64,000 nucleotides of DNA, from NCBI RefSeq assembly GCF_000025965.1, contig NC_006823.1:1-64000 (forward strand), written 5' to 3'. Every line of letters begins with the position of its first letter. The first letter of the stretch is position 1. The position numbers were made by a program, and so were the translations under genes. Origin of the DNA: Aromatoleum aromaticum EbN1 (GTDB lineage Bacteria; Pseudomonadota; Gammaproteobacteria; Burkholderiales; Rhodocyclaceae). The notes below the pieces were generated by a model. It saw nothing but the letters and a program-made list of their open reading frames with translations, ran no database searches and had not been told where the DNA came from. This document shows, in pieces, positions 1-64,000 of the stretch.

Positions 1-12
1 CACCATCACCCA

Positions 13-579
13 GGGTTGAAGTGCCTTGCGGCAAGAGCTCACGATCTCGACGAGGTGTTCCCCGCGCATCGCGGGGGTTGAAGCGTCAGGTCTGCAACAA
101 AGATCAACCCTACTCGGTGTTCCCCGCGCATCGCGGGGGTTGAAGGGCTGCGAGGATGGCAGCAACCCGCATTTCAGTGTGTTCCCCGCGCATCGCGGGG
201 GTTGAAGTGTCTTTTTTGGGTCTTGCTGTTTGCGCGGCTGGTGTTCCCCGCGCATCGCGGGGGTTGAAGGGCCGACGTTCGGTCAAGAGGCTGGACCCGT
301 CCGTGTTCCCCGCGCATCGCGGGGGTTGAAGCAAGTAACGACACGCCCACCAGTCGCGCCCCCGGTGTTCCCCGCGCATCGCGGGGGTTGAAGAATGCCC
401 TCTTGCGTCTCACGACGTTCGAGGCCGTGTTCCCCGCGCATCGCGGGGGTTGAAGGATCACACGCCGCTCGATTGGATCGTCATCTGCGTGTTCCCCGCG
501 CATCGCGGGGGTTGAAGGGTGGAACGAGCCTTCTCCATGCCCCCTCCGGCGTGTTCCCCGCGCATCGCGGGGGTTGAAG
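13..579 (+). CRISPR. CRISPR array, left segment (type I-E-like)
   Basis: Nine full 29-nt repeats start at 55, 117, 179, 241, 303, 365, 427, 489 and 551, after a partial repeat end (GGGTTGAAG, 13-21). The repeat begins GTGTTCCCCGCGC, ends GCGGGGGTTGAAG and contains the CCCCGCGC/GCGGGG stem typical of type I-E. Spacers are 33 nt (22-54, 84-116, 146-178, 208-240, 270-302, 332-364, 394-426, 456-488, 518-550). In type I-E orientation the leader lies to the left, outside the window. No cas gene is visible. The partial first repeat may be a rearranged junction. Confidence 0.97.
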
Positions 580-718
580 TGACCCAGTGTTGCCGGCTGC
601 CAGAATCCGCACAAATCCGGTGTCGTTAAACGGCGGCGTCGAGCGGGCGCCGCCGGCGCGGTAAGCGTCACGAGGGCCGCGCGCGTCGGCCCTCGTTGTG
701 CTGGGGGGCGGGGCTCGA

Positions 719-931
719 TCAGAACGACGGATCGTCGAACGGCAGCTCGGCCTGCGTGAGGCGGTCCTGGCGGTAGTGCTCGAACAGGGCGAGCTCGTAG
801 TGCGCCCAGATGCGCTCGCGCAGATCGTCGAGCAGCTCGATCACGGCCCGGGCCTGCTCGGGCGTCCAGTCGGCGTCGATGAGCAGGTCCAGGCCGCGCA
901 GCAGCCCGGACGGCGGGTGGTCGGTCTTCAT
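719..931 (-). CDS. Small protein downstream of istB in the IS21 element
   Basis: This 70-residue acidic protein starts with an ATG overlapping the istB stop by four bases (ATGA), so it is translationally coupled. It contains a TPEQARAVIELLDDL helix region. Small ORFs in this position occur in some IS21-family elements; I cannot assign a function. It ends about 130 bp before the IS end. Confidence 0.6.
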   Translation of the reverse strand: MKTDHPPSGLLRGLDLLIDADWTPEQARAVIELLDDLRERIWAHYELALFEHYRQDRLTQAELPFDDPSF

Positions 932-1686
932 GCGGGACTCCGTGCGGATTTGCGTTTGCGGGCGTTGGTGGCGGCGCGCTCCTGGGCTTCCTTGTGGCGC
1001 CAGGACGGGCCCTTGAGGGCGATGATCTCGGCGTGATGGACCAGGCGGTCGATGAGCGCGACCACGCAGGCGGCGTTGGGGAACACCTCGGACCATTCGG
1101 CAAAGGACTTGTTGGTGGTGATGAGGGTGCTCTTTTTCTCGTGGCGACGGCTGATGAGCTCGAAGAGCAGATCGGCGTGGCGGTTCGAGTAGGAGAGGTA
1201 GCCGACCTCGTCGATCACCAGGAGCGTGGGGCTGGCGTAGTGGCGCAGGCGGCGGCGCAGCGCGGAGTCGGAGTCGAGCGCGGCGAGCTCGCCCAGGAGT
1301 TGGCCGGCGGTGGTGAAGAGCACGGTGTGCCCGCGCAGCACCGCCTGGTGGGCGATGTTCTGCGCGATGGTGGTCTTCCCGAGCCCGGAGGGGCCGACCA
1401 GCAAGGCGTTGGTGGCGGTCTCGAGGAAGCCGAGCGTCATCAGCTCTGCGATGGCGGCCTGGTCGCACTGCTCGGGCCAGCGCCAGTCGAAGTCGGCCAG
1501 CGGCTTGAAGCGGCCGATGTGCGCGCAGCGCAGCCGGCGCTCGAGTGAGCGTCGGGCGCGCTCGGTCTCCTCCCACTCGATGAGCGGGGCGATCCACGGG
1601 GCCTGGGCGCACTCGGCCCAGTGGCTCACCACGCCGTGCAGTTGCAGCGCGCGGGCGCGCGCGAGCAGCGGTTCAGGCGTCGTCAT
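928..1686 (-). CDS. istB: IS21-family helper ATPase IstB
   Basis: The 252-residue AAA+ protein assists the IstA transposase in target selection. A Walker A motif GPSGLGKTT lies near residue 98 and a Walker B segment LLVIDEVGYL near 155. The family is DnaC-like and oligomerises on DNA. It overlaps istA by 14 bp in the usual istA-istB order. It appears intact. Confidence 0.95.
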   Translation of the reverse strand: MTTPEPLLARARALQLHGVVSHWAECAQAPWIAPLIEWEETERARRSLERRLRCAHIGRFKPLADFDWRWPEQCDQAAIAELMTLGFLETATNALLVGPSGLGKTTIAQNIAHQAVLRGHTVLFTTAGQLLGELAALDSDSALRRRLRHYASPTLLVIDEVGYLSYSNRHADLLFELISRRHEKKSTLITTNKSFAEWSEVFPNAACVVALIDRLVHHAEIIALKGPSWRHKEAQERAATNARKRKSARSPA

Positions 1687-3163
1687 GGTCGTCCTCCAGC
1701 AGGCGGTCGTAGCCGGCCAAGGGGTGGGCGCGCACGGTGACGTCGCGCGTCTTCAGATGCGCGGGCAGCGGCACGCCCAGCGGCGGGGGCGCCTCGCGCC
1801 GGCGCTCGAGCGCCAGGCGCACCGCGTTGGGATGCGGCACGCCGCGCGCGAGCGCCTCGTCGACGGCGGCGCCCAGTTCGTCCGCGCCGTAGCGGTCGAG
1901 CAGGTCGGTGAGCGCGCGCGTGGTGCGCCCGAGCGGCTCGCCGCGCTCGGCGGCCTGGGCGAGCAGCGCCTGGCAGGTGGGCACGGCCGCCGTCAGGCGG
2001 TCGGTGGCGCGGTGCGCACTGGCCGCGTGCTTGTGTGCGACGAGCGCCTCGAGGTGGGCGTCACACTCGATCTGCTGGCGGCGGTCGTAGCTGCGCGCAT
2101 GGGTGGCGATCACGTTCTCGCCGTCGAGGATGCGCACCCGCAGCGGGTCGGCGAGCACGGTGAGGGTGCGCCGTACATGGGTGTGGGGGATCGAGTAGTC
2201 GTTCAGGTCGAAGCGCACGTACGGGGTCTTGCCCGCCGACACCGCGCGCAGCTCGTCGGTCGGAAACGGTGTCTCGGGCCGCGCGAGCAGGCGCTCGCGC
2301 TCGGCCGCGAAGGCCTCGGCCACCGTCATCGAGGCGTCCTCGGGGCAGCGCCGCGCGCCGGCGGCGCCCTCGCACCAGGCCTGGGCCTGCGCGTTCAGGT
2401 CGTCCAGATCGGCGAAGGCGCATCCGGCGAAGAAGGCCTCGCGCACGTAGCGGATCGCGCGCTCGACGCGCCCCTTCTCGTTGCCACGCGCCACCGCCAC
2501 CGGGCGCGGCTCGAAGCGGTAGTGGCCGGCGAGCGCGAGCAGGGTCGGGTGGAAGCGGATCGCGTTGCCGCAACGCTCGAGCACCGCGCTCTTCAGATTG
2601 TCGTAGAGGGCGATGCGCGGCACCGCGCCCCAGCACTCGAAGGCGCCGACGTGGCCGCGCAGGAAGTTCTCCATGCGCGCATCGAGGAAGAAGCGCAGAT
2701 AGATCTGGCGCGACCACGACAGCACCATCACGAAGGCCATCAGCGGACGGCGCGCGCGCCCGATCGTCAGGTGCCCGAAGTGCCCCCAGTCGACCTGGGC
2801 CTGCTCGCCGGGCAGGGTGCGTAGCCGCAGGTAGGCCTCGGCGCTCGGGCGCGGGCGGTGGCGGGCGATGAGGTGGCGGAAGTGATCGGGGCGCCCGGGG
2901 TAACCGCGTGCGCGCACCATGTCGTAGAGCCGCGCGGCCGTAAGGCGCGGAAACTGCGCGAGCGTCTCGTGGAGGAAGGGCAGATAGGGGTCGATCGCCG
3001 AGGCGCGCTGCACGGGGCCGTGCCGGGGCAGGCCGGCCTGGGCGAGCACGCGCGCGACGGTGTCGCGGTGCAGCCCGAGCTGCACGGCGATGGTGCCGAT
3101 GCGCCAGCGCTCGGCGTGGTAGTAGCGCAGGATCTGCGCTTCGTGTTCAGGGGACAGGGCCAT
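1673..3163 (-). CDS. istA: IS21-family transposase IstA
   Basis: This 496-residue DDE transposase has an N-terminal helix-turn-helix ([19 protein letters not shown]) followed by an RNase H-like core. Candidate catalytic residues lie in [17 protein letters not shown] and [12 protein letters not shown]. The start at 3163 ([10 protein letters not shown]) was chosen because residues upstream in the same frame do not look like transposase. It overlaps the Cys-rich ORF upstream and istB downstream. It appears full length. Confidence 0.93.
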
Positions 3164-3578
3164 GGCGGGGCGGACTCCGTTCGGATCGCGGACAGGGGCG
3201 CCGAACCGGGGAGTGCAGGAAGTCCTGACGCACGAACGGGGACAGCACACGGTGGCACAGGTGGCACTGCCCGCTCGCGGACGGTATGGACTCGGGCACG
3301 GTCGGCGCGGTCCTTACTTCAACAGGCGGGGCCGGGGGTGGAGAACCCTGATGCGTCACTTCCTGGCGTCGCGCGCGATAGCGGCGCTGGCGTTGCGCGT
3401 GCGCCAGGCGCCCCGCAAAGCTCGCCTGGTAGCGCGTGCCGGCTGCCCGCAGCGAGGCCGCGCGGGCACGCTGGGCGCAGCCGGCGGCGCAATAGCGCTG
3501 CCCCCGATCACAGTGGCTGCAGATCAGCACTGCCGCGCGGCACGCGGCACAGAGATAGCGTCGTCCGGTCGACTCCAT
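3147..3578 (-). CDS. Cys-rich protein upstream of istA
   Basis: The 143-residue protein has CxxC pairs (CAAC, CSHC) and further cysteines in its first 45 residues, suggesting a zinc-binding N-terminus. An Arg-rich segment (RQRRYRARRQ) and a VTHQGS motif follow. It overlaps the istA start by 17 bp, so it is part of the IS unit. Its function is unknown; binding the IS ends or regulating transposition would be guesses. Confidence 0.6.
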   Translation of the reverse strand: MESTGRRYLCAACRAAVLICSHCDRGQRYCAAGCAQRARAASLRAAGTRYQASFAGRLAHAQRQRRYRARRQEVTHQGSPPPAPPVEVRTAPTVPESIPSASGQCHLCHRVLSPFVRQDFLHSPVRRPCPRSERSPPRHGPVP

Positions 3579-3817
3579 GGGCCTTGAGGCCCGTGGGAGA
3601 CTCGACGCCAGCGCCCACTTCGTGAAAGACTACGGGCGCAACGACCGCGCAGCCTTGCGCGGGTGTGGGGCGCGACACTGGGGATGACTTGGCGGTTTGA
3701 GCCGGTGTCGCGCCTGCGTTGCCACAGGCCGAGCCCGATTGTGCGCGCATCGGCCACTCGGGTGCCAAACGCCCTCCCTCCCGATTGCACGAACACCCCG
3801 CCCGCCATCGGCGCGCT

Positions 3818-3872
3818 GGGGTCAGGGGCGTTTCCAGTCGCCCTACGGGCGCCTTCCAACGCCCCTGACCCC
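3818..3872. repeat. Perfect 15-bp inverted repeat inside the IS21 element
   Basis: GGGGTCAGGGGCGTT at 3818-3832 is the exact complement of 3858-3872, enclosing 25 nt. It lies between the IS end and the Cys-rich ORF, where it could protect against outside transcription or regulate the IS promoter; neither is shown. Confidence 0.75.
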
Positions 3873-4002
3873 ATCAAGCAAACGGCTGCTATCCGCTCAC
3901 CAGATCAAGGTCATGCTGTGCCGTGCCGACGGTGGACGCCGGATTTGTGCGGGAATCGACCGCCGTTAACAACCCAGAGCCTGGCAAAGGATCGGCGGCG
4001 CA

Positions 4003-4908
4003 GTGTTCCCCGCGCATCGCGGGGGTTGAAGGGTTATGATGATGTGTGTCGGCGCGACGGTGGCGTGTTCCCCGCGCATCGCGGGGGTTGAAGTGTGTCG
4101 CGTTTGCGGACGCGGTCCCCGTCGAGGTGTTCCCCGCGCATCGTATAAGCGGGGGTTGAAGCACTGACCCCCCGCGTTTCTCGGGTCGGCAGGCGTGTTC
4201 CCCGCGCATCGCGGGGGTTGAAGGAACGTGGTTCGAGTCGCATTGAGCAAGCTCTTGTGTTCCCCGCGCATCGCGGGGGTTGAAGGTTGTGCAGAACGCT
4301 ACGGCTACACGCATGACCGTGTTCCCCGCGCATCGCGGGGGTTGAAGTGAGCTGACCTAGTAGCGCTAGCACCTATTCGAAGTGTTCCCCGCGCATCGCG
4401 GGGGTTGAAGGTAGCTGAGGGGGTGAGTACACCGTCGATCTCGGTGTTCCCCGCGCATCGCGGGGGTTGAAGCGCGGAAGGGGTCGGAGTTGAACACCAT
4501 CGCGAGTGTTCCCCGCGCATCGCGGGGGTTGAAGTATGGGCTTCTATTGCGGCGCGTCGAGCGTCACTGTGTTCCCCGCGCATCGCGGGGGTTGAAGGGC
4601 CGCCGAGTTGGTCGGGTCGCTCCAGAAGCGGTGTTCCCCGCGCATCGCGGGGGTTGAAGGTCGCGTCCCAGCCCGTTACGTCACCAGCTCCTCGTGTTCC
4701 CCGCGCATCGCGGGGGTTGAAGGATCACACGCCGCTCGATTGGATCGTCATCTGCGTGTTCCCCGCGCATCGCGGGGGTTGAAGGATGTACAAACTCATC
4801 CAGGCGTCGGTCAAATTGTGTTCCCCGCACCTCGCGGGGTTGAAGGGACTTGCTGTAACTGCCCTCGAAGGCGAATGTTGTGTTCCCCGTATATCTCGGG
4901 GGTTAAAA
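4003..4908 (+). CRISPR. CRISPR array, right segment and degenerate trailer end
   Basis: Fifteen repeats start at 4003, 4065, 4127, 4195, 4257, 4319, 4382, 4444, 4506, 4569, 4631, 4694, 4756, 4818 and 4880, with 33-34-nt spacers. The repeat at 4127-4161 is 35 nt because six bases (TATAAG) sit in its loop. The last two repeats (4818-4845, 4880-4908) are degenerate, which marks the old, leader-distal end. This is the continuation of the array at 13-579, separated by the IS21 element. The spacer at 4723-4755 is identical to 456-488. Confidence 0.97.
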
Positions 4909-4982
4909 AAACCGCAGCCAACCTTGTGAGGTTGAGCTGCGGCCGAAACCGAGAGCCGTTCTGAAGCCGACTCTCAAACTAA

Positions 4983-6863
4983 CTACCACTGGATCACATC
5001 GGGATCGAACTTCGGCTTGGGTTTCGGACGAAAACGTGCCACGACCGCAGCAGCCTTTCGCTTGAACGACCGACCGCGCAAAACCAGAGGCGCCACCCGA
5101 TAACCCAGCCATGACAACCGCTGGAGCCACCGTGTCCTCGCCACCAGCTCACCGACCACCAAGTCATCGACAACCTGCTTGAGAACCGCCTGGTGGGCCT
5201 CGCACGCGGGACTGTTGCACGGCCCGTAGTGTTGGCGGATCACAGGCCTCGCAAGATCGTCGAGACTGATCTCTGCCGAACTCCACATCGAGGTGAGCTT
5301 CTCGCTCGATCTGAGACTGAGCAAGACGGTTTTCCCGTAGGACAGCGCCCCAGCGTACCCGCCGATGCAATGATGCAGATCTTCGCCCTCCTGGAAGCAT
5401 TCGGCTCGGGTCACCAGTTCCTTCACGGCAACGCCGTCATAAACTGACTGACGCAAACGGCGATGGATGAGTGGCTTGAGCATGTCTTCACGTGCCAGGC
5501 CAATCTGCTCGGTCAGGTACGCCTCAAGCCCATCGAACGGGTGGCCATAGACATCAGCCCTCGCCTCGATCAGCCCGTATACCCACTGGCCATGCTCGCT
5601 AGCGAGCTTTTGGACAACCTGCACCACCCCAACCTGCTCCGCAAGCGAATTCCTCATCTGCACTCTCGACATCAAGCCACGATGCCGGTCGCACACCGCC
5701 AGGAATCGATCCATCTCCTTCACCGAGACCTTTTCATGCGCCATCTCAATCACCGAAGAGGACGGATGCGCAGGCCAAATGTGAATGTGCCCCGTGATCG
5801 GCTCGAGCGAGACAGGATCGACCCGCAGCAACGCGGCTGCTCTTGCCTTAACTTCCGGCTTATGGGGCCGCAGAAACACCGCGGCGAGCCGAGCGTATTC
5901 GGCGACGTGGCGCCTTGACGCAAGCCGCAGAAAAGATTCATCTGGCAAGCGCTTGGGCTCAAGCGAGAACACCCCTCCCGACTGACCTTCCTCACAAAGC
6001 GAGAAATAGGGTGAAAGCGTCGACTCGTTGTCCCTCGCCTTTTGAGCGAGAAGCTTGCCGAAGCGCCGCTGGCCATAGAGCGTCCCCATCGCTGAACGAG
6101 GATCACTGGCACCCAATGTCGCAAGCGAAGCGATCATCTCGTCTTTCTGCCCTTTTCCCCGCTCGGTGTGCGCCTCCGCGACCTTGAGCCTCATGATCGC
6201 ACCAGCCAGCGTGCGAAAAACCCGGTCCTGATCGACATACACGTTCTCGAGCTCACCCAGCTTCTTGGCCAGACGAATCGCCGTGTGGGCTGGCGTGTGC
6301 GTGCTTTCGACCTCGATCTGCCGTGTCGCCAAAAACCGCTCGAACGCAGGCGTCCAAACCAGCTTCCGCTCGACAAGATCGATCCCAACCTGGACGCAAT
6401 TGAAATCGAAGGACCTAAGGATCGAGGCTGTCAGCTCAATCGGCTTGTTGCGAGCGTACTCGTCAATCTGAACCAGATTGAGCTTATCCATCCTGGACGA
6501 ACTCAACACCCTGTACCGCGGCACCACACGAGCATTGATCTGCTCGTAATCGACCTCGCCCACCACGTCGGCCATCTGGACGGTTTTAACCCGACTGCGG
6601 ACTTCCGTGCTCTCGAAATGATGACCAGCCGCAGGGGCAAAACAATCGACATCGTTGTAGACCCCTCCTCGTCCCCCGAAGAACAGGTCTTGGACAGCGC
6701 TGGACACTGCCTGCCCCGCGATACACCCCCCATCCCGATAGCCATCGTGCCTCGAGGCGATATGGAACAACTCCTCCACATCGACAAACTCTCCAAGCGC
6801 CGCCAGGATCGGCTCGACGCTCGCACCGGAGAGTGTTCTCCTTACAGCTTGAAGTTTCTTCAT
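4983..6863 (-). CDS. PcfJ-like protein
   Basis: The protein has 626 residues if started at 6863 (MKKLQAVRR). A PcfJ-type motif, HHCIGGYAG, lies near residue 497, followed by a region with small Cys motifs and a basic tail. PcfJ-like proteins are common on plasmids and phages; their biochemical role is not established. The open frame extends to 7004, but 6864-6922 is a complete copy of the repeated promoter/leader element with GGAG placed for the ATG at 6863, so the longer N-terminus is probably not translated. The gene ends beside the CRISPR trailer. Confidence 0.8.
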   Translation of the reverse strand: MKKLQAVRRTLSGASVEPILAALGEFVDVEELFHIASRHDGYRDGGCIAGQAVSSAVQDLFFGGRGGVYNDVDCFAPAAGHHFESTEVRSRVKTVQMADVVGEVDYEQINARVVPRYRVLSSSRMDKLNLVQIDEYARNKPIELTASILRSFDFNCVQVGIDLVERKLVWTPAFERFLATRQIEVESTHTPAHTAIRLAKKLGELENVYVDQDRVFRTLAGAIMRLKVAEAHTERGKGQKDEMIASLATLGASDPRSAMGTLYGQRRFGKLLAQKARDNESTLSPYFSLCEEGQSGGVFSLEPKRLPDESFLRLASRRHVAEYARLAAVFLRPHKPEVKARAAALLRVDPVSLEPITGHIHIWPAHPSSSVIEMAHEKVSVKEMDRFLAVCDRHRGLMSRVQMRNSLAEQVGVVQVVQKLASEHGQWVYGLIEARADVYGHPFDGLEAYLTEQIGLAREDMLKPLIHRRLRQSVYDGVAVKELVTRAECFQEGEDLHHCIGGYAGALSYGKTVLLSLRSSEKLTSMWSSAEISLDDLARPVIRQHYGPCNSPACEAHQAVLKQVVDDLVVGELVARTRWLQRLSWLGYRVAPLVLRGRSFKRKAAAVVARFRPKPKPKFDPDVIQW

Positions 6864-6922
6864 TTCGATCTCCATGTGAGGTTGGAACTGCACATAGGAG
6901 ATGTGCCCAGCCACCTCAGAAA
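6864..6922 (-). promoter_or_regulatory. Repeated promoter/RBS-hairpin element, copy 1
   Basis: TTTCT, 13 nt, ACATC; then arm CTCCTATGTG, loop starting CAGTTCCAACC, arm CACATGGAG containing the RBS. It drives the PcfJ-like gene and corrects its start. Confidence 0.85.
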
Positions 6923-7234
6923 AGCCTATCGAAACGAGAATTTCCGTCAAATCGAAGACCAAAAACAAAGCGACGCCCCAGAGAAGCTGACTCGGACCGG
7001 CCAAGAAACCTCCTTCCTCCTGCCCTGCCCATCAAAAAAAGGGCCGCCCTCCTTTCGCGCCTTGGGGGCACTTCAGGAGGGGCTGGATGCGATTCTTAGG
7101 CACTTCTGCTCCTGTGGTCGGACGCGGCCTTGCTCCGCGCCGAGGGGGCGCTTCGCAAGGGCAGGAAGTATTGCATTTGTGCGACCCATACCTGTTGCGC
7201 GCTGTGTGGCGCGCGCCAGAGCCGGAAGATTGCC
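6923..7234. other. Intergenic stretch without a convincing gene
   Basis: It lies between the PcfJ-like gene's promoter and the stop of the next gene. ORFs here are short and do not resemble proteins. A small hairpin (AGGGC/GCCCT, about 7036-7048) preceded by seven A on the plus strand could be a minus-strand terminator. Confidence 0.4.
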
Positions 7235-7690
7235 TTATTTGCCGGTTTTCCCATGGGATAAGCCCAAAAAGCTGTTTGGCAAAGGGGTGTTGCGGAGCTC
7301 GAGCGCACGGCGAGATTGCCTGCTTAGGTGAGGGATGCAATGACGGGTGAAAAGCGTTGCGTTACGGTAACGAGGGTGTAGCTGCGCCTCGGCACCACTG
7401 AGACCGACCGAGATGTGACAGCAAGAGGAGCACGCGTGCTTGCATCCGGCGTGGGATGAGATCGCGGCCGCGATCACATCCGCAAATCGTAAGATTCTCG
7501 CGAAGCGGCTCTTGAGCGAAGCGTTCTCGTTAGCGATCTGCAGGAGCTTGTCCTCGATCGTCAGAAAGTCTGGGTTGTCTTCCAGGATGCGCGAGAACGC
7601 ACGTTCGGCGATAGGCCCAACGGCTTTCTTCCTGTGCAGGTACTCCATCTTGCCGTGGAGCTGAACGGGCTGGTCGGTTGTGGACTCCAT
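7235..7690 (-). CDS. Putative cysteine-cluster (YkgJ-like) protein, possibly C-terminally altered
   Basis: This 151-residue protein starts at 7690 (MESTTDQPVQ), directly behind a repeated leader. Residues around 80-100 contain GCKHACSSCCHISVGLS, resembling the CxxxCxxCC cluster of YkgJ-type metal-binding proteins. After this motif the sequence becomes Arg-rich and loses family character, so the C-terminus may be truncated, frameshifted or fused to unrelated sequence. A CGTTACGGTAACG palindrome lies in this altered part (7360-7372). Confidence 0.6.
   Translation of the reverse strand: MESTTDQPVQLHGKMEYLHRKKAVGPIAERAFSRILEDNPDFLTIEDKLLQIANENASLKSRFARILRFADVIAAAISSHAGCKHACSSCCHISVGLSGAEAQLHPRYRNATLFTRHCIPHLSRQSRRALELRNTPLPNSFLGLSHGKTGK
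7360..7372. promoter_or_regulatory. CGTTACGGTAACG palindrome, site 1
   Basis: One of four 13-bp CGTTACSGTAACG palindromes in the window (others 19401, 22917, 43227). It is a candidate binding site for a dimeric plasmid protein; the protein is unknown. Confidence 0.45.
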
Positions 7691-7755
7691 GTCTGGATTC
7701 TCCTTGTGTGCGGGTTTGGACTGCAAGCAGGAGATGAGCAACAGCCCATGAGAAA
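7691..7755 (-). promoter_or_regulatory. Repeated promoter/RBS-hairpin element, copy 2
   Basis: TTTCT, 13 nt, TCATC; arm CTCCTGCTTG, loop CAGTCCAAACC, arm CACACAAGGAG. It drives the Cys-cluster gene at 7690. Confidence 0.85.
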
Positions 7756-7783
7756 ACCCCCGTGCCAGCAGGCGACGGGGGTT
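7753..7783 (-). terminator. Rho-independent terminator
   Basis: AACCCCCGT/ACGGGGGTT hairpin followed by U-rich RNA on the minus strand. It ends the 7796-8365 gene and abuts the next promoter. Confidence 0.85.
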
Positions 7784-7795
7784 AATGGGTAAGGA

Positions 7796-8365
7796 TCAGA
7801 GCAGGCAGTCGTCAGAAAGCTGCGACCTTCTGGCCACGCAAAGTTCGATCACGCGTTGGCAAGTTGCGACGTCGAAGGCGCCAAGGTGTGTTTCTTCGAC
7901 GCTCAGCCCTAGGGACTCAGCGAGCCAGGCGTAAGCCTTCCGCCGTGAAAGATCGCCTTTTTGCCAGAACGGGTCGAATGCTGCATGTGCGGCCCTGCGA
8001 GCGCGACGCGTCGGCTCATCGGCAAGCGTACCCTTTGGGCGCGTGCCGTTTCCCCAGCCGAGACCGGCCTTGTGCGTCCCAACATAGGCTTTGCAGTGAT
8101 CGCAAAGCCAGAAGTTGAGATCATGCAGGTCGGGGCGATGTGGGTAGATGACTTGGCCTGTCACCAGCATGGCACGCCGGCTGCAGTACGGGCAGGTCAC
8201 TGGCTGACGCTCCCAAGGCAAAAATTTAGCCTGTGGCTTGCTGTTCTTCGTTGCCTTCTTCTTGCTGTTTTGCTTCTGTTGAGCGGCGATCCGTTCTCGC
8301 ACACCCCGCTTCCACTTGGACGACTGATTGCATTTGGGGACAGGCTTCTTTTTCGTGCTGGTCAT
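7796..8365 (-). CDS. DUF3268-like zinc-finger protein
   Basis: The 189-residue protein has a Lys-rich N-terminus, then CPYCSRRAML and WLCDHCKAYVGTHK, two CxxC knuckles typical of a DUF3268-type zinc-ribbon domain. The later part (GTLADEPTRRARRAAHAAFDP, split here only for length) also fits that family. Such genes are found on phages and plasmids without known function. It has its own leader element and terminator. Confidence 0.75.
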   Translation of the reverse strand: MTSTKKKPVPKCNQSSKWKRGVRERIAAQQKQNSKKKATKNSKPQAKFLPWERQPVTCPYCSRRAMLVTGQVIYPHRPDLHDLNFWLCDHCKAYVGTHKAGLGWGNGTRPKGTLADEPTRRARRAAHAAFDPFWQKGDLSRRKAYAWLAESLGLSVEETHLGAFDVATCQRVIELCVARRSQLSDDCLL

Positions 8366-8423
8366 GGCACATCTCCTTGTTGGTTAGGACTGCACGGAGA
8401 GATGTGGCGAGGAGCATGTGAAC
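8366..8423 (-). promoter_or_regulatory. Repeated promoter/RBS-hairpin element, copy 3
   Basis: GTTCA, 13 nt, ACATC; CACATCTCTCC pairs with GGAGATGTG downstream of the loop CAGTCCTAACC. The RBS (AAGGAG) lies in the 3' arm of the gene at 8365. Confidence 0.85.
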
Positions 8424-8436
8424 TACCCAAAGGCCG

Positions 8437-8469
8437 AAAAAAAACGCCAGACCGGGCTGGCGTTTTTTG
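8437..8469 (-). terminator. Terminator, bidirectional appearance
   Basis: ACGCCAG/CTGGCGT hairpin with A-tract on one side and T-tract on the other. It ends the 8481-9233 operon. Confidence 0.85.
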
Positions 8470-8480
8470 GCTCGAACGTA

Positions 8481-8750
8481 TCAGGCGTTCAATGTTCGGA
8501 TGCGATGAGCAAGGATGTCTCCCAGATCATTCGGCTCCTTGCTTTCTTTAAGACAGATGGCGATACACCGCTCTCTCTCTGCACTCCTACCTTTGTTTCT
8601 TTCGACCTGATCAAGAAACGGCTTCAAGTCAGAACGAACGTGAATGCCCATGACGAGCTGCTGAAAATACATCTCGGCGCGGTTTTCAGATTGAGTGAGA
8701 GCTCTCTGAAGCCGGTTTATTTCCTCTTGAAGTTCAGCAGTGCTTGGCAT
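8481..8750 (-). CDS. Hypothetical protein (coiled-coil N-terminus)
   Basis: The 89-residue protein has a heptad-like N-terminus (LQEEINRLQRALTQSENR). Its start overlaps the stop of the 8734-8931 gene, so it is the third gene of a tightly coupled operon (9233 to 8481). No family is recognised. Confidence 0.65.
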   Translation of the reverse strand: MPSTAELQEEINRLQRALTQSENRAEMYFQQLVMGIHVRSDLKPFLDQVERNKGRSAERERCIAICLKESKEPNDLGDILAHRIRTLNA

Positions 8751-8931
8751 GAGGCATCTCCATTTTCGACGGAACCGTCAGGGCAGCAACATCAGCCTGA
8801 GCCTTGAGTAGGGCTTCGGTGAAGGTATCTGCCACGACCTTTCGAAAGCGCAGACTGTCAGGAGGTACATCGGCATCGGGCTGAACCCGTTGGCCAACCC
8901 TGTCACGCACATCAATGATCCAGGTTGTCAT
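8734..8931 (-). CDS. Hypothetical small protein
   Basis: The 65-residue protein starts MTTWIIDVRDRVGQ. Its ATG overlaps the preceding stop by four bases (ATGA), and its end overlaps the next gene. No recognised domain; the evidence for the gene is this coupling. Confidence 0.6.
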   Translation of the reverse strand: MTTWIIDVRDRVGQRVQPDADVPPDSLRFRKVVADTFTEALLKAQADVAALTVPSKMEMPHAKHC

Positions 8932-9233
8932 TTACGGAAGTCCTCGATTGCATGGTCTCTTGCGGCCGACTCACGGATGTGGAGGCCGCGGCGACGTGCT
9001 GCGATTCGCTCAGCAACGCGCTGACGGGCAGCTGCACGGTCTTCAGCAAAGGTGGGAAACTGCATCAACAGTTGATGGCGCAGTTCTCGTTCTTCGGGCG
9101 TCATGAAATCGATGTCGGCACCACCGACGGCCCCTGCGAAGTCGGGCGCTGCGCCCAACCTTCGCTCACGTGCTATTGCGGTAAGTGCGTCGAGCTGGCT
9201 TCTGATCGGCGCAAGTTCGGGGGTGTTGGACAT
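8928..9233 (-). CDS. Hypothetical protein, first gene of a three-gene operon
   Basis: The 101-residue protein starts at 9233 (MSNTPELAPI), seven bases behind AAGGAG. The in-frame ATG two codons upstream is too close to the RBS. The sequence is Arg- and Ala-rich and mainly helical. It is preceded by a full leader element and followed by two overlapping small genes. Function unknown. Confidence 0.65.
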   Translation of the reverse strand: MSNTPELAPIRSQLDALTAIARERRLGAAPDFAGAVGGADIDFMTPEERELRHQLLMQFPTFAEDRAAARQRVAERIAARRRGLHIRESAARDHAIEDFRK

Positions 9234-9292
9234 GCTCATCTCCTTGTTGGGTTGTGCTGCAAGGAGAGAGATGTGCTCAGGGAGAAGCGAAA
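9234..9292 (-). promoter_or_regulatory. Repeated promoter/RBS-hairpin element, copy 4
   Basis: TTTCG, 13 nt, ACATC; arm CTCTCTCCTTG, loop CAGCACAACCC, arm CAAGGAGATGAG. It drives the operon starting at 9233. Confidence 0.88.
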
Positions 9293-9320
9293 AAAAATCG
9301 CCCTCGTGATGAGGGCGACG
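9290..9320 (-). terminator. Rho-independent terminator
   Basis: CGCCCTC/GAGGGCG hairpin with an eight-U tract on the minus strand. It ends the 9353-9944 operon. Confidence 0.88.
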
Positions 9321-9352
9321 TTGGATCGATGTGCCGGATGGCGACAACGGCT

Positions 9353-9700
9353 TCAGTCGAAAATACGCTGCGCCTTCGCTTGCAGCGCATCGCCGGCGAG
9401 CTCACCGGTTGCCGCTTGTTGCGCCACCTCTACGCACGCAAGCAGGAACGGCATCATTTCGTGGGCACGCGCGATGAACAGCGCGTTACCCAGCGCGGAA
9501 CCTCCGTGCTCATGGCACAGGCCGTTTTCATCCAGGCGGGCGACGACGGAGCGAAGGCCATTGCCAGTAATCGAGATGGTCGGCTTCGTCATCGAGGCCT
9601 CCGCATGCCAGCTGCCCTTGGTCGTAGCATCAAAGGCACAACGGAGGGCGTGGATTGATTCCGGTGTAATCCAGAAAACAGGATCAGAGACAGTATTCAT
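9353..9700 (-). CDS. Hypothetical protein
   Basis: The 115-residue protein starts MNTVSDPVFW with AAAGGA upstream, 19 bp after the stop of the preceding small gene, so it is the second gene of a pair. No family recognised. Confidence 0.65.
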   Translation of the reverse strand: MNTVSDPVFWITPESIHALRCAFDATTKGSWHAEASMTKPTISITGNGLRSVVARLDENGLCHEHGGSALGNALFIARAHEMMPFLLACVEVAQQAATGELAGDALQAKAQRIFD

Positions 9701-9719
9701 TGCGATTCCTTTGTGTCGG

Positions 9720-9944
9720 TCAAGACAGGGTGCGAAGCACGGTCTGTGGTGCGATGCCGCGATTGATCATCAGACGGGACACAACACAGCGTTCTAAGGG
9801 CGTGAAATTGGCAGCCAGCAGGTGCGCGACCTCGATCTGTCCCTTTTCCACGTACTGAATGAGACGTGTCGTTGTGACCAGTACATCGTTGAAGTGGTGG
9901 GCCGGACGCAGACCTGCGCCGTCACCATTGATGAGGGTGAGCAC
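9720..9944 (-). CDS. Hypothetical small protein with GTG start
   Basis: The 74-residue protein starts at a GTG (9944), six bases after AAGGAG in the repeated leader. An upstream ATG in the same frame (9977) lies inside the leader hairpin and would translate it, so it is rejected. It is first of a two-gene unit ending at a strong terminator. Function unknown. Confidence 0.65.
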   Translation of the reverse strand: MLTLINGDGAGLRPAHHFNDVLVTTTRLIQYVEKGQIEVAHLLAANFTPLERCVVSRLMINRGIAPQTVLRTLS

Positions 9945-10006
9945 GATCTTCTCCTTGCGTGATGGGTTGAACTGCAAGGGAGAGATGCCCAGGCGGAGAA
10001 GGTAAA
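9945..10006 (-). promoter_or_regulatory. Repeated promoter/RBS-hairpin element, copy 5
   Basis: TTTAC, 13 nt, GCATC; arm CTCTCCCTTG, loop CAGTTCAACCC, arm GCAAGGAGA. It places the GTG start at 9944. Confidence 0.87.
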
Positions 10007-10081
10007 AGGCCGTAATTTCCTGGTGTCCAGATAAGCGCCTAGCAACGCGCAGACAAGCGGCTGTTTCTTTCTTCTGAAATG

Positions 10082-10118
10082 AAAAACCCCTGCGAATCCA
10101 TCAAGGAAACGCAGGGGA
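10082..10118 (-). terminator. Rho-independent terminator
   Basis: CCCCTGCG/CGCAGGGG hairpin followed by a U-tract on the minus strand. It ends the 10137-10541 gene. Confidence 0.85.
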
Positions 10119-10136
10119 GCAAAGGTCAAGACCACA

Positions 10137-10541
10137 TCATCGGTAGAAGACGTGACTCCCGATCTGGGCGACCTGACTGAAGGTCGAAGCCCATCGTGGT
10201 GCGACGTAGTCGGCATGGTAGTGGGTAGCGCCGCCAACCACGTTCCGTCCTCTTCCTTGGAGTGTTCGGCGAGCGATCTTCTTCGCCAACTCCCATGCCT
10301 GTGCTTCTCTCGGCATGTAATTCTCTGCCCGAGCTCGACGAATCTCGGGGGTAGGCGCTTCAACCAAGGGGTTTGTCCACGAGAATTGCCGTGGCTTGAA
10401 CACGGTGTCACACACTTTGGCCGGATCATGCTCGGCCCGGTTCATCGTCACCTGGGCAACGGCCCATTGGCCGATCTCCGGTTCGCCCCTCGCCTCATGG
10501 TAGAGGTTCAGTGCAAGGCATGTGATTGCCATCTCGATCAT
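10137..10541 (-). CDS. SleB/CwlJ-like cell wall hydrolase
   Basis: The 134-residue protein matches the Hydrolase_2 (SleB-type) fold from its start: LALNLYHEARGEPEIGQ, VTMNRAEHDP and FKPRQFSWT are characteristic, with the Glu of HEARGE the presumed catalytic residue. It has no signal peptide. On phage-like or conjugative elements such enzymes locally open peptidoglycan; export would need another route. It has its own leader element and terminator. Confidence 0.85.
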   Translation of the reverse strand: MIEMAITCLALNLYHEARGEPEIGQWAVAQVTMNRAEHDPAKVCDTVFKPRQFSWTNPLVEAPTPEIRRARAENYMPREAQAWELAKKIARRTLQGRGRNVVGGATHYHADYVAPRWASTFSQVAQIGSHVFYR

Positions 10542-10599
10542 GTCGATCTCCTTGTGGGTTAGGTCTGCCCCGTGGAGATGGCTTTGCGAGAAATGTAAA
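10542..10599 (-). promoter_or_regulatory. Repeated promoter/RBS-hairpin element, copy 6
   Basis: TTTAC, 13 nt, CCATC; ATCTCCACGGGG pairs with CCCACAAGGAGAT around loop CAGACCTAA. It drives the hydrolase gene. Confidence 0.87.
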
Positions 10600-10625
10600 G
10601 CGTTACGAGCGTTCTGGCCGCGTAA

Positions 10626-11744
10626 GTGCGCGACTCTACGTGCTCAGATAAGCGCAGCATTCATGATGATGATGTGGAGATGTTCCTTCGGTCAGACATG
10701 ATTCATACTGAAGGCTTTCGGATTCTTTCAGAAATCTGTATGAAAAATCGACCCGATCTTTCCTTCATCATTGATGCAGGGTTCAGCGAGGTCTATCCAC
10801 ATCAACTCGCAGCGCGTTTTCCTCATGTCGTCGCGAAAATGGAGGATCTTTGGGATAACCCCCAAGCCATGAACGTGTACTTTGAGGACCTCTTGGTTTC
10901 AAAGCGCCCAAATCGAAAAGGGTTTCCTCCCGAAGTCGGCAAAGAGATCATTCGGCTCAGCCTGGCTTACGAACGACTTCGCCTCATTACCAGACCGACG
11001 GCACGTCTGGAACCTAAGGCCGAAGATCTATCGGAGACGACAAGAAAAGCTCGTGAAAGACTGAAGACACTAGGGATTGAGAACGATCTGGTTAGCTTTG
11101 CGCGTGCAGTCAGCACCTGTAACAGTGATCTTTGTGCGCTGATGATCGAAGCTGGACTCGACATCAATATGCGTGATCATCGCGGACTCACCATGCTTAT
11201 CGTTTGCGCGATGCGAGGCCAAAAAGAGTCCGCGGAAAGACTGATGAAGCTGGGAGCCGATGTCGATGTGAGGGACAGCGATGGCTACACCGCTTTGCAC
11301 TGGGCGAGCGAAGGGGGCAATACACCATTCGTTCTATCGCTGCTTCGCAAAGGCGCACAAGTCGATCCACAGAGCAGAACTGGCGTGACACCGCTGATGC
11401 TTGCAGCCAGTGCCGGACGCTATACCACAGCAGAAGGCTTACTCAAGCATGGCGCTTGTCCGAACATCACGGCAGATACCGGGGCAACCGCCCTATACAG
11501 AGCGGTGGCGAATGACCATTTGGCCGTGGCCGAGCTTCTGGTTGCCAAAGGTGCGTCTGTCCATTCTAAGCTTGAGAACGGGCCGAGCTTGATCGAGCTG
11601 GCAAAACGATCTGAGCACCCAGGCATCCGCGAGTTGATCGAGCATGTGCAGACGAACCTTTGGAACACCTTCGATACGAAGGAAAACAGAGGGACACGGC
11701 CGGCTGGGCATTCGATTCTCGGCTTGTACCCAAAGCCAGCATAA
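10626..11744 (+). CDS. Ankyrin-repeat protein
   Basis: The 372-residue protein has an unrecognised helical N-terminal half and, from about residue 185, four to five ankyrin repeats (GLTMLIVCAMRG, DGYTALHWASEGG, GVTPLMLAASAGR, GATALYRAVANDH). Ankyrin arrays mediate protein-protein contacts; the partner is unknown. It is one of the few plus-strand genes and lacks the repeated leader. The start is uncertain: GTG at 10626 or ATG at 10680. Confidence 0.85.
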   Translation: MRDSTCSDKRSIHDDDVEMFLRSDMIHTEGFRILSEICMKNRPDLSFIIDAGFSEVYPHQLAARFPHVVAKMEDLWDNPQAMNVYFEDLLVSKRPNRKGFPPEVGKEIIRLSLAYERLRLITRPTARLEPKAEDLSETTRKARERLKTLGIENDLVSFARAVSTCNSDLCALMIEAGLDINMRDHRGLTMLIVCAMRGQKESAERLMKLGADVDVRDSDGYTALHWASEGGNTPFVLSLLRKGAQVDPQSRTGVTPLMLAASAGRYTTAEGLLKHGACPNITADTGATALYRAVANDHLAVAELLVAKGASVHSKLENGPSLIELAKRSEHPGIRELIEHVQTNLWNTFDTKENRGTRPAGHSILGLYPKPA

Positions 11745-11755
11745 GCGCCAGACGG

Positions 11756-11788
11756 AAAAATCCCCCGACAGCCAAGCTGTGCGGGGGA
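11756..11788 (-). terminator. Rho-independent terminator
   Basis: TCCCCCG/CGGGGGA hairpin with a U-tract on the minus strand. It ends the 11807-12421 gene and lies beside the convergent ankyrin gene's stop. Confidence 0.85.
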
Positions 11789-11806
11789 GGGGTGCTTGAT
11801 GACGGA

Positions 11807-12421
11807 TCAGGACTCAGGGCACTCGGACTTCAGTTCGCTGGCCAGTGCGCACATCGCGTTCTGCCAGGCTGCTTCGTACGAATCGAACACACTTTCGCTG
11901 GTTTCGACCTCAACCCAATCCTCACGGTAGAGCGACCACCAATACTTGCCTTCCAGTTCGGCGCCGTCGACTTCGTGCCCTCGGTGGACCCGATAGCCGA
12001 ACTCTGCAGCGGCTTTCCAGAATGGAGCTTCGCGCAAGCCCAACACTTCAAGCGTTGGGCGCCCTTGGCCAAGGAGAAGGTCGGTAATGCTATCGACGGC
12101 ATCGCCGCCACCGATCTCCTCATCGCGGTCGATCGCTTCTCCAAACTGGGTTTCTAGTGAGAGAACAACCTTCGCGGCCGAATCGAGCTTGATCAAATCC
12201 TGACGAAAATCGACAGAGCCAAGCTCGGTGAGCTCACTCTCGATCTGCTGGGCTTGTTGCTGCAGCGAGTGCAGAGACAGGCTGTGAGAGCTGGTCTGTC
12301 CATCATGCTCGATGATCTTGCGTTGCGCTTCGATAGCGGCATAGCAACTGGCGCGAAGGTCCAGCAAGTGCGTGTAGCGGATCAACCGCGTTGCGATGAT
12401 GGTGACGGGTTCTTGCTGCAT
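11807..12421 (-). CDS. Hypothetical protein
   Basis: The 204-residue protein has a helical N-terminal half with a Gln-rich stretch (SLQQQAQQIESEL) and a Trp- and Glu-rich C-terminal half. No family recognised. It starts behind a complete leader element, with AAGGAG eight bases before the ATG. Confidence 0.7.
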   Translation of the reverse strand: MQQEPVTIIATRLIRYTHLLDLRASCYAAIEAQRKIIEHDGQTSSHSLSLHSLQQQAQQIESELTELGSVDFRQDLIKLDSAAKVVLSLETQFGEAIDRDEEIGGGDAVDSITDLLLGQGRPTLEVLGLREAPFWKAAAEFGYRVHRGHEVDGAELEGKYWWSLYREDWVEVETSESVFDSYEAAWQNAMCALASELKSECPES

Positions 12422-12487
12422 GAGAATTCTCCTTGAAGGGTAGATGATTGAACTGCCCTGTGGAGATGCGCACCGGTTGATGCGAAT
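12422..12487 (-). promoter_or_regulatory. Repeated promoter/RBS-hairpin element, copy 7
   Basis: ATTCG, 13 nt, GCATC; arm CTCCACAGGG, loop CAGTTCAATC, arm CCCTTCAAGGAG. It drives the gene at 12421. Confidence 0.85.
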
Positions 12488-12579
12488 TGGCGTTACTGGA
12501 AGTCATAAAAGCAATTCAAGCGCGCTTAAATAGGCGAGCCGAAACGATCAGCTAATCGTCTAGTTCTCGCGCAAGCCAA

Positions 12580-12617
12580 CAAAAATGACCGTCACACCCG
12601 CGAGGGAAGTGACGGTC
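12580..12617 (-). terminator. Rho-independent terminator
   Basis: GACCGTCA/TGACGGTC hairpin followed by a U-tract on the minus strand. It ends the 12626-13606 gene. Confidence 0.85.
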
Positions 12618-12625
12618 TGGATGGC

Positions 12626-13606
12626 TTACGCGGCAACAGAGATCGTGTCGATCGTCGTCACCTCGATAGGCGTCACCTTGAAGTAGGACTTCACGATGCC
12701 GTACACCTTGTTGATGCTCCAGTGCCAGCGTGCTTCCCCGGCAAAGCCCGTCGCGTTGGCGGGTACCACCAGGTAACCATCGTAGGCATCCATGTAGCCC
12801 GCGCCGTTGAGCACACCGTCGTGCAGACCGATGTGAACCTTGCCCTGGGCTGTGCTCCAGAACATCGGCTTGGTGCAATCGTGCTCGAAAAGCGCCCGCA
12901 CGTTGATCTGTGCGTGCGCCATCGGGACGGCCCAGGTGTAGCCGTTCTCGATGATTGACACCACCTCTTCGGGCGAAAGCACCGTTGGACGCTGAGGATC
13001 AGCTTCGACTTTCCAGCGCAGATCCGCGGTGTGCTCAACGAAAATCCGTCCCTCAGCGCCATGCGCCATGCAATACGCGCGAAGCGACTCACTCGAGCAG
13101 TTGCCCAGCTTGAGCAACTCGATCAACCAACGGCCAGGCTGCACCTCTTCGATGTAGTTCGAGTTATAGCGCTGGCTGCGCTGCCCGAACTCGTCCATCA
13201 GTTCATCGAGACTGACCCCGTTCCATCCCGGCACCCAGCACAACTCGCCATGCAGGCTGCTTGGGATGAGATCGAAAGCCCTTTCACGATTGGCCTGGAT
13301 GTAGGCCTGGTGCATCTTTTCCTGCACCTCGTAAGAGACACAATCAAAGGTCATCCCTTCCTGGCGTGCAGCCTCCAGGAACTCGGCTTCCCATCCCTCG
13401 CTGAGTTCGATCACCAGATCGATCAGGGCGTCACGGAAACGAGCGTTGTCCCATTTGCTCTCGACCTGCACCCGCTTGAGCGAGATCCATCCGGCGATGA
13501 GCTTGTCGGCCCACGCATCCGAGAAGTGATAATCGTCGGGGTAGATGCAATACGCGGGCAGTGCCTTTGCGGTTTCGATGTACTTGCGGTGTTTCTTGCT
13601 GTTCAT
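12626..13606 (-). CDS. Hypothetical protein
   Basis: The 326-residue soluble protein starts MNSKKHRKYIETAKAL. It is rich in Trp and acidic residues and shows no motif I recognise. It is a monocistronic unit with its own leader element and terminator. Confidence 0.7.
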   Translation of the reverse strand: MNSKKHRKYIETAKALPAYCIYPDDYHFSDAWADKLIAGWISLKRVQVESKWDNARFRDALIDLVIELSEGWEAEFLEAARQEGMTFDCVSYEVQEKMHQAYIQANRERAFDLIPSSLHGELCWVPGWNGVSLDELMDEFGQRSQRYNSNYIEEVQPGRWLIELLKLGNCSSESLRAYCMAHGAEGRIFVEHTADLRWKVEADPQRPTVLSPEEVVSIIENGYTWAVPMAHAQINVRALFEHDCTKPMFWSTAQGKVHIGLHDGVLNGAGYMDAYDGYLVVPANATGFAGEARWHWSINKVYGIVKSYFKVTPIEVTTIDTISVAA

Positions 13607-13671
13607 GGTGCTCTCCTTGTAGGCAATGGGTTAGTGCTGCCTGAAGGAGATGCACAGGGCGTGCTGAGAAT
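13607..13671 (-). promoter_or_regulatory. Repeated promoter/RBS-hairpin element, copy 8
   Basis: ATTCT, 13 nt, GCATC; arm CTCCTTCAGGCA, loop GCACTAACCCAT, arm TGCCTACAAGGAG. One of the clearest paired copies. Confidence 0.9.
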
Positions 13672-13820
13672 CTGGCGACGTTGTCTTAAAAGGGCGTGTT
13701 TTCTAGCGCGCAAAAGAGCGCGTACAAGCAAGCAAAAGCGCGGCGTTCTTCACAAAAGAAGCACCAAGCCAGCGCTCATTGACGTGCCACTCCTGGTGAC
13801 CTAGAGTTCTGCTCAACACG

Positions 13821-13870
13821 GCCCCTCTCGGTGACCCTGCTTCGGCGGGGACGCTGCTGAGGGGTTTTTT
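13821..13870 (+). terminator. Terminator-like hairpin without an obvious gene
   Basis: CCCCTC/GAGGGG stem followed by six T on the plus strand. It sits just before the TnpB remnant; what it terminates is unclear. Confidence 0.5.
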
Positions 13871-13886
13871 ATCCGGTGCGCCGTAA

Positions 13887-14048
13887 AGCCTCGTCCAAGC
13901 GATCTGTCGCGAATGGACCTGCGTGGCGTGCGGAAGCACCCACGACCGCGACATCAACGCGTCCAGGAACATCCTCGGGCGCGGACGTGCGCCTCTAGCT
14001 GTAGGAATCCCCGTCCTTCCCCGCGTCAGCGGGCAGCCGGCAGGCTGA
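13887..14048 (+). pseudogene. tnpB: TnpB C-terminal remnant (IS200/IS605 family)
   Basis: In frame with the stop at 14046-14048 the sequence reads REWTCVACGSTHDRDINASR, then NILGRGRAPLAVGIPVL: the second zinc-knuckle half, the catalytic HDRDxNA segment and the usual C-terminal tail of TnpB. The first CxxC pair and all upstream domains are missing. It is a short 3' fragment left by deletion or partial replacement. Confidence 0.88.
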
Positions 14049-14066
14049 GGGCGGGGAGGACGTCAA
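14005..14066 (+). mobile_element. IS200/IS605-type right end / possible omega-RNA 3' part
   Basis: GAATCCCCGTCC ... GGGCGGGGAGGACGTCAA overlaps and follows the TnpB stop, as in many IS605-family right ends, where it forms the foldback structure and the 3' part of the guide RNA. No left end or tnpA is present. Confidence 0.7.
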
Positions 14067-14242
14067 AGATTCTTCCATCGGAATCCAGCCGCCAAGATGA
14101 GCGTTGGCGAACGTGCAGATGCACGGTGATTTCTAGCCGAAAAATCAGCGGATAAACAGGATAAGAAGACGTTGAGTGCAGCAAGGGCGACGATCGCTGC
14201 CGCATGCGAGACCGGGATCTCGAGGGTTGCCCACCCCAAGGC

Positions 14243-14914
14243 TCACCACCCCGGGTAGAGCGCATACAGCCGGGCCCAGTCCTGTAACGCGCCGTTGGTC
14301 TTGAGGATCTCGATGCCTTCAGCGGCATGCCATTTTTTCGGCACGCGTACCATCCAGTAACGGTCATCGGATTGAAAGTAGAGCTGCAGGATCGTTGCCA
14401 CCAGTAGTTGGCGGTACATCGGCAGCTTCCGATAATCGGATCGCCACTGATCCAGTGCTCCAGAGATCTCTGGATTGTCTGCGTTACTCCAGTCGAAACC
14501 GCGGGGGCGCATGTAGTAGTGCTCACCGCGGCTGCCGTAGGGTCGATCGACGCGTTGGAAGAACGCCCCAAGGTCGAAGCGCTCGATCATCGACCACAGG
14601 TGGGTGCCGAACGGTTCGGGGTTGCTCCAAGAGCCAGGTTCGAGATCGAGCCCGCAGACCGCAGCCAGTGCCCGAGCCTCGATCTCGTCCATCGAAGGCC
14701 GCTTGTGAATGAGGTCGATGAAGGTGAATTTCGGAAACCGTCCCGTGGCGAATGTGGGGGATACCTGTGCGTAGCCAACAACTGCCACTGGAACGAGTGA
14801 GTGATGGATGTATGCCGTCTCAGCCTGATGGATGTCGACGAGCTCGACCTGGTAGGTACCAAGTGCCAGGCCGAGGCTATCGAGGAGTTGGGCAACAGGG
14901 GGCGTGGGTTGCAT
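14243..14914 (-). CDS. Hypothetical protein in the vapBC operon
   Basis: The 223-residue protein starts MQPTPPVAQLL, 12 bp after the vapC stop, so it is probably cotranscribed with vapBC. It has no recognised domain. Its place downstream of a toxin-antitoxin pair may be incidental. Confidence 0.65.
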   Translation of the reverse strand: MQPTPPVAQLLDSLGLALGTYQVELVDIHQAETAYIHHSLVPVAVVGYAQVSPTFATGRFPKFTFIDLIHKRPSMDEIEARALAAVCGLDLEPGSWSNPEPFGTHLWSMIERFDLGAFFQRVDRPYGSRGEHYYMRPRGFDWSNADNPEISGALDQWRSDYRKLPMYRQLLVATILQLYFQSDDRYWMVRVPKKWHAAEGIEILKTNGALQDWARLYALYPGW

Positions 14915-14926
14915 GGCGATCTCTTT

Positions 14927-15298
14927 TCAGTGGGCCAATTCGTAAGCGATCCCGAGCCGGGCAGTTGCGCTGCCGAGGCGCCGATCGCGCGTCCAGAGCC
15001 GGGTACCCGGTGAAAGCTTGGTAGCTGCCAGCAGGTGCGCATCGGTATAGCCGACGCCCAGCCCGAAGAGGGCGTGATGGTCGATGAAGCGAAAGACTTC
15101 GTCGTCGGTGGCCACGATCGCAGGCGGCAGATTCTGCATGGCCTCGAGCACGACTGCCCGATGCTTGAGACTGCCGAGTGCGATCTCGCCCAGCACATGG
15201 GGATGCATGCACACCCGTCCTTCGTTCAAGAGTTCGGACAAGTGCGCTTCGGTGCTACGCAAGTGGTCGATCCAGACCGAGGTGTCCACCAGGATCAT
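14927..15298 (-). CDS. vapC: VapC-type PIN-domain toxin
   Basis: The 123-residue PIN domain begins MILVDTSVWIDHL and includes HPHVLGEIALG, GLGVGYTDAHLLAA and LWTRDRRL, giving the four acidic residues that bind Mg2+ for RNA cleavage. Its start overlaps the vapB stop by four bases. No catalytic residue is missing. VapC toxins usually cut tRNA or rRNA; the target here is unknown. Confidence 0.93.
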   Translation of the reverse strand: MILVDTSVWIDHLRSTEAHLSELLNEGRVCMHPHVLGEIALGSLKHRAVVLEAMQNLPPAIVATDDEVFRFIDHHALFGLGVGYTDAHLLAATKLSPGTRLWTRDRRLGSATARLGIAYELAH

Positions 15299-15495
15299 TC
15301 GTCGTGTTCCGGCCGGCGCCGCGGGATGTCGGTCAGCTGTGGTTCTGAGCCGCCTAGCAGGGCCAGCCGGCGGGCGCTTTCGCGTTGGATGAGCGCTCGC
15401 AAAGCCTCCTTCACCAAGGCAGATTTTTCGGTCATGCCGGTCAGCGCCTGGGCCTTGGCTAAAAGTTCATCGTCGAGCGCGAGCGTGGTGCGCAT
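15295..15495 (-). CDS. vapB: VapB-type antitoxin
   Basis: The 66-residue protein starts MRTTLALDDELLAKAQ at 15495, a ribbon-helix-helix DNA-binding N-terminus (MRTTL..DDELL) with a C-terminal tail for toxin binding. The longer frame to 15519 lacks this typical start. Overlap with vapC indicates coupling. Confidence 0.9.
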   Translation of the reverse strand: MRTTLALDDELLAKAQALTGMTEKSALVKEALRALIQRESARRLALLGGSEPQLTDIPRRRPEHDE

Positions 15496-15522
15496 ACCGT
15501 ATCTCCCAACAAAAGGCACGCC

Positions 15523-15547
15523 CTACTATAGCATCATCAAGTGATGC
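15523..15547 (-). promoter_or_regulatory. vapBC promoter/operator
   Basis: The perfect inverted repeat GCATCA-TCAAG-TGATGC (15531-15547) lies just upstream of a minus-strand TATAGT -10 box (15523-15528), the right place for VapB autorepression. Confidence 0.65.
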
Positions 15548-15587
15548 GCTTTTTCGTGCAGGGGAGGGCTTCTGTGACGTCCCCCAA

Positions 15588-15596
15588 TGTGGATAA
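15588..15596 (-). promoter_or_regulatory. DnaA-box match
   Basis: TGTGGATAA is the exact complement of TTATCCACA. It is isolated from the degenerate TTATCCAC motifs at 16.4-17.3 kb. A role in replication is only possible. Confidence 0.4.
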
Positions 15597-15718
15597 CCAA
15601 TTATCCGGATGACCGCACAAACCCCGCGCGCACGACCGCCTCTGCCACCCGGAATCCCGTTCGGGTCACTGCCGACCTCGAGGCTGTCTTCCCCTCCCCC
15701 TGCATCCTCCGTGGACGT

Positions 15719-15756
15719 GAAAAACCCCCGGTAGCCAATGAGACTGCGCGGGGGTT
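15719..15756 (-). terminator. Rho-independent terminator
   Basis: CCCCCG/CGGGGG hairpin with a U-tract on the minus strand, after the DUF2283-like gene. Confidence 0.85.
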
Positions 15757-15771
15757 GAAATTTGATCGGGA

Positions 15772-15975
15772 TTAAGCCGCGAGAGGCAGCAAATCCTTGG
15801 CGTTCTCCAGAGGCCAGTAGCCCGATGCCTTGGCGTCAAGGATCGTTATCTCAGCGATTCCGTTTGCCGCGTAGCCGATATTGACGTTCCAGCCATGCGA
15901 AACATCCCTGACGATAGGTTCCTTGGAGAACTCAATAAATAGGATGTCGTCCTGGTCATCGTACTTGATTCTCAT
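15772..15975 (-). CDS. DUF2283-like protein (antitoxin-like partner)
   Basis: The 67-residue protein starts MRIKYDDQDDILFIEF, typical of DUF2283. Its ATG overlaps the DUF4258-like stop by four bases. DUF4258/DUF2283 pairs behave like toxin-antitoxin modules; the antitoxin role is inferred from the pairing. Confidence 0.8.
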   Translation of the reverse strand: MRIKYDDQDDILFIEFSKEPIVRDVSHGWNVNIGYAANGIAEITILDAKASGYWPLENAKDLLPLAA

Positions 15976-16244
15976 GCTTCGTCCTCCAGTTCCCAATTAA
16001 CCATGACGGTCTTGACAACCACGGCAGCCTGTTCAACCACGGCAGCGCAAATCAAGTTGTCTGCCCGCTCTTGGATCTGCGTGAAGATCCATAAATTCAG
16101 CTCGTCACGGCGTTTGATTTCGCCTTCCTCGATGAGTTGCTCCAACGTGGCATCATCAATGTCCCGACGTTGCATGCTTTCACGGGCATGATTTGTTACC
16201 CAGACATTCTTGCCAAACCTTTTGCTGAAAAAACTCGCCAACAT
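15972..16244 (-). CDS. DUF4258-like protein (toxin-like)
   Basis: The 90-residue protein starts at 16244 (MLASFFSKRF) with CAAGGAG at the right distance. VTNHARESMQRRDI followed by LEEGE-like spacing matches DUF4258, a small RelE/HigB-like fold. It overlaps the DUF2283-like gene. It lies downstream of a truncated copy of the repeated leader (16331-16377), suggesting the pair replaced the leader's original gene. Confidence 0.78.
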   Translation of the reverse strand: MLASFFSKRFGKNVWVTNHARESMQRRDIDDATLEQLIEEGEIKRRDELNLWIFTQIQERADNLICAAVVEQAAVVVKTVMVNWELEDEA

Positions 16245-16330
16245 AATCTCCTTGAGAAGAGAGTAGGGACCCAAAACTTAGAGGTCAAGCATCGCGGCTG
16301 CCTCCGGCTCGCCCGAATGGACAGATGGAG

Positions 16331-16377
16331 GAAGGGTTAGGCTTGCCTGAAGGAGATACCGTCTGCGTGATGGGAAA
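16331..16377 (-). promoter_or_regulatory. Truncated promoter/leader element, copy 9 (orphan)
   Basis: TTTCC, 13 nt, GTATC, then CTCCTTCAGGC and GCCTAACCC are present, but the RBS-containing 3' arm and start codon are missing. The sequence diverges after CTAACCC. Confidence 0.75.
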
Positions 16378-16399
16378 AAACGGCGAAGCAACAACCCGA

Positions 16400-19300
16400 T
16401 GGCAACACGCGTCAAGATGCGCAGCGCCAAGTACCAAAGTGGGTACAAAAGATTTCTGCTGCACCTGAGGCTAACCCGTTATCCATCCTCCTCGCTTTAC
16501 CCCCCTGTTGCGGCCTCCTACCCGGAAGGTGTCCTCCCGAGCGGAAGGCTGCCTGATGCCGATCCGTTGCCGCGTTGCCCTGACCAGACGGATCGCCTCC
16601 CCCTGCATCCTCCGGCGTCCTCCATCCTGAGGGCCAGTTCCTGTTCTCCTGGGCTGCCGCCGCCCTCTGCTGGCTAATTGGTTATCCACCCTATACGGCT
16701 GAACCCCGCGCCTTCGGCCCTCTGGACCCGAGGCCACACCGCCTGCCGCCTTCCCCTTGAATCGGAGGCAGCTTGCGCACCACACCGAGAGCGAGGTCTT
16801 CCTCCCCCTTGCCGCCTCCGACATCTCACCGCCCTGGAGCACCACCCGGCTCTCATCGGCCGCCGTCCTGCCGCCTCGCCTCCTGGCTGGTGGCTAAACA
16901 GTTATCCATCCTTGCCCGAGGAACCCCTCCGCCTGCGGCCCTCTGACCCGAAGGCAAGACCTCGCCCCTCCAACGCCAACGCACACACCGCCTGCCTCCC
17001 ATCCAGATCGAGGGAGCGACTCGACCCCGCCTGCCTGGCTGCATCACTCGCCCCCTCCTGCCTCCTCCAGCCCAAAGCCCAGACCCGAGATCGCGCATCC
17101 CACTGCCCGCCCCCCACTACCCCGAACAGGAAGCCGCAGCCGTCCTTCCTCCAAACCCGAGGCCACCGCCCACCTTCCTCCGACCTCACGGACACACGCT
17201 CCTCCCTCCAGCCCCAAGGCCAAACCTCACCCTCCCCCTGCCTCGGCCGTCCCGATGCCCATCACCCGGCCCGACCTCAACCTGGCCAACGTGGCTAAAT
17301 AGTTATCCACCTCCGCCACGGTAAACCCCGCCGGAGACAGCCTGACACCGGGACGCACCACCCGGCCTTCATCCAGTCAAGAGGACGAACGACGGACAGC
17401 AGCAGACAACAACAGGAGGCCGCGCCCGCCGCTTTTTGGTTTGCGGCAGGCGCATCCGTTTGGACAGAAGGGCAGAACCCGGCCCCCCTGCCCGTCTCCG
17501 GACGCTGCGGCATCGCCCGACCGACCGCCGATCACGCAGCGGCCACTCAGTTGCCACTCAGTTGCCACTCAGTCGCCACTCAGCCCGACCCCCGTTGCCC
17601 CGCCGAGCGCAGTGCCCGACTCAACCTCCGTCGTGTTGGGCAGAAAAGCGGAAAGGGGTTGCGGCCGACCACGCTGCTGTGCTTCCCCCATCGCCTGGCT
17701 TCCGAGCTCGAGGCTGCACACCGCTCCCTCGTTGGCGCCTGCGGCCCGGGTGCGTTCCCGCCCGCCTCACCGCCTGCGCCTGGGCCGCTCCCCGCAGGCC
17801 TGCAGCCCGTCTGCGTTGTCCGCTGAGCCTGCCGACCAAGACCAAGGCCTGTTTGCCCGCTGCTGCGCCTCCTCCTGCCCTCTGGACGCCTTCCTGCCTC
17901 ACATCCGAACCGAGGGCTGCACACCGACCCCCTGCATGCAGCCTCCGGGACGAAGGGTCGTTGCCCGCAGCCTCCAGCAAGAAGCCCGGTCCCGGATGGC
18001 CTCCTGACACACAGCGGCTGCTTCGTCCTGCCTCCAGCACAGAGGCCTGCCCGTGGTGGACTGCCGCCACCCCATCCGGCCCTCATCCGACCGCCCCCCA
18101 GCCACAAGGCCGGACGCCATCCCCCCTGCAGCCTGACACCCCAGGGCTTGCCGGCATGTCGCCCTGATCCACATCGGCATCACCCGGCCTGCCACGACCT
18201 GGAGGCCCACCCCGCTTCATCCGACCCAAAGGAAGGACTCGCCACCGCCCTCCGCACCAAACGGCAGACCGCCCTTCCCCCTGCGGCCACCGACCTGGAT
18301 GCAGGCGCAGGCAGACACCCATCCATCGTCCGAGGCAAAGGGCACGCCCGGCCCATCGTTCGAAGCAAAGGGATGGACTCAGCCTGGGCAGCCCAACCTG
18401 AGCCGTCCTCCGGCACTTCCCGCACCCCACCGGCCGGCTCCACACCGCGGCACCGCCACCGATCCGGCTCCACCACCCCACCGCCGCGTACCCGCCGTCC
18501 ACCGCCACCCCGCACCGCAGTGCCCGCTCAGACGCAGACCGGTCTGGCAGAAAAGGCAGGGCTTCCGAGCTCGAGGCAGACCGCCCCGCCGGCGAAGGCG
18601 TTGTTGTGGGCGCGTGAGCATCCTCGTTGGTGCCTCCGGCGAGAGGGCCACGGTGGGTGCAGCACCTCCCGCGCGAGGGCCAGATCCAGCCCCGTCCCTC
18701 CGGCCCCGATGTCAGCGCTGCGGGCTTCAGTCCTTCCAGCCGAACGAACACCCCCGTTGCGGCCTCCGGCCCGAAGGACAGCTCCGGGCAGGGCCGATTC
18801 CGGCGAGGCTCATCCTGCACCTGGGCCTGCCGTTGACGACGACCTTCGCCCGATGGACGAACGCACCCCGGCAACGCACTGGCCGATGTGCTGCCCCGAT
18901 CCGACACCGGCCTGAAGGAAGAACGCCTCCCCCGTTGCGGCATCCGATTGGAACGAAGCCCTCGGGCAGGGCCGATCCCGGTAAGCCACCGCCTGCTTCT
19001 TGGCAACGTCCAGCCCGACCTCCCGCCCGAAGGAAGGACGCACCCTCCATGCAGCCTCCCGCCCGAAGGAAGCCACCGGCAAGGCTCACCTCCTACCTCA
19101 AGGAAGAACGCCTCCCCCGCTGCGGCCTCCGGTTTGAAGCGAGCATCCCGCAGGCCTCGCCATCCGACCCATGGGACCGCTGCCGGCAGGCCTCCCGCCC
19201 GAAGGACCAACACCCCTCCCCCATGCAGCCTCCAAAGAAAAGGGGCGAACGCGCAGACACCCATCCGACTCAGACCGAGGCCATCCCTCGACCGCCTTCA

Positions 19301-20085
19301 TGGCAGGGCCGCTTCATCGGGTGTCGCCTCATCGGTGAAGCCTCCCTCTCGCTTGAAGCGCAGGATGGACAGCACTGCGCCCTCCGGCTGGAACGCCATT
19401 CGTTACGGTAACGGCGTAGAGAGAACGAACCGGGTCAGGGCGAACCGCCTCCCCTCGCTGGGGCCTCCGACAAGGGCGCACAGGCAGGGCCGCGTCGCAG
19501 ATCGCACCCTCCGTTCCAGCGGGACCGACGAGCCGCGCTCCCTCCGGGCGTGATGGCCATCTCCACCGCTGTTCGGTTCGGCAGAGACGGCAAGCTGGGC
19601 TTCCAACCTCGGTGACGATCCCGAGCGGCTCGCAGGTTTTGAGGGGGATGGACGAGAAACCCTCGTTGCGGCCTCCGGTGAGAAGGCCACTTCAGGCCTC
19701 GCGCCGTCCGGTACGGATGACGCCGCCGCACGCCTCCGGCCCGAAGGAAGAACGCCCCCTCGTTGCGGCCTCCGGCCAGGACGCTTGGGCAGGGCCGCCG
19801 AACCGGGTGACGCCTTCCTCACATCCGAAGTCAGGGCTTCCACCGGGAGGCCGAACTCAGACCCGAAGGTAGGACGCGCCCCCCCGTTGCGCCCTCGGAA
19901 CAGAAGGACAAACCCGACGACACCCCCCTGCCGCCCCTTCCGGCCAGAAGGACGAACCTCGATGGGCAGCACCCGAATCATCAGCAGGACGAACTTTCTC
20001 CATGCCCCCTCCGGCCCATGGGCAAAAGGGCAGGACGAAAAAAAGGGAAGGCCTCCCCTCCCCCCCTGCGGCCTCCGGTTTGAGG
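16400..20085. repeat. 3.7-kb GC-rich, gene-free degenerate repeat region
   Basis: Long ORFs occur in all frames but lack RBSs, recognisable domains and consistent codon bias. Degenerate units near CGTTGCGGCCTCCGG followed by CCCGAAGGAAGAACG recur (for example near 18765, 18935, 19115, 19660, 19730, 19765, 20065). In the left part TGGCTAA-N3-GTTATCCAYC recurs at about 16469, 16671, 16892 and 17292, at roughly 200-bp multiples; its TTATCCAC core resembles a DnaA box. An origin or centromere role is possible but unproved. Confidence 0.6.
19401..19413. promoter_or_regulatory. CGTTACGGTAACG palindrome, site 2
   Basis: The second exact copy of the 13-bp palindrome, inside the GC-rich repeat region and outside any gene. 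Confidence 0.45.
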
Positions 20086-20090
20086 CGAAC

Positions 20091-20681
20091 TCACAGGCTG
20101 TCGAACAGCGCCTGGTCTTCCTCGCTCACATACATCTCCTGCGTCCCGACTTGTTGCCCATCGCGCCAGGTGCACGGGAGCATCGCCGCACGATTCTCGA
20201 GGCTCTCTATACGCTGCTCAAGTGATGCAAGTGCATCCTGATTCCGGTCGCATGAATACAAGACCGCCTTCTCGAGCGCGTTGATCGAGTCAACCAGCTT
20301 CGCCCGCCGATTCAGCAGCCAGGACAACTCTCGTACCGTTTCCTTCACCTCGTCCTTGGTGTCGTAGAACGCCCCGGACTTGGGCGTTTTTTGAACGAGG
20401 CTTTTCAGGCCTAACCGTGTTGTCCGCCACTTATCACCAACACGCACCCATCGCACAAGCACCGGCTTGCACTTCGCAGTCGCACTCGACCCTTCGTCCC
20501 GCCACGAAATCCGCACCCGGCCACTGACAGGCGGCTGCAACCGCGCCAGAACTTTGTCCAGCCTCGCGATCTGTCCGTCGATCTCCAGGAGATAGTCAGC
20601 AGCCTTGCTGTATAGCTCTTTCCCGCTGTCCGGGAGGGCCGAGAGCGCGCTTTGGGATGGGGTCACTTTGAGGGTATCCAC
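20091..20681 (-). CDS. Hypothetical coiled-coil protein ending QALFDSL
   Basis: The 196-residue protein starts with GTG at 20681 (MDTLKVTPSQ). Two helical segments (LLEIDGQIARLDKVLARL and LASLEQRIESLENRAAML) predict coiled coils around a central basic region. Its last residues, DQALFDSL, closely match the end of the SSB-like protein at 51430 (QALFDTL). It faces the partition locus across an AT-rich region that contains repeats overlapping its start. Confidence 0.7.
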   Translation of the reverse strand: MDTLKVTPSQSALSALPDSGKELYSKAADYLLEIDGQIARLDKVLARLQPPVSGRVRISWRDEGSSATAKCKPVLVRWVRVGDKWRTTRLGLKSLVQKTPKSGAFYDTKDEVKETVRELSWLLNRRAKLVDSINALEKAVLYSCDRNQDALASLEQRIESLENRAAMLPCTWRDGQQVGTQEMYVSEEDQALFDSL

Positions 20682-20874
20682 TTACAGATGGTTATAGATA
20701 ACTTTGAGGATACACGCCGTAGATAGGCCGCGTTGTATGTGGGCTTATCTAGCTTACTTTATAAGTATCTCTGTGCAGTATTTAGCACTACTCACATATC
20801 AAAGACAGAGCATTTTTACAAATTCGTGTCTCTTTTTAACTTCGAGGGTATTTTAGTGCAGTAGTTAACACTTG
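20664..20874. repeat. AT-rich region with iteron-like repeats
   Basis: ACTTYGAGGRTA-type repeats occur at 20664-20681, 20700-20716 and 20838-20854. A second pair, GTGCAGTAKTTARCACT-like, occurs at 20773-20791 and 20856-20874. The stretch is strikingly AT-rich compared with the GC-rich DNA on its left. It could be an origin or an operator for the divergent genes. Confidence 0.55.
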
Positions 20875-21124
20875 TACCAAATTAATTACAGTCTGTTTTT
20901 TTACAGTTGCATTTCCGCAGCGATCTCAACTTTCACGAAGTCCATCTGCGAGCCTACCACCGCGCAGCTTCGCGCCCCGCACTCTGCCCGCCCACCCCCT
21001 TCCTAGCAGGGCCGCCCCACCCCGAAAACCTCCGTTTTCGTTGAATCGAAAACGATGCAATTTGACAGGTTTTGATGGTCTGCTAGAGTTGCCTCAGATG
21101 CTTTCTTCAGGTCGATGCAAACAA

Positions 21125-21273
21125 AACTGCATCCAGAACTGGGCACAGATCTGCATCCAGAAATGGACGCAGCAATTAAAAACTGGGCACAGAACTGCAC
21201 ACAGAACTGGACACAGCAAATAAAAAACTGGGCACAGAACTGTGTCCAGAACTGGGCACAGTTCTACACACAG
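21125..21273 (+). repeat. Centromere-like array of eleven 12-bp repeats
   Basis: Consensus AACTGGGCACAG. Units run head to tail in blocks of four (21125-21172), three (21181-21216) and four (21226-21273), separated by AT-rich spacers of 8 and 9 bp. Five units match the consensus with at most one change (21137, 21181, 21205, 21226, 21250). The position directly upstream of parM is where ParM/ParR systems carry parC, the ParR-binding centromere, which also represses the operon. Confidence 0.85.
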
Positions 21274-21308
21274 CGCGAGACGCACAAACCATCGCCAAGG
21301 AAACAGTA

Positions 21309-22310
21309 ATGCAACGAACAATCATCGGCCTCGACATCGGCCACAGCTCCGTCAAGGTAGTCGCGTCCTCCTCATCCGGTCGCCATCAGTTCCTTTTCCC
21401 GTCGGTAGCAATCCCGGCCTTTGCCATTTCTGATGAAGGCGAAGCGCGGATCGCCGCAACGGAAACGGTCGCCGTAGGGCAGCGGAAGTTCTTCGTCGGC
21501 GAGACGGCGCTCGTTCAATCATGCGGCCAGCCGCCTGCTCTGGGCCTCACAAACGACTGGATCGAAACGCCCGAGCACAGCGCACTCATCGCCGGTGCAG
21601 CAAAAAAACTAGAACGCCTGGGCCTCGACCTTCGCAACTGCCTGGTCGTGACCGGTCTCCCCTCCGCTCTCCACACCCACCAAAAAGCCAGAATGCGCGA
21701 GGTGGTTCGGCAGCAAATTCAGGCCGAAGTGCTTGTTGCTCCGCAGCCGTTCGGACCGCTCCAGACCTTGATGCTGACCCCTGCCGGCACCCTTTCGAGC
21801 GCCCACGATATGTGCGAAGAAAACTGGGCCGTGGTCGAAATCGGCCATTTCACCACGGACTTCCTGCTGATCCAGTCCGGCCGGATCGTCGAGAAGGCCT
21901 CCGGGTCGTGTGGTGGCGTCAGGCTCGCCGTCGAGCACATGCAGCGACTTCTTAACCAGGAGAACATCCAAGTCGATCACTTCGAAGCCGAACAAGCTCT
22001 TCGCGAGCGCCGCATCAAGTACTTCGGCAAGGCGCTCGATGTGACCGAGTACGCAAAACAGGCAATCAGCCTCATCGCGTCCGAAGTGATGGACACTGCT
22101 TCTCGCGTCCTCGACCCTGTCGCCCGCAAGCTCGACGGCATCCTAATCGCAGGTGGCGGCGCTCCGGTCATCTTCCCCGAATTGTCCTTGAAATGGCCTC
22201 ACGCCACGATCGCCAACGAGCCGCGCATGGCCATCGCTGAAGGCTTCTGTCGTTTCGGCATGAGCATTTCAGCCAAGACCCAAGGCGCGAAAGAGCCGGC
22301 CGCAGCCTGA
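21309..22310 (+). CDS. parM: ParM/StbA-like actin-type ATPase (candidate PRTRC protein D)
   Basis: This 333-residue actin-fold protein has the phosphate-1 loop GLDIGHSSVKV at residues 7-17, NWAVVEIGHFTTDF near 175 and ILIAGGGAPV near 280. ParM filaments push plasmid copies apart through ParR bound at a centromere; two ParR-like genes follow and a repeat array precedes it. PRTRC cassettes include an actin-like protein D, otherwise missing from the 33.8-39.7 kb cluster, so this may be that member. Its ATG overlaps the end of a repeat-encoded frame that is not a gene. Confidence 0.88.
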   Translation: MQRTIIGLDIGHSSVKVVASSSSGRHQFLFPSVAIPAFAISDEGEARIAATETVAVGQRKFFVGETALVQSCGQPPALGLTNDWIETPEHSALIAGAAKKLERLGLDLRNCLVVTGLPSALHTHQKARMREVVRQQIQAEVLVAPQPFGPLQTLMLTPAGTLSSAHDMCEENWAVVEIGHFTTDFLLIQSGRIVEKASGSCGGVRLAVEHMQRLLNQENIQVDHFEAEQALRERRIKYFGKALDVTEYAKQAISLIASEVMDTASRVLDPVARKLDGILIAGGGAPVIFPELSLKWPHATIANEPRMAIAEGFCRFGMSISAKTQGAKEPAAA

Positions 22311-22323
22311 CAGATCACGCACG

Positions 22324-22647
22324 ATGCCCGAAATTCCACACCCGCCCCAGAAGGACAGTCTGCGTCTCACGCTGTACCTGAACAGAAAGAAGCATTCGGA
22401 ACTGTTTGAGTTTCTGGTCGCACTGCCCGACGGGACGATGCCGACCTTCGTTCGGGACGTACTTGAGAAGTACATCCAGTCGGGCGGATTTTCCTCTCCC
22501 TTGCCACAGCAAAACCGAACACGCGAAGGCGATGCTCTACTGCCATCCACCACTCCAATCAGGGTCGCGCAATCAAAAGCGCACGCCATCGAGCTGCCCC
22601 CTGATGCTGACCCCGGGAAGCTTTATCCAAAACACTGGAGTTCGTGA
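22324..22647 (+). CDS. ParR-like ribbon-helix-helix protein 1
   Basis: The 107-residue protein begins with RLTLYLNRKKHSELFEFL, then LPDGTMPTFVRDVLEKYI: a strand followed by helices as in ribbon-helix-helix partition proteins. It lies 13 bp after parM, and its stop overlaps the next start (TGATG). It is a paralogue of the next gene and probably binds the 12-bp array. The C-terminal part is disordered. Confidence 0.75.
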   Translation: MPEIPHPPQKDSLRLTLYLNRKKHSELFEFLVALPDGTMPTFVRDVLEKYIQSGGFSSPLPQQNRTREGDALLPSTTPIRVAQSKAHAIELPPDADPGKLYPKHWSS

Positions 22648-23195
22648 TGGCTGTTAATCGCAACGCCGGTAAAACAGAAAGCCGGAACCGCTACATCCTC
22701 TATCTGCACAAGAGCAAGCACGCCGACCTGTGTAGCTTCCTGGACTCTCTACCTAACGGTAGCGTGTCTAATTTCCTCCAAGAAGCCGTTCGAACTTACC
22801 TCCTGGCCGAGGGACATTCCGGAGCAACGAAGCAGCTCGCGCCCGAGTCGGCACCGCCGACTCGAAGAACCCGTCGCAAAACACCAGAACAACCCCTGAC
22901 CGCGCCCGTTACCGTAACGACAAACATTCCGCAATCAGTGCAGACATCTGCTGCCCACCCCACCTTCGAATCCACGCCCTATTCCGCTGCCCCTGCCATA
23001 ACTACACCGGCCCAACCCACCCAGGCAGCGGGTGCTTATTCGCCACCCCCCGGACCCATTGCCCCACCTCAACCCGCCCCTGAAACCACACCGCCGGTCG
23101 CAGTAGTAACACCGGCCCAAGCGCTGCAACCCAGCGCAGCACCGCAACCACCGAGCGCAGACGACCTTCTCACAGAACTGCTTGCCAATTTCTAG
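22647..23195 (+). CDS. ParR-like ribbon-helix-helix protein 2, Pro-rich tail
   Basis: The 182-residue protein starts at the ATG at 22647. Its N-terminus (RYILYLHKSKHADLCSFL, then LPNGSVSNFLQEAVRTYL) aligns with the same part of the preceding gene. After residue 65 comes a long Pro/Ala/Thr-rich linker ending LLTELLANF, possibly a ParM-contacting tail. The coding sequence contains a CGTTACCGTAACG palindrome (22917-22929). Confidence 0.72.
   Translation: MAVNRNAGKTESRNRYILYLHKSKHADLCSFLDSLPNGSVSNFLQEAVRTYLLAEGHSGATKQLAPESAPPTRRTRRKTPEQPLTAPVTVTTNIPQSVQTSAAHPTFESTPYSAAPAITTPAQPTQAAGAYSPPPGPIAPPQPAPETTPPVAVVTPAQALQPSAAPQPPSADDLLTELLANF
22917..22929. promoter_or_regulatory. CGTTACCGTAACG palindrome, site 3
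   Basis: The third 13-bp palindrome, within the second ParR-like gene. Confidence 0.4.
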
Positions 23196-23197
23196 CC

Positions 23198-25168
23198 ATG
23201 CCCACCGCGATCGCTCCCTCCGACAAGAAAGAAGCACCGCCCGTCTGGAAGCGGATGGGGCTGGCCGCACCCGAAGAGCTACTGCTATGGGCCCCTCACG
23301 GGTATCTCGACTTTTCGACACCACACTACGCGTTCCCCGAGGCCAACACAGGCAAACGCCTCTTCGCCTGCCTCGTCAACGGACATCGGATGTTCGACAA
23401 GGACGGATTCCCCACAAGTTCCATGCGTCAGGCTCGACGCCTGGTGATCAGCGTTAAGGACCATTGGGGCAACGCTGCCGAAATTCCCGTCTTCGGCAAC
23501 GTCTGGGACTGGAAGGATGCGATCCAGCAGCAGGAGCTCTACCTCTACGCCGAGACCGATTTCTTCAACAAGACGCTACAAATCCGGAAAGCACTGACCA
23601 TCGACCCCTCGCAGCTAGGATCGATCGTGGCGCTCTACAAGGGCATCCCCGGACGGCTGAAGGCACAGACCGTCAGCGGTGCGATCGCTGAAAACCTCAC
23701 GCTGCTCGAGAGAGCCGGGAAGCTGCTGCTGCAAAAATGCCGTCTGTCGCTCGCCGAGTTCGACCGGCTCACCGGCTATCAAACACCGCATGCGCTGCTC
23801 CTCGCACTGCACGCACCGAACTCTGTACGGGAGGGCGAGGAAGCGCTGGCCATCACCCGCGAGCTGTGCGTGCAATCCATCGTGAAGGCCGCTCAAGCAA
23901 ACAAGATCACGCGCAACGTCCCGGCCTCGTCGATCCCGATTCAGGATGAGGAGGTAGCAAAGCTTCTCTCTGCCCTGCCTTACACTTTGACCAAGGATCA
24001 ACAGATCGCCATCCAAGAAATCACGGCGGACCTTCGTAGCAAGCGGCCGATGAACCGCTTGCTGGCTGGCGACGTGGGTACGGGCAAAACGCTGGTTTTC
24101 CTGATTCCACTGGTGGCCGCCCACCTGGCCGGGGCGCGGGTGGCGGTGATGACGGCCAACCAACTGCTAGTCGAACAGGCCCTGCGCGAGCTCGCCGAGT
24201 ACTTTCCGGACGTGCCGACTTTCCAGGTTAAGCCCGGCACGAAGGATCTGCCCAACGCCATCCTCATCGGGACCACGTCAGTGATCGGGGCGCTGGCTCG
24301 AGTCAAGGGCACGCTCGATTTCGTAGTGACCGACGAACAGCACAAGTTTGCCGTAAGCCAGAAGCAATCGCTCATGGACGAGCACACGAACCTGCTCGAG
24401 GCGACGGCAACCGCAATCCCTCGAACGCTGGCGGTCGTGCAGTTCGGCGGCATGGATGTCTCGCTCTTGCGAGAGTGCCCAGTCCAAAAGGACATCGCTT
24501 CGCGGATCGTTCTTTCACACGAGAAAGATCGCCTGCTCGACTTTATCAAGAAGGTCGCAGCGGCAGGCAGGCAGACCGCGATTGTCTATGCGGCAGTGAA
24601 CGCCGGCTCCGAAGGGAAAAGCATCGAGGACAACGCGGCAAAGTGGCTCAAGCACTTCCCTGACCAGGTAGCGATCGCGCACGGGCAGATGCCTGCGGAG
24701 GAAAAGCAGGAAGCACTGCGCCAGATGCGCGACAAGGAAAAACTCATCCTCGTATCATCGACGGTCATCGAAGTCGGCATCACGCTGCCCTCGCTGGCTT
24801 GCCTGATTGTGGTGAACGCCGAACGCTTCGGTGTCGCGCAGCTGCATCAGTTGCGAGGCCGTGTGTCCAGGCACGGAGGGCGTGGCTACTTCTTCCTCTA
24901 TCTGCCGCAGCCGGTGACCGACGACGAGGACGACGACGCGGCCTATGGGAAAACTGCGGCCGATCGCACGATGAAGCGCCTGCAGCTTCTGGTCGACCAC
25001 AGCAACGGCTTCGATCTTGCCGAAAAGGACGCCGAGTTGCGTGGCCTCGGCGATCTCTCCTCGACCGGTTCCAGCCAGCACGGCAAGACGGCGTTCCTGT
25101 TCCCGAATCTCAAGATCCACGTCCACGAGCTAAAGAAAGCATTGGTCGTCGCGGGGCTGGAAGCCTAA
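23198..25168 (+). CDS. RecG-like superfamily 2 DNA helicase
   Basis: The 656-residue helicase begins three bases after the ParR-like stop. Walker A AGDVGTGKT lies at 290-298, the DEQH motif at 379-382, and EVGITLPS plus QLHQLRGRVSRHGG in the C-terminal RecA domain are RecG-like. The N-terminal wedge region is poorly conserved. RecG enzymes regress forks and process recombination intermediates; a plasmid copy may act in replication or resolution. It is probably cotranscribed with parM. Confidence 0.88.
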   Translation: MPTAIAPSDKKEAPPVWKRMGLAAPEELLLWAPHGYLDFSTPHYAFPEANTGKRLFACLVNGHRMFDKDGFPTSSMRQARRLVISVKDHWGNAAEIPVFGNVWDWKDAIQQQELYLYAETDFFNKTLQIRKALTIDPSQLGSIVALYKGIPGRLKAQTVSGAIAENLTLLERAGKLLLQKCRLSLAEFDRLTGYQTPHALLLALHAPNSVREGEEALAITRELCVQSIVKAAQANKITRNVPASSIPIQDEEVAKLLSALPYTLTKDQQIAIQEITADLRSKRPMNRLLAGDVGTGKTLVFLIPLVAAHLAGARVAVMTANQLLVEQALRELAEYFPDVPTFQVKPGTKDLPNAILIGTTSVIGALARVKGTLDFVVTDEQHKFAVSQKQSLMDEHTNLLEATATAIPRTLAVVQFGGMDVSLLRECPVQKDIASRIVLSHEKDRLLDFIKKVAAAGRQTAIVYAAVNAGSEGKSIEDNAAKWLKHFPDQVAIAHGQMPAEEKQEALRQMRDKEKLILVSSTVIEVGITLPSLACLIVVNAERFGVAQLHQLRGRVSRHGGRGYFFLYLPQPVTDDEDDDAAYGKTAADRTMKRLQLLVDHSNGFDLAEKDAELRGLGDLSSTGSSQHGKTAFLFPNLKIHVHELKKALVVAGLEA

Positions 25169-25304
25169 TTTCCGCCGTCGTTCCGCAGCAAGAGCGGACG
25201 TGATGCGGACTTGCCATCCGTACGGGACAACCCACCAAGGATCAGGATCGCCAGAAGCAGCGGCCAGGATGGGAGCGGCGACCGTGGTGTGCCATACTGG
25301 CGAC

Positions 25305-27320
25305 CTAAACGACCGCCACAGCTTTACGGCCGCCCTTCACCAGTTCGGTAACCTTGCGGATTGCCGCCCGCTCGGCCTCCTCGGGATCGAGCACATCCTC
25401 GACGATCTCAGCCTTTCCGGAAATTAGCTCACGGATGGCCTCATCGATCGTGCCCGCGAAGATCGGGATCTCGACCCGGACCAAGCGGGTCTGCCCCAAT
25501 CGGTTACAGCGGTCTTCGGCCTGTTCCAGCGTCGCCGGCGTCCAAGGCTGAGACGCGATGTAAACATGATTCGCCCGCCAAAGGTCGACCCCCTCTGCAA
25601 GAACGCCATACGACCCGACGATTCCTTTAACACTATCGTCTCGCTGAACACAATCCAGGAGTTCTTGCCGTTTTGCGTCAGACAGAATATCGCCGGTTAG
25701 CACAACGAAACGCCCCTTACCCAAGCCCGTGAGGTACTCAGCGTGCGCGTAGGCGTCTTCGGTGTAGTTGACGAAAACGACCATTTTTTCATCCTTTGCC
25801 ACCTCCTTCTTCAGGTACTTGCCCGCTTCCTTGATGCAGGCTTCCTGAAGGAATCGGCGAGTGCTGTGCAGAACCCCGAAGGTCGATGTGCCACTGTTGA
25901 GCGCCTCCTGGTAAGCCTGCGCCATCTTCTTGGGCATCGGAATCGAGCGGTAATTGCGCTCCTTGCCCGGCACCTTGCCCCTCAGCACCTGGTGCTTGCT
26001 GCGACGGATCATCCAGTTGCCGGTGATCGCCTCATTGAGCGCAGCCCTGAACTCTCTCGACCCCGCAAAACGACTCACGAAATCGGGTAGCTCCATCGAT
26101 CCGAGAGGATGCCCTGTGATCTTCAGCAGCGCATACATCTCGGACTCACGATTGAGAATCGGCGTTGCCGTCAGGAGATACCGCACAGGAATTGTCGAAG
26201 CGAGCGCATAGACTGCTTGCGTCCTCAAGGCGCTTTCAGTCTTGAGTTTATGGGCCTCGTCGACGATCAGCGCGCAGGCCTGCTCGCCCAAAATCTGCCA
26301 TTTGCCTGCCTGCTCATAGTTCAGGAGCACCCATTCCGCCTCGGGTGCAACGTCCACGCCCTCGAGCACCTGGACCTTCTCTTCCGGGTAGATTGCCAAA
26401 ATCTCACGCTCCCACTTGTAGCGGACCGACTTCGGAACGACCAGGATTACCAGTTTGCGCTCATGCTTGAGTTTGACCGCATACGCAGCGAGGATCGCTT
26501 GTCGCGTCTTGCCCACGCCCATGTCATCTGCGTTAAGGGCACCCGTTCGCGTGGCCATGAAAACGGCCCCGGTCACCTGATAGTCGTGCGCGGCCCCCTT
26601 AGGAATGCAAGCCAACACATCGGCCTCGGTGAGTCCCGTTTCCGCGACCCTTTCGATTGTTGGCACAACGATGCCGTGATCGCCTTCGCTTTCCGCGTCC
26701 TGACAGGCCGAGAGGTCGTGCTCGAACGTCGGGAACGGGATTGGTGTCGCACCAAGGCCCGACAGCAGGTGTACGTCCTGAAGGGTGAAGGAGCCCGGAT
26801 GGACCAGAATGTTTTGCTCGTCATAACCCGCCTCGCGCTCGAGCGTCGTCACCAACATCGGTAACGATGTGTCGCGAAGATGCCATCCGCCTGCTTCCTT
26901 TAGCCATCGGCCGCCCATCTCTTTGAATGTCTTGACCGCAATCGCGTGGAATTTTGATCCAATCACGACGAACTCCCGCTCTCCGATCGGGTATATCGTC
27001 TGCGTGATACCGTACCCAAATGCCCCCGGATTGATCTCCGCCTCAGCCAACGCCTCCAAAAATTCCTGGCGCACGCTTGCATAAGCCATGCTAACCGCCC
27101 GAGCGATGGTGGAGATGAGTACTTCGAACGGCTGCGCGTTATCCATGATCGAGCGATGGAAACGCCAGTATCGTCGATACGGGTGATTAGCATCGTGCAC
27201 ATAGAACGGACGGACTTCCCCCCGCTTGATTGCGGCGGCGATCTGGCCGTCGTGGTAGTGGAACAGCAGCCCGTACTCAGCCCCGTCGAACACCGCTCTC
27301 TGCAACACTTGCCAAGCCAT
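25305..27320 (-). CDS. SNF2-family helicase-like ATPase
   Basis: The 671-residue protein has an unrecognised 240-residue N-terminal region, then DDMGVGKT (265-272), VDEAHKLK (353-360), LLTATPILNR and the C-terminal QAEDRCNRLGQ motif of SNF2 enzymes. The start has GGGAG nine bases upstream. Such proteins translocate on duplex DNA; on mobile elements they occur in recombination or defence settings. It is convergent with the RecG-like gene and lacks the repeated leader. Confidence 0.87.
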   Translation of the reverse strand: MAWQVLQRAVFDGAEYGLLFHYHDGQIAAAIKRGEVRPFYVHDANHPYRRYWRFHRSIMDNAQPFEVLISTIARAVSMAYASVRQEFLEALAEAEINPGAFGYGITQTIYPIGEREFVVIGSKFHAIAVKTFKEMGGRWLKEAGGWHLRDTSLPMLVTTLEREAGYDEQNILVHPGSFTLQDVHLLSGLGATPIPFPTFEHDLSACQDAESEGDHGIVVPTIERVAETGLTEADVLACIPKGAAHDYQVTGAVFMATRTGALNADDMGVGKTRQAILAAYAVKLKHERKLVILVVPKSVRYKWEREILAIYPEEKVQVLEGVDVAPEAEWVLLNYEQAGKWQILGEQACALIVDEAHKLKTESALRTQAVYALASTIPVRYLLTATPILNRESEMYALLKITGHPLGSMELPDFVSRFAGSREFRAALNEAITGNWMIRRSKHQVLRGKVPGKERNYRSIPMPKKMAQAYQEALNSGTSTFGVLHSTRRFLQEACIKEAGKYLKKEVAKDEKMVVFVNYTEDAYAHAEYLTGLGKGRFVVLTGDILSDAKRQELLDCVQRDDSVKGIVGSYGVLAEGVDLWRANHVYIASQPWTPATLEQAEDRCNRLGQTRLVRVEIPIFAGTIDEAIRELISGKAEIVEDVLDPEEAERAAIRKVTELVKGGRKAVAVV

Positions 27321-27383
27321 GCGCGATTTCTCCCTGCCCTGCCTGCATTACTCCCGAACAAACAGCATCTCGGGAGAGTTGAC

Positions 27384-27620
27384 GTGGATAAGATTCTTTT
27401 CAAGAAGTGGTTCGGGCTTGCCCGAATGTATTGGCGTGATGCACAAGGCTCTGGCCTACCTCATGTCTCTCAATTGCGGAGCTATCTGGCCGCATCCGAA
27501 CGACTCGGCGTACACCAGGGGATTGTCCAAGCACTGTTCGAAAACGGACTGGACGCAAGTCGTCAGCCGAACGCTCGCATGTTCGAGTTAGCCGACCTGC
27601 TCGACGCTGCACGTAGCTGA
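27384..27620 (+). CDS. Small hypothetical protein with GTG start
   Basis: The 78-residue protein would start at GTG 27384 (GTGGATAAGATT) with GGGAG upstream; an ATG start at 27435 is an alternative. The sequence LRSYLAASERLGVHQGIVQ looks helix-turn-helix-like but is too short to assign. It is divergent from the SNF2-like gene. Confidence 0.45.
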   Translation: MDKILFKKWFGLARMYWRDAQGSGLPHVSQLRSYLAASERLGVHQGIVQALFENGLDASRQPNARMFELADLLDAARS

Positions 27621-27753
27621 CCAATCCAAAGCCCGGTAGTCCTTCCAGGACACTGGGCTTCTCCGTCTCTGCGGCAAAATTGGACCGATTACCTCTTGAG
27701 CGTAGAATGATGTTGTGCAAGGTTCTCTTGCTTCCAACATGACGAGGCTCGCC

Positions 27754-27978
27754 ATGAGCACCATCCGCGGTTTCTCCAGTTCCCAAAGCGAATCTATCCT
27801 GCAAGGACTGCTGATTGAGGCCCGGCAGAAAGCCGATGAAAGGCCGCTCTGGGCTGCGTTTGCCAGCATCCTGGAAGATGATCTCGAGACTGCTGATGCC
27901 CTTCTCGATCAGTTCCGACCGAAACCTGAGCAAACATCCACCTTGAGTTCAAATGTTTTCCCCTTGCGTCGCAGGTAA
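27754..27978 (+). CDS. Small hypothetical protein
   Basis: The 74-residue protein starts at 27754 (MSTIRGFSSS) with GAGG six bases upstream. It is mainly helical and acidic. It overlaps the convergent 27949-28236 gene by 30 bp. Function unknown. Confidence 0.5.
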   Translation: MSTIRGFSSSQSESILQGLLIEARQKADERPLWAAFASILEDDLETADALLDQFRPKPEQTSTLSSNVFPLRRR

Positions 27979-28236
27979 CTTCGGTTCCGCGCGCAATTTG
28001 CTGTAATTCACCCATTTTTTTGCAAGCACATACTCGTTTTTCCGCAAAAAACCGCCAAGCAAGCGCGCATAAGCCAGTGTGTGCAGCATCGGCAGAAGCA
28101 GGTATCCAGTCGATCCAACTTCCGCCTGACGAGGCGCCACTTCAAGATCGATGTACTCGATGTCATTGAAGTCGTCGTCCGCGACCAGGGCAGCCTTCAA
28201 CTCCGGGCTCCAGTCGTACATCTTTCGCTTCTCCAT
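27949..28236 (-). CDS. Hypothetical protein
   Basis: The 95-residue protein starts at 28236 (MEKRKMYDWS) with AGGAAAG upstream. No domain recognised. It has no copy of the repeated leader. Confidence 0.6.
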   Translation of the reverse strand: MEKRKMYDWSPELKAALVADDDFNDIEYIDLEVAPRQAEVGSTGYLLLPMLHTLAYARLLGGFLRKNEYVLAKKWVNYSKLRAEPKLPATQGENI

Positions 28237-28336
28237 CGCTCTTTCCTCCAGCAAGAATTGACAAACAACCCGAAACGAGATATTCGCCTGAATAATACAA
28301 TGAGAATCTAAACAGATTCAAACAGGCTGTAGAAAG

Positions 28337-28376
28337 AAAAAACCCCCGAGACCTTGAAATTCAAGGAGTCGGGGGT
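28337..28376 (-). terminator. Rho-independent terminator
   Basis: ACCCCCGA/TCGGGGGT hairpin with a U-tract on the minus strand. It ends the 28390-28566 gene. Confidence 0.85.
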
Positions 28377-28389
28377 TGAGGTCAGTTTG

Positions 28390-28566
28390 TTAGGCGAACT
28401 TCCACCTATCAAACTCATGATGACGTTCCCGGTCAACCGAGGAACGCTTCAATGCAAGCAGCGCCTGGGTGGCCGCTGCTTGAAGCTCATCGTCACCTTG
28501 TTCGGTGGCGAAACGGAGCACGTCGCGCAAACGTGCCTCCTTCTGCTGAACTTCTACTTCAGACAT
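28390..28566 (-). CDS. Small hypothetical protein
   Basis: The 58-residue protein starts at 28566 (MSEVEVQQKE), nine bases after GGAG. It is highly charged and helical (ARLRDVLRFATEQGDDEL). It faintly resembles the 29358-29576 product in its ...ATEQGDDEL / AQETGDADL segment. Function unknown. Confidence 0.55.
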   Translation of the reverse strand: MSEVEVQQKEARLRDVLRFATEQGDDELQAAATQALLALKRSSVDRERHHEFDRWKFA

Positions 28567-28750
28567 GATCATGATCTCCACCGGTGTCACTCGGTAAAGG
28601 TGAGTTGCGAGGTAGTGACACACCCGAAGCGGCCAACTTCGGGCTACCAACGCAGCAAACCAACAAGTCTGCACCTCGGTCATGCAAGAAGCCGCGTAGG
28701 AAAAACCAAGAACCAGAACATCCATCAGCCCGCCCTGCTACCAAGCGCGT

Positions 28751-28809
28751 TTTACCATCCAGCAGCGGACATCTCTCCTTTGCAGTCTTAACCATAAGGA
28801 GAATTGACT
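28751..28809 (+). promoter_or_regulatory. Repeated promoter/RBS-hairpin element, copy 10 (plus strand)
   Basis: TTTAC, 13 nt, ACATC; CTCTCCTTTG, loop CAGTCTTAACCA, then TAAGGAGA. It is the only plus-strand copy and again lies directly before a start codon, so the element moves with the gene's orientation. Confidence 0.88.
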
Positions 28810-29019
28810 ATGTACACATCAAAGGAGAAGGTAATCCTCAAGCGCATCAAGGAGATGCTGGACAAGGTAGCCGCAGTCGTTGCTATGCTTGCCCTTGGGG
28901 CATTTGCGAAGAGCACCCCTGACGGCTTTGTATGGGGAGCAGTTGGGCTATTCGTAGCCGCTGCACTATGGGGGGTTGCGACCTGGGTCGCTTCCGAAGT
29001 AGAAAGTGAAGGTCGATAA
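28810..29019 (+). CDS. Small membrane protein
   Basis: The 69-residue protein (MYTSKEKVILKRIKEML) has two hydrophobic segments around residues 20-35 and 43-60. It is the only plus-strand gene with the repeated leader. It is followed by two tiny membrane ORFs and could be holin-like, but that is speculation. Confidence 0.7.
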   Translation: MYTSKEKVILKRIKEMLDKVAAVVAMLALGAFAKSTPDGFVWGAVGLFVAAALWGVATWVASEVESEGR

Positions 29020-29040
29020 GTCGGCCAAAGGACAAAGTAA

Positions 29041-29145
29041 ATGGACCTACTGCCTGCACTTCAAGCTGCCATTGTGGTTGCTTGTGTTGCAGCGGCAAGT
29101 TCTATCGCCGTTGTTCTGAAAATTAAGTCCTCTCATCGGGACTGA
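29041..29145 (+). CDS. Tiny membrane peptide
   Basis: The 34-residue ORF starts MDLLPALQAAIVV and consists of one hydrophobic helix with a basic C-terminus (KIKSSHRD). It lies 21 bp after the preceding gene and just before a terminator (29151-29184), which supports it as the last gene of the unit. Confidence 0.5.
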   Translation: MDLLPALQAAIVVACVAAASSIAVVLKIKSSHRD

Positions 29146-29150
29146 CACCA

Positions 29151-29184
29151 GCCCTTCATTTCTTACCGAATTGAAGGGTTTTTT
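29151..29184 (+). terminator. Rho-independent terminator
   Basis: CCCTTCA/TGAAGGG hairpin followed by six T. It ends the plus-strand membrane-protein unit. Confidence 0.85.
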
Positions 29185-29198
29185 ATTGCGTTAAAATC

Positions 29199-29318
29199 AT
29201 GAACCCTATCCCACCGCTCATTGCTGCAATAATCGTTGGCTTTATCATCGCAGTTGGCGCTTCAATTTTTTTTCTCTTCAGGCGGAAAAAAAGTGCAAAA
29301 AAAACCCGCACTCAATGA
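29199..29318 (+). CDS. Tiny membrane peptide
   Basis: The 39-residue ORF starts MNPIPPLIAAIIVG, with one transmembrane helix and a strongly basic tail (RRKKSAKKTRTQ). No clear RBS precedes it and it follows a terminator, so it is less certain. Confidence 0.35.
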   Translation: MNPIPPLIAAIIVGFIIAVGASIFFLFRRKKSAKKTRTQ

Positions 29319-29325
29319 GTACGGG
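29297..29325 (-). terminator. Rho-independent terminator
   Basis: CCCGTACTC/GAGTGCGGG hairpin with an eight-U tract on the minus strand. It ends the 29358-29576 gene. Confidence 0.75.
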
Positions 29326-29357
29326 CAAAGGCGGAACGGGCGAAATAGACGAAATAA

Positions 29358-29576
29358 TTACATTGCGGCACTGCTTTTCCGTGACTGAATGGCTAGCTTG
29401 ATATTAGCCAGGGCGATTTGGAGGCGCTGAACAAGATCAGCGTCACCCGTTTCTTGGGCGAGACTGGCAAGGTCAGCAAGCAGAAACCGTTTTTTGAAGA
29501 GCGAATTAAGATCGTTTTCCATTTTTAGATACTCCTGAAGATCCTTTTGATAGTGCTGAGATGCGGTGGAGGACAT
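29358..29576 (-). CDS. Small helical protein
   Basis: The 72-residue protein starts MSSTASQHYQKDLQEYL and is all-helical, probably coiled coil. The RBS and start codon lie inside a large inverted repeat (29571-29621). Function unknown. Confidence 0.6.
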   Translation of the reverse strand: MSSTASQHYQKDLQEYLKMENDLNSLFKKRFLLADLASLAQETGDADLVQRLQIALANIKLAIQSRKSSAAM

Positions 29577-29621
29577 AGTAAATGTCCTTCCTCCAGGGTT
29601 GCTGAAGGAAGGACTATGTCC
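29571..29621 (-). promoter_or_regulatory. Divergent leader hairpin covering RBS and start codon
   Basis: GGACATAGT pairs with ACTATGTCC, enclosing CCTTCCTTCAG paired with CTGGAGGAAGG around CAACC. Both RBS and ATG are in the stem. The CAG and AACC echo the repeated leader loop, but the upstream promoter boxes are absent. Confidence 0.65.
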
Positions 29622-29648
29622 AACCAGATAGGTGGCTAATGAATTTCT

Positions 29649-30011
29649 TCACGCTGCGATACGCAAGCTTTTTCCACAAATCTGGCTTTTAACCACCCCC
29701 TTAGTAGGTAATTTCAATACATTCTGACGATAGTGCTTGCCTGCAACTTGAATGGACGGGCGCTGTGCAAGCTTGCGGCGAACAACAACAGGGTCAGCGC
29801 CGAGCAAGTCGCAAACGAAAGCAAAAGACCCTCTTGATCGATCTTTTAGGCTCGTATAGAAAATCCATTCAATCGCTTCCAGCCCTTCCTGAATAAGAGG
29901 GGTGGATTTGGCAGTGAAGCCGCGCGCCAGGTGATCGCCACAACGCTCAGCATCGGCGATCGAAACACTCAGGAGTTCGATCCAGAGTGCAGCAAAACTA
30001 CGTTCGTTCAT
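29649..30011 (-). CDS. Hypothetical protein
   Basis: The 120-residue protein starts at 30011 (MNERSFAALW) behind a complete leader. The longer frame up to 30251 runs through a terminator and the leader and is rejected. The C-terminus is basic. Function unknown. Confidence 0.65.
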   Translation of the reverse strand: MNERSFAALWIELLSVSIADAERCGDHLARGFTAKSTPLIQEGLEAIEWIFYTSLKDRSRGSFAFVCDLLGADPVVVRRKLAQRPSIQVAGKHYRQNVLKLPTKGVVKSQICGKSLRIAA

Positions 30012-30068
30012 GATCCTCTCCTTGCTAGTGGGTCTGCAGAGAGGTAATGCGTAGATGGAAATAGTAAA
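30012..30068 (-). promoter_or_regulatory. Repeated promoter/RBS-hairpin element, copy 11
   Basis: TTTAC, 13 nt, GCATT; arm CCTCTCTG, loop CAGACCCACTAG, arm CAAGGAGAGG. It drives the gene at 30011. Confidence 0.87.
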
Positions 30069-30103
30069 AAAAAAAGGCCGCCTCGGAAGAGAGGCGGCCT
30101 TTC
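30065..30103 (-). terminator. Rho-independent terminator
   Basis: AAAGGCCGCCTC/GAGGCGGCCTTT perfect stem with a long U-tract on the minus strand. It ends the 30106-31496 operon. Confidence 0.92.
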
Positions 30104-30105
30104 GA

Positions 30106-30534
30106 TTAGAACCAGGAGTCCGATGTGTCGCTGACAATCGGTCCTTCAAACGCACGAGGCTGCTGCCTCCTCGAAGACACCTGTTCAAGAACGAGCTCGC
30201 ATCGGTATCCCTGCCTCTTTCTGAACGTACGAAGCACGTCAGCGTGCTCAAGGTCGATGGTGACAGCCCCCCCGTGTGAAGACTGATGCATCCGCTTCAT
30301 GGCTTTCGAAAGCGCCTGAATAGAGACCAGGTCCACGTCATGAAGCACGCCAAGATCAAGATAGCCATTGCTGAGTTTGTCCTGGATCGTTTTCCAGAGG
30401 TCTGAATCAACCGACTTCTGGATCAGTGTGTTGCCAATAGACCCAAAAACAACCACATCCCCACGAACGCCCGCAGCCCAAATTTTCGGAAGCCGCTTGC
30501 CTTCGTTCGGGTGAAACAGCACATGAAACTCCAT
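30106..30534 (-). CDS. Hypothetical protein ending SDSWF
   Basis: The 142-residue protein starts at 30534 (MEFHVLFHPN) with GGGAGG five bases upstream, 12 bp after the DUF3150-like stop. A central stretch (LDLGVLHDVDLVSI) alternates hydrophobic residues. The C-terminus, SDTSDSWF, resembles that of its operon partner (EDVDSWF) and two other proteins. Function unknown. Confidence 0.68.
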   Translation of the reverse strand: MEFHVLFHPNEGKRLPKIWAAGVRGDVVVFGSIGNTLIQKSVDSDLWKTIQDKLSNGYLDLGVLHDVDLVSIQALSKAMKRMHQSSHGGAVTIDLEHADVLRTFRKRQGYRCELVLEQVSSRRQQPRAFEGPIVSDTSDSWF

Positions 30535-30545
30535 GCCGGCCTCCC

Positions 30546-31496
30546 CTAGAACCAAGAGTCAACGTCTTCCTCTTCATCAACGGGCCCTCGCTCCGGCATG
30601 TCCACTGCGCTTGCCATCTCTGCTATGGACACGACTACAGCCTCGGTAGGCGTAGGCGCTTCGGTGCCCTGATGCGCCTCATCCTGCTCAGGCAGGAGGT
30701 CGGTTGCCTTGACGAACAAATCTTCGCCAAGGTTTTCGCCTTCAGCCAGAAGTCGCGCGGGGTCTTGGAGGAATGCGATCACCACCCCGATGTTCAGGGC
30801 TTCCTCACCCCGATAAGGCCCGTCAGGAGGCAGTCGGCTTAACAAGCCGTCGACCAACCCTGGAACAGCAGCCAAGGACGGATGAAGAAAGCCAAACGAC
30901 CCCGCTTTCTTCGCAACCCGCCGAATCACATTGAGGGTGTCTCGAGTGTAGCGATGACCACTCCCTAGTGAATCCCTGAGGTCTTGGGCCATCTCGGAAG
31001 CAACCTGCCCGGGTAGAGAGTCGAGCTCGCGCTCGAGCCCGGTTTCCCGAATCTCCTCCGGTAGCTGATAGAGCACGCATGACGCACGCAGAACTTCACG
31101 CACGGCAGTGTCAGCAGGCGCAGCGCCGCGGATGTCTTCCGCATCCAATGGGTGCGCGATGCATTGCGCGTCCACCAGATCCCGGTACTCTGCGCAAAAA
31201 TCCACCGCAGCGTCCTCGTACTGCTGGACCAGTCGCTTGAACTCTTCATCGGCCGCATCTGCACGATCAAGAGGGACCAGCCAAGCGCCCAACGCCTCAA
31301 GCTTGGTTCCGTACTTCCTGGCGCAGGTGAACATCTCGCGCTTGAGCCGCTGAAACGGGTTCAGCTTCTTCGGGTTGAACAGAACAACCCCCTTCTTCTC
31401 TACCTTAGCCCCCTCGCGGAGGGTTGAGATTTCCCGGACAGCGGAGAGCTGCCTGGCGCTGTAGTTGAGCAAAACGCAACTTTTCAGGACTTCCAT
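30546..31496 (-). CDS. DUF3150-like protein ending DSWF
   Basis: The 316-residue protein starts at 31496 (MEVLKSCVLLNYSARQ). Features that fit DUF3150: LKSCVLLNYS, NPFQRLKREMFTCARKYGT and the following LGAWLVP segment. DUF3150 proteins often accompany MoxR/CobS-like ATPases and VWA proteins, both present 15 kb away (45141, 46771). The acidic tail ends EEEDVDSWF. Confidence 0.75.
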   Translation of the reverse strand: MEVLKSCVLLNYSARQLSAVREISTLREGAKVEKKGVVLFNPKKLNPFQRLKREMFTCARKYGTKLEALGAWLVPLDRADAADEEFKRLVQQYEDAAVDFCAEYRDLVDAQCIAHPLDAEDIRGAAPADTAVREVLRASCVLYQLPEEIRETGLERELDSLPGQVASEMAQDLRDSLGSGHRYTRDTLNVIRRVAKKAGSFGFLHPSLAAVPGLVDGLLSRLPPDGPYRGEEALNIGVVIAFLQDPARLLAEGENLGEDLFVKATDLLPEQDEAHQGTEAPTPTEAVVVSIAEMASAVDMPERGPVDEEEDVDSWF

Positions 31497-31553
31497 GATG
31501 ATTTCTCCTTGATTGAGACTGCGCAGAGGTAATGCGCCAAGGAGAGGCATAAA
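31497..31553 (-). promoter_or_regulatory. Repeated promoter/RBS-hairpin element, copy 12
   Basis: TTTAT, 13 nt, GCATT; loop CAGTCTCAAT followed by CAAGGAG. An upstream CTCCTTGG can pair with CAAGGAG. It drives the DUF3150-like operon. Confidence 0.82.
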
Positions 31554-31589
31554 AAAACCGGCACGCCTCCGAAGAAGACGTACCGGTTT
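31551..31589 (-). terminator. Rho-independent terminator
   Basis: AAACCGG/CCGGTTT hairpin with a seven-U tract on the minus strand. It ends the DndC-like gene. Confidence 0.88.
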
Positions 31590-31597
31590 GGGTGGGG

Positions 31598-33397
31598 TCA
31601 GAAGAGCGAGCTCTGCAACTGTTTTACACGCTCATCCTCCTTGCTCTCACGAAGCTGAGAAAGCCTGGAATCGGACAGAAAAGCTTCCTGAACAGGCTCG
31701 GAGACTTGATCCCATGCGGCCGACGCCTCGAGCAACTGCGTGACATCGACGAACGGGCCGCTGATACCCCTAAGCCGCTTGTAGGCCGTTCGGCGCAGCG
31801 CCTTATCGTGGTTGAGAACCTGGCGCGCAGAGAGCTTTACCAAACCGTACTGGAGGTACCACCGATAGGCGATCCCACGCGTGTCTGTCTGCCTGCTCCG
31901 GTATCGCTCAACTATGTCTTCCGCCTCGAAGTAGAAGAACATGGCAAGAGACTCAGGATCGATGAAAAAACCGTCCTCTGATACGAGGTCGCCCCAGGAG
32001 CTAACTGCATCCTTCTTGCCGTACGCCTTCACTGGCAAACAGTCCTCGAGCATTGCAGCCACGAACGGCTCACGTATGCCGGCCCAGTGGTCACCGCAGG
32101 CCTCTGCCCAGTCCTCCCCAACTTCAAGAAAATGCGGCTGAGGTCTGTCGGCGGACAAGACTTCTACCGCCTCTGGTACAGGAAAGCGCCGCCCTCCGTG
32201 CCAGATATCCAGATAGTCAGCGATCGCAGCAAAGCCGTCGAAATGACCATCGCGGCTCCAGAGCAAGTCAACGCAAACCGCCGCATCCGGCGGGATCAAG
32301 CGGAACCGCGGCTCAATCCCCTGCGCCTGCGCTGCCTCAGCCTCCTCAACATCGAGCGTCACGGCATACCGATAGATCCGTCGCATCTCTTCTGGACTGA
32401 ACACGTCAGGTCGTATCGCGATGTGACTTTTGCGTATCGTCCTGCCAACCCAAAGACGGCGCCCCATGTCATGCTGGATCGCCATCAGATAGTTGCGAAG
32501 CCTGCCCAGGCCACGCATGAAGGCATAGTCCGGATCGCTGCTGAGCAGGTTATCCATGCTACTGTCGTTCTGGACAACCGTGCACAGCGCGCATCCGAAA
32601 CGCGCTCCGCAATTCTTCCCCTTCTTGTCACCCTCCATGATGGAATCGTTTACGACGGCGCAGGACGTGGGCCCGGCATCTCGATAGGCTGTTAGCACTT
32701 CCTGAGCGTCGGTATAGGACTCAATGATTCCCGCCCCGCACAGTCCGAGCAGCTCAAAGACAGCATCCGTATCCCAATCAGCGATCGGCGACAGAACCAG
32801 CTCTCCGTCCTTGTTTCTGACCGGAGTCACAGATGAGTCGCCTCGTTTGAGCATCCTCGCTCCCCTTCTGGCGGATTCTGACCTTCTGGTGCCTGTGCAG
32901 ACGACAACTTCCTTTTCATCTCCAAGCTCCTCGAAGATAGCGAGCCTGAGTTTGCGACTTGGCTCACACTTCCACGCGACACTGCAATCCGCATTCAGTC
33001 CCGGATAGGAAGGAAGTGCTCGCCCTCCGCAGATCCGCGGCCCCCAACTATCCAGCAACTCTGGCTGCGCCACATGCACCTGAACATCCAGCCCCTGACG
33101 AGCCGCATAGGCTTCGATCTTCCTCATCTCACACCGCGCTAACTCAGCGATAAGCGGGTTCTCGACGCCCGTATTGGAATGGCAGACCGCAATTCGTGGA
33201 TTGCGCCCCTCCTGCTTTGCTTGAATCCCCGCCATGAACGTCAGCATCATCAGCGCCGATGAGTCCTTCCCGCTCGAGAACGCGACAAGTACGGGATGAC
33301 CATGATCGAAAAGCTGCTTGATGGAGGCGATCGACCCCGCCATCAATTCATCCAGGGATGCCTCCTTACGTACAACTTGTGCTGTAAACAGATCCAT
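31598..33397 (-). CDS. DndC-like PAPS-reductase-family sulfurtransferase
   Basis: The 599-residue protein starts at 33397 (MDLFTAQVVR). FSSGKDSSAL (40-49) is the PP-loop of the PAPS reductase/ATP-pyrophosphatase fold. Cys residues at 263, 269 and 272 (KNCGARFGCALCTVV) resemble the DndC Fe-S site. In Dnd systems DndC with DndA/IscS, DndD and DndE puts sulfur into DNA; none of those partners is in the window, so the substrate is unknown. It has its own leader element and terminator and ends QSSLF. Confidence 0.83.
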   Translation of the reverse strand: MDLFTAQVVRKEASLDELMAGSIASIKQLFDHGHPVLVAFSSGKDSSALMMLTFMAGIQAKQEGRNPRIAVCHSNTGVENPLIAELARCEMRKIEAYAARQGLDVQVHVAQPELLDSWGPRICGGRALPSYPGLNADCSVAWKCEPSRKLRLAIFEELGDEKEVVVCTGTRRSESARRGARMLKRGDSSVTPVRNKDGELVLSPIADWDTDAVFELLGLCGAGIIESYTDAQEVLTAYRDAGPTSCAVVNDSIMEGDKKGKNCGARFGCALCTVVQNDSSMDNLLSSDPDYAFMRGLGRLRNYLMAIQHDMGRRLWVGRTIRKSHIAIRPDVFSPEEMRRIYRYAVTLDVEEAEAAQAQGIEPRFRLIPPDAAVCVDLLWSRDGHFDGFAAIADYLDIWHGGRRFPVPEAVEVLSADRPQPHFLEVGEDWAEACGDHWAGIREPFVAAMLEDCLPVKAYGKKDAVSSWGDLVSEDGFFIDPESLAMFFYFEAEDIVERYRSRQTDTRGIAYRWYLQYGLVKLSARQVLNHDKALRRTAYKRLRGISGPFVDVTQLLEASAAWDQVSEPVQEAFLSDSRLSQLRESKEDERVKQLQSSLF

Positions 33398-33456
33398 TTC
33401 CTTGCCTCCTGTGACGTTTAACTGCAAAGGAGGGATGCAGGACCGGTATTACGAAA
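33398..33456 (-). promoter_or_regulatory. Repeated promoter/RBS-hairpin element, copy 13
   Basis: TTTCG, 13 nt, GCATC; arm CCCTCCTTTG, loop CAGTTAAACGTCA, arm CAGGAGGC. It drives the DndC-like gene. Confidence 0.87.
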
Positions 33457-33474
33457 ACGAAAGCGTTTTTTGCG

Positions 33475-33505
33475 CAAAAAAATACCGCTTCTTGAGGAAG
33501 CGGTA
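33475..33505 (-). terminator. Rho-independent terminator
   Basis: TACCGCTTC/GAAGCGGTA hairpin with a U-tract on the minus strand. It ends the 33522-33707 gene. Confidence 0.9.
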
Positions 33506-33521
33506 CGTGATGTCTTGGCAT

Positions 33522-33707
33522 TTACTTCGAGAGCGGGGCTTTAATCTCCTGCCAAATGGCGTCGGCCCGGTCAAAGAGCTCTTCGACTTCGACCTCCGTG
33601 AGGTCCATCGACTGGCATAGTGCTTCGATGTCGATCTCTTGCGTAGCCATAATTTCTGAAATCAGTCGAGGAAATTGAATCGCATTATCCTTCCAGTTGC
33701 TTCTCAT
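33522..33707 (-). CDS. Small acidic hypothetical protein
   Basis: The 61-residue protein starts MRSNWKDNAI with CAAGGAG well placed. It is acidic in its second half (LTEVEVEELFDRADAIW). It directly follows the terminator of the ThiF-like gene and has no promoter element of its own, so read-through probably feeds it. Confidence 0.6.
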   Translation of the reverse strand: MRSNWKDNAIQFPRLISEIMATQEIDIEALCQSMDLTEVEVEELFDRADAIWQEIKAPLSK

Positions 33708-33721
33708 CTCTTTTCTCCTTG

Positions 33722-33760
33722 AAAAAAGCCGCCCTCTCCTGCGTTGATGGAGAGAGCGAC
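33722..33760 (-). terminator. Rho-independent terminator (probably leaky)
   Basis: CTCTCTCC/GGAGAGGG hairpin plus a six-U tract on the minus strand, ten bases before the next RBS. Read-through would serve the 33707 gene. Confidence 0.75.
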
Positions 33761-33782
33761 CGTTTTACCCAATTAAAACATG

Positions 33783-34574
33783 CTATGCCGCCTGCTTTAC
33801 CTGATAGCCGAATCTCCCCCAGGCCTCAGGGTCGATCATTAGAGGCGAGCTTCTGTCGGTCGCAAGATTGACAAAAACGCCGTGTGCCTCAAGGCGCGCG
33901 AGGCGGAACAGCTTCCATAGAAGGTTGAGCGCATGAAGGGCCATGGCGCGATTGATGAACAACGACTGTTTTTCCAGCGCATCGGCAAGTGAACAGCTCG
34001 GTTGGTCATCTGTCTGATCCAGCCTCTCATCGACAGCCTCAGGCAACAGATCGGCAACGGTCGGCAACCGAAGCCGTTTCTTTCCGTGCCAAGTAACGTA
34101 ATGTCCCTCCCCGATTTCACCGAGGATGACTTGACCGTCGTTCTGGTTGTTTCCGATATCCAACCAGTAGCCATAGCCGAAGGTTGATGCGATGGCTTTT
34201 CTGGCAAGCCGGTTATCGACGCACCCGATGACGAGGTCTGGTCGCATTCGCAAGCGACCCGTTCGGGAAACCCCGATGCGCTCCGGACATGCCTCCCAGT
34301 CAAGCCCGAAGGCCTGGTTGAGCCGATTGATCAGCACTGACGCCTTGTTAGCACCAATGTCTGACCACGCAAATGCTTGGCGGCCGACGTTCGATTCCGA
34401 CACGGTGTCGTCGTCGAATGCGGTAACGTGAAGGCCGGCTGGATGACCAAGCGCAAGCAGGGCCGTATGCAACTGCACAAGGCCATTGATGACATGACTC
34501 CCAGTGCCGCCAGCGCCGACTACGACGATTCGTACTTTTCGCTGCAACAGGTCCGGGATGATGAAGTGCTCCAT
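33783..34574 (-). CDS. PRTRC ThiF-family E1-like protein
   Basis: The 263-residue Rossmann-fold protein starts at 34574 (MEHFIIPDLL). VVVGAGGTGSHV (17-28) is the nucleotide loop, followed by AFDDDTVSESNVGRQ and DLVIGCVDNR, all E1/ThiF-type. In PRTRC systems the E1-like protein lies with a ubiquitin-like protein (C), an E2-like protein (B) and a JAB-like peptidase (A), all found next to it here. It has its own leader element although it adjoins the A-B-F genes. Confidence 0.93.
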   Translation of the reverse strand: MEHFIIPDLLQRKVRIVVVGAGGTGSHVINGLVQLHTALLALGHPAGLHVTAFDDDTVSESNVGRQAFAWSDIGANKASVLINRLNQAFGLDWEACPERIGVSRTGRLRMRPDLVIGCVDNRLARKAIASTFGYGYWLDIGNNQNDGQVILGEIGEGHYVTWHGKKRLRLPTVADLLPEAVDERLDQTDDQPSCSLADALEKQSLFINRAMALHALNLLWKLFRLARLEAHGVFVNLATDRSSPLMIDPEAWGRFGYQVKQAA

Positions 34575-34629
34575 CTTTCTCTCCATGTGTGTAACTGCAT
34601 AGAGGGAATGCCGGAGCGTAGGGCGTAAA
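34575..34629 (-). promoter_or_regulatory. Repeated promoter/RBS-hairpin element, copy 14
   Basis: TTTAC, 13 nt, GCATT; arm CTCTATG, loop CAGTTACACA, arm CATGGAG. The ATG/CAT pairs replace TTG/CAA of other copies, a compensatory change. Confidence 0.87.
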
Positions 34630-34659
34630 AAAGCCACCCCTCGATCACGAGAGGTGGCT
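34627..34659 (-). terminator. Rho-independent terminator
   Basis: AGCCACC/GGTGGCT hairpin with a U-tract on the minus strand. It ends the PRTRC A gene. Confidence 0.87.
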
Positions 34660-34684
34660 GGTTTTGATCGGTTCGATACTGGCT

Positions 34685-35350
34685 TCACACCAGAGCATCG
34701 ACCATGCTTCGCGTTCGCTCAACAGGCACTGGCTCGAACGTCAGGCCATCGACTGCTGAAGCGAGTTGCATCGGAACGAACATCCCCATCAGGCAGAACC
34801 GTTGTGCTGTGACCACCCTCTGGTCACAACGACCTAACACGATGGAAAGCTTCACCTCTCCTCGATCGTCAAAGTCATCTGTGCCAGAAAAGAACGCCGA
34901 CGATGCCCCGTGCGAGTGAAGATCCACCACCAAATGCTCGCTCTCGTCCAGGCGTGGCCTGTCGAAGTGGATGCGAGAGGCCGAGGCTTCGCGCACGCCA
35001 ACTTCTCGGAAGGCGAACTGGTTGCTGACCTCGTTCCATGTGATCCAGCCAGCCGCCTCGAGTGGGCAGCTTTCTCGCGCAATTCCGGCAAAACGCTCGA
35101 AGAGCGAAAGCGGGATTGGCGGGCAGAGCCACTCCAAACAAGCAGTGACCACGCCGTATGGTTTCACAACAGGCGATGGCTGCGTGAGCTGGACCCGCGC
35201 ATACATCCACGCGCGACGCACCTCCAACCACTCTCCGTTCTGCCCCACCAGAAAACGATGCCCCGGTTGAGATAGCGGCTCGAAGCAGCCAAACCTGGGC
35301 ACCATCACAGTGGGCGTGAGCGCCTGCAACGCCATGTCACGAGGGTCCAT
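34685..35350 (-). CDS. PRTRC protein A, JAB/JAMM-like peptidase
   Basis: The 221-residue protein starts at 35350 (MDPRDMALQA), overlapping the PRTRC B stop by one base. A JAMM signature is visible: Glu98, His145 and His147 in DLHSHGASSAFFSGTDD, Ser155 and Asp158. Such enzymes remove ubiquitin-like tags. The frame extends to 35551 but upstream residues are antisense-like and unneeded. Confidence 0.88.
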   Translation of the reverse strand: MDPRDMALQALTPTVMVPRFGCFEPLSQPGHRFLVGQNGEWLEVRRAWMYARVQLTQPSPVVKPYGVVTACLEWLCPPIPLSLFERFAGIARESCPLEAAGWITWNEVSNQFAFREVGVREASASRIHFDRPRLDESEHLVVDLHSHGASSAFFSGTDDFDDRGEVKLSIVLGRCDQRVVTAQRFCLMGMFVPMQLASAVDGLTFEPVPVERTRSMVDALV

Positions 35351-36069
35351 CACAAACGCCCCCCGATCTGCGCTAGAAGATCCCTGACGGTCAGTTCTGC
35401 AGGCACCAGCACCTCTTGCGGAAAGCTCTTGAACTTCCCACTGAGCATAGCGTTCCAGAACTTCGCCGAGCCGCCCTTGTACTTCACAAGCGCGTCTTTC
35501 TCGTGGATGTTCGGATGCGAGAAGCGACTCGAGAAGAAGCTCTCCTCCCATCCAGACGGATCAGCCTGAAGGCCTGCACTTGGAAGCCGTGCAGAGCCGG
35601 CACAAATGCGGCCGCCCTTCCAGACGTTCCAGTACGGCGCCTGGTAGAGCTTGGTTCCGGGACGTGGCCGTGACCTGCCTTGAACAGCGAATACACGCCA
35701 TTCCTCCTGTGTGACAGCAAACACAAGGCCGGGGTGTGGCACCTCAGCCGTCTCAAGCTTGATCTCCTTGCTTTCGAACCAGACCCGTCGTGTTTGAGGC
35801 TTCATCCACCACACGAGCCATCCAGGTCCTTGCGACAGGACATTCGGCTCGAGGAAGACAGGCCGAGCGCTTCTGGACGGGTCAAGGGAGTCAAACATTT
35901 TCCTCAAACCGTCGACCGTTGCCGGCACACCAGCTTCAATCGAAAGCTCCCCCGATGAGTCCACACCCACGCTATGCACTGAGGCATAACTTGGACGACG
36001 CTGCCCATAGAGCAGGATCGCATGCGAGGCCCGGAATGGCGCCTCTTCAGTATTAACGCTGACCTGCAT
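35350..36069 (-). CDS. PRTRC protein B, E2-like
   Basis: The 239-residue protein carries APYWNVWKGGRICAGSA with Cys156 at the position expected for the conserved cysteine of the Prok-E2 family found in PRTRC systems. It lies immediately after PRTRC F (TAA/ATG adjacent) and overlaps A. A conjugating-enzyme role is inferred from the family. Confidence 0.85.
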   Translation of the reverse strand: MQVSVNTEEAPFRASHAILLYGQRRPSYASVHSVGVDSSGELSIEAGVPATVDGLRKMFDSLDPSRSARPVFLEPNVLSQGPGWLVWWMKPQTRRVWFESKEIKLETAEVPHPGLVFAVTQEEWRVFAVQGRSRPRPGTKLYQAPYWNVWKGGRICAGSARLPSAGLQADPSGWEESFFSSRFSHPNIHEKDALVKYKGGSAKFWNAMLSGKFKSFPQEVLVPAELTVRDLLAQIGGRL

Positions 36070-37164
36070 TTACTCCTCCTTTACGCTCGTATGCAGCATG
36101 GCAAGCAGCTGATCGAGCGATTTGTAAAGTTGCAAACCCAAGCGGTAGCTTTTCAGCCACTCAGAAAAATCCTCTCGCGTGATTTTCACGTCCCAAACAG
36201 AACAAAGGGTCGTATAGCAATCCGCGCCTTGGTTGGCGTACTCGATGTGATCATCAATCACCTGCTCGATTGGATCATTCTTATCCCAACGAATCAGACA
36301 CCCTCGATAGACGGACTCCCGATCAGTCGGACTGGCATCAGGAAACGCCGATCTTCTGTTATTCAAGAGGCACATGAGCTCGCATAGCTTCTCGGCCACA
36401 TCCCCCACGGCTGGATCAGGATGATCCAGCGCCTGAACAAGAGCGAAACCGTCGAGCTCCATCTGAGCAGAGCATGCCCAATCGACCTCGAACCCCTCCT
36501 CGTACTGCTTCGGAGAGAATCCGTAGTCGTCTGGGTCTTCACCCGAGGCCTCAAGCTCTTCTAGCCACTCCTCCTGAGTGTCCGCTCCCCGCCAGTAGAT
36601 GTAGGACGATAGATCGCGCACGAACAGAGGTGACCAACACCCCGTAGTTCTGGCACCCGCGCTCTGTGCTACATCGAGCGCGGTTTTACCCAACCCTGGA
36701 ACTGCTTTCTCCAGTTCCAGCAACCGCTTACCTGCAAAGCATGGCTCTAGCGCGTTGGTTAGCTCGAGCGCAAGCCAATAGGTTTGCGGAACGGGGTCAC
36801 TTTCTTCGACCGAAAAACCTTCACACCCCTCCAGCGTGCTTGAAACGGCCAAGTCCACAGGAGCAACAAAGACGAGGTCACCCAAAGTACCTTCGGTCAG
36901 ACGCATCAGGCCCAATTTCACCACCTCAGCGAGGCCCCAGTCGGGGTCTGCTTCCGTGATGAGGCCTTCCTCGTAAAGCGCCAAAGCAAGATTTGCCAAC
37001 GGCAACCCTGCAGAGGCGTGCTCCACGTAGGCACCAGGCGCCAAACACTTCCTGGGTAGCCTCAGAGGATCATTTGGATGGCGTTTGATGGAGGCCGAAG
37101 CCGAACCACTGACGCCGAATTCTTCTGTGAGCTTTCGACTAACTGCATAAGTCCGGCCACGCAT
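36070..37164 (-). CDS. PRTRC protein F
   Basis: The 364-residue protein starts MRGRTYAVSRKLTEEF with AGGAG eight bases upstream. It is assigned from its position in the conserved PRTRC order and from overall character, not from a catalytic motif. It is acidic, Trp- and Tyr-rich. A strong terminator-like hairpin (37187-37219) precedes its RBS. Confidence 0.75.
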   Translation of the reverse strand: MRGRTYAVSRKLTEEFGVSGSASASIKRHPNDPLRLPRKCLAPGAYVEHASAGLPLANLALALYEEGLITEADPDWGLAEVVKLGLMRLTEGTLGDLVFVAPVDLAVSSTLEGCEGFSVEESDPVPQTYWLALELTNALEPCFAGKRLLELEKAVPGLGKTALDVAQSAGARTTGCWSPLFVRDLSSYIYWRGADTQEEWLEELEASGEDPDDYGFSPKQYEEGFEVDWACSAQMELDGFALVQALDHPDPAVGDVAEKLCELMCLLNNRRSAFPDASPTDRESVYRGCLIRWDKNDPIEQVIDDHIEYANQGADCYTTLCSVWDVKITREDFSEWLKSYRLGLQLYKSLDQLLAMLHTSVKEE

Positions 37165-37271
37165 TTTTTCATCTCCTCATCATGAAAAACGGGAAGCACA
37201 GTGTGAGTGCTTCCCGTTTCGATGATTTCGCCTTTGGAGATGGCCTCAAGCCTATCCTTCAGCGAACTCAT
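37062..37271 (-). CDS. Possible 69-residue ORF overlapping PRTRC F
   Basis: The ORF starts MSSLKDRLEAISKGEI with AAGGGG seven bases upstream, four bases after PRTRC C, but it overlaps the F gene by 103 bp in another frame and contains a 13-bp terminator hairpin. It may be a leader peptide translated through the hairpin, or not a gene. Confidence 0.35.
   Translation of the reverse strand: MSSLKDRLEAISKGEIIETGSTHTVLPVFHDEEMKKCVAGLMQLVESSQKNSASVVRLRPPSNAIQMIL
37187..37219 (-). terminator. Terminator/attenuator between PRTRC C and F
   Basis: Perfect 13-bp stem AAACGGGAAGCAC/GTGCTTCCCGTTT with a 7-nt loop and U-tract on the minus strand. It would separate ParB-E-C from F-B-A expression unless translation or antitermination disrupts it. 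Confidence 0.8.
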
Positions 37272-37274
37272 AAA

Positions 37275-37484
37275 TCACCCCTTTGTGCCTGCTGCACGCC
37301 GGAACTCGTAGATCAACCGATTCCCCTTGCGCGTAGGACCTTCAACCACAGCGCTCGTAAGCTCCGGAAAGGTTGCAGAGTAGAGATCCCGGACCTGCTG
37401 GACCGACATTCCCTTACCTGGATCACCAAGGCTGGTTCCGTTGTAATGGAACTCGCGAACTGCTTCCTCAACTTGGATCGCCAT
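37275..37484 (-). CDS. PRTRC protein C, ubiquitin-like
   Basis: The 69-residue protein (MAIQVEEAVREFHYNG) contains GMSVQQVRDLYSATFPELT and ends FRRAAGTKG, matching PRTRC C, which belongs to a prokaryotic ubiquitin-like family. The C-terminal glycine would suit activation by the ThiF-like E1. It follows PRTRC E by nine bases. Confidence 0.9.
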   Translation of the reverse strand: MAIQVEEAVREFHYNGTSLGDPGKGMSVQQVRDLYSATFPELTSAVVEGPTRKGNRLIYEFRRAAGTKG

Positions 37485-37493
37485 GACGCCCCC

Positions 37494-37973
37494 TTACAGC
37501 AGGCTTGCCAAATCAAGCGCGGAAGAGACTTCCGTCTTGGCCTTGGCAGCAGGTTGTTGAACAGCAGCAGGCTTGGCTTGCACCTCACCCACTTCCTCAG
37601 CATCACCTTCGACGTCTTCATCGCCTTCGTCAGCGAGCTCATCGAGCGTCACCGCTTTGGGCGCTGCTGCCTTGGGTGCCCCCTTGACCGCCTTGGCCGC
37701 GCTTTCCCTCTTTGCGCGATCAAGAACGGCCTGAGTCTCTGCCAGTTGTTCCGCAAGGCTCTTGTGAGCACTCACGTAACCGGCCAGCACCTGAGCGAAC
37801 CCCTCGTCGAGCTCCGCGGCCGTGCCAGAGATCACCAGCGGTGTTTTTAGCGAAGCATCCGCACCTTCAGTCTTTGGCTTCGGGATCACCGTGACGGTGA
37901 TCTGGTCACCTTCTGACGTCAGCATCAGGGTGGCGGTATTGCTTGCCAGGAACGACTTCAACGTTTCAAACAT
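37494..37973 (-). CDS. PRTRC protein E
   Basis: The 159-residue protein starts MFETLKSFLASNTATL. EGDQITVTVIPKPK and an LDEGFAQVL segment are typical of PRTRC E. The middle is Lys/Ala-rich, then a very acidic stretch (DEGDEDVEGDAEEVGE), then a Pro/Ala tail ending LDLASLL. Function is unknown in all systems. It has a divergent leader hairpin (37974-38020) rather than a standard copy. Confidence 0.88.
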   Translation of the reverse strand: MFETLKSFLASNTATLMLTSEGDQITVTVIPKPKTEGADASLKTPLVISGTAAELDEGFAQVLAGYVSAHKSLAEQLAETQAVLDRAKRESAAKAVKGAPKAAAPKAVTLDELADEGDEDVEGDAEEVGEVQAKPAAVQQPAAKAKTEVSSALDLASLL

Positions 37974-38025
37974 GTATTTCTCCTTGGTTTAAGGGCCTGG
38001 CCTGCAACCAGGCCTTCCTGCATTG

Positions 38026-38043
38026 AAAAAGGCGTTACGCCTT
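38026..38043 (-). terminator. Short terminator with the parB stop codon in its loop
   Basis: AAGGCG-TAA-CGCCTT followed by five U. The loop is the UAA stop codon of the ParB-related gene, so terminating ribosomes would cover the hairpin. Confidence 0.6.
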
Positions 38044-39708
38044 CCACATCACATTCGCCGGAAGCTTCCCGGCATAGTCAAAGCCCGAGACCGCCAAGAG
38101 CTTCTTGACGCACTCGTCCTTCTTCTCCCCGAGAACCTTGTCCAGGTCCTTGCCCATACGTGCGGCGAGTCCGATTTGCTCGGCCGCCACCCTGATCTCA
38201 CTCTTGGTGAGCAACCCCAGGTAGTCGGTGTTAAGCGTCCAGTGATCCGCGAGGTTCACTTTCAGCTCATTGAGCAGCGCGACCACCTTGTGCTCCTCGA
38301 GCCCCTCTGCGGTTGCGGCCGGCAACATGACCTTCAACTTGGAGACAACCTCGTCGCTTGCTTCACCGACCTGGGTCAGCGCCACAGTCAGAGACAGACT
38401 GGGCGACGAACCTTGAGTGAGCTTGGCGAACGCTTTGCCAAGCTGAGTTGCGCTGATGTGACGCGCATCCCCACTCATGCAAAGGGCAAGCAGCACACGC
38501 TCCCCAATTTCAGGATTCATGTAGAGGTGCTTGGCCAACGCGGATCGCCAGACCTTTGCCCGATACTCCTTGACCCGCGTGGAGTCTTGCACCTCAGCAG
38601 CCTTCTTCTGAGTTGCAGGTTTCGCAGCGGGTGATGTGTTGCTCGCTGAACCGGTCGTTGTTGCTCCTGGGGTAGGCGCAGCGGGTTGAGCCGATCGAGC
38701 GGCTGCAACAATCGCCTGATGGTTTGCCTTCACCTTCTCGGCGTTGCATCCCGAGTCGAAGCACAAGTCCTTGAAGACCTTGCCAACCTTGCCGGGAACC
38801 GCGCTGATAGCCGCCCCAAACTTGCCGCAAGAACGGCAGGCCTGAGCCTGAGCATCACCGACGCCAGAACCACCTTCGGCGACGAGCTTGATGACGGTGA
38901 AGTTCTCACCGGGGCGAACAATCCTGACTTCAGGAAAGTCTTCGACAAGCTCCTTGCGGATCTCCTCGAGCGCGGCTTCCGTCTTCCCATCCCAGCATTC
39001 ACGGTTGGTGCAATGACCTTCGTCGACAGCCTCACTAAAAAGCGCTTTCTGATTCCCGCTGCTGTGAGGGCATTGCGCACACTCCGTCTTGTCGAATACC
39101 GCTGTCGACAACGCGTTAGCGAGCTTCTGGATCTCCTGCTTGAACTCGGCCACGCCGGCGAGCACGGGAGTCTTGAGCAGGCGCTCCAGAACATGGTCTT
39201 GCTTTGGTCGCGGAAGACCCGCCAACAACTCGGCATGGCCCAACTTGATGCGACGCTCAGCGAGCGCAGTGCGAACTGCGTCCGTGGCGTTCATCAGGCC
39301 CAGGCGTTTGTCGAGGGTGGCCCGACTCCAACCAAGGCGCCGTGCCGCATCGTCCCGATCGCCCTCTGAGCGAGCCAGGATCTTGGCGGCCGCCTCAGCT
39401 TCCTCTGCTGGCGACATGTCGGCCCGCTGAACGTTTTCGATGAGCGCCAGTTCTTCGGCTTCATCGTCGTCCAGCTCCTTGATGACAACGGGCATGGGGT
39501 AGTCATCCCCATGAGCTGCCTTAGCTGCTGCGTAGCGGCGACCGCCCGCAACCACTTGATACCCGCCGTCCTGCAAGGGGCGAACGAGAATCGGTTGGAT
39601 GACCCCCTTCTCACGGATCGAAGCGGTCAACTCCTCCATCTCCGCGGGGTCAAAGAACTTCCGCGGGTTGTTGCCAACGACGATTTCCGAGATTTGAACG
39701 GTTTGCAT
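38035..39708 (-). CDS. PRTRC ParB-family protein
   Basis: The 557-residue protein starts at 39708 (MQTVQISEIVVGNNPRKFF). Its ParB/sulfiredoxin-like N-terminus contains GVIQPILVRPLQ and AGGRRYAAAK, followed by LALIENVQRADMSPAEEAEA and a DNA-binding helix-turn-helix region (AARRLGWSRATLDKRL). The C-terminal half has zinc-knuckle-like Cys pairs (CAQCPHSSGN; CRSCGKFG). No ParA neighbour is present. It is first gene of the PRTRC cluster, behind a strong leader element. Confidence 0.93.
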   Translation of the reverse strand: MQTVQISEIVVGNNPRKFFDPAEMEELTASIREKGVIQPILVRPLQDGGYQVVAGGRRYAAAKAAHGDDYPMPVVIKELDDDEAEELALIENVQRADMSPAEEAEAAAKILARSEGDRDDAARRLGWSRATLDKRLGLMNATDAVRTALAERRIKLGHAELLAGLPRPKQDHVLERLLKTPVLAGVAEFKQEIQKLANALSTAVFDKTECAQCPHSSGNQKALFSEAVDEGHCTNRECWDGKTEAALEEIRKELVEDFPEVRIVRPGENFTVIKLVAEGGSGVGDAQAQACRSCGKFGAAISAVPGKVGKVFKDLCFDSGCNAEKVKANHQAIVAAARSAQPAAPTPGATTTGSASNTSPAAKPATQKKAAEVQDSTRVKEYRAKVWRSALAKHLYMNPEIGERVLLALCMSGDARHISATQLGKAFAKLTQGSSPSLSLTVALTQVGEASDEVVSKLKVMLPAATAEGLEEHKVVALLNELKVNLADHWTLNTDYLGLLTKSEIRVAAEQIGLAARMGKDLDKVLGEKKDECVKKLLAVSGFDYAGKLPANVMWKA

Positions 39709-39765
39709 TTCCTTCTCCTGGTTGGTTAGTGCTGCAACCGGGAGATGCATCAAGCTGAATGTAAA
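39709..39765 (-). promoter_or_regulatory. Repeated promoter/RBS-hairpin element, copy 15
   Basis: TTTAC, 12 nt (the one copy not at 13), GCATC; arm CTCCCGGTTG, loop CAGCACTAAC, arm CAACCAGGAG. The longest clean stem in the set. Confidence 0.92.
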
Positions 39766-39805
39766 AAGCCCGCCAGCCCCTGAAAACAGAGGCAAAGCGG
39801 GCTTT
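39763..39805 (-). terminator. Rho-independent terminator
   Basis: AAAGCCCGC/GCGGGCTTT hairpin followed by U5 on the minus strand. It ends the 39824-40444 gene. Confidence 0.87.
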
Positions 39806-39823
39806 GGGATGGGCGGTGAACGT

Positions 39824-40444
39824 CTAGGCGTCGACCAGCTCAGTCATGCGAACCCGAACCCCAGGGGTGTTCGAGATCACGCTGTAGTCGAAGTTTTCGA
39901 CGAAATCCTCAAGGGTCGCATCGCCGATCATCGAGACATCGACCTTGATGCTCAACGTCAGCGTCTGCTCAACGGCCGGCTTCGGGCTCCTGCGGGCACG
40001 TGCAAACGAGAGCGCTTCGGGTGAGATCTGTTCGAGCTCCTGCACGCCGAAGTAATCGCAGATCGACTCGCACACAGCAGTTTCGCTGGGGCCACGCCAG
40101 TCGAAGTGCGCCAGGCCAACCTCGTCCGTACGCTCCTCTCCGTCGACCATGGCGACTAGCTCGGCGTGATCGAGCAACAGAACATGGTCGGTTGCATCAA
40201 ACTCCTCCGTACCGACATAGATTGCGTCGTCGCCCTTTCGACCGCCCCATGCCTGTTTTGTGAAGCTGCCGATGATCTTGCGGTTCGTGAACACAGCAAC
40301 GCACTTACCCTCCGCACTTTCGACCGATACAGTCGCTTCACCTTGAGGATCGACATAGCCAAAGACCATCTCGGCCATGTCCACCGCGGCCTCAAGCGCC
40401 ACAAACTCGCTGTACAGGCCGCCGTTTTCCATCACAAAAAACAT
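39824..40444 (-). CDS. Hypothetical protein
   Basis: The 206-residue acidic protein starts at 40444 (MFFVMENGGLYSEF). Upstream codons in frame lie in the leader. No domain recognised. It lies directly upstream of the PRTRC cluster but has its own promoter and terminator. Confidence 0.7.
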   Translation of the reverse strand: MFFVMENGGLYSEFVALEAAVDMAEMVFGYVDPQGEATVSVESAEGKCVAVFTNRKIIGSFTKQAWGGRKGDDAIYVGTEEFDATDHVLLLDHAELVAMVDGEERTDEVGLAHFDWRGPSETAVCESICDYFGVQELEQISPEALSFARARRSPKPAVEQTLTLSIKVDVSMIGDATLEDFVENFDYSVISNTPGVRVRMTELVDA

Positions 40445-40509
40445 GATCAACTCCTTTTTTCGTATGAGAAAGAACTGCACCAGAGGAATGGCACGTTAAG
40501 CATGCGAAA
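40445..40509 (-). promoter_or_regulatory. Repeated promoter/RBS-hairpin element, copy 16
   Basis: TTTCG, 13 nt, CCATT; loop begins CAGTTCTTTC. The loop is longer and the pairing (TTCCTC with AAGGAG-like arm) weaker than elsewhere. Confidence 0.75.
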
Positions 40510-40542
40510 AAAAACCGCTCTGCCTCGAGAGGAACAGAGCGG
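40507..40542 (-). terminator. Rho-independent terminator
   Basis: CCGCTCTG/CAGAGCGG hairpin with an eight-U tract on the minus strand. It ends the 40552-41193 gene. Confidence 0.9.
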
Positions 40543-40551
40543 CTGCGATCC

Positions 40552-41193
40552 TTAATGGATGGACTGCATCGATGCGGTAGTCACTGACAGGACAGGATTC
40601 TCGATACGTCCAGGCCCCTGAGGGGTGGAGTCATGGCTGATGGATGCGAGGAAGGTTCGCGCGGCATCGATAAGAGCCATCAACGCGTTATGCGAGTCCT
40701 CGTAGCCATCGGACGGTGGAGCGCACTCGTTGAGCGGATTACCCTGGTCATCTGACCAGTCCCACAACTTCAAATCGGCAACCGAGCAAAGCCACGCCAA
40801 GGCGCGATCCTCAACGGTTTCGATGGTATCGATCCCGAAGTGTTGACACACCTCATCAATACGCTGGCGTTCGGTGCAGATTTTGACTGCGGTGTGTTTG
40901 AGATAGCCGGCAAACCAAAATTCGGCTCCACTAACCACCAGGGCATCGAGCTCAACCGCTTCCTGATTCTCCGGGTCTTCAATGTCGGCATCGCTTTGTG
41001 CTGACTTCTTGAGCCAGGTCGTCCGATAGTCAAAGACTTCGATCTTGTTCGCGTCGGCATCGAGCACCTTGCGCGAGAGTGCAGCAATCCCAGCGGCACT
41101 CGCCGCGTCGATCTCAAAGATCGCTTGCTCAGGGATGTCTGCATACTCGCTGTCGGAGCGGACCTCGGTGACAAACTTTAGTGCATGCTGCAT
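40552..41193 (-). CDS. Hypothetical protein
   Basis: The 213-residue acidic protein starts MQHALKFVTEVRSDSEY. It is a monocistronic unit with its own leader element and terminator. No domain recognised. Confidence 0.7.
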   Translation of the reverse strand: MQHALKFVTEVRSDSEYADIPEQAIFEIDAASAAGIAALSRKVLDADANKIEVFDYRTTWLKKSAQSDADIEDPENQEAVELDALVVSGAEFWFAGYLKHTAVKICTERQRIDEVCQHFGIDTIETVEDRALAWLCSVADLKLWDWSDDQGNPLNECAPPSDGYEDSHNALMALIDAARTFLASISHDSTPQGPGRIENPVLSVTTASMQSIH

Positions 41194-41257
41194 GGTGATT
41201 CTCCTTACGTGGATGGTTGGTGCTGCACGAAGGAGATGCCGATATGAAGGGCGTAAA
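41194..41257 (-). promoter_or_regulatory. Repeated promoter/RBS-hairpin element, copy 17
   Basis: TTTAC, 13 nt, GCATC; arm CTCCTTCGTG, loop CAGCACCAACCATC, arm CACGTAAGGAG. Clear compensatory CGTG/CACG pairs. Confidence 0.9.
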
Positions 41258-41280
41258 AAAACCCGCTTATCAGCGGGTTT
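41255..41280 (-). terminator. Rho-independent terminator
   Basis: AAACCCGC/GCGGGTTT hairpin with a U-tract on the minus strand. It ends the 41319-41992 pair. Confidence 0.9.
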
Positions 41281-41318
41281 TCAGGATCGAACTCGAACGA
41301 GTCCTCTGGAAGGCCTGG

Positions 41319-41696
41319 TTATCCAAGCCCTGCTTCTTTCGCCGCGAAGGCAAGCATCCTCCGATACTTGACCGGCAAGTTTCCAAAAGACACCTGCTGC
41401 TCATAATCGGTGAAGTACGTCTTATCGAGCGGCAGCCAGAACATCTTTCGGAAACTGAACTTGGTCGGCTTCTCCAGAGGAAGATCTGAGCAGCTAACCA
41501 CAAACTCACCCCTTCCGATCCTGTCGATGTGCTGACTCGTGCCATAGACACACAAAACCTCCGTGCGCCCATTACGATCGTCAGTCGCCACGACGAAAAC
41601 TGGCCTGAACTTTCTGCCTGGACTGCAAACCTCCTCAGTCTCAGGCATCCAAGCCTTTACAACTTCCCCTGGTCTGGGGATTGAGAGCGTGCACAT
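41319..41696 (-). CDS. PemK/MazF-like protein
   Basis: The 125-residue protein starts MCTLSIPRPGEVVKAW. PGEVVKAW, GRKFRPVFVVATDD and the following segments follow the MazF/PemK SH3-like barrel pattern. It overlaps the preceding RHH-like gene by 40 bp. A toxin role (mRNA endonuclease) is inferred from family and pairing. Confidence 0.65.
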   Translation of the reverse strand: MCTLSIPRPGEVVKAWMPETEEVCSPGRKFRPVFVVATDDRNGRTEVLCVYGTSQHIDRIGRGEFVVSCSDLPLEKPTKFSFRKMFWLPLDKTYFTDYEQQVSFGNLPVKYRRMLAFAAKEAGLG

Positions 41697-41992
41697 AGCT
41701 CAACCTCCCCAGTTCCGGATTTGAAAACTCCTGAATGGATCAGGAAGTCGGTGAGACTTTTGACCTTCTTTCCGGGCGGCAGCTCTTGTAGACCGTAGTC
41801 CCCAAGATGCTCCGCAATGGCGCGTCGGATTAGCATCTCGGGCGTGATGCCCAGCTCGGCCGCCCTCGATTCGATGTGCTCCGGCGTCGTCTCGTTGTCC
41901 GAGAACGACACTGTGAAGACAGTTGGCATGATCAAACCCTCCTTCGGGTTCAAGCATACTCCGGTGGATCTGATGTGCGAAAAACTTGCCAT
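41657..41992 (-). CDS. RHH-like antitoxin candidate
   Basis: The product has 111 residues from 41992 (MASFSHIRST, AGGAG upstream) or 90 residues from 41930 (MPTVFTVSFSDNE, GAAGGAGG upstream). LGITPEMLIRRAIAEHLG looks like the helical part of an RHH antitoxin. It is coupled to the PemK-like gene. A further ATG at 42008 follows the leader's own RBS in another frame; its product looks like a shadow. Confidence 0.6.
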   Translation of the reverse strand: MASFSHIRSTGVCLNPKEGLIMPTVFTVSFSDNETTPEHIESRAAELGITPEMLIRRAIAEHLGDYGLQELPPGKKVKSLTDFLIHSGVFKSGTGEVELCARSQSPDQGKL

Positions 41993-42008
41993 TTTCTTCT
42001 CCTGTCAT

Positions 42009-42066
42009 TGCCCTTCTCCTGCGAGTTGGATCTGCAGGCTAGAGATGCAGTGACATCAATCGGAAT
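42009..42066 (-). promoter_or_regulatory. Repeated promoter/RBS-hairpin element, copy 18
   Basis: ATTCC, 13 nt, GCATC; arm TCTAGCCTG, loop CAGATCCAACTCG, arm CAGGAGA. It drives the TA-like pair; a second RBS lies 16 nt further on. Confidence 0.82.
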
Positions 42067-42090
42067 CCGATCCAAGTGGCGCCATACGTG

Positions 42091-42117
42091 AAAACGCCCC
42101 TGGCTGTGCAGGGGCGC
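42091..42117 (-). terminator. Rho-independent terminator
   Basis: CGCCCCTG/CAGGGGCG hairpin followed by U4 on the minus strand. It ends the 42133-42953 operon. Confidence 0.85.
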
Positions 42118-42132
42118 GTAGAACGGTTCAAG

Positions 42133-42243
42133 TTAGTGTCGCCACCAACAGAACCACGAGAAAACGTCCTCGATCAGGCTGCCGAAGACGTCAAACCCGC
42201 CGAGGCTACGATCAAAAAGATCTCCCCATTCGTCATCGAACAT
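42133..42243 (-). CDS. Possible 36-residue peptide, Trp-rich C-terminus
   Basis: The ORF starts at 42243 (MFDDEWGDLF), nine bases after the preceding gene, and ends FSWFCWWRH before a terminator. GGGG precedes the ATG at a suitable distance. Its size makes it uncertain. Confidence 0.45.
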   Translation of the reverse strand: MFDDEWGDLFDRSLGGFDVFGSLIEDVFSWFCWWRH

Positions 42244-42252
42244 GACAGCCCC

Positions 42253-42447
42253 TCAGTAGCGCTTGACGTAGTTCACGCGAAACCAGTCGCCACCGTTGAT
42301 CACCGGGTCCGTTCGATAGACATCCACTACGAAGCCTGCCTTTCGCAGGTCAGACGGCATATTCTGACGCCCCCACCGTTCTGCTTGGCTACGTGTCATG
42401 GGTTTCTCAAGCTCGCCACAACCCACCTTCACGATCAATCGCTCCAT
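42253..42447 (-). CDS. Small hypothetical protein
   Basis: The 64-residue protein starts MERLIVKVGCGELEKP; its ATG shares a base with the preceding stop (TGATG). It is basic, with an alpha/beta pattern. Function unknown. Confidence 0.65.
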   Translation of the reverse strand: MERLIVKVGCGELEKPMTRSQAERWGRQNMPSDLRKAGFVVDVYRTDPVINGGDWFRVNYVKRY

Positions 42448-42953
42448 CACGCAGCCTCCTTCAAGCCATACACCCGCTCGAGTTCATCGACCGCCGCATG
42501 AAACGCCACAGCATCGAGTTGCCCCGTGTTGTAGGCGTAGACCAACTCGACGAACCGCTGCCCTTTCAGAAAAAGCGGTTGAAGGGCTAGCTGGTCAAGC
42601 ACCTGGACGGGCCAACGGTAGCCGTCTCGCACAGCCTCTTCGAGCGCAGCCTCCGCCGTCTTGAAGACCTGATGCCCGTGGAAACCGTTCTCCCGAAAGC
42701 TCACCAGGCGGCTTTTCCCACTGCCGTCTGGCTCGGGCAGAATCGCCACAAAGGCCGGCTCCTTCGTTCCTCCTTCAGGTACGTTTGAGAGCTCCAACCC
42801 CTCCGCTCCGCCCTTATCCCGCATGAGGCGCTCCACCAGGCTGCGGTTCTGCGCCCTCCTTCTGGCTGCCTGCAACAGCAGCGCAGCGACGCCGCGGTCG
42901 CCTTCACGCTTGCACTCCTGCGCAAGGGCAAACTCTTCGCTATCGATCTTCAT
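42447..42953 (-). CDS. Hypothetical protein
   Basis: The 168-residue protein starts MKIDSEEFALAQECKR, first gene of an operon with two small downstream genes. The N-terminus is helical and Arg-rich (LLQAARRRAQNRSLVERL). No domain recognised. Confidence 0.7.
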   Translation of the reverse strand: MKIDSEEFALAQECKREGDRGVAALLLQAARRRAQNRSLVERLMRDKGGAEGLELSNVPEGGTKEPAFVAILPEPDGSGKSRLVSFRENGFHGHQVFKTAEAALEEAVRDGYRWPVQVLDQLALQPLFLKGQRFVELVYAYNTGQLDAVAFHAAVDELERVYGLKEAA

Positions 42954-43013
42954 GATGCTCTCCTGTTTGTTGTTGACCTGCGAAGGGTGAAATGCAGGAA
43001 AGCACCATAGAAA
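42954..43013 (-). promoter_or_regulatory. Repeated promoter/RBS-hairpin element, copy 19
   Basis: TTTCT, 13 nt, GCATT; loop CAGGTCAACAAC. CCTGC can pair with GCAGG inside the leader, or TTTCCTG with CAGGAG; the exact fold is uncertain. Confidence 0.78.
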
Positions 43014-43046
43014 AAGGGCCGGTGACGTGAACGTCAGCCGGCCCTT
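43012..43046 (-). terminator. Rho-independent terminator
   Basis: AAGGGCCGGC/GCCGGCCCTT-type stem with a U-tract on the minus strand. It ends the 43050-44277 genes. Confidence 0.9.
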
Positions 43047-43049
43047 CGT

Positions 43050-44051
43050 TTAGATCAAGAACGGCACATTCAAACTTTGCGCCAACCGATTCGCCGCTTC
43101 CAACGCCCGCGGCTTCGCCCGATCGCCATAGGTGACGTTGCACCACCAGTTCGCCTTACGGACCATCGACTCGCCTTTGCCCGAAAATGCGACTTGAACA
43201 ACAGATTTTGCCCCTTCGTCCTCTTGCGTTACCGTAACGAGAGCGGGCTCCAGATCTGCGGGTATTCCAAGGCATCCGCGGTCGTAAGTGATCCTTGCAA
43301 GCACCGCCACCCTAGCGTGGGCCTCTAGGGCCGAGCAAATCCGGGCTTCAACGGACTCTCGCGTTTCAAAGATGCAAGTCTCGAGAAGGGTCACATAATC
43401 AAGCTCGTCAACGACGGGGGCGTACATCACGCTCATCCCATCAGGAACCTGAGTAGCAAAGGCTCCATCGTCATCAGCAAACTCAACGATGCCCTGCGTA
43501 CATTTGCCATAACCAGATCTCACACGCACACGACCTTCGATCAGATCCTCATACGTCGATTCCCACGCGATCGGCATCCCCTCCCCATAGTCATCTTCAT
43601 CTATCAGATCAGACGCAGTCAGCTGGACTTTCATGGCTGGGGGGCGACATGAAGTGAACCGCAGTTTGGGAGGTGGCAGCTTATCAAGCCTTGTCACAGA
43701 AAATGGCCTCATTCCTATCCTCGGCGCAGGTAGAGCCGAAGTCATTTCAGGGGACAGATCAAGAACATCCATGGCCAGCAGTTCTGCTCCCTTCAGCTTA
43801 AAAGTATCGCGAAAAGTTGCGCTGCGCGAAGCTTCCCGGAATAGATCTACAACACCTCGTTTAGCAGCACTCTCAGGACTGAGAGCCCCTTGATGAATGA
43901 CCTCTCTACACCACATGGTAAAAGCAACACGAAGGGCGTTCCAGGCATAGAAATCCCACTCCTCCGCATCATTTTCTTCCCATGTGGAGGACACAATGTT
44001 CACCGCAACGACGGCAGGCAGATCAGCCCGCAAACTCATTAGCCGAACCAT
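43050..44051 (-). CDS. Hypothetical protein
   Basis: The 333-residue protein starts MVRLMSLRADLPAVVA. It follows the 44053-44277 gene almost without gap. Its middle is acidic (ASDLIDEDDYGEGMP). No domain recognised. The coding sequence contains the fourth CGTTACCGTAACG palindrome. Confidence 0.68.
   Translation of the reverse strand: MVRLMSLRADLPAVVAVNIVSSTWEENDAEEWDFYAWNALRVAFTMWCREVIHQGALSPESAAKRGVVDLFREASRSATFRDTFKLKGAELLAMDVLDLSPEMTSALPAPRIGMRPFSVTRLDKLPPPKLRFTSCRPPAMKVQLTASDLIDEDDYGEGMPIAWESTYEDLIEGRVRVRSGYGKCTQGIVEFADDDGAFATQVPDGMSVMYAPVVDELDYVTLLETCIFETRESVEARICSALEAHARVAVLARITYDRGCLGIPADLEPALVTVTQEDEGAKSVVQVAFSGKGESMVRKANWWCNVTYGDRAKPRALEAANRLAQSLNVPFLI
43227..43239. promoter_or_regulatory. 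CGTTACCGTAACG palindrome, site 4
   Basis: The fourth 13-bp palindrome, inside the 43050-44051 coding region. Confidence 0.4.
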
Positions 44052-44052
44052 T

Positions 44053-44277
44053 TCACAGCTCCTTTTCTGTAATTTTCAAAGCCGCCCCCTTAAGCGTCTT
44101 CGACACACAAACACGCTGCCCCTTCATCGTGAAGGCCACGTATTTCCCCGGGCGCCCCATCACTTCACCCACACGCTCAGGTGCCTTGCTGCTTTTCAAG
44201 GAGGAACGGACAAGCCACCTGCCCTCCTGAACCAGCTCAACGAAGACACCAGCCAGAACCTCTTTTCCGACATCCAT
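44053..44277 (-). CDS. Small hypothetical protein
   Basis: The 74-residue basic protein starts at 44277 (MDVGKEVLAGVFVE), eight bases after GAGG and directly downstream of the terminator of the 44337 gene. It has an alternating hydrophobic pattern, probably beta. It forms an operon with 43050-44051. Confidence 0.6.
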   Translation of the reverse strand: MDVGKEVLAGVFVELVQEGRWLVRSSLKSSKAPERVGEVMGRPGKYVAFTMKGQRVCVSKTLKGAALKITEKEL

Positions 44278-44291
44278 AGTCGACCTCAATG

Positions 44292-44333
44292 AAAAACCCG
44301 CAGTCTCGAATTGAATCGAAATCTACGGGTTTG
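44292..44333 (-). terminator. Rho-independent terminator (probably leaky)
   Basis: AACCCGTAGA...CTGCGGGTT hairpin with a five-U tract on the minus strand, just before the next RBS. Confidence 0.75.
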
Positions 44334-44336
44334 GTA

Positions 44337-44573
44337 TCAGTAGAGGATGAAAGCGGCCACGAGGCCGACAATCAACCACCCAAGCACGTCCTGTCCGAGA
44401 CCAGACATCCTTTGCTTCCTGATCAGGGTGATAGCCCTGAATCTACTCGCCGGCGCCATGCCGATATCGCCAAAGCACAGAGCCCTTTCCAGCCTCGCAA
44501 GCCCCTTACGCCTCATCCCTTCAGGACAAATCGAAAGAGCCGCAATCGAGGCAAATACAAGAACACGTGACAT
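44337..44573 (-). CDS. Small membrane-associated protein
   Basis: The 78-residue protein starts MSRVLVFASIAALSIC, a hydrophobic N-terminus with a Cys, and ends in a second hydrophobic helix (GWLIVGLVAAFILY). The middle is basic. Function unknown. Confidence 0.62.
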   Translation of the reverse strand: MSRVLVFASIAALSICPEGMRRKGLARLERALCFGDIGMAPASRFRAITLIRKQRMSGLGQDVLGWLIVGLVAAFILY

Positions 44574-44628
44574 ATCCTTTCTCCTTGGTTAGAACTGCAC
44601 TGAGCTATGCCGCCTGAACCTTGAGAAA
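44574..44628 (-). promoter_or_regulatory. Repeated promoter/RBS-hairpin element, copy 20
   Basis: TTTCT, 13 nt, GCATA; arm CTCAGTG, loop CAGTTCTAAC, arm CAAGGAG. No terminator precedes it; the promoter boxes start next to the upstream gene's stop. Confidence 0.82.
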
Positions 44629-44629
44629 A

Positions 44630-45022
44630 TCAGGGCACGTACTGGCGCTGCTGAACGACGTCAACGAGCTTGGGTACAACGCCATCCTCATCGAAAACGA
44701 AAACGAATCCGGGTAGTGCATATCGCCCACCATGGATCGGACTCGTTCGCAGTGCAGCGCTGGCCAACCTGTTGAGCCAAGGCAAGAAGGACTCTCTCGG
44801 CTTCCGAGTCCGCTGCCACGAAGCCTTGTGATAGCGCTCAAGCCTCGAGAGTACCTTCGGCTCGATCAGCACGTCGCTTTGCAACGCCATGCGCCGTTGC
44901 ATCTCCTGCTCCGCCAGCTCTGCCTTGGTGTGCTTCTCAAGCACCATCCAACGCAGGTACCAATAAGGCAGTTCTGCGTAGTGCCGCCCCTTGAATTTTC
45001 CAAAAGTAACGACTGATGACAT
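44630..45022 (-). CDS. DUF3820-like protein
   Basis: The 130-residue protein starts MSSVVTFGKFKGRHYAEL; TFGKFKGRHYAELPYWYLRW resembles the short DUF3820 motif (FGKyKGk..ldlP..YL.W). The remainder is basic. Function unknown. Confidence 0.7.
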   Translation of the reverse strand: MSSVVTFGKFKGRHYAELPYWYLRWMVLEKHTKAELAEQEMQRRMALQSDVLIEPKVLSRLERYHKASWQRTRKPRESFLPWLNRLASAALRTSPIHGGRYALPGFVFVFDEDGVVPKLVDVVQQRQYVP

Positions 45023-45082
45023 GACCGATTACCTCCTTGTGGTTGATGTGCAAGGGGGAAATGCGAAGCACGGGCAGGGAAA
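45023..45082 (-). promoter_or_regulatory. Repeated promoter/RBS-hairpin element, copy 21
   Basis: TTTCC, 13 nt, GCATT; ATTTCCCCCTTG pairs with CAAGGAGGTAAT around loop CACATCAACCA. The loop has CAC instead of CAG. Confidence 0.87.
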
Positions 45083-45090
45083 ACGGGCAC

Positions 45091-45127
45091 AAAAAAAACC
45101 GCCTCAGAAAATGACTCTCTGAGGCGG
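45091..45127 (-). terminator. Rho-independent terminator
   Basis: CCGCCTCAGA/TCTGAGGCGG stem with an eight-U tract on the minus strand. It ends the AAA+ gene. Confidence 0.92.
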
Positions 45128-45140
45128 CGGTGTTACATCA

Positions 45141-46133
45141 TCACTTCACAGGGGCGTATCGAGCAGAGACGATCTTCTCGATGGCTTCCCGCTCAGCTTC
45201 CGGTGATCGCGCCGTAACAGCGGCGTGGAGGGCTCCGTTTAGGCAAGCCAACACCTCTTCCGTTGCACCTCGAGCACTGGCATCCGCAAGCGAACGACCA
45301 TTCGCCAGCAACATCTTTCCCCAGCGGATGAGGCCGCGGGTCGAGATGGTAGTGGTCATTTCGCCCTGCTTGAAGGCTTCCCGAACGTCCCCAGCCACCT
45401 CAACGAGGAGTTGGATGAAAGGACCGGCAAGATGTTTGCACTTCGCGTGCAGGATCTTGCTTTCCTCCATCGGTGACAGGTAGTCCACCGTCCCGACGAG
45501 GAAGCGGTCAAGCAGCGCGATGCTCTGCCGCTGGATGCCCCGGTAGTTAGCTGCATCCATGTCGTGCGCCACAGCGTTTGCCGTGAATGCAACCCGAAAA
45601 TCCTGGTGCGGCTGAACCATTTCACCCGTTTCAGGCACCAAAAGCGGCGCCCCATCCAGGATCGTATTCAAGCCACCGACTACGGCTGGATGAAGGAAGT
45701 TGCCTTCATCCAGAAGCAGGATACCCCCTACCTTCATGGCTGCCAGTAGCGGGCCGTCAGCCCACTTCCACTCTTGGCCGCCACCAGGTACGGATGCCAT
45801 GCGCCAGGCGCCGACAAGTTCCTGAAACTCCATTCGCCCGTGGCAAGCCACACGAAAGAGCGGCCACCCCGTACGAGCCGCGAAGACCTCGACCATCGAA
45901 GACTTCCCAGATCCAGTGGGGCCGGTCAACATCAGATTCTTGCTCACCCCGGCCCAGACCCATGCCACTAGCAGACGTGCATGAGCTTCGGTGAAGCTGT
46001 GGGACGGGTTGTCTGGGGGCGTAAACGGCCCCGCTGACCTTACAGGAACTGCCCTTTGAGCCGCCTGGGGGTCCTTGAAGGCAGACCCAAAGATGTTGCC
46101 AAGCTTCTCGGTTACGGCTGTCGTTTGTGACAT
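45141..46133 (-). CDS. MoxR/CobS-like AAA+ ATPase
   Basis: The 330-residue ATPase starts at 46133 (MSQTTAVTEKLGNIFG). Walker A TGPTGSGKSS at 70-79, Walker B ILLLDEGNFL at 138-147, sensor-type FTANAV further on. MoxR/CobS-like ATPases work with VWA proteins as chaperones or metal chelatases; a VWA partner is encoded at 46771. The longer frame to 46247 crosses the leader and is rejected. Confidence 0.9.
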   Translation of the reverse strand: MSQTTAVTEKLGNIFGSAFKDPQAAQRAVPVRSAGPFTPPDNPSHSFTEAHARLLVAWVWAGVSKNLMLTGPTGSGKSSMVEVFAARTGWPLFRVACHGRMEFQELVGAWRMASVPGGGQEWKWADGPLLAAMKVGGILLLDEGNFLHPAVVGGLNTILDGAPLLVPETGEMVQPHQDFRVAFTANAVAHDMDAANYRGIQRQSIALLDRFLVGTVDYLSPMEESKILHAKCKHLAGPFIQLLVEVAGDVREAFKQGEMTTTISTRGLIRWGKMLLANGRSLADASARGATEEVLACLNGALHAAVTARSPEAEREAIEKIVSARYAPVK

Positions 46134-46189
46134 TTGAATCTCCTTGTGTTTAGGGCTGCAAGGAGAGATGGCAAGAAGGCGAAGTGAAA
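46134..46189 (-). promoter_or_regulatory. Repeated promoter/RBS-hairpin element, copy 22
   Basis: TTTCA, 13 nt, CCATC; arm CTCTCCTTG, loop CAGCCCTAAACA, arm CAAGGAGAT. It drives the AAA+ gene. Confidence 0.9.
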
Positions 46190-46203
46190 ACTGAACGTAC
46201 GCG

Positions 46204-46234
46204 AAAAAACACCCTCTGCCGAAGCGAGAGGGTG
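46204..46234 (-). terminator. Rho-independent terminator
   Basis: CACCCTC/GAGGGTG hairpin with a six-U tract on the minus strand. It ends the 46257-46676 gene. Confidence 0.87.
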
Positions 46235-46256
46235 AGGGGGGCAGCACTGAGATTAA

Positions 46257-46676
46257 TCAGTGCAAGCTCCTGGTGATAGGCTCACCAGTGCGACCGCTCC
46301 TCATCACTGCAGGAAGCAATGATGCTTGAGGAGCAACAACCGGCTCGATCTTCCGTTGGCTCTTACGGGCCTTGGAAGCGATCGGTTTCTCATGAGCACG
46401 CTGAAGCTGCTCAAGAGCGAGAGCAAGCTTCTTGCTCTCTTCTTCCGCGCGTTTTACAACGCGCTCAAGCTCGGCGATACGCCTTTCATCTGCTGAAGGA
46501 GCCTCGCGACGATTAGCTGTCGGCTGGCGCTTCTCTTTGTCTCCGTCAAGGTTCCTCCGAAGAGCTTGCTGCAGCTCGCGAAGCTGAGCACGCTTCCTGT
46601 CTCGGCGCGACGTCATGAAAAGACGAAGCGACAAGAGCGCGAGGGCACCGATGACTACAAAACTGAGTAATGACAC
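46257..46676 (-). CDS. Membrane-anchored coiled-coil protein
   Basis: The 139-residue protein starts at GTG 46676 (MSLLSFVVIGALALLSLRLF), placed eight bases after AAGGAG in the leader. There is one N-terminal transmembrane helix, then a basic linker and a coiled coil (RIAELERVVKRAEEESKKL). It lies between the AAA+ and VWA genes and may anchor that complex; this is inference. Confidence 0.7.
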   Translation of the reverse strand: MSLLSFVVIGALALLSLRLFMTSRRDRKRAQLRELQQALRRNLDGDKEKRQPTANRREAPSADERRIAELERVVKRAEEESKKLALALEQLQRAHEKPIASKARKSQRKIEPVVAPQASLLPAVMRSGRTGEPITRSLH

Positions 46677-46731
46677 GTCAATCTCCTTGGGTTAGGTCTG
46701 CCCTCAGAGATGTGCCTAGCACAGTGATAAA
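46677..46731 (-). promoter_or_regulatory. Repeated promoter/RBS-hairpin element, copy 23
   Basis: TTTAT, 13 nt, ACATC; ATCTCTGAGGG pairs with CCCAAGGAGAT around loop CAGACCTAA. It places the GTG start at 46676. Confidence 0.88.
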
Positions 46732-46763
46732 AAAGGGCCCAAGCGATTGCGCTTGAGCCCTTG
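46729..46763 (-). terminator. Rho-independent terminator
   Basis: AAGGGCTCAAGCG/CGCTTGGGCCCTT-type stem with a six-U tract on the minus strand. It ends the VWA gene. Confidence 0.87.
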
Positions 46764-46770
46764 TGTGATG

Positions 46771-48684
46771 TCAGCCTACCGCTTTCGCGACAGCACCAAA
46801 GACCGCTTGCGAAAGCCGGTCTGCACTCATTGCCCGGTCAAAGGCAACCTCCTCCTCCTTGAGCATCGCCTCGAGAGCATGGCCCATGGACCCGATGAAC
46901 ACCACCGCGATCTGGATTCCGTTCTGGCGGGCAAACCTGCACCCAGCCATCAGAGAATCGTGATCGTTGGGCTCGCCATCGGTGACGACGACCAGAATGC
47001 GTTTTTCCTCCTCACGAGCCGTGATGCGGATGAGTGCTTCCTCAACCGCATCGCCCGTGGCCGTGTCACCCGACGAACCATCATCCCACCGGTGCGCCGA
47101 CAGCGGCTCATCAAACTCCTTCAGCACGCACACGTGATTGGCGAACGCGATCGAGAGGAAAGGGACCTCGTAGGTCGACAGCACGGAAGCGAGCGCAAAG
47201 TGCGTCTCATAGGCCGCTTCTTGTGCGGTTGTTTGGCCCGCGGTTGTCCTGGAACTACCGTCGGTCAGCGGCATTGTTGTCCACATCGATCCCGAGTAGT
47301 CGACCAGAAGGGCGACGGCAGTATTGGTGCCTTCAGTTTCTTCCTTCTTCCGGAAAACCTTCAAGTCACCACGCGCAAGCCTCTCCGGTGCACTGTGAGA
47401 GAGCTTACGCCCCGAGTACCCATCCCACGAGGAATCTTCGACCGTGGACTCGATCAGGCTTCCAAGCCGGGTGCCAAGCTTTGCCTTGAGCTCGTGCCGT
47501 TTCAGATAAGCCCTGACCTGACCGTGGTCTTTGATACCGGTGGTACGGGTTGCATGTTGCGACCGAGCACCGGCCCCCATGACCTGGCTGGCCCCCATCT
47601 GCTGACGCAACATATCTTCCATGCTGACCGAGCCGACAGACTGTGCAGTGAGTGCTTGACGCATCGCTGCGGCCTGCTCGCCTGCGGAGCCTTCTTCATC
47701 CCCCTGCGACGAAAACTCGCCAGTTTCAGCGCCTCCTTCATCTGACACGTCAGACTCAGAACTCCCGTCTTCACTCTGAGATGACTCAGGGGCAGAAGGA
47801 TCATCTTCGCCCTGATCGTCCGACAAAGCCCCCGACGACGCATCTTCTTCATCCTCACCACCGGAAGCAGCAGACTCAGAAGCATCGCCCTCATCCTCGC
47901 CACCGTAACCGGCGGGCTGAGAGGCATCCCCCTCATCTTCATCCTGCCCTGCCTGCGACGATTTCTGCGACTCATCCTCCTCGTCATCTTGCGATGCCTT
48001 GGATTGCTGTTGCTGCTTCTGCCGTTGCTGCTCTTCCTGCCTTTCCTTCTCTTCAGCAGAAGTCTCGAGGAGCTCGTAGACCTCCCAAGCCAAGCTAGAA
48101 GCCTCGTCCGTGGACGTTATGGCTGCAGACCGGTCGGCAAGCGCGAAAACGTCCTCGACCAGGTCGGTACCAAACACCTCCTCGGCGAGAGTCCGCCACT
48201 GGCCAGCCATTTCATCTAAGCAGTGCTGCCTCAGGTGCCTACTGCGAAGCCCCATCACAAGCGCCCTGCACAAGATGTCGGCCGGCTGATACTCCTCGTC
48301 TTGCTGTGGAGCCTCAAGGATGCCACGCACTGCGAGACCGCTGGCCGCATCGAAGAGCATTCGAGCCGCCCCGGGGAAGATCCTGGCCAATGCCAACTCG
48401 ATCCGTATGTCCTCGAACACGTTATCGAGGGCGCGAACAAGGACGTTCCCTTTCGAGCTATCCTTGAACTCGGTAAAGCGGCAGTGCGCCGCCTCATGCG
48501 CGACCAGCCCGTACAGAAGGATCATGTCCTCCTCTGAGCCAGTCGTTGCGAGGTTGGGTAGATAGATCACCTTGCCCGTCGTCGCTGCTGTTTTGATGTT
48601 GCCGAAGACGACCTGGACGCCGAAGCGACGCCCCAACATGGTTGCGACGAGGCGAAGCGCCTCCTTACGGTTCTGCTTGAGCAT
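46771..48684 (-). CDS. CobT-like VWA protein
   Basis: The 637-residue protein starts at 48684 (MLKQNRKEALRLVATM). An N-terminal CobT-like region includes HEAAH (zinc-peptidase-like) near residue 58; the centre is a very long Asp/Glu/Ser-rich stretch; the C-terminal VWA domain carries the MIDAS motif DYSGSMW near residue 462 and VVTDGEPNDHD. It is the expected partner of the AAA+ protein at 45141. Confidence 0.9.
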   Translation of the reverse strand: MLKQNRKEALRLVATMLGRRFGVQVVFGNIKTAATTGKVIYLPNLATTGSEEDMILLYGLVAHEAAHCRFTEFKDSSKGNVLVRALDNVFEDIRIELALARIFPGAARMLFDAASGLAVRGILEAPQQDEEYQPADILCRALVMGLRSRHLRQHCLDEMAGQWRTLAEEVFGTDLVEDVFALADRSAAITSTDEASSLAWEVYELLETSAEEKERQEEQQRQKQQQQSKASQDDEEDESQKSSQAGQDEDEGDASQPAGYGGEDEGDASESAASGGEDEEDASSGALSDDQGEDDPSAPESSQSEDGSSESDVSDEGGAETGEFSSQGDEEGSAGEQAAAMRQALTAQSVGSVSMEDMLRQQMGASQVMGAGARSQHATRTTGIKDHGQVRAYLKRHELKAKLGTRLGSLIESTVEDSSWDGYSGRKLSHSAPERLARGDLKVFRKKEETEGTNTAVALLVDYSGSMWTTMPLTDGSSRTTAGQTTAQEAAYETHFALASVLSTYEVPFLSIAFANHVCVLKEFDEPLSAHRWDDGSSGDTATGDAVEEALIRITAREEEKRILVVVTDGEPNDHDSLMAGCRFARQNGIQIAVVFIGSMGHALEAMLKEEEVAFDRAMSADRLSQAVFGAVAKAVG

Positions 48685-48741
48685 TTCAGACTCCTGTAGG
48701 TTAAGGCTGCAGGAGCGAGATGCGGTGAGCGTTCTATGAAG
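48685..48741 (-). promoter_or_regulatory. Repeated promoter/RBS-hairpin element, copy 24
   Basis: CTTCA, 13 nt, GCATC; arm GCTCCTG, loop CAGCCTTAACCTA, arm CAGGAGT. The promoter boxes overlap the end of the upstream 48734 gene. Confidence 0.85.
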
Positions 48742-49231
48742 GCAACTCGAGACGAGCCGCCAAGTTAATCGCGTCTTCGACAGTCGCAACGATGGCAGTC
48801 GTACACGTAGCCAGCATCAGGTTCACAGGAAAGCCAAAGTTTTCGATCACAGCCCCATCCGAGCATGTCAACAACCCATCTTCATTACAAAGATGGGTAG
48901 CCGGATCAATTCTCAACATCATTGGTCGGCGATCCTGACATACCCCAATCACAGGGATACCAGAACTCCAGGCAAGACCGCATTCGAAAGCAGTTCCAGA
49001 ATCCGGCTCGACTGAGCTTCTAAACGGATTCAAGTTAGCGATTAGCAAGTGGGCTTCTCGTATTTTTGCTACATTCTCTCTAAAAATAACCTTCGAATCG
49101 CTAATTTCATCGTCACCTGGGAAAAGAGGGTAAATATCTCGCGCCTCGCACATCCTCCTTATGGCGTCTTTCTTACCCTGGTAGCACCCGAAGAACAAAT
49201 CGGGTCCGGCAAAATAGACTAGCTTGCGCAT
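48734..49231 (-). CDS. Nucleoside 2-deoxyribosyltransferase-like protein
   Basis: The 165-residue protein starts at 49231 (MRKLVYFAGPDLFF) with GGAGG upstream, overlapping the HD gene by 13 bp. YFAGPDLFF, LLIANLNPFRSS and EPDSGTAFECGLAWSSG are the family's substrate and catalytic motifs. Such enzymes exchange bases between deoxynucleosides; related folds occur in nucleotide-signalling defence. The substrate is not predictable. Confidence 0.87.
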   Translation of the reverse strand: MRKLVYFAGPDLFFGCYQGKKDAIRRMCEARDIYPLFPGDDEISDSKVIFRENVAKIREAHLLIANLNPFRSSVEPDSGTAFECGLAWSSGIPVIGVCQDRRPMMLRIDPATHLCNEDGLLTCSDGAVIENFGFPVNLMLATCTTAIVATVEDAINLAARLELPS

Positions 49232-51354
49232 AGAGCCTCCGGAACACCAACCCAAATCAGTTCGCCATTCTCGTTCCTGGCCAACTCAATAAAGCCAGGC
49301 GGCGTTTCCGCGGCGAGTTTAGAAAAGCCTTCATCTGTCAATCCAAATGATGATGCTTTATACCAATTTAACCCGCGCTTCACCTTATAAGGCTGACCTT
49401 TTATTGAATTTAGAACGAAGGCCACGGCATTCTCTTTATTCCGATTTTCAAGAACAGCATTACTCACGTCTCCGAATTGACTTAGCTTATCCTTATCCTT
49501 CCTCGGTAATTTTTTCAACTGTTTCTCCTTGCGCTCACGTTCCAACTCTTCTTCTTTTTCGACGATCATTACCGCTTTTTCTTCAGCCTGCTTTTCGATG
49601 ACTTTCGAGAGCTCTTGCATCACATCTTCATCGAGGACATCACCAGATCCAGATTGATCGGCAGCCTCGTCAGGTTCAGAGGGCGTGCCTTCCTCCTCTA
49701 GACCATCAAGATCGTGCTCAAAGCTGTCGTTCTGACTGGAACCTCTTTCTCCCGCGATAAAATCATCAAGAGCTGCGCTAACAGCAGCAGAGGTTTGTTC
49801 AGCGGATTCTTCCGAAGGGGATGAAGCCCCGTCTGGTTCGACGTTTTCGTGTGCATTGCTTGGCTTTTCTTCAGCCGCGGGCGAAGAAGCCTCCTCAGGC
49901 GCTTGCTCTTGTGCGCCGCCGTCATTGACTTGCGATACAGGCGAGTTGTCTTGCGCGATGCTCTCAGTGGGAAGAGGCGCCTCTTCAGTGTGGACCTCAA
50001 AAAGCGCAGGGTGGTCAAACAGGCTGGAGAGCCCGGGAAGTATGTGTTTTGGCATGATCACAACAGCACCACGCCACGTTGCCAAATGCTTCCCGTTCGA
50101 GGCATTGAAGAACGAAACCGAATAGGTTCTGAGCGGCGGCGTAGGATTTGATGATGAACGCATGTTCGGGTTGGGGTCGAACAAAACTTCCTGGTCAGCA
50201 AGCACTTCGAGGAGCGCCCTCTTCAGGTCTTCAGTTGGACTAATGGACAGTTTTTGGCCAAGAAAACGGAGAAGCTCCCGCTCTTTGAAAACAACGATCT
50301 CACCTCTTTTCTGGCCTATGGTTTGTGCCTTGTTACTCCCATTGACGCGCCCAGGTTCGGAAGTAAGCTCGTGAAAAGCCGCCCAAAGGCGCGTCATAAA
50401 TTCCACCGTTTGCTGTCCGGTTTGAACCGACGGAGCTATACCTGACTCGATTTGGCCTGCGGACCGATCTGCCGCAATCAGTAGCTCCATCAAGGCGTGC
50501 GTACGGTCGTCATATGCACGCTGCCCCTTATCGAGCGGGAAAGACTGGGGCCGATGGTAGTACCCGACAGCTCCAAGAATTGCCTCCTGGTCGCTTCGTG
50601 GGATCTGCCAAAACTCGTCGAGTTTTGTCACCATAAGCGCTGAGACGCTATCGTGCTCGTGAGTTTCTTTAAGGACTTCACCCGTCTTGGGATCGCGCAG
50701 GAAGGTTTTTAGCTTCCCAATATCATGAGCGAGCGCGATGATACCTACTAGGGGGTCAGCGGGATCAAAGGTGTAGCTGGTGTCCCGGAGGGCTGTCACC
50801 AAGTCACCCTTCGGTGTCTTCAATCCCTCATAGGTCCAAGTAGGCGCGATAACGATCGCTCTTTCGCAGACCAACAGCGAATGTTCCCACAGAGTTTTTC
50901 CTCCATGACCTCCGCGAACGTGAGACGCAGGCATCTTCGGGTCAGATAGCAGGATGCGAAGAATCTGCTTTGCGAGACGGTAATGTTCGGGGTGCGCTCT
51001 CTTGAGATATGAAAGCCACCGATCAACTGAATCCCTCCCCGTTTTTTGTGGAACGTTCTGCGCCATAGGGATGTGATATGGAGGAATGGGAGGTGCCCCA
51101 AGGGAGCAGCTCAAACCACGAACCCTTTTCCCCTTCAAATACTTGCTTAAAAGATATTCGTTAATGATGTAGGCAGAAACGACTATGCCAATGGCGATGA
51201 AGATGGCAAGACTGATGGAAGACCCTGCCTCTAGCACGTAGCTAGACAGTTCTTCTGTTCCATTCCATGAGCCATCAAATAGCCCATAGAGCGTTAGGCA
51301 AAACCACCAGAATGAAGTCACCAAGGCAACGGACTGGACAAGTTTGTAGCGCAT
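49219..51354 (-). CDS. Membrane-anchored HD-domain protein
   Basis: The 711-residue protein starts at 51354 (MRYKLVQSVALVTSF). Two N-terminal transmembrane helices (to about residue 65) precede an HD domain with GGKTLWEHSLLVCERA and LVGIIALAHDIGKLKTF. The C-terminal half has an acidic linker, a charged coiled coil and a small conserved-looking end. TraI/MobH-type relaxases also contain an HD domain, but no relaxase-specific segment was recognised. It is coupled to the deoxyribosyltransferase. Confidence 0.75.
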   Translation of the reverse strand: MRYKLVQSVALVTSFWWFCLTLYGLFDGSWNGTEELSSYVLEAGSSISLAIFIAIGIVVSAYIINEYLLSKYLKGKRVRGLSCSLGAPPIPPYHIPMAQNVPQKTGRDSVDRWLSYLKRAHPEHYRLAKQILRILLSDPKMPASHVRGGHGGKTLWEHSLLVCERAIVIAPTWTYEGLKTPKGDLVTALRDTSYTFDPADPLVGIIALAHDIGKLKTFLRDPKTGEVLKETHEHDSVSALMVTKLDEFWQIPRSDQEAILGAVGYYHRPQSFPLDKGQRAYDDRTHALMELLIAADRSAGQIESGIAPSVQTGQQTVEFMTRLWAAFHELTSEPGRVNGSNKAQTIGQKRGEIVVFKERELLRFLGQKLSISPTEDLKRALLEVLADQEVLFDPNPNMRSSSNPTPPLRTYSVSFFNASNGKHLATWRGAVVIMPKHILPGLSSLFDHPALFEVHTEEAPLPTESIAQDNSPVSQVNDGGAQEQAPEEASSPAAEEKPSNAHENVEPDGASSPSEESAEQTSAAVSAALDDFIAGERGSSQNDSFEHDLDGLEEEGTPSEPDEAADQSGSGDVLDEDVMQELSKVIEKQAEEKAVMIVEKEEELERERKEKQLKKLPRKDKDKLSQFGDVSNAVLENRNKENAVAFVLNSIKGQPYKVKRGLNWYKASSFGLTDEGFSKLAAETPPGFIELARNENGELIWVGVPEALCAS

Positions 51355-51374
51355 TCCACACAACCCGAAAAATG

Positions 51375-51410
51375 AAAAAGGGGGCCTAGCCGATAAACCG
51401 GCGCCCCCTT
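51375..51410 (-). terminator. Rho-independent terminator
   Basis: AAGGGGGCGCC...GGCCCCCTT hairpin with a U-tract on the minus strand. It ends the SSB-like gene. Confidence 0.88.
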
Positions 51411-51429
51411 GTCTCAAAACCAACCTTTC

Positions 51430-52389
51430 TCAAAGCGTATCGAAAAGCGCTTGCGCCTCTGCGTCACTCACTTCGGCCACCGGAGACTGCTTCGAACCGC
51501 CCCCGGCCAACAAGGCTGCCTTCTGTTGCTCAATCCGGCGAGCTCGCGCTTCCGCGCGTTGGCGCTGGGAGTCCTGAAGCTCTTGGCGCATCTTGACCAT
51601 CCACTCCGGAGTGACCTTGATTTCATTCTTGGTCGTTACCCCAGGCGCGGTTGTACATTCAATGAAATGGATTTTCCGTACGGGCTCAATGCCCGTTTCA
51701 GGATCAATCGGCTCTCCCGTCCTTTTCACGTCGGCCAGTAGCCGGCCAACGATCTCACATGCGGCGCCGCGCATCACGCGCTCATACACAGCCGATGCCA
51801 AACGCCCGTAGTAGCGAACCGGGATCAGTTGAGACTCATCCTCTTTTTGTCTGAGCAGAATCTCGCATCGCGCTCGAATTCCCTTTTCAGGGTTCGGGGC
51901 CCGGAAGCGTGTCGCAGCGATGATGCCGGCCAGACGGACCATATTGCTCGAGTCAGAAAGCTTGTCGTCCCTGCCGCTAAAGAGCTTGACGCCGTGGTCC
52001 TCGAAGTTCGTCGTCGGGGCACCTGCCACTGGAATCTTGTCAAACGCCGAATCGATCGGCATGTCGAGAACGGTTGCCACATCGAAGCCGACTGCGGTCG
52101 CAACAACAGTCCGAATCGGCTCCTTCGTCACAGGGTCTTCGCCGATGATCTTACCGGTCAGGTTGCAGATCGCTCGAAGCGGCTTCAGATCGTGAAACTG
52201 AGGCGGGATCTCGTCGTACTTTCGCAGAACAAGGTCGAGGTTATGGTTATCCAGGTTGGTCTGCTGGATCTGGAAGTGACGACCATCTCCTGCCTTGCGT
52301 CGCAGATACCCAGCGAACCACCCCACATTCAAGAAGCCGTCAGGGTACTGGTACAGGGCTGCGATACGTCTGCGCTCTTGTGAAAGCAT
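51430..52389 (-). CDS. OB-fold SSB-like protein ending QALFDTL
   Basis: The 319-residue protein starts MLSQERRRIAALYQYP. Around residues 160-240, GIIAATRFRAPN, IPVRYYGRLASAVYERV and RGAACEIVGRLLADV follow the single-strand-binding OB-fold pattern. The C-terminus ends EAQALFDTL, near-identical to the end of the 20091 protein, and may act like the SSB tip. The exonuclease and primase nearby support a role in replication/recombination. Confidence 0.65.
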   Translation of the reverse strand: MLSQERRRIAALYQYPDGFLNVGWFAGYLRRKAGDGRHFQIQQTNLDNHNLDLVLRKYDEIPPQFHDLKPLRAICNLTGKIIGEDPVTKEPIRTVVATAVGFDVATVLDMPIDSAFDKIPVAGAPTTNFEDHGVKLFSGRDDKLSDSSNMVRLAGIIAATRFRAPNPEKGIRARCEILLRQKEDESQLIPVRYYGRLASAVYERVMRGAACEIVGRLLADVKRTGEPIDPETGIEPVRKIHFIECTTAPGVTTKNEIKVTPEWMVKMRQELQDSQRQRAEARARRIEQQKAALLAGGGSKQSPVAEVSDAEAQALFDTL

Positions 52390-52561
52390 GATGATTCCCT
52401 ATTTCGTGGCATCGGAAGTGTTACATCTAGGATAGATAATAACTCGACGCCACCAGATTGCAAGCAATCCAGGGCATACTCGCAGGAACCAGTTGCAAAC
52501 TGTGCGTATCTGTGATCATCGGATCGGCGCCGACGTCGTAACCAAACGCTACAAGCTGAAG

Positions 52562-52591
52562 AAAAATCCTTCCTTTCAGACGAAGGAAGGA
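52562..52591 (-). terminator. Minus-strand terminator without an upstream gene
   Basis: TCCTTCCTTC/GAAAGGAAGGA stem followed by U5 on the minus strand. The only upstream minus-strand DNA is antisense to the XRE gene, so it may end an antisense or small RNA. Confidence 0.6.
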
Positions 52592-52675
52592 AGCACAGAG
52601 CGCCTTTTTTGCGCATACAATGACCATGCAGAACGCAAGGTGTGATGGAAAACAAGGAACCAATGCAAGACCGTA

Positions 52676-52708
52676 CAGGCCGTTTCCGGACGGGAGCCTG
52701 TTTTTTTT
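52676..52708 (+). terminator. Plus-strand terminator/attenuator before the XRE gene
   Basis: CAGGC/GCCTG stem with inner CCG/CGG pairs, followed by eight T, ending 70 nt before the ATG at 52779. Confidence 0.75.
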
Positions 52709-52778
52709 GCATCGGTACTACATGCATCCCAATCCACCAAGAGAGAATTCGACCCAAAGACTTAACATCGGAAATAAC

Positions 52779-53306
52779 ATGACCAAGGATATCCCCAAGG
52801 GGAAGCCGCTGATTGACGCCATTCATAAACGTAAATGGGAGTTGGGCGTAACAACACAAGACGCCGCAGCTGCAATCAATCTTTCTCCGCCTTATTTCCA
52901 AGCAATGCTTTCAGGAACAAGGCCGATTCAGAGCATGTCTGATGAAGCCAAGCGCCTTCTTGCGGAATGGCTTGGAGTAAGTACGGTCGATGTTTATATC
53001 CTGGCCGAGATTTTGGAACCCAACGACTTCCTGATTGAGCAGGATCTTGGGGATCGGATGCGTCTTACTATTCAAAAGATAAGTGAAGACCCAACCGTAA
53101 GTCAGTTTGCTCCAAGCAAGGACGAGTGGGACATCCTTTCGGACAGAACAAAATTCTTTATCTGCATGATCTACGAAAGAATGTACGAAACTGAGATACT
53201 TAGAAAGATACAGCGAAAAGAGTGGGTTATTGAAGAGCCCAAGACAAAGAGATCTCGGACGAAGAAGAAAGACGCCGACGCAGAACAGAGCTCTTCCGGC
53301 GAATGA
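52779..53306 (+). CDS. XRE-like helix-turn-helix regulator
   Basis: The 175-residue protein starts at 52779 (MTKDIPKGKPLIDAIH). VTTQDAAAAINLSPPYFQAM followed by a LLAEWLGVSTVDVY segment forms a Cro/CI-type fold. The middle is acidic; the tail is Lys/Arg-rich (TKRSRTKKKDADAE). It is divergent from the SSB-like gene and has an attenuator-like hairpin upstream. Confidence 0.72.
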   Translation: MTKDIPKGKPLIDAIHKRKWELGVTTQDAAAAINLSPPYFQAMLSGTRPIQSMSDEAKRLLAEWLGVSTVDVYILAEILEPNDFLIEQDLGDRMRLTIQKISEDPTVSQFAPSKDEWDILSDRTKFFICMIYERMYETEILRKIQRKEWVIEEPKTKRSRTKKKDADAEQSSSGE

Positions 53307-53354
53307 ACCGCATATAGTTTTTATCGCGGTGCAACGAGATACCCGCAGAGCAAC

Positions 53355-53395
53355 AAAAAACCCCGTCACAAGCAATACAGGCTTGTGACGGGGTT
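53355..53395 (-). terminator. Rho-independent terminator
   Basis: CCCCGTCACAAGC/GCTTGTGACGGGG perfect stem with a six-U tract on the minus strand. It ends the exonuclease gene and may also serve the XRE gene. Confidence 0.93.
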
Positions 53396-53401
53396 AGGTT
53401 T

Positions 53402-54406
53402 CTAGAACCAAGCTTCCTCTGCTGCACTCTGAAGCATTGCATCAGCGATTTCAGTCTCAGCCTCTGTCGTTCGCTTCGTAGAAGCTTTTGCCGCAGGAGC
53501 CTTCTTCTGCAAAGTGATCTTGAATCGCTCAGAGTCATCCTTGCGGAACTGCTCAGCAAGCATAACGAGATCGATGCCGTGGTGCTCCTTCACGCTCTCG
53601 AAAAGCGCGCCGTAATCCACCGCTCCCTTGCTTGAGTACTTGGTGGCGACGATGCCGCAACCTTCGTACGACGACTCTCCATTAGCTGCAAGAAGGTTCT
53701 CGATGTCTTTTGCACGCGCATCGAGGGTTTCTTTTGCCATGTCGTACTCAAGCTTCGCTTGACGCCATGCACTTGCTGCATCGATCCAAGCATCGGTCGC
53801 AGGGATGTCATCGTTGATGACAGCCTCCCTGAAAGTCTTTGCTTCAGCGTACAAACGCTGCTGCTCCAGCGGATCAGACTGCACGGGGATCTTGATCCCC
53901 TTCCCCGCCCAATAGACCCAGAAGTCCATCGAGAGGATCTCGCCATTCGATGCAAACATCTGCCACTGCATCTGGGCGAGATAGTAAGCAGGGATTTCAC
54001 CGGCTTGCGCGGAAACCCATAGCTTCGGCGCATCCCCGTAGCGGGAGTATGGGCACTTGATCTCAACGGCTTTTGTGCCCGTCAAGGTCAAACCATCGAG
54101 ACTGGCAGCAACCCACGGAATGCCATCATGTTCGATGCAGCACGGCTGGGCATAATCGCCATGATCCTGAATCCAGGCAGCCAAAGCCTCATCTTCCGTC
54201 TCTACGCCATGCGCCATAGCAGGGTTCATCTTGTCTGGCTCCCTGCGGCCGGTCATCTCTTCCCACAACTGATACCTCGACTTGAAGGGCGAGATGCCGG
54301 CGATCACGGCGATGTTGCTTGCAGTGATTCGCGGGCCGTCAATGTCCTTTCCTGCCCTCCAGTCGTGCCACTCCTGGCTACGCTGGTCGAGTTTAACGAT
54401 CTTCAT
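53402..54406 (-). CDS. YqaJ-type (lambda-exonuclease-like) recombinase nuclease ending EEAWF
   Basis: The 334-residue protein starts MKIVKLDQRSQEWHDW. RITASNIAVIAGISPF, AHGVETED (His66, Glu69), SLDGLTLTG (Asp104), VEIKCP (Glu115, Lys117) and YYLAQMQWQMFAS are the YqaJ nuclease motifs. Such enzymes resect ends for single-strand annealing with an SSB or annealase partner. It ends SAAEEAWF. Confidence 0.92.
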   Translation of the reverse strand: MKIVKLDQRSQEWHDWRAGKDIDGPRITASNIAVIAGISPFKSRYQLWEEMTGRREPDKMNPAMAHGVETEDEALAAWIQDHGDYAQPCCIEHDGIPWVAASLDGLTLTGTKAVEIKCPYSRYGDAPKLWVSAQAGEIPAYYLAQMQWQMFASNGEILSMDFWVYWAGKGIKIPVQSDPLEQQRLYAEAKTFREAVINDDIPATDAWIDAASAWRQAKLEYDMAKETLDARAKDIENLLAANGESSYEGCGIVATKYSSKGAVDYGALFESVKEHHGIDLVMLAEQFRKDDSERFKITLQKKAPAAKASTKRTTEAETEIADAMLQSAAEEAWF

Positions 54407-54468
54407 AACGATTTCCTCCTATTAAGGTCAGTGATGCGGGGAGGAAATGCGGGTACTAAAGGAAGAAA
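54407..54468 (-). promoter_or_regulatory. Repeated promoter/RBS-hairpin element, copy 25
   Basis: TTTCT, 13 nt, GCATT; ATTTCCTCC pairs with GGAGGAAAT downstream of loop CATCACTGACC. A compensatory change from the usual ATCTCC/GGAGAT. Confidence 0.88.
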
Positions 54469-54482
54469 ACGTGCGGGAGGCG

Positions 54483-54938
54483 TCAACGCGCTGCAGGCTG
54501 GCAGGAGGCATCGCACGGAATGAGGTATTTTCCCTTATCGTCTTTGGCAAGGATGTACCACCGTTTTGCCTGGAGCTCGGGCATCCCCTCCCAGACAGGC
54601 CGAGAGAAGTTATGTCCCACATTGGCGAGGCTGATCTCGCCTTCCTTTTTCGAATAGGTGATGAACACCTCAGGAACCTCCTTCTTCGCCTCAAGCGCCG
54701 ACGCGACTTTTGTCCCAGCAAACGCACCGACTCCAACCTTGACGACCGCATCAACCGGCACCTTGAACCAGGGAACAAACAGTCCGAGATCAGGGTTACT
54801 TACGTCGAATTTCACCTCTTGCAGATAGACCAGGTCGCGGCCTTGTGTGTCTTTGGTCATCGAAGCGCACCCCATAGCAAGCGCAGCCAAGGCTAAAGCC
54901 AGAGCCGCTGTGACCTTAATTTTCATTTTCTGCTGCAT
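54483..54938 (-). CDS. Putative lipoprotein
   Basis: The 151-residue protein starts at 54938 (MQQKMKIKVTAALALAL) with GGAG eight bases upstream. The signal peptide ends LAALAMGC, a lipobox, so it should be lipid-anchored. The mature part has a beta pattern. It lies after the terminator of the 55002 gene and lacks the repeated leader. Confidence 0.78.
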   Translation of the reverse strand: MQQKMKIKVTAALALALAALAMGCASMTKDTQGRDLVYLQEVKFDVSNPDLGLFVPWFKVPVDAVVKVGVGAFAGTKVASALEAKKEVPEVFITYSKKEGEISLANVGHNFSRPVWEGMPELQAKRWYILAKDDKGKYLIPCDASCQPAAR

Positions 54939-54955
54939 CTCAAAATCTCCAGACG

Positions 54956-54996
54956 AAAAAAAACGCACACACTCAAAGAATGAGCATGTGCGTTTT
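54956..54996 (-). terminator. Rho-independent terminator
   Basis: AACGCACA/TGTGCGTT hairpin with an eight-U tract on the minus strand. It ends the 55002-55538 gene. Confidence 0.87.
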
Positions 54997-55001
54997 GGTT
55001 A

Positions 55002-55538
55002 TTACATCGGAAGTGAATCAGCAGCAACTTGCTGCTTTGCACCACCTTGGCGTTCAGCCTTCTCTTCACCAGTCTGAAGACTGATGAACTTCTCGCCTTG
55101 GGGACGCTCTTTGCCGGCGCCAACTTCGCGAACGAAGCCGGAAAGCCAGACTTTGCGGCCGCCGCCGACCTCAAGGTCGCCGTTGTAATACGGCACGTCG
55201 GAGTCAGACACTGCCTTGTTGCGCGCCTTCTCGAGACGCTCCTTCGCTTTCGATCGTTCCTCTTCAGTCATCTTGAAAAGGGTTCCACGAAGCCCGCCTG
55301 CGACCGAAATAATGTAGCGGCCGTCATGGACGGCACACTCAATCGGCAAGCGCCCAAAGGCCCCGGGACTATAGGACCCGTCCTGCTGCCTTACGTCCTG
55401 AGCCGACAAATGTCCAGCCAGAACAACAGCGGCTTTGACACCCTTGCCGACAGGGATCTCGCGGGCTTTGGATTTCTCCTCAGCAGTGAGGGTGAACATG
55501 GCGCCCTGAAGGGCCGAAGTGATGGTGATGATGCTCAT
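55002..55538 (-). CDS. Hypothetical protein
   Basis: The 178-residue protein starts MSIITITSALQGAMFTL. An internal repeat is visible: ALQGAMFTLTAEEKSKARE near the start and GLRGTLFKMTEEERSKAKE in the middle. The C-terminus is Gln- and Lys-rich. Function unknown; position suggests the recombination set. Confidence 0.7.
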   Translation of the reverse strand: MSIITITSALQGAMFTLTAEEKSKAREIPVGKGVKAAVVLAGHLSAQDVRQQDGSYSPGAFGRLPIECAVHDGRYIISVAGGLRGTLFKMTEEERSKAKERLEKARNKAVSDSDVPYYNGDLEVGGGRKVWLSGFVREVGAGKERPQGEKFISLQTGEEKAERQGGAKQQVAADSLPM

Positions 55539-55598
55539 AATCTTCTCCTAGTAGGTAGTTGGACTGCACGAGTGAGATGCAGTCCGTCGATTGGTAAA
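55539..55598 (-). promoter_or_regulatory. Repeated promoter/RBS-hairpin element, copy 26
   Basis: TTTAC, 13 nt, GCATC; TCTCACTCGTG, loop CAGTCCAACTACC, arm CTACTAGGAGA. It drives the gene at 55538. Confidence 0.84.
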
Positions 55599-55661
55599 AA
55601 TTGAATTTCACATGCAACGCTGCATGAACCTACTTCAATCCTATCAGAATGTACAACCGAG

Positions 55662-55925
55662 CTAGGCGCCTTCAAGGTTTTGCTCTTTCGAGAGCTCATC
55701 CATCAGCTGCTGCTTACGAGTCAGCAGCCACTCCTGAACGCCTTTCTCCAGGCGCACGGCAGCCGCGCCCCCCCTGTACCTCTTGATGAGCTCGAAAGTC
55801 GATACCCACCATGCCTGAACATCCACTTGTCCCTCGTTTTTGAGACGAAGCGCCTTCTTTGCCCACGACTTGCACTCGCAGACGTGCCTGAATTCTTCCG
55901 AATAGGTGTCGCTCTTGCTTTCCAT
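55662..55925 (-). CDS. Small basic hypothetical protein
   Basis: The 87-residue protein starts at 55925 (MESKSDTYSEEFRHVC). The longer frame to 56267 crosses the leader and the neighbouring gene. It is helical and rich in Lys/Arg. Function unknown. Confidence 0.66.
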   Translation of the reverse strand: MESKSDTYSEEFRHVCECKSWAKKALRLKNEGQVDVQAWWVSTFELIKRYRGGAAAVRLEKGVQEWLLTRKQQLMDELSKEQNLEGA

Positions 55926-55978
55926 TTCTCGCTCCTGTTGAGACTGCACAGGAGAGATGGCGAAGGCCAGTAATGAAA
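55926..55978 (-). promoter_or_regulatory. Repeated promoter/RBS-hairpin element, copy 27
   Basis: TTTCA, 13 nt, CCATC; arm CTCTCCTGTG, loop CAGTCTCAA, arm CAGGAGCGAG. CCTG/CAGG replaces CTTG/CAAG. Confidence 0.87.
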
Positions 55979-56015
55979 AAACCCGCCGCTCACAATGTGG
56001 TTTGTGAGGGCGGGC
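55975..56015 (-). terminator. Rho-independent terminator
   Basis: CCGCCGCTCACA/TGTGAGGGCGG-type stem with a six-U tract on the minus strand. It ends the primase-KTSC operon. Confidence 0.88.
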
Positions 56016-56025
56016 GATTGGGGCG

Positions 56026-56355
56026 CTAGAACCAGGCTTCGGACACAGCATCTTCTGGCAGCACGTAGTCATCTGCCGTGTACTGAATGACTGATGACTC
56101 ATCCAGGTTCCGCAATGTGGAAAAGGAAATTTCCGCCTCGGTGCCAGCATAGTTCGAGCGGATGTTCTCGCTGAAGTACTTCCCCCTGCTGGAGGACTTC
56201 TTCCATGCGGCCCATACGTTTTGGGATACACCGTCGTAGACATAGCCGCCGCCGATTGAGAACACAACGCCCAGTCTTTGCTTGAGGACGTCGTAGCCGG
56301 CAGTGGCTACCGAGCTCGAGGCCATCTTGTAGCCCTTGCTGAACTTCACCTTCAT
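56026..56355 (-). CDS. KTSC-domain-like protein ending SEAWF
   Basis: The 109-residue protein starts MKVKFSKGYKMASSSV; its ATG overlaps the primase stop (ATGA). VATAGYDVLKQRLGVVF, GGGYVYDGVSQNV and SRGKYFSENIRSNY fit the KTSC domain, a small domain of unknown function common in phage-like genes. It ends EDAVSEAWF, like the exonuclease. Confidence 0.8.
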   Translation of the reverse strand: MKVKFSKGYKMASSSVATAGYDVLKQRLGVVFSIGGGYVYDGVSQNVWAAWKKSSSRGKYFSENIRSNYAGTEAEISFSTLRNLDESSVIQYTADDYVLPEDAVSEAWF

Positions 56356-57362
56356 GCCACCCTCCGTCGCAACGAAGCCAGCAGCACGTCATTGATATCT
56401 CCGTCCTTAGGGCAATCGACCCATGCACGAATCCCCTCAGACTGAAGTTCACTTGATAGGTCTGCTGCTGCAGCCTGACCCGGCCCATCAGGATCGAACT
56501 TGATGATTACAGTCCGATCTGCAAGGAGCGGGTTCCATGCATGGTTCCACTGCCGACAACCTGGAACAGCAATCACCTCGTCCTCATACCCCATTGCCAC
56601 AAGTGACAGCAGGTCTATCAGACCTTCCACCAGCGCAACCGTACCCTTGCCTTCGTTCCACCGCCACGGCATGAGCACGCTTCCATGTCGCAACGCTTTT
56701 GGCCCGTATGACTCACCAGGGAGGCGACGGAACTCAACTGCATCATTACCGGGAAACCCGAACAGGATCGGCCGATAGACGATGGCAGGGAGCTTCTTTT
56801 CCGGACTAAGCAACCCGCTTGCCAACAACAGTTTAATTCCGACAGTGCGAGCCACTTGGCTTGCTGCGATACCCACATCGGACGAGAGCATCCGGAGATA
56901 CCCTTTATCGTGAGCCTGCCTCAACAGCGGCAATGGCAGTCCTCGCTCCTGTGTGAGGTAAGTGACTACGTTGTAGTCCCAGTACCCAACCTGAGCATCC
57001 AGTAGCTTCTGCATTGCCTCAGCAACCAAGCCAGCGTCCGGAGACGAAGGAATGGCCGCTCTCCTACTATGGCGAAACGGGACAACAACCCGTGCGTCTC
57101 CGGCAAGCTTAGCTGCTGCTTCCTTGTGAGAGCAGCGGTGGTACAAAGCCGCTGCCTCAATCACATCTCCATGTGACCCACACGCGAAGCACCGAAAAAA
57201 CTCTCCTTTCCCAGAAAGAGTCGTCTTTCTGGAATCGTGCTCACTTGGACCGCAGTGAGGGCAGCTGGACCAGCGAGGCCCAGTTCTTGTCTCCACCGGC
57301 TCCCCTAGTATTGATGCCAAGAACGACGACAGCGGAACTTGCTTCCTGACTTCTTCGTACAT
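56352..57362 (-). CDS. DnaG-type primase with CHC2 zinc finger and TOPRIM
   Basis: The 336-residue protein starts MYEEVRKQVPLSSFL. Zinc-finger residues Cys34, Cys37, Cys58 and Cys61 (SCPHCGPS; FRCFACGSHGD) match CHC2. The TOPRIM region has VALVEGLIDLLSLV and IIKFDPDGPGQAAA. It is shorter than chromosomal DnaG and lacks a helicase-binding domain, as in phage/plasmid primases. It is cotranscribed with the KTSC gene. Confidence 0.9.
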   Translation of the reverse strand: MYEEVRKQVPLSSFLASILGEPVETRTGPRWSSCPHCGPSEHDSRKTTLSGKGEFFRCFACGSHGDVIEAAALYHRCSHKEAAAKLAGDARVVVPFRHSRRAAIPSSPDAGLVAEAMQKLLDAQVGYWDYNVVTYLTQERGLPLPLLRQAHDKGYLRMLSSDVGIAASQVARTVGIKLLLASGLLSPEKKLPAIVYRPILFGFPGNDAVEFRRLPGESYGPKALRHGSVLMPWRWNEGKGTVALVEGLIDLLSLVAMGYEDEVIAVPGCRQWNHAWNPLLADRTVIIKFDPDGPGQAAAADLSSELQSEGIRAWVDCPKDGDINDVLLASLRRRVA

Positions 57363-57424
57363 GTTTCATCTCCTTATTCAGGCGTTGATCTGCACGAAGG
57401 TAATGCGACCTCAACGATAAGAAC
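57363..57424 (-). promoter_or_regulatory. Repeated promoter/RBS-hairpin element, copy 28
   Basis: GTTCT, 13 nt, GCATT; loop CAGATCAACGCC. CCTT can pair with AAGG; the stem is weaker than average. It drives the primase operon. Confidence 0.8.
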
Positions 57425-57492
57425 TCGACAGGTGTGTTGGCGACCACGGCCGCTAGAGGTGAGAAGCAGTTCACAGATAGCAAAAACCAGCA

Positions 57493-58308
57493 ATGGTAAA
57501 ATTCAGTAGAAATGACACCAAAATACTGATGCATCCAGCCCAGGCGCGTCGGCGCACCGACCCATTCATGAGTGCCCTTCGCAAACTGCGCTACATGCAG
57601 TCCGAGGCGGAGGTTGAGGCGTTGGTTTCTGCTGCGCTGACAGTCGCCGGAATGCGTTCATGGTTCTTGATGATCGGGACCAAAGATAAAGATGGCCTGT
57701 TCGGTGGAGCCAGCGTCCTAGCCATGAGTTCAGACGCGACCGGATGGATGCCCCGGTACGCGAGGAACAACTGGGCGCTCGTTGATCCGTTCGTTCTGCA
57801 CACCCAACACTCAAACACCCCAATCCTTGTGCCGTACGACGTTGATGGCGAGTCAAGTGGCCAGAAAGAATTCTTGAAGAAGCTCTACGGAGAGCTATTC
57901 GCTTACGGAGTAGTCGTCCCGATTCATCTTGCTCAGGAACGCCTGGCTCTCTTGTACGCTGGGAACAACCAGGAGCTATCACGCAAGACAATCGAAGAGG
58001 CCGTACCGATCGTTGCAGCAATCGGGCAGGAGGCCGCAATCTGGCTGGAAGCGCAGAGGGAAGTTGAAGAACGGAATCGAGTTCTCCCCCTTACAGCAAC
58101 CGAGCTTGAGCTTCTCAGCCTCGCACGGCGAGGGTTCTCTACGAAAGACATCGCGGCCATGCAGAAAATAACTACAGCCACCGTGAACAACATTTTCCGC
58201 AGAGCCAACGAAAAACTTGGCACGCACTCCAGGCAAGACGCAGCGATCACAGCAGAGCGGCTAGGCCTCTACCGCGCCGCAATGATCCAAAACGCATCGT
58301 TTCTATGA
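57493..58308 (+). CDS. LuxR-type transcriptional regulator
   Basis: The 271-residue protein (ATG at 57493; 57529 or 57568 also possible) has an N-terminal region resembling autoinducer-binding domains (WFLMIGTKDKDG; APRYARNNWALVDPF-like) and a C-terminal LuxR helix-turn-helix (TATELELLSLARRGFSTKDI; TTATVNNIFRRANEKLGTHS). Whether it binds a homoserine lactone is unknown; no luxI gene is visible. Confidence 0.88.
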   Translation: MVKFSRNDTKILMHPAQARRRTDPFMSALRKLRYMQSEAEVEALVSAALTVAGMRSWFLMIGTKDKDGLFGGASVLAMSSDATGWMPRYARNNWALVDPFVLHTQHSNTPILVPYDVDGESSGQKEFLKKLYGELFAYGVVVPIHLAQERLALLYAGNNQELSRKTIEEAVPIVAAIGQEAAIWLEAQREVEERNRVLPLTATELELLSLARRGFSTKDIAAMQKITTATVNNIFRRANEKLGTHSRQDAAITAERLGLYRAAMIQNASFL

Positions 58309-58518
58309 CGAAAGTCATATAAGGCCCTGTTATAAAACAGATTTAAAAAACGTTTCTCTACCAAAGCACCGCCCGCGTGTCAAGGAAGGAGGCGTCGCGC
58401 TGCACTGCAAAAATGCCCCTGGGTTTGCTGGACGAAATTCTCTGCGCATGTAAAATTCCTTTTACTAGGTACTTATTGTGCACACAGAATTTCATAGTAA
58501 AACCACAAGAGGACAACC

Positions 58519-58791
58519 ATGCATCAAGAAGCATCGCTCACTGACGCTATCGGCAAAGCCCTGCTTGGCTTTGAGCCGGGCCAGACCGAAATGGACTTCG
58601 GCACGCTCTGCACCAGGAGCGTTACTGCGCTCGAATCTGTCTCTGAGCCCGTCGAAGCTGTTGATCTACTGATCACAGTGATCTCCTGCCTCTCGAATCG
58701 CAGCCTCGATGCCGACGAACACAACAAGTTCCGCGAGATGGCAGAATCCCTGGGGCGCGTTTGGACCAAAAAGGCTAACTGCTCACACTAA
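58519..58791 (+). CDS. Small hypothetical protein
   Basis: The 90-residue protein starts MHQEASLTDAIGKALL with AGAGGA upstream, six bases before the sigma-like gene. It is acidic and helical. Its position suggests a partner or regulator of the sigma-like protein; this is inference. Confidence 0.65.
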   Translation: MHQEASLTDAIGKALLGFEPGQTEMDFGTLCTRSVTALESVSEPVEAVDLLITVISCLSNRSLDADEHNKFREMAESLGRVWTKKANCSH

Positions 58792-58797
58792 GCAGAG

Positions 58798-59769
58798 ATG
58801 CCAAAATTTTTCTCAGCCGTAGATGCGATCAAGGCGTATCGCGCGGGGGGCCTTACTGCAGACAACTTTCTCTGCTACCTCTATCAGGATTCCCGCGCTC
58901 GTTACATCGTCAAAGTAGTCGTACGTAAAACCGGAGTACGGCCATCGCTCTCCGAAGAACTGTTCCAAGAGTCAGTTCTGGTCATCTACAAGCTCCTTGA
59001 CAAGATCGACGAGCCCGAAGGCTTCTACAGCTTCTGGTACACAATCGCGTGGCGATCTTCCCAGACGATAAGGCGCCTTTACCCTAGCCGCGAGATCCTC
59101 GACTCCCAGCGAAGCGAGAACCAAGAACCAAGAGAAGAGGATAGAATCAGCGCCGAAGAGGCTGATACGAGCCTTTTGCCGCTTGACGAAGGCAGCGCTA
59201 CAGCCTTCGCACGCTCCAAGTTTTCTGAAAAACTTGCGGGGGACCTCTTACACAGGGAAATCGTCGCAATGACCACCAAGGCCAAGAAGCCTCGACAAGT
59301 CGTTGGTTTTGTCTCTAGCAGCGTCCAGCAGGGCGTCATCAAGGCCGAAACAGGCGAAAAAAAGACAAGATCCGACCTATCTCCGGAGCAGGCGGAGCTT
59401 GCGGCAATCCGCGGCGAACTTGGCATCAAGATTGACGACTATGCTCTCGCCCTGAATATCCCGCGCGACCGCTTGACCAGCTACCTGTACGGCAGAGCCA
59501 ATGTTCCAGCTGAGGTGCTCATCTCTGCTCGAGAACTGCGAGATGCTAGCAGTGCGAACTCTGATTACCCTCAGAAGATCAAGACCCTGTTTTCTGACTG
59601 GCGCAATCGTCTGTCGATCACCCCTAGCGATGACGTGAAGCTTGCTGCAGCACTTGGCATCACCGTCGAGCGCCTGAACGCGATCGAATCTGGCAAAGAG
59701 CCGATAACATCCCTTCAGTTGGATGAATTCGATAAGCTCGTCGAGCGATTCGAACTCTTCCTTGCATGA
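58798..59769 (+). CDS. Sigma-70-region-2-like protein with two HTH domains
   Basis: The 323-residue protein starts MPKFFSAVDAIKAYR. Residues 50-95 (PSLSEELFQESVLVIYKLLD, then EGFYSFWYTIAWRSSQTIRR) match the core-binding and -10-recognition helices of sigma region 2. No region 4 is seen. Instead two Cro/CI-like helix-turn-helix units follow, IDDYALALNIPRDRLTSYL around 210 and LAAALGITVERLNAIESGK around 285. It could be a divergent sigma factor. It overlaps the wHTH gene by four bases. Confidence 0.72.
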   Translation: MPKFFSAVDAIKAYRAGGLTADNFLCYLYQDSRARYIVKVVVRKTGVRPSLSEELFQESVLVIYKLLDKIDEPEGFYSFWYTIAWRSSQTIRRLYPSREILDSQRSENQEPREEDRISAEEADTSLLPLDEGSATAFARSKFSEKLAGDLLHREIVAMTTKAKKPRQVVGFVSSSVQQGVIKAETGEKKTRSDLSPEQAELAAIRGELGIKIDDYALALNIPRDRLTSYLYGRANVPAEVLISARELRDASSANSDYPQKIKTLFSDWRNRLSITPSDDVKLAAALGITVERLNAIESGKEPITSLQLDEFDKLVERFELFLA

Positions 59770-60107
59770 TGATTGCTCATATCCTTGGGATTGCGCCGCT
59801 TCCGGAGCGCCCCTCGGCAGCTCCAGTACGAAGAATTTTGGTTGAAGACACCGTCCGCGCCCCGTCCAGCCCATCCCGGGCAAGCTTCCGGGACACTGTT
59901 CTTCGAGTTTTGGCAGAACAGCCACTTACGGTGCCGGAGCTTGCTGACGAGTTGAAAGTCAGCGTCAAAGTAGCTGCAGCAGAGGTCAACAAACTGAGCC
60001 AGGCTGGGCTGGTTGCAGAGGAAGGCGTTTTTTTCACGGGCAAGCGCTCCCTCCCCCTCTTCAAGTCGACCGAGACAACTAAAACCGCTCCCCTGCCGAG
60101 GAAGTGA
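59766..60107 (+). CDS. Winged-helix protein
   Basis: The 113-residue protein starts ATGATG at 59766, overlapping the sigma-like stop. TVLRVLAEQPLTVPELADEL and AAAEVNKLSQAGLVAEEGVF form a MarR/ArsR-like winged helix. It ends two bases before the convergent integrase gene's stop. It probably acts with the sigma-like protein. Confidence 0.72.
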   Translation: MMIAHILGIAPLPERPSAAPVRRILVEDTVRAPSSPSRASFRDTVLRVLAEQPLTVPELADELKVSVKVAAAEVNKLSQAGLVAEEGVFFTGKRSLPLFKSTETTKTAPLPRK

Positions 60108-60108
60108 G

Positions 60109-61230
60109 TTAGCGCTCCATCTCCTTCGCGCTCTCGATGTCATCGGCCCCTGCTGTATCTGCATGTCGAGCTGCGTCAGGTCGATGCGCATAGATCTCCG
60201 TCGTTGTGACAGAGCTATGGCCAAGTTGGTCTCGCACTGAAAGCAAGTTAGCTCCCTGGCGAATCCAACGGCTCGCTGCGGCGTGACGATACAAGTGAGG
60301 GTGCAGGTTCGCCGACAGCTCCTTCCCCGGGCTGTTTTCATCGAATACCGCATCAAGGCCTGCCGCCACAATCCGCTTGTGCATAGCCCGCCGCGTGATG
60401 GGCTTTTTAGGGTCCCATTTCGAACCTACAAGCGGCCAGTCTTCACCCCTGGGCTCGGGACTCAACCCGACGTCCAAGCGGTACGCGGCAAGCAACCTCA
60501 AACAGACCTTGCTCACTGCAACGTCGCGCCGCTTAAGCCCTTTCCCGACCACCGCCAAGAACCAGGCACCGTCTGACACAAAGAGATCGCTCATCCTGGC
60601 TGAGCACAGTTCGCTTACACGCAACCCGAGAAAATACAAGGCCCCAACAGACCATCGATCGGAAATACTGGCTCCTGCTTCATCATCGAGCCACTGCCTG
60701 ACCGCGCTTTCGACAGACGACTCCAACTGCTTCCGCGTTCGCTGGCTACGGTTTTTTTTGCGCGCGTTCTTCTGCCAAGCACGGTAGAACTTAACCGGGT
60801 TCATGCTGACTCGCCTGCTTTCATGCAGGAACGAGTAAAGGTTCGCGATCACGCTCAGCGCCCTCTCCACCGAGGTAGAGGAAAGCCCTGCGCTGGCAAA
60901 GGGACGCCAATCTGGCGAGCCAATCGGCCGTCGAGGACCGATCAGATCGGCAGGAGGGTTCCGGAGCCACTCTTCGAAATCCTGGAGATCTTCATAGACA
61001 AGTCCATCAAGCGAAATTGACCGCGTCTTCATCCATGCCAGAAAGCGCAGTGTTTCTGCCTTGTACGCAGCCATGGTGTTTTCAGAGGCGGCGCCTACGG
61101 CGTCGAGCCAGAGGCGAATTAGCTCTTCGTCGCTGTTGGCGCGTACCAAGGCTCGAGGCAGACGATCGGGAGCGGCCTCCTCCAGCCTTGTAACCTGCCC
61201 CTTCTGAACCAGATCCACATCACCGATCAT
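60109..61230 (-). CDS. Tyrosine recombinase (integrase/Xer-like)
   Basis: The 373-residue protein starts at 61230 (MIGDVDLVQKGQ), overlapping the previous stop (TGATG). A core-binding SAM-like domain (around 35-130) precedes the catalytic domain with GLRVSELC (first Arg), HLYRHAAASRW (His-x-x-Arg) and LGHSSVTTTEIYAH (His and Tyr). It could resolve plasmid multimers or drive integration. No att site was identified. Confidence 0.92.
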   Translation of the reverse strand: MIGDVDLVQKGQVTRLEEAAPDRLPRALVRANSDEELIRLWLDAVGAASENTMAAYKAETLRFLAWMKTRSISLDGLVYEDLQDFEEWLRNPPADLIGPRRPIGSPDWRPFASAGLSSTSVERALSVIANLYSFLHESRRVSMNPVKFYRAWQKNARKKNRSQRTRKQLESSVESAVRQWLDDEAGASISDRWSVGALYFLGLRVSELCSARMSDLFVSDGAWFLAVVGKGLKRRDVAVSKVCLRLLAAYRLDVGLSPEPRGEDWPLVGSKWDPKKPITRRAMHKRIVAAGLDAVFDENSPGKELSANLHPHLYRHAAASRWIRQGANLLSVRDQLGHSSVTTTEIYAHRPDAARHADTAGADDIESAKEMER

Positions 61231-61772
61231 CAAGCACCTTCCTCCCGGCCGGTTTCGACCATGCAGGACCACAAATCCTCTTCCGATTCGAACCAGACCA
61301 GATCGTCACCATCCCATCGTCGCACAGCCACCATGCACCCGCCGGCGAAGAGTTTTTTTACTTCCGCAACGACCCACTCCTCACCCTCCTCGATCTCCCC
61401 TCTCGACTCCGTGGCAATCAGGATCGCTCCTGGACAAAGGAATGAGTAGAGCGGCTCGCCAGAAACTGTTTCCTCAGCCGGTTCATCCTCGAAGATCCCA
61501 GTGGCACCTGGGCCCACCTCGAGATCGGGCTTGGTCTTCTGCTGTGCAAGCCGACTGATCTTCATGAACCGCGCTTCGGCCCGCGTAAGAACAGGCAACC
61601 CATTAACCGCATCGACCCATCGCTGCTCAACTTCATCTCCCGTGAAGACGCGGCTCAGATGACGGACCGTAACCCCCCATCGATACGCAAGGTTCGAGAG
61701 CGACCAGCCTTTCGCGGAAGCTGCTTCGCGCAGTTCGTTCCTGGCCAACCGTTGCGTGCGCTCTCTGATCAT
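61230..61772 (-). CDS. HTH-containing protein coupled to the recombinase
   Basis: The 180-residue protein starts MIRERTQRLARNELRE. SLSNLAYRWGVTVRHLSRVF is a helix-turn-helix. The C-terminal half is acidic, Trp-rich and beta-like (GEEWVVAEVKKLFAGGCMV). It is the first gene of the recombinase operon and may regulate it. Confidence 0.72.
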   Translation of the reverse strand: MIRERTQRLARNELREAASAKGWSLSNLAYRWGVTVRHLSRVFTGDEVEQRWVDAVNGLPVLTRAEARFMKISRLAQQKTKPDLEVGPGATGIFEDEPAEETVSGEPLYSFLCPGAILIATESRGEIEEGEEWVVAEVKKLFAGGCMVAVRRWDGDDLVWFESEEDLWSCMVETGREEGA

Positions 61773-61971
61773 CGGCGATCAACCCGCGGGTCACTGAATT
61801 CTGAACTTACGGCCATCTGTGTCACTGAATCTTGAAATCTAGGCCTCTATTTTAGACATCGGCGTCTATTAATACAAACTTAAACATTTGATTTTAATTG
61901 ATTCATGGGCAATCAAAGGCCACCGCCTTAAGTGTTTTAGAACCGCCATCTTCCATGCCCCCCCTTCCAAA

Positions 61972-61998
61972 GTTCCCATAATGGGGGGTTATGGGAAC
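61972..61998. promoter_or_regulatory. 10-bp inverted repeat (candidate operator)
   Basis: GTTCCCATAA-TGGGGGG-TTATGGGAAC, perfect arms with a 7-nt spacer. It lies in the divergent promoter region of the kfrA-like operon. Confidence 0.65.
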
Positions 61999-62020
61999 CG
62001 ACTGACCATAACTAATAAGT

Positions 62021-62044
62021 TTTGGACGTTTGACGTCCGAAAAA
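62021..62044. promoter_or_regulatory. Inverted repeat (candidate operator)
   Basis: TTTGGACGT-TTG-ACGTCCGAAA: a 6-bp perfect core (GGACGT/ACGTCC) extended by TTT/AAA around one unpaired base. It lies 18 nt before a TACAAT box. Confidence 0.5.
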
Positions 62045-62179
62045 CGTTTGTAAAAATCCGATACAATCAGAGTCCTTAGCACTACAATCAGATCGAGAAT
62101 CCAGTGAGCGCACTGACGCAAAATGCAGCAACCGACGAACCCAAGGGGCGACAAGGGCTACCGGCTCTTTCCCACACAC

Positions 62180-62188
62180 TTATCCACA
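62180..62188 (+). promoter_or_regulatory. Perfect DnaA-box match
   Basis: TTATCCACA, the full consensus, 22 bp before the start of the 62210 gene. Single boxes occur by chance; its place near plasmid-maintenance genes makes it worth noting. Confidence 0.45.
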
Positions 62189-62209
62189 CAAATCTGAGGA
62201 CAACGGAAC

Positions 62210-62686
62210 GTGCGCAGCGCTTTTTCCGCTTGGCTCAGGCTAGTGCGAGCCTTCCTGCATCACGGCGCCCTGCTTTTGGCTGGCCGTGCGGTCTCGAGGC
62301 GTCCACCGACCGCTCACCGAGGCCTGTTCATCCACCTGTTCACGCTCAACGTGCTGACGCTCGCACTTGGCTCAGCCCTTCGATCCTGGCCCCTGACGGT
62401 GATGCAGCTGGTGGCCACAGTCCTGCTCGCAGCTTTGTTCCTGGTGGCGTGCGTTCGCCTATGCGAGTACCTGTGTCGCTACCTGGCAGGCAGCTCCGCG
62501 TTGAGCGATGGCGCTTCATGGCTGCTCCTGCTCACGCTCCTCCCTGCCACGACGATCGAAACGATCTCGTCAGCGCTCGGCGCATCAGTCTCTCCGCTGC
62601 TGACGGCATTGGCCCTCACCCGGCTGCCGCAGCAAATACGTGAACTCCAAAAACTCAAGGACAAGGACCCAAGCCATGACCTCTGA
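62210..62686 (+). CDS. Membrane protein upstream of kfrA
   Basis: The 158-residue protein starts at GTG 62210 (MRSAFSAWLRLVRAFL). Hydrophobic segments lie near 40-58, 62-85 and 95-125, suggesting three or four transmembrane helices. Its end overlaps the next gene by 11 bp. Function unknown. Confidence 0.68.
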   Translation: MRSAFSAWLRLVRAFLHHGALLLAGRAVSRRPPTAHRGLFIHLFTLNVLTLALGSALRSWPLTVMQLVATVLLAALFLVACVRLCEYLCRYLAGSSALSDGASWLLLLTLLPATTIETISSALGASVSPLLTALALTRLPQQIRELQKLKDKDPSHDL

Positions 62687-63083
62687 ACAGACAGCAAACA
62701 CCTATAGCGGCCTCACCGTGACATGGCACTTCGTGGCAGCCACCGTATTCGTCTTCTTGAGCACGATGCTGGCGGCGATGGCCGTGCGCGGTTACGCCCC
62801 GCTCCTGAGCGGTAGCCTCTCTGCTGCGTTCCTCGGGACCACCGTCCTAAGCGCCTTTGCGGGCTACGGCCTGCAACAGAGGAAGCGCTGGGCGGTAGGC
62901 CTGAGCCACATCCTTACAGGAGTGATCGCCATCGGCGCTTTGGCCCTGATCCTGATGCCGCACTACGCGCCCGAGATCGCCCCGCGTACCAACCTGCCCT
63001 TCTGTGCGGTAGTACTCCTCACCTCGATGGCCTGCCTTGTCTCAGGGCACCTCGCCATTCGCTCGAAAGGGGCCACTCGATGA
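62676..63083 (+). CDS. Four-helix membrane protein
   Basis: The 135-residue protein starts at 62676 (MTSEQTANTYSGLTV). Four hydrophobic helices are visible (VAATVFVFLSTMLAAMAV, SLSAAFLGTTVLSAFAGYG, ILTGVIAIGALALILM, CAVVLLTSMACLVSGHL). It overlaps the kfrA-like start by four bases (ATGA). Function unknown. Confidence 0.72.
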   Translation: MTSEQTANTYSGLTVTWHFVAATVFVFLSTMLAAMAVRGYAPLLSGSLSAAFLGTTVLSAFAGYGLQQRKRWAVGLSHILTGVIAIGALALILMPHYAPEIAPRTNLPFCAVVLLTSMACLVSGHLAIRSKGATR

Positions 63084-64000
63084 GAGCCACCGCAGTTTCC
63101 TTCGAGGACGTTCGGAACGCCTTCTTCGAAGTTCTCGCCGAAGGAGGAAATCCAACATTCGAGGCGATCTACACCAAAATCGGCCGCAGAGGCGGCGCAG
63201 ATGTGGTCAGGAAGCTCATTGCCGAGGTCAAGACAGAAGCGGCAAACCTGCACGAAAAGCTCACGCTCTCACGCATGCCAGGAGTGCCTGACCCCTTGGT
63301 CGATCTGCTCAATGAGTTCGCGCGTACATCATGGGATCTGGCCCTGGACGGAGCCACCAAGAATCTCGAGGCAGCTCGGGCTGACCTGGAGCGTAAGGAA
63401 GACGCGCTCGAGGAAGAAAACAAGGCCCTACGAGCGACCGCAGATGACTTCGTACAGAAGGCTCTACTGCTGCAGAAGGAGCTTGCCGGCCTCGAGCGTA
63501 TGTGTGCTGAGCGCACAGAGCGCATCCAGGCGCTCACAGAAGAGGTCCAGCACCTCACGGAGCGCAACGAGAACCTGCACGCAGAGATCGCCCATTACCA
63601 GAGACGGATTGGCGAACTTGAGGGCAGCGTCCAGGCTGAACGCGAGCGTGGTGATCGCTTGCTCGCATCAGCGACGGAACGTCACGAGGTCGCGCTCGCC
63701 TCCCTGACTGAGCGCCACCAAGCCTTGGTTGCCGAGCTAAGGGCGGAAGCCGAGCGGCAGATGAAGCTTGCCGATGACCGAGCAGACGGCGACCGAAAGC
63801 ATCTTTTGAAGCAAACAGACGACCTTCGACAGGAGTTCGTCAGGAAAGAAAGCTCGCTTAAACAAGCGCTTGAAGGCGCTCAAATAAATGAGAAAAAAGC
63901 ACGGGAAGAACTGCGAGATTGCCGCAAGGAGAGCGCCGGACTGAGAGAACAGCTTGCGGAAGCCAATGGAAAGATTACAGCGCTATCAAGCATTGAGGCC
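63080..64000 (+). CDS. kfrA: KfrA-like coiled-coil DNA-binding protein (3' end outside window)
   Basis: The frame is open from ATG 63080 to the window end (307 codons seen). The N-terminus (AVSFEDVRNAFFEVLAEG, then PTFEAIYTKIG and VVRKLIAEV) matches the KfrA DNA-binding domain. After residue 100 a long alpha-helical coiled coil begins (LERKEDALEEENKALRATAD and on). Plasmid KfrA proteins bind operators at their own promoter and form nucleoid-like assemblies that help plasmid stability. Confidence 0.85.
   Translation, partial: MRATAVSFEDVRNAFFEVLAEGGNPTFEAIYTKIGRRGGADVVRKLIAEVKTEAANLHEKLTLSRMPGVPDPLVDLLNEFARTSWDLALDGATKNLEAARADLERKEDALEEENKALRATADDFVQKALLLQKELAGLERMCAERTERIQALTEEVQHLTERNENLHAEIAHYQRRIGELEGSVQAERERGDRLLASATERHEVALASLTERHQALVAELRAEAERQMKLADDRADGDRKHLLKQTDDLRQEFVRKESSLKQALEGAQINEKKAREELRDCRKESAGLREQLAEANGKITALSSIEA

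What the first reader, a model, noticed from the sequence alone, without database searches (positions are those of the whole stretch)
6864..57424. Covarying 5' leader hairpin that hides the ribosome binding site
Behind each GCATC-like box a CTCC-containing arm faces the RBS around a loop that starts CAG and usually contains AACC. Variable parts of the arms change together: CTCCCGGTTG/CAACCAGGAG (39709), CTCCTTCGTG/CACGTAAGGAG (41194), CTCCTTCAGGC/GCCTACAAGGAG (13607), CTCTATG/CATGGAG (34575), CTCCTG/CAGGAG (48685, 55926), ATTTCCTCC/GGAGGAAAT (54407), ATTTCCCCCTTG/CAAGGAGGTAAT (45023), CTCCTATGTG/CACATGGAG (6864). Compensatory change supports an RNA structure under selection. The likely effect is translational control, perhaps through a protein, small RNA or ligand binding the CAG-N-C-N-AACC loop.
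Basis: partly seen in the sequence, partly recalled or inferred. Interest (0 to 1): 0.95.

Follow-up and report, generated by a model that had tools for sequence, protein, structure and literature searches.

The report
Plasmid promoter doubling as translation lock
A large bacterial plasmid seems to place the same compact start signal before dozens of its genes, and part of that signal can fold back and hide the ribosome landing site, probably so that stray transcripts running in from neighbouring genes are not translated.

Summary
The hairpin is real. The window is 64 kb of a 207-kb plasmid-like contig with 38 such leaders by my count, 29 in the window. Own arms pair better than swapped arms (55 leaders, z = -7.9, 0 of 50,000); a related plasmid shows clear compensatory change in two orthologous leaders.

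The 'GCATC box' looks like a promoter element: TT lies exactly 18 bp upstream of CAT in 30 of 30 leaders chosen without it, CAT-to-CA(G) spacing is 12-14, and the base before is always G. With that G as +1, CATCTC is at -12..-7 and TTTT(C/A) at -32..-28. The joint pattern occurs 16 times on the plasmid, nowhere else in the 4.7-Mb genome.

The 5' arm would then lie upstream of +1. Most likely only transcripts entering from upstream carry it and have a hidden RBS: the logic of T4 gene e, plasmid-wide, with a -10 motif that is itself anti-Shine-Dalgarno. Starts are inferred, not measured. A leader locked in its own mRNA and opened by a trans-acting factor is the main rival. No Rfam family matches.

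The parts
6861..6923 (-). promoter-hairpin module (TTTTC .. CATCTCC .. GCAG .. SD .. ATG) of PcfJ-domain gene 4983-6863; CTCCTATGTG/CACATGGAG
   Evidence: Pfam
7688..7756 (-). module of gene 7235-7690; CTCC..TTG/CAA..GGAG
8363..8424 (-). module of DUF3268 zinc-finger gene 7796-8365
9231..9293 (-). module of gene 8928-9233; CTCCTTG/CAAGGAG
9942..10007 (-). module of a 74-codon ORF starting 9944 (GTG)
10539..10600 (-). module of cell-wall hydrolase gene 10137-10541; arm G-run pairs with AACCC
12419..12488 (-). module of gene 11807-12421; AGGG/CCCT plus CTCC/GGAG
13604..13672 (-). module of gene 12626-13606; CTCCTTCAGGC/GCCTACAAGGAG
16242..16378 (-). module with a long (about 90 nt) loop; TATCTCCTT/AAGGAGATT; kept after the pairing was noticed
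27326..27386 (+). plus-strand module; CTCCCGA/TCGGGAG, ortholog in the related plasmid TCTCCCT/AGGGAGA; no CAG at the usual place
28750..28812 (+). plus-strand module; CTCCTT/AAGGAG
30009..30069 (-). module of gene 29649-30011, directly after an intrinsic terminator
31494..31554 (-). module of DUF3150 gene 30546-31496, directly after a terminator; arm pairing weak
33395..33457 (-). module of PAPS-reductase-domain gene 31598-33397; CCTCCT/AGGAGG
34572..34630 (-). module of PRTRC ThiF gene 33783-34574; CTCTATG/CATGGAG
39706..39767 (-). module of PRTRC ParB gene 38035-39708; CTCCCGGTTG/CAACCAGGAG
40442..40510 (-). module upstream of the ORF 39824-40444; only TTCCT/AGGAG-type pairing; no AACC
41191..41258 (-). 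module of gene 40552-41193; CTCCTTCGTG/CACGTAAGGAG, ortholog CTTCAGTG/CACTG.AGG
42006..42067 (-). module of ORF 41700-42008; CCTGC/GCAGG
42951..43014 (-). module of gene 42447-42953, directly after a terminator; almost no arm pairing
44571..44629 (-). module of a 78-codon ORF starting 44573; almost no arm pairing
45020..45083 (-). module of gene 44630-45022; CCTTG/CAAGG; CAC instead of CAG
46131..46190 (-). module of MoxR-type AAA gene 45141-46133; CTCCTTG/CAAGGAG
46674..46732 (-). module of gene 46257-46676; GGG/CCC plus ATCTCT/AGGAGAT
48682..48742 (-). module of CobT/VWA gene 46771-48684; CTCCTG/CAGGAG
54404..54469 (-). module of YqaJ nuclease gene 53402-54406; TTTCCTCC/GGAGGAAA; CAT instead of CAG
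55536..55599 (-). module of gene 55002-55538; partial pairing
55923..55979 (-). module of the 87-codon ORF 55662-55925; CTCCTG/CAGGAG
57360..57425 (-). module of primase-like gene 56352-57362, divergent from a LuxR-type gene; only CCTT/AAGG pairing

Best explanation
Each module is a private plasmid promoter whose -10 region doubles as an anti-Shine-Dalgarno arm. TTTT(C/A) (-32..-28) and (G)CAT(C/T)TC(C) (-13..-6) are the promoter elements, and transcription starts at or beside the G of GCAG. The 5' hairpin arm (ATCTCC..T, about -11..-1, sometimes with the next one or two bases) is then essentially absent from the mRNA made by that promoter, and the SD is open. Transcripts that enter from upstream carry the arm, fold it onto AAGGAG(AT) and are not translated. 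The tail of each arm is tuned gene by gene. Together with intrinsic terminators that abut part of the modules, this would insulate about 38 plasmid genes so that they are made only when a plasmid-specific initiation factor uses their own promoters. Shown: arm matching, some compensatory change, rigid geometry, plasmid exclusivity of the pattern, predicted effect on SD pairing. Inferred: transcription start, the initiation factor, silencing in cells.
For: Arm matching. Compensatory change: own pairs clearly beat crossed pairs in ortholog leaders 27346 and 41238. Geometry: TT at -18/-17 from CAT in 30 of 30 leaders selected without it; CAT-to-CA(G) 13 in 24, 12 in 4, 14 in 2; base before CA(G) is G in 30 of 30, while CAG-to-GGAG runs from 11 to 23 nt. 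Footprint, 14 non-identical ortholog pairs: 0 changes at -18..-16, 33% in the spacer, 39% at -40..-21, about 2% in CAT. Exclusivity: 16 of 16 exact pattern hits in 4.73 Mb lie on C2 and all are leaders; reversed control 1. Predicted unpaired probability of GGAG 0.36 from +1, like 61 other C2 ORFs with GGAG (0.37), against 0.15 with the arm (p = 5e-6); the same extension does nothing in those 61 (0.37 to 0.36, p = 0.64). Precedent: T4 gene e and I-TevI (passages).
Against: No transcript data. Arm strength does not depend on an upstream terminator (13 with, 25 without, p = 0.75), and at least one strong hairpin (27346+) follows a divergent gene. Swapped arms lower SD accessibility almost as much (0.19 against 0.15, p = 0.12). 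G-U pairs are not richer on the sense strand (21 of 432 pairs sense, 45 of 462 antisense), and antisense arm duplexes are more stable than sense ones. Of 7 ortholog pairs in which both arm windows differ, 2 clearly favour own arms, 1 slightly, 3 are neutral and 1 (130103) favours crossed arms; in 111424 the related plasmid has lost part of the pairing. Six of 38 leaders lack CAG at the usual place. The GC-rich -10 is unlike common sigma-70 elements.
Confidence: 0.5

Rival explanations
1. Translational switch in the gene's own mRNA: transcription starts upstream of CATCTCC, the RBS is locked by default, and a plasmid-encoded protein, small RNA or ligand binding CAGNNY..AACC opens or stabilises the hairpin for the whole set.
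For: Matched arms around a partly conserved loop; other plasmids repeat structured leaders with gene-specific SD-sequestering arms (class-2 leaders, z = -10.3 for 49 genes chosen by eye; DUF3085 RNA copies).
Against: No conserved element found upstream of the TTTT element; divergence there is 39%. Rigid CAT-to-GCAG spacing is unexpected when the helix register slides. AACC is inside the stem in some leaders, and CAG persists in several leaders where hardly any hairpin forms.
Confidence: 0.32
2. Member or remote relative of a known plasmid leader RNA family such as DUF3085 RNA.
For: Class-2 leaders on DUF4942-bearing plasmids score below the cut-off with RF02959 (27.7 and 27.3 bits against 40.6); CAACC motifs also occur there and in Cupriavidus leaders.
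Against: No RF02959 match at E <= 1 in the own genome, with 150 of 558 first-look candidates scored; no Rfam match to the leaders; no second hairpin in most of them.
Confidence: 0.08
3. Single-stranded-DNA hairpin promoter used during conjugative entry.
For: Contig with F-type transfer genes; antisense-strand pairing is at least as good as sense.
Against: Modules occur on both strands, even back to back (111368- and 111424+), so one transferred strand cannot serve all; the TTTT element is not in the hairpin.
Confidence: 0.05
4. Only the promoter and the SD are selected; the complementarity is a by-product of a CTCC-containing -10 box facing a GGAG SD.
For: The consensus box ATCTCC is the exact complement of GGAGAT; swapped arms still pair and still lower SD accessibility.
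Against: Arm-swap z = -7.9; z = -4.1 on the variable halves; 27346/91114 and 41238/77287 ortholog pairs changed both arms and kept pairing.
Confidence: 0.05

Closest known systems
T4 gene e / soc / 49 / I-TevI / segB and Aeh1 mobE: RBS-sequestering hairpins, with a late promoter inside them for gene e and I-TevI (PMC3014915, PMC2988022; passages read)
   Same: [quoted passage not shown] only transcripts from upstream can fold it.
   Different: There: separate phage genes with T4 late promoters (motif TATAAATA recalled). Here: about 38 genes of one plasmid, a bipartite element, a -10 motif that is itself anti-SD, and no transcript mapping.
DUF3085 RNA, Rfam RF02959
   Same: A cis-regulatory leader repeated on plasmid-like contigs (15 matches over the cut-off in G326, 14 of them on two contigs).
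   Different: Multi-stem RNA of 76 positions; no match at E <= 1 in the own genome; the window leaders are a single hairpin over a promoter-like element.
Leaders of Cupriavidus malaysiensis plasmid NZ_CP017756.1 (no name known to me; found here)
   Same: Eight genes with GGCAATG(C/T)(C/G)A.. before the SD, six of them with CAT seven bases upstream of GGCAATG; orthologous genes (DUF4942, VWA, AAA, DUF3150) carry leaders in both plasmids; DUF4942 leader CTCC.TCAGG/CCTGA.GGAG.
   Different: Different consensus and spacing, TTTT element only partly kept, several leaders with a GCCCG/CGGGC internal hairpin; arm swap over its listed genes only z = -2.05.

Membership tests
T4 gene e-type promoter-overlapping RBS hairpin | SD paired with an upstream arm | tested here: met
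   33 of 38 C2 leaders below -5 kcal/mol (computed, not probed)
T4 gene e-type promoter-overlapping RBS hairpin | Promoter elements in the 5' strand, start point downstream of that strand | tested here: inconclusive
   geometry and footprint fit; start point not mapped
T4 gene e-type promoter-overlapping RBS hairpin | Longer transcripts not translated, short ones translated | not testable with these tools
   only predicted SD accessibility, 0.15 against 0.36
DUF3085 RNA (RF02959) | Covariance-model score over the gathering cut-off | tested here: not met
   0 matches at E <= 1 in G000, 150 of 558 candidates scored; 0 in the window by cmscan
Any Rfam 15 family | Match at gathering score | tested here: not met
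   0 in window; at E <= 10, 12 sub-threshold matches, none on a leader hairpin; those at 30061-30125, 30064-30104 and 46725-46807 lie at terminators next to modules. One leader scanned alone gave a 13-bit miRNA match on the other strand, E 2.1
Riboswitch or protein-bound leader | Conserved, accessible binding loop | tested here: inconclusive
   CAG in 32 of 38 leaders; A at +7 of CAG in 29 of 30, but AA in that register in 19 of 30; AACC lies in the stem in a few
Promoter read by a plasmid sigma-70-family factor | Sigma70_r2 gene on the plasmid | tested here: not met
   6 matches in the genome, all on C1

The most novel reading that the evidence does not exclude
The plasmid runs a private expression system: an as yet unknown, plasmid-encoded initiation factor of a new kind reads a promoter whose full pattern is found nowhere on the host chromosome, and the -10 motif of that promoter is itself the anti-Shine-Dalgarno. 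Any gene placed behind it is then translationally silent in host-driven or read-through RNA and active only in RNA started by the plasmid's own factor. Other plasmid lineages would have evolved their own versions with different leader types.
Probability: 0.27. Interest if true: 0.88.

Novelty: new variant of a known kind. Interest (0 to 1): 0.7.

Why it matters
RBS hairpins that silence read-through RNA are known for a number of separate phage genes. Here one compact module (TTTTC, -10 box = anti-SD, start G, SD) would do this for dozens of plasmid genes at once, coupling transcription-start choice to translation across a regulon. It gives a testable answer to how a large plasmid keeps its genes off when carried on foreign transcription, points to an undiscovered initiation factor, and, with the other leader types found on related plasmids, suggests that lineage-specific leaders repeated over many genes may be a common feature of such plasmids.

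Tried and rejected
Fixed-column structure: MAFFT + RNAalifold on 26 leaders gave no pairs because the helix slides; for that reason no covariance model was built and the count of structure pairs was not run. Terminator strength against arm strength: no relation. G-U asymmetry as evidence for sense RNA: not in favour. Wider spread: 297 family genomes gave the strict leader pattern only in G000. Viral contigs gave only isolated hits without a leader context (contexts). Of the three stray loci of the genome scan, L032 and L033 showed no leader context, and L034 has one hairpin-like site before an ORF but stands alone. PRTRC-type or VWA-bearing plasmids L046, L047 and L049: swap z 0.1, -0.2 and 0.5 over 27, 16 and 30 listed genes with an SD; L047 has one matrix hit of 13.7 before its VWA gene, not followed up. 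Considered from memory and not tested one by one: radC RNA, STAXI, CsrA/RsmA, RegB, N4 virion polymerase hairpins.

Rows dropped; five plus-strand rows and minus rows 54297, 53061, 29564, 27023; 46722+, 56918-, 41972-, 8233- (no box); 52454+, 128010+, 202452+; matrix hits without a plausible gene or leader, among them C2 29563- (score 19.0, ORF of 54 codons, TT present, no CAG; also in the related plasmid), 77121+, 51095-, 65444+ and 148083+. Leaders 16358- and 111368- were kept after I had noticed that their arms pair. 'TT in 76 of 76' is partly circular because the matrix contains TT; the unbiased count is 30 of 30. In one search the anchors of 12457 and 54432 were off by two to four bases; later calls use corrected anchors.

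Class-2 leaders: the z values are for genes picked by eye (11 of 17, 12 of 17, 8 of 20, 18 of 25 listed genes) with windows set after looking; the blind run on all listed genes with an SD gave z 1.3, -2.0, 1.2 and -0.8.

Papers: PMC3014915, PMC2988022 and PMC12826799, passages only; PMC8948821, search listing only. The survey that described DUF3085 RNA is recalled, not read. That this leader is not in print rests on what searches listed (20 of 780, 20 of 26, 2 of 2, 10 of 31,207, 12 of 30 and 4 of 4 papers): no listed title concerns it; most subscription papers are not held.

Full report
What was checked. The window is positions 1-64000 of contig C2 (207,355 bases) of a 4.73-Mb genome in three contigs. 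C2 looks like a conjugative plasmid: F-type transfer genes TraN and TraH and a PRTRC cassette (ThiF, ParB and F proteins). The nine pairings in the finding are present. Regular expressions that used neither pairing nor anything upstream of the box gave 26 leaders in the window. A weight matrix built from 30 C2 leaders and scanned over all of C2, followed by a check for SD and ORF, gave 38, of which 29 are in the window.

Is the hairpin more than chance? I paired the 5' arm of each leader with the 3' arm of every other leader, which keeps the CTCC box, the GGAG and the base composition. Own pairs are better: full fold of 26 leaders -9.74 against -7.82 +/- 0.36 kcal/mol, 0 of 20,000 permutations; arm duplex of 38 C2 leaders z = -7.0 and of 55 non-redundant leaders z = -7.9, 0 of 50,000 each; z = -4.1 on the variable halves alone and z = -4.4 with near-duplicates removed (19 of 38 left). 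Five of 38 leaders have practically no pairing.

A second plasmid. A scan of the species-genome collection with a promoter-plus-leader pattern found one other carrier, contig JALHFX010000001.1 (160,584 bases, filed under a Propionibacterium MAG, most likely misbinned), with seven exact hits; three other loci had one hit each and no convincing context. By my listing it has 38 leaders. Of 35 ortholog pairs, 21 have identical cores and 14 differ. In seven of the 14 both arm windows differ: own pairs clearly beat crossed pairs in 27346 (CTCCCGA/TCGGGAG against TCTCCCT/AGGGAGA) and 41238 (CTTCGTG/CACG against CTTCAGTG/CACTG), slightly in 33437, are level in 111424, 45063 and 34610, and lose in 130103. 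In 111424 the second plasmid has weaker pairing (-8.9 against -13.2).

The box is a promoter-like element. In 30 leaders chosen without regard to it, TT stands exactly 18 and 17 bases upstream of CAT in 30 of 30, usually as TTTT followed by C or A. CAT-to-CA(G) spacing is 13 in 24, 12 in four and 14 in two; the base before it is G in 30 of 30; nothing further upstream is conserved. In the full set of 38, CAG is at 12-14 in 32. Between the two plasmids, positions -18 to -16 have no change in 14 pairs, the spacer 33%, the region -40 to -21 39% and CAT about 2%: a bipartite footprint with a neutral spacer. TTTTM-N15-CATYNC-N6-GCAG matches 16 times in the whole genome, all on C2 and all at leaders; the reversed control matched once. 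Taking the G as +1, CATCTC falls at -12 to -7 and TTTT at -32 to -29. This is inference from geometry; no 5' end is known.

Consequence. The 5' arm then lies between about -11 and -1 (sometimes reaching +1 or +2) and is essentially not in the mRNA of that promoter. Predicted unpaired probability of GGAG is 0.36 for RNA from +1, the same as 61 other ORFs of C2 with GGAG (0.37), and 0.15 when the arm is included (p = 5e-6); extending the 61 controls by the same length does nothing (0.37 to 0.36). Swapped arms give 0.19, not significantly different from own arms (p = 0.12), so most of the predicted effect comes from the box itself, whose ATCTCC is the complement of GGAGAT. [quoted passage not shown]).

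Results against or neutral. Terminators abut 13 of 38 C2 modules by my criterion but do not predict arm strength (p = 0.75), and 27346+ has a strong hairpin behind a divergent gene. G-U pairs are fewer in the sense than in the antisense reading (21 of 432, 45 of 462), so the pairing data do not by themselves prove RNA of the coding strand. No sigma-70-family match lies on C2 and no FlhC in the genome; the T7-type polymerase search had no positive control. A LuxR-type regulator gene (57493-58308) sits beside the last module, without evidence that it acts here.

Relatives. A Cupriavidus malaysiensis plasmid carries eight leaders of a diverged form, six with CAT seven bases upstream of GGCAATG, on genes that include counterparts of C2 leader genes (DUF4942, VWA, AAA, DUF3150); at least two pair strongly with the SD (-14.6 and -12.4 kcal/mol), while the blind arm swap over its listed genes gives only z = -2.05. 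Plasmids of Polaromonas, Methylomonas, Comamonas and Simplicispira carry another leader type, AACCC..GGGG hairpins followed by an arm pairing with the SD and the bases up to the start codon; on 49 genes chosen by eye the arm swap gives z = -10.3 (per plasmid -2.3, -5.2, -3.9, -5.5), whereas a blind run with other windows gave no consistent signal. Two of these score under the cut-off for Rfam DUF3085 RNA; at E <= 1 that model also rings in 5 of 14 control genomes, so weak scores mean little. The family itself occurs 15 times over its cut-off in the genome bin of the related plasmid, 14 of them on two other contigs, and has no match at E <= 1 in the window's genome. So repeated leaders on plasmids are a known kind; this type did not match Rfam.

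Verdict. Observation confirmed and extended; interpretation partly supported. Most likely a plasmid-wide promoter with a built-in lock against read-through translation (0.5), with an own-mRNA switch as the main rival (0.32).

Noticed in passing
L086, L087, L089, L091 (11 of 17, 12 of 17, 8 of 20 and 18 of 25 genes looked at): Another repeated leader type on DUF4942-bearing plasmids: AACCC..GGGG hairpins, then an arm pairing with SD and start region, arms differing gene by gene; not over any Rfam cut-off, DUF3085-like at best.
   Followed up: partly
G326 contigs C125 and C181 (part as L092, L093): 14 DUF3085 RNA copies over the cut-off on two contigs of one MAG, all on one strand; of 10 that I read, 9 run into CAACCC..GGG and one into CTACCC..GGG like the class-2 leaders.
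   Followed up: partly
L048 / NZ_CP017756.1 44736-61207, minus strand: Diverged leader set with GGCAATG at fixed distance from CAT in six of eight, several with a GCCCG..CGGGC hairpin.
   Followed up: partly
L088 (Burkholderia contaminans plasmid), 14968-26515: Leaders with CTCTCC .. GCCC..GGGCAA .. CTGGAGA on at least five genes, with an upstream inverted repeat by eye; arm swap on 10 chosen genes z = -2.0.
   Followed up: no
JALHFX010000001.1 (G326:C86): A plasmid nearly identical in large parts to the window's contig is filed under a Propionibacterium MAG, probably a binning error.
   Followed up: partly
window 57493-58308: LuxR-type autoinducer-binding regulator gene next to the modules.
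   Followed up: no
window 1-4000 and 18001-20000: GC about 70% against 50-61% in most of the other 2-kb blocks; ORFs there have no or only low-identity counterparts in the related plasmid; possibly inserted segments.
   Followed up: no
C2 111368- and 111424+: Two modules back to back with their TT elements about 20 bp apart, which limits how far upstream the promoter can extend.
   Followed up: partly
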